Shown here: positions 1-14,412 of the stretch, piece by piece
Layout: every line of letters starts with the position of its first letter
How positions within the stretch are numbered: position 1 is the stretch's first letter
NCBI GenBank assembly: GCA_000991805.1
Contig: LBSF01000022.1
Coordinates: 1-14,412, forward strand
DNA: 14,412 nt
Direction of reading: 5' to 3'
Source: a candidate division WS6 bacterium GW2011_GWC2_36_7
GTDB taxonomy: Bacteria; Patescibacteriota; Dojkabacteria; SC72
Notes under the pieces: generated by a model
Databases searched by the model: none
Seen by the model: only the letters and a program-made list of their open reading frames with translations
Told to the model about the DNA's origin: nothing
Translations under genes and position numbers: made by a program

Positions 1-59
1 CAGATAATGACGAAGAACTCGAGGATGATGACTCCGATGAGAAATCTGAAGAGGAATAA
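1..59 (+). CDS. 3' end of an unidentified gene (acidic C-terminal tail)
   Basis: The frame starting at base 3 is open from the window edge to a TAA at 57-59. It encodes about 18 residues that are nearly all Asp, Glu, Ser and Lys, ending in SEEE. Such acidic low-complexity tails are usually disordered and occur on many unrelated proteins, so the tail does not identify the family. The next gene starts 45 bp downstream with its own -10-like box. The frame is inferred only from the tail composition and the in-frame stop; the start lies outside the window. Confidence 0.55.
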   Translation, partial: DNDEELEDDDSDEKSEEE

Positions 60-75
60 TCAAATTGTAAGGTAT

Positions 76-104
76 TTGTAAGAATAGATGTTGTACAATA
101 AACA
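76..104 (+). promoter_or_regulatory. putative promoter of the response regulator gene, -10 against the start codon
   Basis: TACAAT at 94-99 matches the sigma-70 -10 consensus in five of six positions and ends 5 nt before the ATG at 105. The expected transcription start is therefore at or next to the start codon, which would give a leaderless mRNA. TTGTAA copies at 65-70 and 76-81 are not at ideal -35 spacing. No Shine-Dalgarno sequence is present. Confidence 0.45.
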
Positions 105-821
105 ATGATTTCAAAAGCGATAGGACCCAAAGTCTTGTTAGTTGAAGAAAACAACCATTTGTTCAATATACTAAAGCCCTGTTTCTCAAACCACAATGTC
201 CGATTAACTAGAGTAAAGAACATATCAGAAATACTTTCTATCTTGAATAATAAATATTCTTTATTACTTTTAGACATACACTTACCCAATAGTGAAAACC
301 AATTGATGGTGAAAAGAATTCGAGAAGAAAACCTATTTACTCCAATAATTGCTTTTGGACCTAGGAATTCCGATTATGAGATAGAATCCTTTCGTCTTGG
401 AATCAACATTTATCATTCTAAACCTATTCATTGTAAATTATTACAAGCGCAAATATCACAATTAATTTCTTCCTTTGAGAAACCCGTTATTCTTAATATG
501 GGTGACATCCGGATAGAAATATCATCTCATTCCTTTTTTATATTTAATAAGAGAATTCCCCTAACATATCAAGAATTTCATCTCTTGTTTTTATTAATTA
601 TGGCAAATGGTAATATATTAAGTAAAAACACAATTAGTCGTAACTTTACACATAATCATAGAGATGTCAGTTATGCCGCTATCGATACACTTATCAGTCG
701 GATAAGAACAAAGTTACGCCCTCATTTGGAAGATACTTTCATAAAAACGGAATATAAGCTTGGATACCGCATTAATCCTAAGTATTTGAAATCTTTTTGC
801 ATTGAAAAACTCGTAGACTGA
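105..821 (+). CDS. OmpR/PhoB-family response regulator (orphan)
   Basis: A 238-residue two-domain transcription regulator. Residues about 9-125 form a receiver domain: the acidic pair is E14/E15, the predicted phospho-acceptor is D57 in LLLLDIHLP, and the conserved lysine is K106 in SKP. Residues about 130-228 form a winged-helix DNA-binding domain of the OmpR/PhoB type, with LTYQEFHLLFLL before the recognition region and DTLISRIRTKLRP as the probable recognition helix. The conserved Thr/Ser of the TAR motif, which completes phosphorylation switching, is replaced by Gly (G85 in IIAFGPR), though Y103 is kept. No histidine kinase lies in the window, so the partner is encoded elsewhere or the receiver is not conventionally phosphorylated. 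The gene ends in TGA, which supports a standard stop code. Def starts 17 nt downstream. The family call is strong; the target genes are unknown. Confidence 0.85.
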   Translation: MISKAIGPKVLLVEENNHLFNILKPCFSNHNVRLTRVKNISEILSILNNKYSLLLLDIHLPNSENQLMVKRIREENLFTPIIAFGPRNSDYEIESFRLGINIYHSKPIHCKLLQAQISQLISSFEKPVILNMGDIRIEISSHSFFIFNKRIPLTYQEFHLLFLLIMANGNILSKNTISRNFTHNHRDVSYAAIDTLISRIRTKLRPHLEDTFIKTEYKLGYRINPKYLKSFCIEKLVD

Positions 822-838
822 TATGATATACTTATTCT
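802..838 (+). promoter_or_regulatory. putative promoter of the peptide deformylase gene
   Basis: TTGAAA at 802-807 is followed after 19 bp by TATACT at 827-832. The -10 box ends 6 nt before the ATG at 839, so initiation would fall on the start codon. The -35 lies inside the end of the response-regulator gene. The spacer is slightly longer than the ideal 17 bp, so this remains a sequence-based guess. Confidence 0.45.
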
Positions 839-1330
839 ATGGAAAAATCATTTGACATAATAACAATTGCAAAACCAGACCAAGAGAAACTCTTACGTCA
901 GAAGAGTCTTTTGGTTACACCCGATGAACTAAAGAAAAAGGAGTTCAATGAATTTCTTTCAGACCTTTTGTATACAGCACAACATAGTGAAGATCAGGGA
1001 AATGTCCCTGCTGGGGGCATTGCAGCAATACAGGTAGGAAAAAACAAAAGAGTTTTCTATTCCTTGAATTACGATACGGATCAATGGGAGTTATTCATTA
1101 ATCCGACAGTAGAACCACATGGTTTCTTAAAGTTTTCAGGTGAGGAGGGTTGCCTAAGTGTTCCCAAATTAGTTGGGAATGTTTCCAGATACTATAAAAT
1201 CAAAGTACGATTTCAGGATACAAATGGGAATTGGATAACGAAAAAGTACAATGATATAAATGCTGCAAGCATACAGCATGAGATGGATCACTTGGAAGGG
1301 ATCCTGTTCATTGATAGAATGGATAAATAA
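839..1330 (+). CDS. def: peptide deformylase
   Basis: A 163-residue enzyme that removes the formyl group from the N-terminal methionine of new proteins in the cytoplasm. All three family motifs are present. Motif 1 is GGIAAIQ (residues 59-65), with Ile in place of the usual Pro of GxGxAAPQ. Motif 2 is EEGCLSV with metal-binding C105. Motif 3 is QHEMDHLEG, supplying ligands H147 and H151 and catalytic E148. Length is normal for the family (about 150-190). The N-terminal 55 residues are less conserved, as is common. The stop is 23 nt before the next gene, which probably shares its transcript. No Shine-Dalgarno sequence precedes the ATG; the start is supported by the typical N-terminal length and the adjacent -10 box. 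Confidence 0.95.
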   Translation: MEKSFDIITIAKPDQEKLLRQKSLLVTPDELKKKEFNEFLSDLLYTAQHSEDQGNVPAGGIAAIQVGKNKRVFYSLNYDTDQWELFINPTVEPHGFLKFSGEEGCLSVPKLVGNVSRYYKIKVRFQDTNGNWITKKYNDINAASIQHEMDHLEGILFIDRMDK

Positions 1331-1353
1331 AATAAATTCTTTACTGCCAACAG

Positions 1354-2484
1354 ATGAAACAATTACCAATACTTGTAACAACTCTCCTAACATTCTCCCT
1401 GCTCATAACTCCAGTGATGGCCACAACAGATACCTCTGTTTCAGATGTAGTGGGCAACAATAATACTGTCGCTACCAATTCCACCTCTCAGACATCCTCA
1501 GCTGAAATAGATAATGAGATTCAATTGGATATGCCAATACAAACTGACAATCCTAGTACGATAATTACTTTTGTTAATCCAGCCAAGGACAAGAGTTCTA
1601 TTCAATTAGAAATTGATAGCAAGGGTTTCTCAAATATCACAAGTCCATATACATTTTCAGCACTAAGTATTGGCAAGCACACTTTAGAATTTAAATATAA
1701 AGATGAAAATGATACGACTCAAATCTATGATACTTCTATTATTATAATCCCACGCGCACCAATTTTAGGTGCTCCTGTAATAGGAACCGAAGATGTAACA
1801 ATCGCTGGAACAGGTTTAGCTAATTCAGAAGTCATCGTAATCCTTTCAAGTGGTAGCTCTGTATTTACTGAGAACGCAACTATTGATGACGAGGGCCGAT
1901 GGAGTATAAACTTCAAAAAAACTGACTTAACAAAGGATATATATTCTCTGAATGCATATACTCGCAGATATGGGTATGCCAGTAATCTCTCAGAAACGAT
2001 AAAATTTACTCTTGACAGTCATTCTTCCTCTTTTAACTCTAATATCTCGGCATTTAGCCTTAGCAATATCACATTGGAATCTATAACTAATTGGGCGATA
2101 AGCAATCAGACATATCTCATAACTGGCGCATCATGTTTGCTTCTCGGCATAATGTTTGGAATCCTCTTTGTATCAACGAGAAAGAAGAAAATCGTGCAAA
2201 AAGCTGAAAAGAAAGTGGCCGAGGAATTTGTAAAAATAGATCCCAAGGAGAAAGATGTAACACTTCGAGAAAAGTTAATGGGAATGGCAAAGCCAACAAT
2301 ACCTAGCCCAGAGAAAAAAAGAGATGATAAAGATGGGAGGGAAGATAAGGCTGAAGAAAAGACGGAAGAGACAGTTATTAACAAGATTGATTTTCTAAAG
2401 GACTTTAAAAACTTTGACCCTGACAATACAAAAGGCGAGGAGAAAAAATCAACCGTAGAGGTATCTCTTACATCAAAAAAATAA
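1354..2484 (+). CDS. secreted Ig-like-domain protein with C-terminal membrane anchor and charged cytoplasmic tail
   Basis: A 376-residue surface protein of unknown function. Residues 1-24 look like a Sec signal peptide: KQ, then a hydrophobic core, then VMA as a likely signal-peptidase I site. A Thr/Ser/Asn-rich stretch (about 25-65) follows. Two beta-rich segments come next; the second (about 135-220, with APVIGTEDVTIAGTGLANSE and DDEGRWSINF) has the look of a bacterial Ig-like fold. A single membrane helix at about 255-273 is followed by RKKK, so the tail is cytoplasmic. That tail (about 100 residues) is rich in Lys, Glu and Asp and is probably disordered or helical. The layout suggests a cell-surface adhesin or scaffold touching a cytoplasmic partner, but no specific function can be assigned. 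It lies 23 nt after def. Confidence 0.75.
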   Translation: MKQLPILVTTLLTFSLLITPVMATTDTSVSDVVGNNNTVATNSTSQTSSAEIDNEIQLDMPIQTDNPSTIITFVNPAKDKSSIQLEIDSKGFSNITSPYTFSALSIGKHTLEFKYKDENDTTQIYDTSIIIIPRAPILGAPVIGTEDVTIAGTGLANSEVIVILSSGSSVFTENATIDDEGRWSINFKKTDLTKDIYSLNAYTRRYGYASNLSETIKFTLDSHSSSFNSNISAFSLSNITLESITNWAISNQTYLITGASCLLLGIMFGILFVSTRKKKIVQKAEKKVAEEFVKIDPKEKDVTLREKLMGMAKPTIPSPEKKRDDKDGREDKAEEKTEETVINKIDFLKDFKNFDPDNTKGEEKKSTVEVSLTSKK

Positions 2485-2510
2485 ATTTCGTGGTAAAATA
2501 CCAATGATTA
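2485..2510 (+). promoter_or_regulatory. extended -10 promoter of tRNA-Leu(CAG)
   Basis: TAAAAT at 2494-2499, preceded by TGG (2491-2493), gives an extended -10 element. It ends 11 nt before the tRNA start at 2511. The element sits inside a perfect small palindrome, TGGTA-AAA-TACCA (2491-2503). No good -35 is seen; TTACAT at 2469-2474 is 19 bp away. The same TGGTAAAAT sequence precedes mraZ. Confidence 0.5.
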
Positions 2511-2594
2511 GCCAAGGTGGTGAAATTGGTATACACGCTACGTTCAGAACGTAGTCCTAGCAATAGGTTGGGGGTTCAAATCCCCCCCCTGGCA
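2511..2594 (+). tRNA. tRNA-Leu (anticodon CAG)
   Basis: An 84-nt class II tRNA that folds fully. The acceptor arm is GCCAAGG with CCCTGGC, the D stem GTG/CAC, and the anticodon stem CTACG/CGTAG around loop TTCAGAA (anticodon CAG, reading CUG). The long variable arm is CCTA-GCAA-TAGG, and the T arm is GGGGG-TTCAAAT-CCCCC. The discriminator is A73, as expected for leucine. CCA is not encoded and must be added by the nucleotidyltransferase. The acceptor stem has one mismatch, A5-C68. The last base directly abuts the stop codon of the convergent solute-binding-protein gene. Confidence 0.95.
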
Positions 2595-4355
2595 TTAATA
2601 ACTCCAATACCAATCTTCAATATTCCAGTATCGCTCATATGAAAAATTAGTGTTATCTAAATCAACTCCTTTTAACTTGCTATCGAAATAGAATACAAAG
2701 GAAGGATGGTATAAAAATATCACAGGGGCATCCGCCATTAAATATCTTTGAAACTGTAAATATTTTGTTTTCCTTACAGTCTCATTTGTTGTCTTTCTCG
2801 CATCTTCCAATAGAATATCAACCCTTTCATACTGATATCCCGAAAGATTCAAATTAGGGTCATCAACCTTTAGGGAATGCCATAAATTATATTGATCAGG
2901 ATCAACAGTTGTTTCTACCTCATAGAGCAACATCTCAAAATCTCTCTTAGCAATTGTTTGCTGAGATATTTCATTGTAATCCAAGCTATCAGGTTTAATT
3001 ACAATTCCTTCTTTATCAAACAATTTTACAATTGTATCGATCAATCGATTATTTATATCGTTATCTAAATAACTCAAAGTAAAACTAAGAATTTTGTTTT
3101 CCTTTGATTCATAGTAACCTGTCTCTGCATTTTTGGTATAACCAGCCGTTTTTAAGTATGTCACAGCTTTTTCAGGACTATATTCATAGTAGGATATCTC
3201 ATCATTAAATACCCAGGAATCTTCAGGATATGGCCCATGCATTACTGTGCCCTGGATATTTGATTCATGTAACAAAGCGTTCACATCGAGAAGGTAGTTG
3301 ATTCCAATTCTAATGTTTTTGTCCTTTAGATCTTCTTTTCTTAAATTCAGGAAAAGAATTCTGTTTCTAAAATCCTCGGTCTTTGAAAGAACTCCGAAAG
3401 AGGTATATTCCTGCATGAAGGAAAGAGCCTCGTTATCCCAACTACCCAAAGCATCGATATCCCCAACCCTCATAGCAGTTTCCAAAGACGAAAAGTCTGG
3501 ATATATTCGAAGCTCAATATTCTTCAATCTAGGAGAATAGTTATCGTAAGGATTATCTACTAAATAGACAGCATTCTGCTCTTTTTTCTCAATCATATAT
3601 TTTCCACTGCCCATTGCGTTATTCACGAAAGCGGTACGTATTAGACCCAAATCGATATCTTCAAACGCTTTTTGTGGAATAATATATATTGAAACTGCTT
3701 CATAAAAAGTTGGGTTTGCCTCTGTCAAAGTAAACTGCAAAGTTTTATCATCCACCTTAACGATATCAATACCTACCAAGGCTGCCCCCACAGAATCGTC
3801 TTGCGCAAGTAATATCGCAGTGTTAAAGGTAAAAAGCACGTCATCAACAGTAAGCTCGGTTCCATCTTGCCAATATAAACCTTCATCAACAGTAAAGATA
3901 TACGTCAGACTATCTTTTGACGCTGTCCATGCTTTTGCAACGCCTGGTTCTGGTTTCCCATTTTTATCAATATACACAAATTTCTCAAATATTAGGCTGT
4001 CAATTGCCTTGTCTACATAGTTTGTAGTGGCAAAGAGAGGATTAAACGAGGATAGGGCACCAACCATACCTTCCGTGTATCTATCATTGGAAAACGCACC
4101 TTTCTTTAATACGTTTGCAAAAACATTCGATTGCAGGAATAGTATAAAAAGAAAAGCCATTAGAGAAAAAAGAAAAATATAGCTGAATGGAACCGCACCC
4201 TTAAAGATCTTTTCAATCACATTGGGATAATTCCACAAACCATCTCTCCAATCCTTTGAGTCATCATGAGCTTCAACCATCTTGAGATTCTTAAACTCGT
4301 TCAGGGCGTCCCTCATGGACAAAGCACTTTTTTGTTCTTTCGTATTTGATTTCAT
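2595..4355 (-). CDS. membrane-anchored family-5 (oligopeptide-type) ABC solute-binding protein
   Basis: A 586-residue extracytoplasmic substrate-binding protein of the SBP_bac_5 (OppA/DppA/NikA) type. Residues 1-53 are hydrophilic and presumably cytoplasmic. One membrane helix at about 54-75 (FLFSLMAFLFILFL) acts as an uncleaved signal anchor, and no lipobox cysteine is seen. The binding domain covers about 95-570: FNPLFATTNY near its start, then LTYIFTVDEGLYWQDGTELT and VDDVLFTFNTA, a classical family signature, and APVIFLYHPS near the C-terminus. Such proteins normally deliver peptides to a permease/ATPase set, but none is encoded here. SecG lies 11 nt upstream on the same strand, so the two are probably co-transcribed. 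Direct anchoring replaces the lipoprotein anchor usual in Gram-positive relatives. The ligand cannot be told from sequence. Confidence 0.85.
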   Translation of the reverse strand: MKSNTKEQKSALSMRDALNEFKNLKMVEAHDDSKDWRDGLWNYPNVIEKIFKGAVPFSYIFLFSLMAFLFILFLQSNVFANVLKKGAFSNDRYTEGMVGALSSFNPLFATTNYVDKAIDSLIFEKFVYIDKNGKPEPGVAKAWTASKDSLTYIFTVDEGLYWQDGTELTVDDVLFTFNTAILLAQDDSVGAALVGIDIVKVDDKTLQFTLTEANPTFYEAVSIYIIPQKAFEDIDLGLIRTAFVNNAMGSGKYMIEKKEQNAVYLVDNPYDNYSPRLKNIELRIYPDFSSLETAMRVGDIDALGSWDNEALSFMQEYTSFGVLSKTEDFRNRILFLNLRKEDLKDKNIRIGINYLLDVNALLHESNIQGTVMHGPYPEDSWVFNDEISYYEYSPEKAVTYLKTAGYTKNAETGYYESKENKILSFTLSYLDNDINNRLIDTIVKLFDKEGIVIKPDSLDYNEISQQTIAKRDFEMLLYEVETTVDPDQYNLWHSLKVDDPNLNLSGYQYERVDILLEDARKTTNETVRKTKYLQFQRYLMADAPVIFLYHPSFVFYFDSKLKGVDLDNTNFSYERYWNIEDWYWSY

Positions 4356-4366
4356 AATCTACTCAA

Positions 4367-4597
4367 TTATGCAGAGTATTTTAGAATTAGTAGTGAGAGT
4401 ATAACCAGAACAAGTATTAAACCTATGGTTAGATAATACAGGACTTTTTCCAATCCTCGTTTTGTTCTAAATACTTCACCACCACCACCAAACATTTTAC
4501 CCAAACCCTCAGCACGGTTCTGAAGTAATACAGTGATTACTAAAGCACCACATACAACGATTTGAGATATTAAAAATATTTTTAATGTGTTATCCAT
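4367..4597 (-). CDS. secG: SecG, preprotein translocase subunit
   Basis: A 76-residue subunit of the SecYEG channel that assists SecA-driven export. It has the family topology: membrane helix about 6-24, a short cytoplasmic loop, and a second helix about 53-73. The loop carries the signature: LLQNRAEGLG, then a Gly-rich stretch (FGGGGEVF), then RGLEKVLYYLT. The length is typical (70-110). It precedes the membrane-anchored solute-binding protein and follows a small membrane protein gene, whose stop codon overlaps its -10 box. The start is set by a perfect TATAAT 7 nt upstream and by the usual distance to helix 1. Confidence 0.92.
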   Translation of the reverse strand: MDNTLKIFLISQIVVCGALVITVLLQNRAEGLGKMFGGGGEVFRTKRGLEKVLYYLTIGLILVLVILSLLILKYSA

Positions 4598-4610
4598 AAA
4601 TGCTATTATA
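4598..4610 (-). promoter_or_regulatory. -10 box of secG, 7 nt from the start codon
   Basis: On the minus strand a perfect TATAAT (4605-4610) is followed by 7 nt and the secG ATG. It overlaps the stop codon (4606-4608) of the upstream gene. No good -35 is visible. The spacing predicts transcription starting at the start codon. Confidence 0.55.
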
Positions 4611-5013
4611 CACTATCTAATTCTTTGTAGATAGAACAAATTAAGGCAGAAAGGAGGGAGACTCCAGCAATAGTAATCATCGGTGTAACTGAAAAACTCG
4701 CTATTTCTATTGTTCCCCAACTAATTCCTTCAAATATGTATGGATTAATATATAGCCCTGTCATGAATGTTTTCAAAAGAAAGAAAACACCAATCAGCAA
4801 TATGATAGACATTAAGAAATGCGTAGGAAAATTGGCCTTAACGGTTAAGAATTTTAATAATGGTCCAGCTACCATTACTGTCAATGTTAAGATCAGTATT
4901 GAAACAAAAAAATACAACGGTATAGTAGGTAACACAATTCCTTTGTTAAACAATCCTATGACAAAGTAGAGGATTAAAAAGTATACAAACAAAGATTTAA
5001 TAAATTGCTTCAT
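4606..5013 (-). CDS. small four-helix integral membrane protein
   Basis: A 135-residue protein dominated by four hydrophobic helices (about 8-24, 29-50, 64-84 and 105-127), with short loops and a charged C-terminus (YKELDSV). The size and the GPLLKFLTVKANFPTHFLMS segment between helices 2 and 3 recall the phage-holin-4 superfamily of small four-helix proteins common in bacterial chromosomes. The resemblance is only by eye and is not a firm assignment. It is the first gene of a minus-strand cluster with secG and the solute-binding protein, and is divergent from pyruvate kinase across 96 bp. A weak TTTACT (minus strand, 5021-5026) lies 7 nt before the ATG. Function unknown. Confidence 0.7.
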   Translation of the reverse strand: MKQFIKSLFVYFLILYFVIGLFNKGIVLPTIPLYFFVSILILTLTVMVAGPLLKFLTVKANFPTHFLMSIILLIGVFFLLKTFMTGLYINPYIFEGISWGTIEIASFSVTPMITIAGVSLLSALICSIYKELDSV

Positions 5014-5060
5014 ATTTAGCAGTAAAAATATTAAGACATAAATAATATATCACACCATCA

Positions 5061-5109
5061 TAGACATGAATAGTTACTTTAAGTATACTAGAAATATCAA
5101 ACCTGCCTA
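5061..5109 (+). promoter_or_regulatory. sigma-70-type promoter of pyruvate kinase
   Basis: TAGACA at 5061-5066 and TATACT at 5084-5089 are separated by exactly 17 bp; each matches its consensus in five of six positions. Transcription would start around 5096, leaving a leader of about 13 nt before the ATG at 5110. The leader contains no purine-rich ribosome-binding site. This is the best-formed promoter for a protein gene in the window. Confidence 0.6.
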
Positions 5110-6468
5110 ATGAAAAATTATTCTAAAACTAAAATAATAGCCACTATTGGACCATCTTCTTGGGATGCTCCTGTATTAAAGGAGATGTATTCTGCTGGAA
5201 TGGATATTGCTCGAATAAATGCTTCCTTTGCCGATTTTGCAGAGTTGGAAAGAGTTTCAAACACACTAAGAACAACATCACCACGAATTGGAATCATGCT
5301 TGATACCCAGGGACATAAGATAAGAGTAACTGGATTAGAACATGAAATACAAATAGAAGGGGAAATTTCAATTCCAAATACTTTCGATATTACATACCCA
5401 GATTTATACAAGGACGTATCTGTTGGAACAAGAATTCTCTTAGATGATGGAAATATTCAATTAGTTGTTAAAGCTATACAAGATATCGAAGTAATATGTA
5501 CTGTAATACAACCTGGCATATTGAAACCAAACAAGACTGTAAATATTCCCGATGTTAACTTAAACTTTCCAGCTATAACAGAAAAAGATAAAGCCGACAT
5601 TCTCTTTGCCGTAGAACATAGATTTGATTTTCTCTCTCTTTCCTTTGTAAGAAACAGGGAAGACATATTGACTGTGAGAGAATTAATCGGTGACAGTAAT
5701 ATCAAATTAATAGCTAAGATTGAGAATGTACAAGGAGTAGAGAACTTTGATGAAATACTTGCCGCAACTGATGCCATTATGATTGCGAGAGGTGATTTAG
5801 GTATTGAAATACCATTTGAAAAGGTTCCAATATTACAAAAGCAATTTATATACAAATGTCGACAAGCAGGGAAACCCGTTATCGTTGCTACTCAAATGCT
5901 TGAATCTATGAAAGAGTCCATTCAACCTACTAGGGCGGAGATTTCAGACGTTGCGAATGCTGTAATTTCAGCAGAGACTTCTACAGGGAGAAATCCCGTT
6001 GTGGCTGTTGCTACTATGCAAAAAATTGCAAAGGAGGCCGAATCAGTATTACAACAAAGCCCAATATATGGGCATACGTCAGCACCTTTAGAAGTTGATG
6101 AATTGTGTAGGAATCTATGTGATATTTCTGAGAGTATGAAATTGAAGGGTATTGTAGTTATATCCAATACAGGACAAACAGTGTTAAGTCTTTCAAGGCA
6201 TAGACCCAATGCTCCTATATGGGAGATTAGTAGTTCGTTAGAACAGATTAGACACGATTCCTTACTTAATGGGGTTACAGGTTTCTTTCTTAAAGATTTA
6301 CCTCAGGATCGAGATGAGTGTACTCAGCATGCTGTGGAAGTGGTTTATGCACAAGGGGAGTTGGATTTAAACGATAAAGTTGCTATTATTAGCGGTAGTT
6401 CTATAAGACATAACACAACTGATGCTATTTTAGAGATAGTTCAAGTTAAGAATGTCTTATCCAGATAA
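5110..6468 (+). CDS. pyk: pyruvate kinase (with an 8-residue internal gap)
   Basis: A 452-residue glycolytic enzyme transferring phosphate from phosphoenolpyruvate to ADP. Conserved features in order: KIIATIGPSS (8-17); R35, N37 and S39 in ARINASF (substrate and K+ site); D65/T66 in LDTQGHKIR; a complete B domain with LLDDGNIQL; SLSFVRNREDI; K203 and E205 in LIAKIEN; D229 in ARGDLGIEIP; and GKPVIVATQMLESM with PTRAEISDVAN. The C-terminal regulatory-type domain is present. After DVANAV the family normally reads LDGTDAVMLSGET; here it goes straight to ISAET (286-290), so eight residues are missing just before barrel strand 8, while the catalytic-site Thr (T290) is kept. Usual length is about 470. 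The substitutions NFSHG to NASFA and GP to GH are also unusual. tRNA-Cys follows 3 nt after the stop. The identity is secure; full activity is likely but unproven. Confidence 0.93.
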   Translation: MKNYSKTKIIATIGPSSWDAPVLKEMYSAGMDIARINASFADFAELERVSNTLRTTSPRIGIMLDTQGHKIRVTGLEHEIQIEGEISIPNTFDITYPDLYKDVSVGTRILLDDGNIQLVVKAIQDIEVICTVIQPGILKPNKTVNIPDVNLNFPAITEKDKADILFAVEHRFDFLSLSFVRNREDILTVRELIGDSNIKLIAKIENVQGVENFDEILAATDAIMIARGDLGIEIPFEKVPILQKQFIYKCRQAGKPVIVATQMLESMKESIQPTRAEISDVANAVISAETSTGRNPVVAVATMQKIAKEAESVLQQSPIYGHTSAPLEVDELCRNLCDISESMKLKGIVVISNTGQTVLSLSRHRPNAPIWEISSSLEQIRHDSLLNGVTGFFLKDLPQDRDECTQHAVEVVYAQGELDLNDKVAIISGSSIRHNTTDAILEIVQVKNVLSR

Positions 6469-6471
6469 CAC

Positions 6472-6547
6472 GGTGACGTAGCCAAGTTGGTTAAGGCCGC
6501 GGTCTGCAAAACCGCTATCATGGGTCCGAATCCCATCGTCACCTCCA
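6472..6547 (+). tRNA. tRNA-Cys (anticodon GCA), CCA encoded
   Basis: A 76-nt cloverleaf: acceptor GGTGACG/CGTCACC (all seven pairs), D stem GCC/GGC, and anticodon stem GCGGT/ACCGC around loop CTGCAAA (anticodon GCA). The discriminator is U73, the cysteine identity base, and CCA is encoded at 6545-6547. The T arm is ATGGG-TCCGAAT-CCCAT, so position 55 is C where almost all elongator tRNAs have U (pseudouridine). It begins 3 nt after the pyk stop with no room for its own promoter, so it is probably cut from the pyk transcript. Confidence 0.95.
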
Positions 6548-6555
6548 TTTATATG

Positions 6556-6596
6556 TTGAAAATAGGGACCTTTTAGATTAGAATAGCGTAAATTAT
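6556..6596 (+). promoter_or_regulatory. promoter of tRNA-Leu(TAA)
   Basis: TTGAAA (6556-6561) and TAGAAT (6579-6584) are separated by the ideal 17 bp. The predicted start near 6591 is about 6 nt before the mature 5' end of the tRNA. It lies in the 49-bp spacer between the two tRNA genes. Confidence 0.65.
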
Positions 6597-6680
6597 GCCG
6601 AGATGGTGGAACTGGCAGACACGCGGGACTTAAAATCCCGTTCTAGAAATAGAGTGAGGGTTCAAGTCCCTCTCCCGGCA
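6597..6680 (+). tRNA. tRNA-Leu (anticodon TAA)
   Basis: An 84-nt class II tRNA: acceptor GCCGAGA/TCCCGGC, D stem GTG/CAC, anticodon stem CGGGA/TCCCG around loop CTTAAAA (anticodon TAA), long variable arm TCTA-GAAA-TAGA, T arm GAGGG-TTCAAGT-CCCTC, and discriminator A73. CCA is not encoded. The acceptor stem has a single mismatch, A5-C68, at exactly the position seen in the tRNA-Leu at 2511. The cupin gene follows 28 bp later. Confidence 0.95.
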
Positions 6681-6695
6681 TATTCAATAACTTCA

Positions 6696-6708
6696 TGTAA
6701 TACCTCAT
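6696..6708 (+). promoter_or_regulatory. -10-like box of the cupin gene
   Basis: TGTAAT (6696-6701), five of six matches to TATAAT, ends 7 nt before the ATG at 6709, the same geometry as at several other genes here. Read-through from tRNA-Leu could also supply transcription. No ribosome-binding site is seen. Confidence 0.35.
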
Positions 6709-7050
6709 ATGAAGATACTCAAATCTCTACAAGCTCAAGAATTCAAGAATGGAGATACATGCACGGCATTTGAATATCCATTAGAAGAGAAATCTATTAA
6801 TATTGCAGTTATAAAACTAAAAGGAAGGTATCCTGAGACAGGACAAGCTATGAATACAGAATGCAAAGAAATTGCATATGTAACTGAAGGTTCTGGCAAA
6901 GTATCTGTAGAAGACAAAACAATTGAAGTAAACAAAGGAGATGTTGTTTTAATTGAACCAGGAGAAAAATTTTATTGGGATGGAGAACTAACAATGCTTA
7001 TGCCATGTACACCGGCTTGGACACCAGAGCAATATAAGCATATAGCTTAA
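6709..7050 (+). CDS. small cupin-fold protein lacking the metal-binding histidines
   Basis: A 113-residue single-domain protein with the shape of a cupin: beta-rich, with EIAYVTEGSGKVSVED (54-69) matching the end of cupin motif 1 and KGDVVLIEPGEKFYW (76-90) matching motif 2. The HxH that should stand about four residues before E54 is absent (A47-M48-N49-T50), and the motif-2 His is replaced by an aromatic residue. The only His in the protein is H111, so the usual metal site is missing. Such proteins may bind a small ligand or carbohydrate, or act as sensors; no substrate can be named. Its TAA overlaps the stop codon of the convergent rubredoxin-like gene within a TTAA sequence. Confidence 0.75.
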   Translation: MKILKSLQAQEFKNGDTCTAFEYPLEEKSINIAVIKLKGRYPETGQAMNTECKEIAYVTEGSGKVSVEDKTIEVNKGDVVLIEPGEKFYWDGELTMLMPCTPAWTPEQYKHIA

Positions 7051-7304
7051 TCAGCCTCATCAAACTTATCCTGATCCTTGTTACCACACTTAGGACATAT
7101 CATCTCTCCTTTATACAATCCTTCATATACATACCCACATACAAGACACTTCCATCTTCTCCATGAGCTATCTAAACCATGAGGAGGTGGCTCTTTAACT
7201 ACAAATTCATCGGGGTTAACAGGTGCAACATTAGAAGTAATATCGGGTGTTGGAGTAGGTGTAGTAATGCCATTTTGTTGATTATTATTTAATATATCCT
7301 CCAT
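7047..7304 (-). CDS. rubredoxin-like iron- or zinc-binding protein
   Basis: An 85-residue protein. Residues 1-45 are a polar Asn/Thr/Pro-rich, probably disordered arm. Residues 50-85 form a rubredoxin-like domain: WKCLVCGYVYEG (C53, C56) and CPKCG (C70, C73), followed by DKF. This resembles the C-terminal domain of rubrerythrin and short rubredoxins, which bind one Fe (electron transfer) or Zn in a Cys4 site. The stretch between the two Cys pairs is short, as in rubrerythrin-type domains. It has no signal peptide and is probably cytoplasmic. Its first 20 nt overlap the end of the CMP kinase gene, implying co-transcription and translational coupling. Electron transfer is a plausible role but a structural zinc site cannot be excluded. 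Confidence 0.8.
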   Translation of the reverse strand: MEDILNNNQQNGITTPTPTPDITSNVAPVNPDEFVVKEPPPHGLDSSWRRWKCLVCGYVYEGLYKGEMICPKCGNKDQDKFDEAD

Positions 7305-7896
7305 CTTTAATATGTTTTAAAATTAGATCATAAGTCTCCTTCTCATTTAAATAGGAAGAGTCTATGACAATATCATTGTACTCCCTAGGATCTGAATAAT
7401 TAATACCTTGAATATCATAATATCTTCTGTAATCCATATTATATCGCTTAACCAAGTCTAACCTCATTCGAATATATGGAATAATATTTTTGAAGCTTAT
7501 CTCAAACCCATACTTCGTCATAGCTCTCAGTGTTCTAACATGCAAATTCGCTTCTATCCAAATCTTTACAGTACAAGGAATCTCATTCTTAGTTGCTAAT
7601 GCGGCAAAGTTCTTAGACTCAATAAGCACATTGGGAGATTCAATCTCTTTGTAAAGAAGATTGTCAACCTTCTTGTCTAATTCTTTTAACAATATCTCAT
7701 TCTTTTGGAAATATGCACGATCATTATTTGCGTACCCCTCTTCTTCTAGAAGCTTTCTAAAGATTCCACCACCATATACACGTTTCAAATTGAAATGTTC
7801 TGCCAACATCTTCGCAATAGTAGAGCTACCACTACCACCAGGACCACCTATTACAAAAAGATATCCTAAATCTTTAGATCTAATCTTTTGATTCAT
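7285..7896 (-). CDS. cmk: archaeal-type cytidylate (CMP) kinase
   Basis: A 203-residue P-loop nucleoside monophosphate kinase, likely phosphorylating CMP/dCMP with ATP in the cytoplasm. The P-loop is GGPGGSGSST (17-26); the Lys of the normal GxGK[ST] is replaced by Ser (S24). This resembles the archaeal Cmk group, where the motif reads GSGTTT. GGGIFRKLLEEEG (42-54) corresponds to the substrate-binding segment of that group, and RYNMDYRRYYDIQGINYSDP (about 141-160), followed by YNDIVIDSS, is also characteristic. The typical bacterial Cmk is longer and has the Lys. It overlaps the rubredoxin-like gene by 20 nt and is divergent from ftsW across 31 bp. Other nucleotide specificities within the superfamily are possible. 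Confidence 0.8.
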   Translation of the reverse strand: MNQKIRSKDLGYLFVIGGPGGSGSSTIAKMLAEHFNLKRVYGGGIFRKLLEEEGYANNDRAYFQKNEILLKELDKKVDNLLYKEIESPNVLIESKNFAALATKNEIPCTVKIWIEANLHVRTLRAMTKYGFEISFKNIIPYIRMRLDLVKRYNMDYRRYYDIQGINYSDPREYNDIVIDSSYLNEKETYDLILKHIKDGGYIK

Positions 7897-7927
7897 ACAC
7901 TAATTATAGTATATTAATAATCAGACT
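7897..7927. promoter_or_regulatory. back-to-back promoters between cmk and ftsW
   Basis: The 31-bp divergent spacer holds a perfect TATAAT on the minus strand (7903-7908, 6 nt from the cmk ATG) and AATAAT, or TAATAAT, on the plus strand (7915-7921, 6 nt from the ftsW ATG). Each -35 region would lie inside the opposite gene, and polymerases at the two sites could not bind at once. Both predicted transcripts would start at the start codon. Confidence 0.5.
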
Positions 7928-9142
7928 ATGTCCAATCCAAATACTGTCCAAAAACGAAGAACAAAAAATATACTAACAGGGCACAAACCAGATAGTATAA
8001 TACTAATATTTGCCATAATGATGGCAATATTCGGGGCAATTATGATATTTGATGCCAGTGTATATCAGGCCAATACAGTCTTCAATGATCAATTCTACTT
8101 CTTAAAATCCCAGCTCGTATGGCTGGTAATGGGTATCATTCCCGCGGTATTAATATATTTCTGGGACTATCGTAAAATCCTTAAGCTAGCATTCCCCGCA
8201 TTAATCATAACAATTGTACTCCTGGTTCTTGTACTTGTCCTTGGAGAAGCCCTCAATGGATCAAAACGATGGTTTGCCATAGGTTCACTACCAAAAATAC
8301 AACCTGCAGAATTCGCAAAGATAACCTTAATTATGTATCTCTCTAGTTGGCTCGCTAAAAGGGATTACAAATACAAAGACTTTAAATCTGCATTAAGAGA
8401 AGGATTTGTAAAAAACCTTTTAGGATTCTTAGCCATCCTTGGTACTGTAGCCGTATTGATCCTCTTAGAACCTGACCTTGGTACAACCATGATTCTTTGT
8501 ATCACTTGCTTCATAATGTTCCTAATGGCTGGAGAGGATAGGATACACACATTGGCCTCAGGCTCTGTGTTGCTCCTACTTGTGCCAGTAGCAGCGTTAG
8601 CAGCAATACTAGAACCATACCGGCTTAAGAGAGTCATGACCTTTATGAGCTTACTCTTCACAGGAAAAGTCGCAGATCCTCAGGGAAGTGGATATCAAAT
8701 GCAACAGATATTAATTGGTATTGGATCAGGAGGGATATTTGGAACTGGCTTTGGTCAATCAAGACAGAGATTCGGATATCTGGTTGAGAATACCGCATTT
8801 ACAGATTCCATATTTGCAGTAATACTTGAAGAATTAGGCTTCTTAGGAGGGACCCTAATCATAATTGCATGGTTAGTATTCCTCTGGAGAGGATTAAAAA
8901 TTGCCATGGGAGCTCCAGATAAGCAGGGACGATTACTGGCAGCAGGGATAACTGTATGGCTTGTAATGCAAACACTTTTGAACATTGCTGCCAACGTTGG
9001 ATTTATTCCACTTACAGGAATGCCTATACCATTGCTTAGCTATGGGGGATCAAGTACTATCGTTTCCCTCATAGGAATTGGTATACTATTAAATATTAGT
9101 AAATACTCAAATATTCAGAATGGACAAACAAAAGTTAACTAA
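7928..9142 (+). CDS. ftsW: FtsW, SEDS-family peptidoglycan glycosyltransferase
   Basis: A 404-residue polytopic membrane protein with about ten helices after a short basic cytoplasmic N-terminus. FtsW polymerises lipid II into glycan strands at the septum with its partner class B PBP. Family motifs: GSKRWFAIG and QPAEFAKI, LLEPDLGTTMI, then DPQGSGYQMQQILIGIGSGG and GTGFGQSRQRFGYL. ENTAFTDSIFAVILEELGF contains the predicted catalytic D293, and IPLLSYGGSS lies near the C-terminus. FtsW is preferred over RodA because it sits in a cluster with murG, murB and murA; sequence alone does not separate the two cleanly. The canonical LPEAHTDFIF reads VENTAFTDSIF here, a mild divergence. The stop lies 23 nt inside murG. 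Confidence 0.9.
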   Translation: MSNPNTVQKRRTKNILTGHKPDSIILIFAIMMAIFGAIMIFDASVYQANTVFNDQFYFLKSQLVWLVMGIIPAVLIYFWDYRKILKLAFPALIITIVLLVLVLVLGEALNGSKRWFAIGSLPKIQPAEFAKITLIMYLSSWLAKRDYKYKDFKSALREGFVKNLLGFLAILGTVAVLILLEPDLGTTMILCITCFIMFLMAGEDRIHTLASGSVLLLLVPVAALAAILEPYRLKRVMTFMSLLFTGKVADPQGSGYQMQQILIGIGSGGIFGTGFGQSRQRFGYLVENTAFTDSIFAVILEELGFLGGTLIIIAWLVFLWRGLKIAMGAPDKQGRLLAAGITVWLVMQTLLNIAANVGFIPLTGMPIPLLSYGGSSTIVSLIGIGILLNISKYSNIQNGQTKVN

Positions 9143-10286
9143 AAAGATATTGATTACAGGTGGAGGATCTGGCGGACATGTATCAGCAGCACTATCAATT
9201 ATCTCTTCACTACAAGAAAAGTATATTTTAGACAAAGAACATTTCCTTTACGTTGGTGGAGATTTAGGTATGGAAGGAGAAAGAACAGGGAATTCAATTG
9301 AACAGAAATTGATGAAAGGAAAAGATTTCAATTGCAAATATATTAGGCCAGGTAAATTACAAAGGACTTTTTCATTTAATACCATAAGACTACTACTTAG
9401 AACCGTATTAGGGTTTTGGGATTCGTATAAAATAGTTCGAGAATTTAGACCTGATATCGTTATTTCAACAGGAGGTTTTGTTACTGTACATGTTTGTTTA
9501 ATGGCAAAACTTTTCAAAGCAAAGATCTATTTACATGAGCAAACAGCTACTGTCGGTCTAACAAACAATCTTGTTGGGAAGGTTTCTGAAAAAGTATTCA
9601 TCTCCTTCGAATCCTCAAGAAAGTATTTTACAAAAGCTGAAACTATTTTGACTGGGAATCTAGTTAAAGAGGATATCTTCAATATTAAGGGACAGGGGAA
9701 ATTAGCAGATACAATAAAACTGATGAAAGAACATCAAGATCAGTATCCAATCATATATATGTCTGGAGGAGGATTAGGCTCCCATTTAATCAACGATACT
9801 GTTAAGGAGTGTCTTCCTTTGTTACTTCAAAAATATCAGATAATTCTTCAAACTGGAGAGAATAGGGTCTTTAAGGATTTTAAAGCTCTACAAAATGCCA
9901 AGGCATCCTTGCCAAAGGAACTTCAAAGTAGGTTCTTACCTGTTACATATGTTCAAAGTCATGATATTGGCTATTTGTTAAACAATATCGATTTGTTTGT
10001 TGGTAGAGCAGGGGCTAATACTGTATATGAAATGGGAGTTCTACAGATTCCATCCATATTCATCCCGATACCCTGGGTTACACATAATGAGCAACAGATG
10101 AATGCAGAGGTTTTGGTCAAATTAGGATTAGCAGAAATAATTCAAGAAGGAGAGCTTACTTCAGGGTGTTTGGTGTTGAGAATAGATAGATTTTTTAAAA
10201 GGAAATTGGAAATAAACAAAGATGAGCTTAAAAAAGTATTTAAAACAGATGCGAATAAGTTGATACTTAAAGAAATTGGACTGTAA
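9120..10286 (+). CDS. murG: MurG, lipid II-forming GlcNAc transferase
   Basis: A 388-residue GT-B glycosyltransferase that adds GlcNAc from UDP-GlcNAc to lipid I on the inner membrane face. N-terminal glycine-rich loop: ITGGGSGGHVSAAL (12-25), with Ser for the common Thr in GGTGGH. Further signatures are PGKLQR, PDIVISTGGFVTV, IYLHEQTATVGLTN and TGNLVKEDIF. In the C-terminal domain: MSGGGLGS (214-221), VGRAGANTVYEMG with the UDP-binding Glu E304, and HNEQQMNAEVL. It is slightly longer than the usual 350-365 residues, mostly through the hydrophilic stretch around residues 190-210. It overlaps ftsW by 23 nt and murB by 11 nt, typical of translational coupling. The first Met gives a normal lead-in to strand 1. 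Confidence 0.92.
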   Translation: MDKQKLTKKILITGGGSGGHVSAALSIISSLQEKYILDKEHFLYVGGDLGMEGERTGNSIEQKLMKGKDFNCKYIRPGKLQRTFSFNTIRLLLRTVLGFWDSYKIVREFRPDIVISTGGFVTVHVCLMAKLFKAKIYLHEQTATVGLTNNLVGKVSEKVFISFESSRKYFTKAETILTGNLVKEDIFNIKGQGKLADTIKLMKEHQDQYPIIYMSGGGLGSHLINDTVKECLPLLLQKYQIILQTGENRVFKDFKALQNAKASLPKELQSRFLPVTYVQSHDIGYLLNNIDLFVGRAGANTVYEMGVLQIPSIFIPIPWVTHNEQQMNAEVLVKLGLAEIIQEGELTSGCLVLRIDRFFKRKLEINKDELKKVFKTDANKLILKEIGL

Positions 10287-11316
10287 TACTTTGCTCAAAA
10301 AAAATGTCTCCTTAAAGAACTACAATACCTTTGGCGTGAACGTTAACGCTAAACAGATGTATGAGATTCAAAATATCAAAGATCTCCAATCTCTATTTGA
10401 AGAAGGTATCATTTCTAATCCATTTCTGGTCTTAGGCGACGGTTCAAATATTCTTTTTACAAAAGACTTTGATGGAACAATCATAAAAATCAATTTACAT
10501 GGGAAGAAAATACTTGAGGATACAGATAAATATATAAAATTAAAAATCTCTGCAGGTGAAAAATTAGAAGAAATAGTCAAATGGACAGTTGAAAATAATT
10601 TGATAGGAATTCAGAATTTAGCACTAATTCCTGGAACAATAGGTGCTACACCAATTCAAAATGTTGGAGCCTATGGAGTTGAGATTAAGGATGTACTAGA
10701 AAGCGTAGAATTTTTTGATTTAAAGAATGGAATAGTAAAAACCATTTCTGGGTTAGATTGTGAATTCGGATACAGAGACAGTATTTTCAAACACGAGCTT
10801 AAGGGCTTAGCTATCGTCACTTCAATTACTATTAAATTAGAGAAATACAAACAACAAGAATTACCAGAACGATACTTGGCTTATGGAGACATCACTAAAG
10901 AACTTGAATCTCAATATTCAAAACCTTACACCCTTGAGAATCTATACCAATCCATCTGTAATATCCGAAAATCAAAACTCCCGGATGTAAAAGAATATGG
11001 TTCATGCGGAAGTACATTTCAGAATCCAATTGTCTCACTTGAACAATATATTGAGATTAAGAAAAAATACGAAAGTATACCTTCATTTCCAACTTCAGAA
11101 AGAAACTTTGTCAAAATCCCTGCAGCATATATCTTAGAAAAATTAGGATGGAAGAATAGGAGAGTCGGGAAATGCGGAACATGGACACACCCATTGATTG
11201 TTACTAACTATGATAATGCCAGCCCAAAAGATATTCTAGACGTTATTGAACAAATTCAGAAAGATTTCTATGATAATATTGGTGTAAGATTAGAAACTGA
11301 AATTAACATAATTTAA
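10276..11316 (+). CDS. murB: MurB, UDP-N-acetylenolpyruvoylglucosamine reductase (type I)
   Basis: An FAD/NADPH enzyme reducing the enolpyruvyl group made by MurA to lactyl, giving UDP-MurNAc; 346 residues if TTG 10276 is the start. FAD-binding motifs are NTFG (17-20), VLGDGSN (52-58) and PGTIGATPIQNVGAYG (119-134). GYRDSIF carries the conserved Arg. The proton-donor Ser is S246 in GSCGSTFQNP, and the C-terminal LETEI contains the conserved Glu. The length and C-terminal half (AYILEKLGW, HPLIVTN) fit type I, E. coli-like MurB. No in-frame ATG precedes the first motif. TTG at 10276 (overlapping murG) or TTG at 10291 are the candidates; 10291 follows the murG stop by 4 nt and leaves the usual short lead before KNVSLKNYNTFG. 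Confidence 0.92.
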   Translation: MDCNTLLKKNVSLKNYNTFGVNVNAKQMYEIQNIKDLQSLFEEGIISNPFLVLGDGSNILFTKDFDGTIIKINLHGKKILEDTDKYIKLKISAGEKLEEIVKWTVENNLIGIQNLALIPGTIGATPIQNVGAYGVEIKDVLESVEFFDLKNGIVKTISGLDCEFGYRDSIFKHELKGLAIVTSITIKLEKYKQQELPERYLAYGDITKELESQYSKPYTLENLYQSICNIRKSKLPDVKEYGSCGSTFQNPIVSLEQYIEIKKKYESIPSFPTSERNFVKIPAAYILEKLGWKNRRVGKCGTWTHPLIVTNYDNASPKDILDVIEQIQKDFYDNIGVRLETEINII

Positions 11317-11327
11317 GCATTAAAAGC

Positions 11328-12617
11328 ATGTCAAACTTAATAGTTAGAGGTGGAAATAAGTTAGAAGGAGAGATAACTCCCGCTGGAAATAAGAATTCTG
11401 CATTGCCAATTCTTTGTGCCACACTACTTACTAACGAGACAATTACGATAAACAACTTTCCCGATCTCACAGATGTAAATAAACTCGTAGAATTAATGAT
11501 CTCACTTGGTTCAAAAATAGAATGGAACAAGAATACCAATGTACTAACAGTTAACAATGCAAACTTTAAAGATTCTTTTGGCGATGCAGGCTTTCCTTTG
11601 GGAATGAGGGGTGCAATTCTACTCTTAGGCCCACTTGTTTCTAGAATGAAAAACATAGAGGTAAAAGAAGAGATAGGAGGATGCTCCTTGGGAATTAGAG
11701 AAATAGATCCACATCTTGAAGTACTAGAATCCCTTGGTTCAAAAATTAAACATAATAAAACGCTTAAGATAACAACTGAAAAATTAAAAGGCAATTTCCT
11801 TTGGCAGGAATACATGAGTGTAACAACCACTGAAAATTTCGTAATGGCAGCTGTAAAAGCAGAAGGTGTATCGACAATGGTTAATGCAGCATCTGAGCCA
11901 CATGTTCAAGACCTATGCAACCTCTTAGTTATGATGGGGGCAAAGATTGAAGGAATTGGTTCTTGCAAATTAGTAATAACTGGTGTAAATGAATTACATA
12001 GTGCAGAATTTACAATATCTGCAGATCATCATGAAATAACAACATTGTTAGCTCTTGGTGCAATGACAGGAGGGGAGATTAGGGTGAATAATTCAGAGCC
12101 TGAACACTTTCCATTAATTGTTAAATCTTTTAAAAAGCTTGGTGTAGATATTGAATATGATGGAGATACTGCAATCGTTAGGGAAAATCAGAAACTAGAA
12201 GTAGAAAAACCATATACTGCTAATATGCTTCCAAAGATAGAAGCTGCGCCATGGCCATATTTTCCTGCTGATCTAATGCCCCTTATGGTTGCATTGGCTG
12301 TTAAAGCAAAAGGCTCTATAATGTTCTGGAATAAACTATACGAGGGTGGTTTTCTTTGGATACCTGAGATGATAAAGTTTGGAGCAGAAATAATTATGTG
12401 TGATCCTCATAGAATAATTGTGTATGGAGATAGACCATTGAAAGCTGCCTCTGTAGACTCCCCTAACATCATTAGAGCAACGGTAGCACTTATGATGGTA
12501 GCGTTAACAATAGATGGGGAGAGTGTAATCAGGAATGCAGATAGTATCAAGAGAGCACATCCTAATTTTGTAGAGAATTTACAAAAGTTAGGTGCTGATA
12601 TAGCTTGGCAAGATTAG
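11328..12617 (+). CDS. murA: MurA-type UDP-GlcNAc 1-carboxyvinyltransferase
   Basis: A 429-residue EPSP-synthase-fold enzyme that starts peptidoglycan synthesis by adding enolpyruvate to UDP-GlcNAc. K22 and N23 in AGNKNSALP fall at E. coli numbering. MRGAILLLGPLVSR contains the Arg matching R91. The mobile-loop catalytic Cys is C119 in IGGCSLGIREID, with R124 matching R120, and the catalytic Asp is D315 in YFPADLM. The Cys implies fosfomycin sensitivity by family rule. One key position differs: where E. coli has ENRF (R331), this protein has EGGF (G341). The C-terminal SIKRAHPNFVENLQKLGAD keeps the Arg matching R397. It begins 11 nt after murB and ends the ftsW-murG-murB-murA unit. The product is confident; kinetics may be altered by the Arg loss. 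Confidence 0.9.
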   Translation: MSNLIVRGGNKLEGEITPAGNKNSALPILCATLLTNETITINNFPDLTDVNKLVELMISLGSKIEWNKNTNVLTVNNANFKDSFGDAGFPLGMRGAILLLGPLVSRMKNIEVKEEIGGCSLGIREIDPHLEVLESLGSKIKHNKTLKITTEKLKGNFLWQEYMSVTTTENFVMAAVKAEGVSTMVNAASEPHVQDLCNLLVMMGAKIEGIGSCKLVITGVNELHSAEFTISADHHEITTLLALGAMTGGEIRVNNSEPEHFPLIVKSFKKLGVDIEYDGDTAIVRENQKLEVEKPYTANMLPKIEAAPWPYFPADLMPLMVALAVKAKGSIMFWNKLYEGGFLWIPEMIKFGAEIIMCDPHRIIVYGDRPLKAASVDSPNIIRATVALMMVALTIDGESVIRNADSIKRAHPNFVENLQKLGADIAWQD

Positions 12618-12833
12618 TCACACTTTTCCCATAATTCTTTTTGTAAAATCTTTTCTTCGAAAATTTCCATCCTGAGAAATATCTTCTCTGTATTTACCTT
12701 TCGATTAGATAATACACCAAAATATTGCTATCGGTCCGTGTTCACAAATTAGACATCAAAGAGGGAATACCTCTTTAAACTGCCAATATCATATAGCCTA
12801 GAATATTATATCTTATCCTGTAGTTATATTTTC
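12618..12833. other. intergenic region between murA and the mraZ promoter
   Basis: About 216 bp of AT-rich sequence with no convincing gene on either strand, apart from the hairpin at 12758-12776 listed separately. A minus-strand reading frame of 18 codons (12614-12670) exists but has no support. No RNA gene fold was recognised. This is the longest gap without a gene in the window and separates the ftsW-murA unit from the mraZ unit. Confidence 0.6.
12758..12776 (+). terminator. possible hairpin terminator of the ftsW-murA unit
   Basis: AAAGAGG (12758-12764), a 5-nt loop and CCTCTTT (12770-12776) form a perfect 7-bp stem 140 bp after the murA stop. The 3' arm ends in UUU but no longer U tract follows, so efficiency as an intrinsic terminator is doubtful. 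It could instead be an attenuator or an RNA-stability element. Confidence 0.3.
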
Positions 12834-12893
12834 TTGACGGTTATATTGGTTAATGTTAAATTAGTGGCATGAAGTGGTGAGAAGTGGTAAAAT
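12834..12893 (+). promoter_or_regulatory. mraZ promoter region
   Basis: Two candidate promoters are visible. TTGACG (12834-12839) with TAAATT (12857-12862) at 17-bp spacing would start near 12869. An extended -10, TGG then TAAAAT (12888-12893), ends 6 nt before the mraZ ATG and would give a leaderless transcript. Both overlap the AGTGG repeats, so a protein bound there would block either. Confidence 0.5.
12863..12887 (+). promoter_or_regulatory. putative MraZ operator: three AGTGG repeats at 10-bp spacing
   Basis: AGTGG occurs at 12863-12867, 12873-12877 and 12883-12887, each separated by 5 nt, putting all copies on the same face of the helix. In E. coli MraZ binds TGGGN direct repeats separated by 5-nt spacers upstream of its own gene, and in mollicutes a related GTG-rich repeat serves. 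The position directly before the first gene of the mraZ operon fits autoregulation. The third copy touches the -10 box at 12888. Confidence 0.75.
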
Positions 12894-12899
12894 CCTAGA

Positions 12900-13343
12900 A
12901 TGTTAATAGGAGAATACCATGGAAAACTTAGTAATAAGAAAAGAACATCACTTCCAAAAAAGTTCAGAAATGAACTAGGTGAGAACATAATACTCACCAG
13001 GGGATATGAAGATGCACTTATACTTGTAAACCAAGATATGTGGCAAAAAATAGCCCAAGATGTTATAAATGGCTCTTTTATAAACAAAAACATCCGTGAT
13101 ACTAGTAGATTCTTAGTCGGAAGTGCTACAGAGATCCAAACAGATAAGCAAGGAAGATTCATAATCCCACAAGCATTATTTGATCATGCCCAATTAAAAG
13201 AAGACGTAGTCTTCATAGGTTTAGTAAATTGGGTAGAAGTTTGGGACAAAGATATGTGGCAAAAACGATTAGAATACCTAAAGAAAAACGGAGATGAAAT
13301 TGCTCAAGAATTGACTAATATGAACAACAAGAACAATGGATAA
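12900..13343 (+). CDS. mraZ: MraZ, transcriptional regulator of the division/cell-wall cluster
   Basis: A 147-residue DNA-binding protein built of two SpoVT/AbrB-like repeats that assemble into a ring and repress the mra operon. Repeat 1: GEYHGKLSNKKRTSLPKKFR (residues 4-23), where the usual DxKGR is NKKR. Repeat 2: EIQTDKQGRFIIP (about 78-90), with a canonical DKQGR. Both are followed by the expected W-containing helices (NQDMWQKI; DKDMWQKRLEYL). Length is normal (about 140-150). The ATG fits the family N-terminus M-x-x-GEY. It is directly preceded by three AGTGG repeats, its probable operator. Its end overlaps rsmH by 8 nt. No Shine-Dalgarno sequence is present. Confidence 0.93.
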   Translation: MLIGEYHGKLSNKKRTSLPKKFRNELGENIILTRGYEDALILVNQDMWQKIAQDVINGSFINKNIRDTSRFLVGSATEIQTDKQGRFIIPQALFDHAQLKEDVVFIGLVNWVEVWDKDMWQKRLEYLKKNGDEIAQELTNMNNKNNG

Positions 13344-14214
13344 AATACATGTACCAGTACTCTTAAACGAATCAATCGATTCATTAAACATAAAGCCTGA
13401 TGGCTTTTATGTAGATTGTACATTAGGAGATGGAGGACACAGTCAAGCAATCTTAAAACAATTATCATCCAAGGGATTACTACTTAGTATCGATCAAGAT
13501 AGTTTTGCAATAGAGTTTGTAAAAGATTTTTACAAAGCTCAACCTAACTGGATAATAAAACAATCCAATTTCAGATATATAGACAAACTAGTAGCTGAAA
13601 TAGGAAGAACACCAGATGGCATACTCATGGATTTAGGACTCTCTTCAAGACAACTGGAAGAATCACACAACAGAGGATTCAGTTACCAAGAAGATAATGA
13701 GCCACTAGACATGAGAATGGATACCAACTTAGGAGTCACTGCAAAGGATATATTAGTTGTTTTAAATAACAAACAATTAGCCAAACTATTCTTAGAATAC
13801 GGAGAAGAACGATATTGCGCTCTAATAGCTAAAACTATTAAAGAAAATATCGATCACATTAATACTGTCGGAGATCTTACAAGACTTATCTACAAAGTCG
13901 TACCGGCGAACAATACTATTAAGAACCCTTCCCGCAGAGTCTTTCAGGCCCTGCGGATCGTGGTAAATGATGAGTTAGATTCGCTTACCGAGACATTAGA
14001 TAGATCTTTTAAGCTCTTATCAAAGAATGGAAGATTATCAGTTATATCCTTTCATTCATTGGAAGACAGAATTGTGAAAACTTACTTTAACGACAAGGCT
14101 GGAAGCGGGGAAGGCGAATTACTCTTCAAAAGTTCAATTGCCCCAACCGACACTGAGATAGAGCAAAACTCTAGATCCGCTTCTGCCAAGTTGAGATGCT
14201 TAATTAAAAATTAA
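13336..14214 (+). CDS. rsmH: RsmH, 16S rRNA (cytosine-1402-N4) methyltransferase
   Basis: A 292-residue SAM-dependent enzyme methylating N4 of C1402 in the ribosomal P site. HVPVLLNE (5-12) opens the protein. The SAM-binding motif is GFYVDCTLGDGGHS (23-36). The catalytic/substrate region is MDLGLSSRQLEES (98-110), then RGFSYQ and PLDMRMD (123-129). The family-specific RRVFQALRIVVNDELDSL (200-217) and VISFHSLEDRIVK (236-248) follow. Length is slightly under E. coli (313). It overlaps mraZ by 8 nt and is followed 18 nt later by an FtsL-like gene, the standard dcw order mraZ-rsmH-ftsL. Confidence 0.96.
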   Translation: MDKIHVPVLLNESIDSLNIKPDGFYVDCTLGDGGHSQAILKQLSSKGLLLSIDQDSFAIEFVKDFYKAQPNWIIKQSNFRYIDKLVAEIGRTPDGILMDLGLSSRQLEESHNRGFSYQEDNEPLDMRMDTNLGVTAKDILVVLNNKQLAKLFLEYGEERYCALIAKTIKENIDHINTVGDLTRLIYKVVPANNTIKNPSRRVFQALRIVVNDELDSLTETLDRSFKLLSKNGRLSVISFHSLEDRIVKTYFNDKAGSGEGELLFKSSIAPTDTEIEQNSRSASAKLRCLIKN

Positions 14215-14232
14215 ACTCTAGTACTGCCCAGT

Positions 14233-14412
14233 ATGACAACTTACAAAACAAGAAAAAATATACCTGCTGTTGTGTTCACATTCTCAATGGTGGCTTTTGT
14301 GCTATCCCAGTTAGTAATTAACGCAGTATTAAATCCTCTAGGTACAGAGTTACAAAATCTAAATAAGGAAAAGAATTTCTTAGTTGAAGAGAACAGAACA
14401 ATGGAAGAGCAA
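14233..14412 (+). CDS. ftsL: FtsL-like division protein, 5' part only
   Basis: Sixty codons run open from ATG 14233 to the window end. The product has a short basic cytoplasmic N-terminus (MTTYKTRKN), one membrane helix at about 10-33, then a Leu/Glu/Lys/Asn-rich stretch (from about 36) with heptad-like spacing that looks like the start of a coiled coil. This is the topology of FtsL/DivIC septal proteins, and its place directly after rsmH is where ftsL normally sits. FtsL proteins share little sequence, so the name rests on topology and synteny. A weak -10-like AGTACT lies 7 nt before the ATG. Co-transcription with rsmH is likely (18-nt gap). Confidence 0.7.
   Translation, partial: MTTYKTRKNIPAVVFTFSMVAFVLSQLVINAVLNPLGTELQNLNKEKNFLVEENRTMEEQ

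Follow-up and report, generated by a model that had tools for sequence, protein, structure and literature searches.

Leaderless-type promoters and an upstream TAAnTT element as probable start signals in a Candidatus Dojkabacteria genome

Several genes in the window analysed here (14,412 nt long, a single contig from the 568-kb genome G000 of Ca. Dojkabacteria) carry a TATAAT-like hexamer so close to the start codon that their mRNAs might begin at the start codon itself. The earlier note named seven such genes (response regulator, def, secG, cupin, cmk, ftsW and mraZ) and took them as a sign of widespread leaderless mRNAs. Leaderless bacterial genes are already known; the question is how general such starts are in this genome, and what marks the start codon of the other genes. 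CPR bacteria make up a large, mostly uncultured share of bacterial diversity, and to our knowledge start choice by their reduced ribosomes has been little studied.

Throughout, the gap is the number of nucleotides between the end of a hexamer and the start codon. Genome-scale upstream counts covered 81% of the 568 kb, with 196 operon-first, 68 ambiguous and 138 internal genes, and the stretches analysed mostly have 34–38% GC. Background values were taken from 300 shuffles of the upstream regions, and in-frame internal Met codons (n = 1111) served as a second control. Relatives were counted as distinct upstream rows, with identical rows taken once (loci L051 and L090, the latter of G008, are identical DNA). 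The start calls are not free of error: compared with the E. coli annotation, 57 of 81 match and 24 differ.

In the window, the hexamers and gaps described for the seven genes are exact in every case, and the TATACT at gap 20 upstream of pyk was confirmed as well (Table 1). A box at gap 5–7 is present in 17 of 18 distinct relatives of mraZ, in 11 of 12 of secG and in 3 of 4 relatives of def. For cmk the count is 4 of 14 distinct relatives, with the called start shifted in most of the others, and for the response regulator and the cupin gene no ortholog was present in the loci searched. The relatives do not support AATAAT as the −10 box of ftsW: a TATAAT-type box at gap 5–7 occurs in 0 of 15 distinct rows, while TATATT is kept in all 15, at gap 12 in 12 of them and at gap 9 in 3. 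The cupin hexamer is correct in sequence and gap, but as a −10 box it lacks the A at position 2, and TAACTT lies at gap 15; this gene begins 27 nt past tRNA-Leu. We regard these two of the seven examples, ftsW and cupin, as doubtful. The seven genes had also been placed in separate transcription contexts. This does not apply to def, which by position has no separate context because it begins 17 nt past the response regulator stop codon on the same strand. The GTGG repeats upstream of mraZ, which we take to be a probable MraZ operator, are present in relatives too. At pyk a third, rarer signal (E3, ACTGCC) was noted, and in 7 of 14 pyk relatives CTG[CT]C lies at most 8 nt from the start.

Table 1. 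Start-proximal features of the window (positions are those of the whole stretch).
Gene	Feature	Position	Strand	Gap (nt)	Start codon	Remark
response regulator	−10 box TACAAT (TAnAAT type)	94..99	+	5	ATG 105	
def	extended −10 TGATATACT, hexamer TATACT	824..832	+	6	ATG 839	
membrane protein gene	E2 TAAATT	1333..1338	+	15	ATG 1354	
secG	−10 box TATAAT	4605..4610	-	7	4597	
135-aa protein gene	E2-like TAATAT	5028..5033	-	14	5013	
pyk	E3, CTGCC	5103..5107	+		ATG 5110	just 5′ of ATG
cupin	E2 TAACTT	6688..6693	+	15	ATG 6709	
cupin	TGTAAT, weak doubtful −10	6696..6701	+	7	ATG 6709	no A at position 2
rubredoxin-like gene	E2 TAATTT	7320..7325	-	15	7304	inside cmk end
cmk	−10 box TATAAT	7903..7908	-	6	7896	
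ftsW	TATATT, likelier −10	7910..7915	+	12	ATG 7928	adjoins divergent cmk box
ftsW	AATAAT, claimed −10	7916..7921	+	6	ATG 7928	unsupported
murA	E2 TAATTT	11309..11314	+	13	ATG 11328	overlaps murB stop
mraZ	three GTGG repeats, 10-bp period	12864..12887	+			5′ of mraZ −10 and touching it
mraZ	extended −10 TGGTAAAAT, hexamer TAAAAT	12885..12893	+	6	ATG 12900	
rsmH	E2-like TAATAT	13316..13321	+	14	ATG 13336	

The positional enrichment before operon-first genes that leaderless starts predict is present at the scale of the genome. TANNNT at gap 5–7 precedes 62 of the 196 first genes of G000 (shuffle mean 30, maximum 44 in 300), and the TATAAT type precedes 40 (mean 9.1, maximum 18 in 300), about 31 of which are in excess over shuffle. 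At the in-frame internal Met codons the TATAAT type was found in 14 of 1111 cases. When 796 genes of four Dojkabacteria genomes were scanned for 6-mers with no preset motif, TATAAT at gap 5–7 came out as the top signal (59 versus 6.9 expected). The box peaks at gap 5–7, with a mode of 6 in G000 and of 5 in G027, a genome of the same class in which the leaderless box was counted in 27 of 90 genes versus 1.9 in shuffles. In 19 named MAG loci it precedes 39 of 146 first genes and 1 of 100 internal genes (1.7 expected for the latter), and in G043, a CPR genome of 61% GC, 5 of 44 first genes (0.1 expected). With TANNNT at gap 5–7, E. coli K-12 was negative (0 of 53 first genes, 4.0 expected; SD-like words in 38) and D. 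radiodurans MP1 positive (8 of 44, 0.8 expected); the latter control is valid for TANNNT alone, because the stricter TATAAT type was found in none of its first genes. A weight matrix trained on the first genes of the window and 20 contigs was applied to 20 other contigs, where it matched 8 of 46 divergent genes (3.0 expected) and 4 of 24 ambiguous genes (0.6 expected); the gain was modest in far genes (2 of 27 versus 1.0) and internal genes (3 of 60 versus 1.2).

The leaderless-type box belongs to a real promoter. It is preceded by T (0.55) and G (0.48) at the positions of an extended −10, and TTGACA-like matches peak at a spacer of 17 (16 of 109), with 10 at 18 and 0–8 at the other 14 spacers; neither TG nor the −35 match was used to select the genes. 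The −35 element is weak, its signal being the excess at the 17-bp spacer. Position −1 is a pyrimidine at a frequency of 0.80 in genes with the box versus 0.60 in genes without it.

Promoters could truly lie this near while the called ATG is wrong, a later start codon then giving a normal leader. The disagreement of our start calls with part of the E. coli annotation would fit this explanation, as would the called cmk and ftsW starts of relatives, which are displaced by up to 21 nt. However, the start position in relatives agrees without any offset in all 18 mraZ rows; for secG it does so in 7 of 12 rows, the remaining 5 being no more than 9 nt away. Random mis-starts would give no peak at one gap, so that we consider wrong start calls quite improbable as an explanation. 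It is less probable still that the hexamers are chance products of AT-rich start regions: TANNNT is common in shuffled sequence of this GC content, but both box counts exceed every shuffle, and the peak at gap 6, the TGn, the 17-bp −35 spacing, the conservation in orthologs and the boxes of the GC-rich G043 all speak against it. AT richness alone, as the earlier note argued, is insufficient for the spacing of the class as a whole; single cases such as ftsW and cupin may still be chance.

The enrichment of first over internal genes is modest in G000 (40 of 196 versus 18 of 138), and its internal genes are also above chance (4.8 expected). This requires internal promoters or misjudged operons, and the excess is absent in the 19 named loci. 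What stands of the widespread leaderless mRNAs is a sizeable class, backed by position, promoter anatomy, orthologs and controls; as predicted from the DNA it is well supported at about a fifth of first genes, and it is not the rule. In these genes the extended −10 (TGnTATAAT) of a sigma70-type promoter ends 5–7 nt before the start codon, and RNA polymerase would start at, or about one base from, the A of the ATG to give a leaderless mRNA.

Shine-Dalgarno pairing is unsupported as the main start signal, since SD words in G000 show no excess over control windows, neither in first genes (16 of 196 versus 16) nor in the other genes (18 of 206 versus 24). The anti-SD CCUCC is retained at the 16S 3′ end, and the Dojkabacteria 16S tail is altered (GAAUUACCUCC). 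A minor SD set was seen among the 796 genes of the four Dojkabacteria genomes, with AAGGAG at gap 5–7 in 7 cases versus 0.7 expected.

A second element, absent from the earlier note, was found further upstream. It has the sequence TAAnTT and ends 13–16 nt before the start codon (within −22 to −14); we refer to it as E2. Its fourth position is unconstrained and its sixth is strictly T. In G000 it precedes 27 of 196 first, 21 of 68 ambiguous and 30 of 138 internal genes, with shuffle means of 4.2, 2.0 and 3.4; operon-internal genes carry it no less often than first genes. The 19 named MAG loci, otherwise unused for E2, gave 13 of 33 ambiguous (0.2 expected), 17 of 100 internal (1.3) and 9 of 146 first genes (1.6). 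Ten other CPR genomes are near background (15 summed matches versus 7.8 expected, 5 of them in G038), and there may be a trace of E2 outside Dojkabacteria. Among the genes of the window, E2 is kept in 8 of 18 distinct relatives of murA, in 1 of 6 relatives of the membrane protein gene, whose starts are uncertain, and in 11 of 14 distinct relatives of the rubredoxin-like gene, where conservation is possibly due to cmk coding constraint, since the element lies inside the cmk end. For the 135-aa protein gene, strict TAAnTT is present in 1 of 11 distinct relatives and a leaderless box in 3; at rsmH the strict form is absent in the window and in 19 of 19 distinct relatives. We rejected the reading that upstream stop codons create E2 artefactually: at gap 13–16 the upstream stop supplies the first letters of 15 of 53 internal and 0 of 39 ambiguous TAAnTT, the two classes to which this applies. 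Genes with a wholly intergenic site have E2 in 47 of 160 cases, those in which the upstream gene overlaps the site in 45 of 238.

In first and ambiguous genes E2 is linked to a −10 box further upstream. A −10 at gap 27–32 was found in 29 of 95 such genes with E2 versus 50 of 442 without it (p 9e-6), and in 1 of 53 internal E2 genes. Divergent genes show this link clearly (p 5e-5), ambiguous genes at the border of significance (p 0.06) and far genes not at all (3 of 25 versus 8 of 133, p 0.38). With a −10 at this distance, transcription would start at E2 or immediately upstream of it, and the leader of such first genes would be about 20–25 nt long. In five genomes the leaderless box of divergent genes tends to exclude E2, here taken as a broad pattern: E2 is found in 11 of 83 genes with the box versus 59 of 215 without (p 0.0095), the control window giving 9 of 83 versus 25 of 215. 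This exclusion was not significant in far and ambiguous genes (14 of 59 versus 107 of 293, p 0.07), was absent in internal genes (13 of 38 versus 96 of 265), and neither G027 nor G001 showed it in their divergent genes.

We probably see in E2 an RNA element for ribosome recruitment, a role suggested by its being at least as common in operon-internal genes, which lack the −10 at 27–32. E2 could instead be a −10 element of the TANNNT kind with leaders of about 8 nt, as the fixed letters T1, A2 and T6 would allow. This is unlikely: at gap 13–16 enrichment is seen for TAAATT (61 versus 14.3) but not for TATAAT (8 versus 10.0) or TATACT (1 versus 2.9), no TGn precedes E2 (G 0.14 at that position), and the frequency in internal genes does not suit a promoter. 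Very unlikely, too, is pairing of E2 with the altered 16S tail, UAA-n-UU with AAUUA and the n bulged. The tail change and E2 do occur in the same lineage, and the free fourth position would suit a bulge, but TAATTC, the perfect complement of GAAUUA, is unenriched (3 versus 3.3), position 6 tolerates T alone, no AAnUUA was found in 16S, and by the known geometry the paired rRNA would lie on the start-codon side of CCUCC, which makes a 14-nt gap sterically odd. A role of E2 in first genes as a sigma-dependent pause element close to the promoter, placed near +1, is hardly credible: in many genes of the divergent and ambiguous classes −10 boxes do lie 6–11 nt 5′ of E2, but operon-internal genes, with no nearby promoter seen, carry it at least as often.

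We therefore favour, as quite probable, two main start modes in G000, neither of them SD: a leaderless class and, among the other genes, many that are marked by TAAnTT, which would act at the RNA level by recruiting ribosomes. Our guess is that a 30S protein such as bS1 reads E2. A candidate bS1 of G000, named from its domain content, is a 408-aa ORF (L017, 972-2198) with four S1-domain matches in one frame. More tentatively, and with rather more doubt than confidence, we propose that in Dojkabacteria SD was replaced by a sequence-specific, protein-read UAAnUU at about −20 in leadered and internal genes together with leaderless starts, and that this shift accompanied the 16S tail change immediately 5′ of the anti-SD. 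The kept anti-SD, the missing SD excess, the leaderless class and the lineage-specific hexamer at its fixed distance offer a specific and testable example of one start signal replaced by another. Annotation may be affected as well, since gene finders built around SD could place Dojkabacteria starts wrongly.

Among the titles and abstract openings listed from the open literature, none describes leaderless transcription in Dojkabacteria or CPR, or an element like E2 there, which is weak evidence of absence. GeneMarkS-2 upstream groups, as summarised in the accessible part of PMC9581028, assign 21.6% of bacterial species to a leaderless and 10.4% to a non-canonical RBS group; here both patterns occur within one genome. 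Patescibacteria has no occurrence in PMC9581028. The available text of Zheng et al. 2011 (PMC3160421) describes leaderless genes, termed "TA-led", from Actinobacteria and Deinococcus-Thermus, with a TA-like −10 about 10 bp before the start; CPR is not named among the groups enumerated there. The low-GC genomes of that text show TAtAAT together with a TG peak, as Dojkabacteria do; unlike in TA-led genes, the Dojkabacteria box is accompanied by a second specific element, and SD words show no excess. A likeness in translation signals is offered by Bacteroidetes, for which the accessible parts of Accetto and Avgustin 2011 (PMC3155529) and Baez et al. 2019 (PMC6847099) describe absent SD, a kept anti-SD, an AT-rich start region and bS1 as proposed reader; in F. 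johnsoniae 87% of predicted transcripts have leaders >10 nt (Baez et al. 2019). The Bacteroidetes type also has A at −3 and −6; in Dojkabacteria internal genes A stands at 0.54 and 0.49 at these positions, where the background is itself rich in A. The AT/A enrichment in these sources is centred at −12/−13. This was not found in Dojkabacteria, whose internal genes have A only mildly high at −12 (0.53), and whose signal is instead a defined hexamer, TAAnTT.

Genes were called on 41 stretches (458,107 bases) by coding score, and the region upstream of a start was never consulted; 417 of the 448 genes had usable upstream DNA, and the 15 contig-edge genes were excluded from the counts. First genes were those that are divergent, or co-directional and separated from the preceding gene by over 80 nt ("far" genes), internal genes those within 25 nt of a neighbour, and the remainder was classed as ambiguous. 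Since the caller agreed with 57 of 81 annotated starts in E. coli K-12, true upstream signals are probably diluted.

The earlier note had proposed widespread leaderless mRNAs from −10 hexamers ending 5–7 nt before the start codon (gap 5–7). TANNNT at this gap preceded 62 of the 196 first genes (shuffled upstream regions: mean 30, maximum 44), which agrees with that proposal; the stricter TATAAT type preceded 40 (mean 9.1, maximum 18), as compared to 14 of 1111 internal Met codons lying in frame within these genes. An unguided 6-mer scan of 796 genes from four Dojkabacteria genomes ranked TATAAT at gap 5–7 first (59 versus 6.9). When a weight matrix trained on first genes of the window and 20 contigs was applied to the other 20 contigs, it found 8 of 46 divergent genes (3.0 expected), 4 of 24 ambiguous (0.6), just 2 of 27 far (1.0) and 3 of 60 internal genes (1.2). 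Judged from sequence, a class of putative leaderless transcripts is well supported.

In 109 box-aligned first or ambiguous genes, a TG preceded the box (T 0.55, G 0.48), and TTGACA-like words were in excess at 17 bp (16; 10 at 18 bp, 0–8 at other spacings). Among first genes, the fraction with a pyrimidine at −1 was 0.80 where the box is present and 0.60 where it is not. This is what initiation on the A of the ATG would look like, and it falls short of proof.

On re-reading the window, all seven hexamers and the pyk counter-example of the earlier note were exact in place and gap. Protein family matching reached the curated cut-off for secG, pyk, mraZ, rsmH, murA and murB; def, cmk, ftsW and murG matched their families best with scores below it, the OmpR/PhoB-like response regulator stayed under every cut-off, and the sole match of the "cupin" product was weak (mannose-6-phosphate isomerase, 21 bits). 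This cupin-like gene may be co-transcribed with tRNA-Leu. Of 21 murA loci found, 20 show 68–78% identity, 16 of these labelled Candidatus Dojkabacteria. Among relatives, counted as distinct upstream rows, the box was present at gap 5–7 in 17/18 for mraZ, 11/12 for secG, 3/4 for def and 4/14 for cmk; the response regulator and cupin-like genes had no relatives among the loci compared. The ftsW hexamer is not supported as a −10, with a box in 0/15 relatives; instead, TATATT is conserved in all 15 rows, at gap 9 or 12, adjoining the divergent cmk promoter. The near-palindromic arrangement there is present across the relatives compared. At mraZ, GTGG repeats that are probably the MraZ operator also recur in relatives, and MraZ autoregulation of a leaderless transcript is probable.

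In E. coli, TANNNT at gap 5–7 preceded 0 of 53 first genes (4.0 expected), and in D. radiodurans MP1 8 of 44 (0.8 expected); the TATAAT type was found in neither set. Ten other CPR genomes together had the box in 33 of 359 first genes (7.0 expected), with one (G047) at background (1 versus 0.9). CPR bacteria may therefore use leaderless starts generally, though less often than Dojkabacteria.

With no motif supplied, expectation maximisation returned a second signal, TAAnTT, near gap 14–15, both from the internal and from the ambiguous genes. Letters 1, 2, 3 and 6 are strict, 4 is free and 5 is mostly T. At gap 13–16 it occurred 53 times in 259 internal genes (background 0.34 per position) and 39 times in 139 ambiguous genes (0.22) of the four pooled Dojkabacteria genomes; TATAAT was not enriched there (8 versus 10.0). 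Summed over these genomes, there were 56 matches in first genes (5.0 expected) and 92 in internal or ambiguous genes (2.6), as against 9 (5.1) and 6 (2.7) in ten other CPR genomes, G038 supplying 4 and 1. G027, of the same class, has a weaker signal (13 versus 0.8). The signal is repeated in nineteen named MAG loci, which share one neighbourhood and are not mutually independent.

We read TAAnTT as an RNA element because internal genes carry it no less often than first genes (30/138 versus 27/196 in the window's genome), because of the −10 placement, and because in divergent genes it is rarer alongside a leaderless box. A −10 at gap 27–32 accompanied it in 29 of 95 first and ambiguous genes; of those lacking the element, 50 of 442 had such a box (p 9e-6). 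This placement would put the 5′ end of the transcript at the element or slightly ahead of it. Divergent genes carry this link (14/31 versus 26/209); far genes show none, and among internal genes with the element 1 of 53 has such a −10. Divergent genes with a leaderless box had the element in 11 of 83 cases versus 59 of 215 without (p 0.0095), a depletion absent in internal genes and in some genomes. A role in translation is inferred. Published work (PMC6847099) locates bS1 domain 4 near mRNA −12 to −15, bordering the element. A protein with four S1 domains is encoded in Dojkabacteria, as is IF3; recognition of TAAnTT by bS1 is a guess.

All eight readable 16S tails of the Dojkabacteria order are GAAUUACCUCC, that of G027 is AAAUUACCUCC, and 19 of 29 from the rest of the phylum are GGAUCACCUCC, the others varying. 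Direct pairing of tail and element is unsupported, as the letter preferences do not fit; the two coincide in lineage. Four CPR tails (L129 of G067, L146 of G050, L130 of G070, L145 of G035) lack the anti-Shine-Dalgarno CCUCC or have it altered.

A third signal, ACTGCC(C/T)A, ends 1–7 nt before the start. ACTGCC at gap 3–5 occurred 8 times in the 796 genes (0.1 expected); the looser CTGYY at gap 1–7 preceded 21 of 417 genes of the window's genome, chance matches included. Of 14 pyk relatives, 7 had CTG[CT]C no more than 8 nt from the start, and an ftsL-like gene has ACTGCCCAG in G000 (the window's genome), G001 and G008 (two other genomes). The signal is perhaps a shared regulatory target.

Features located in the window
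Feature	Position	Remark
Third signal	upstream of 1354	
Third signal	5103-5107	pyk
tRNA-Leu to cupin-like gene start	6596-6709	27 nt between
Common divergent promoter region, cmk/ftsW	7896-7928	31 bp; adjoining −10 boxes, near-palindromic
Three GTGG repeats	12864-12887	10-bp period; touching the mraZ −10
Third signal	upstream of 14233	

Leaderless genes as a class are already known and are met here in a new setting; the lineage-specific UAAnUU element is the more novel part of the findings.
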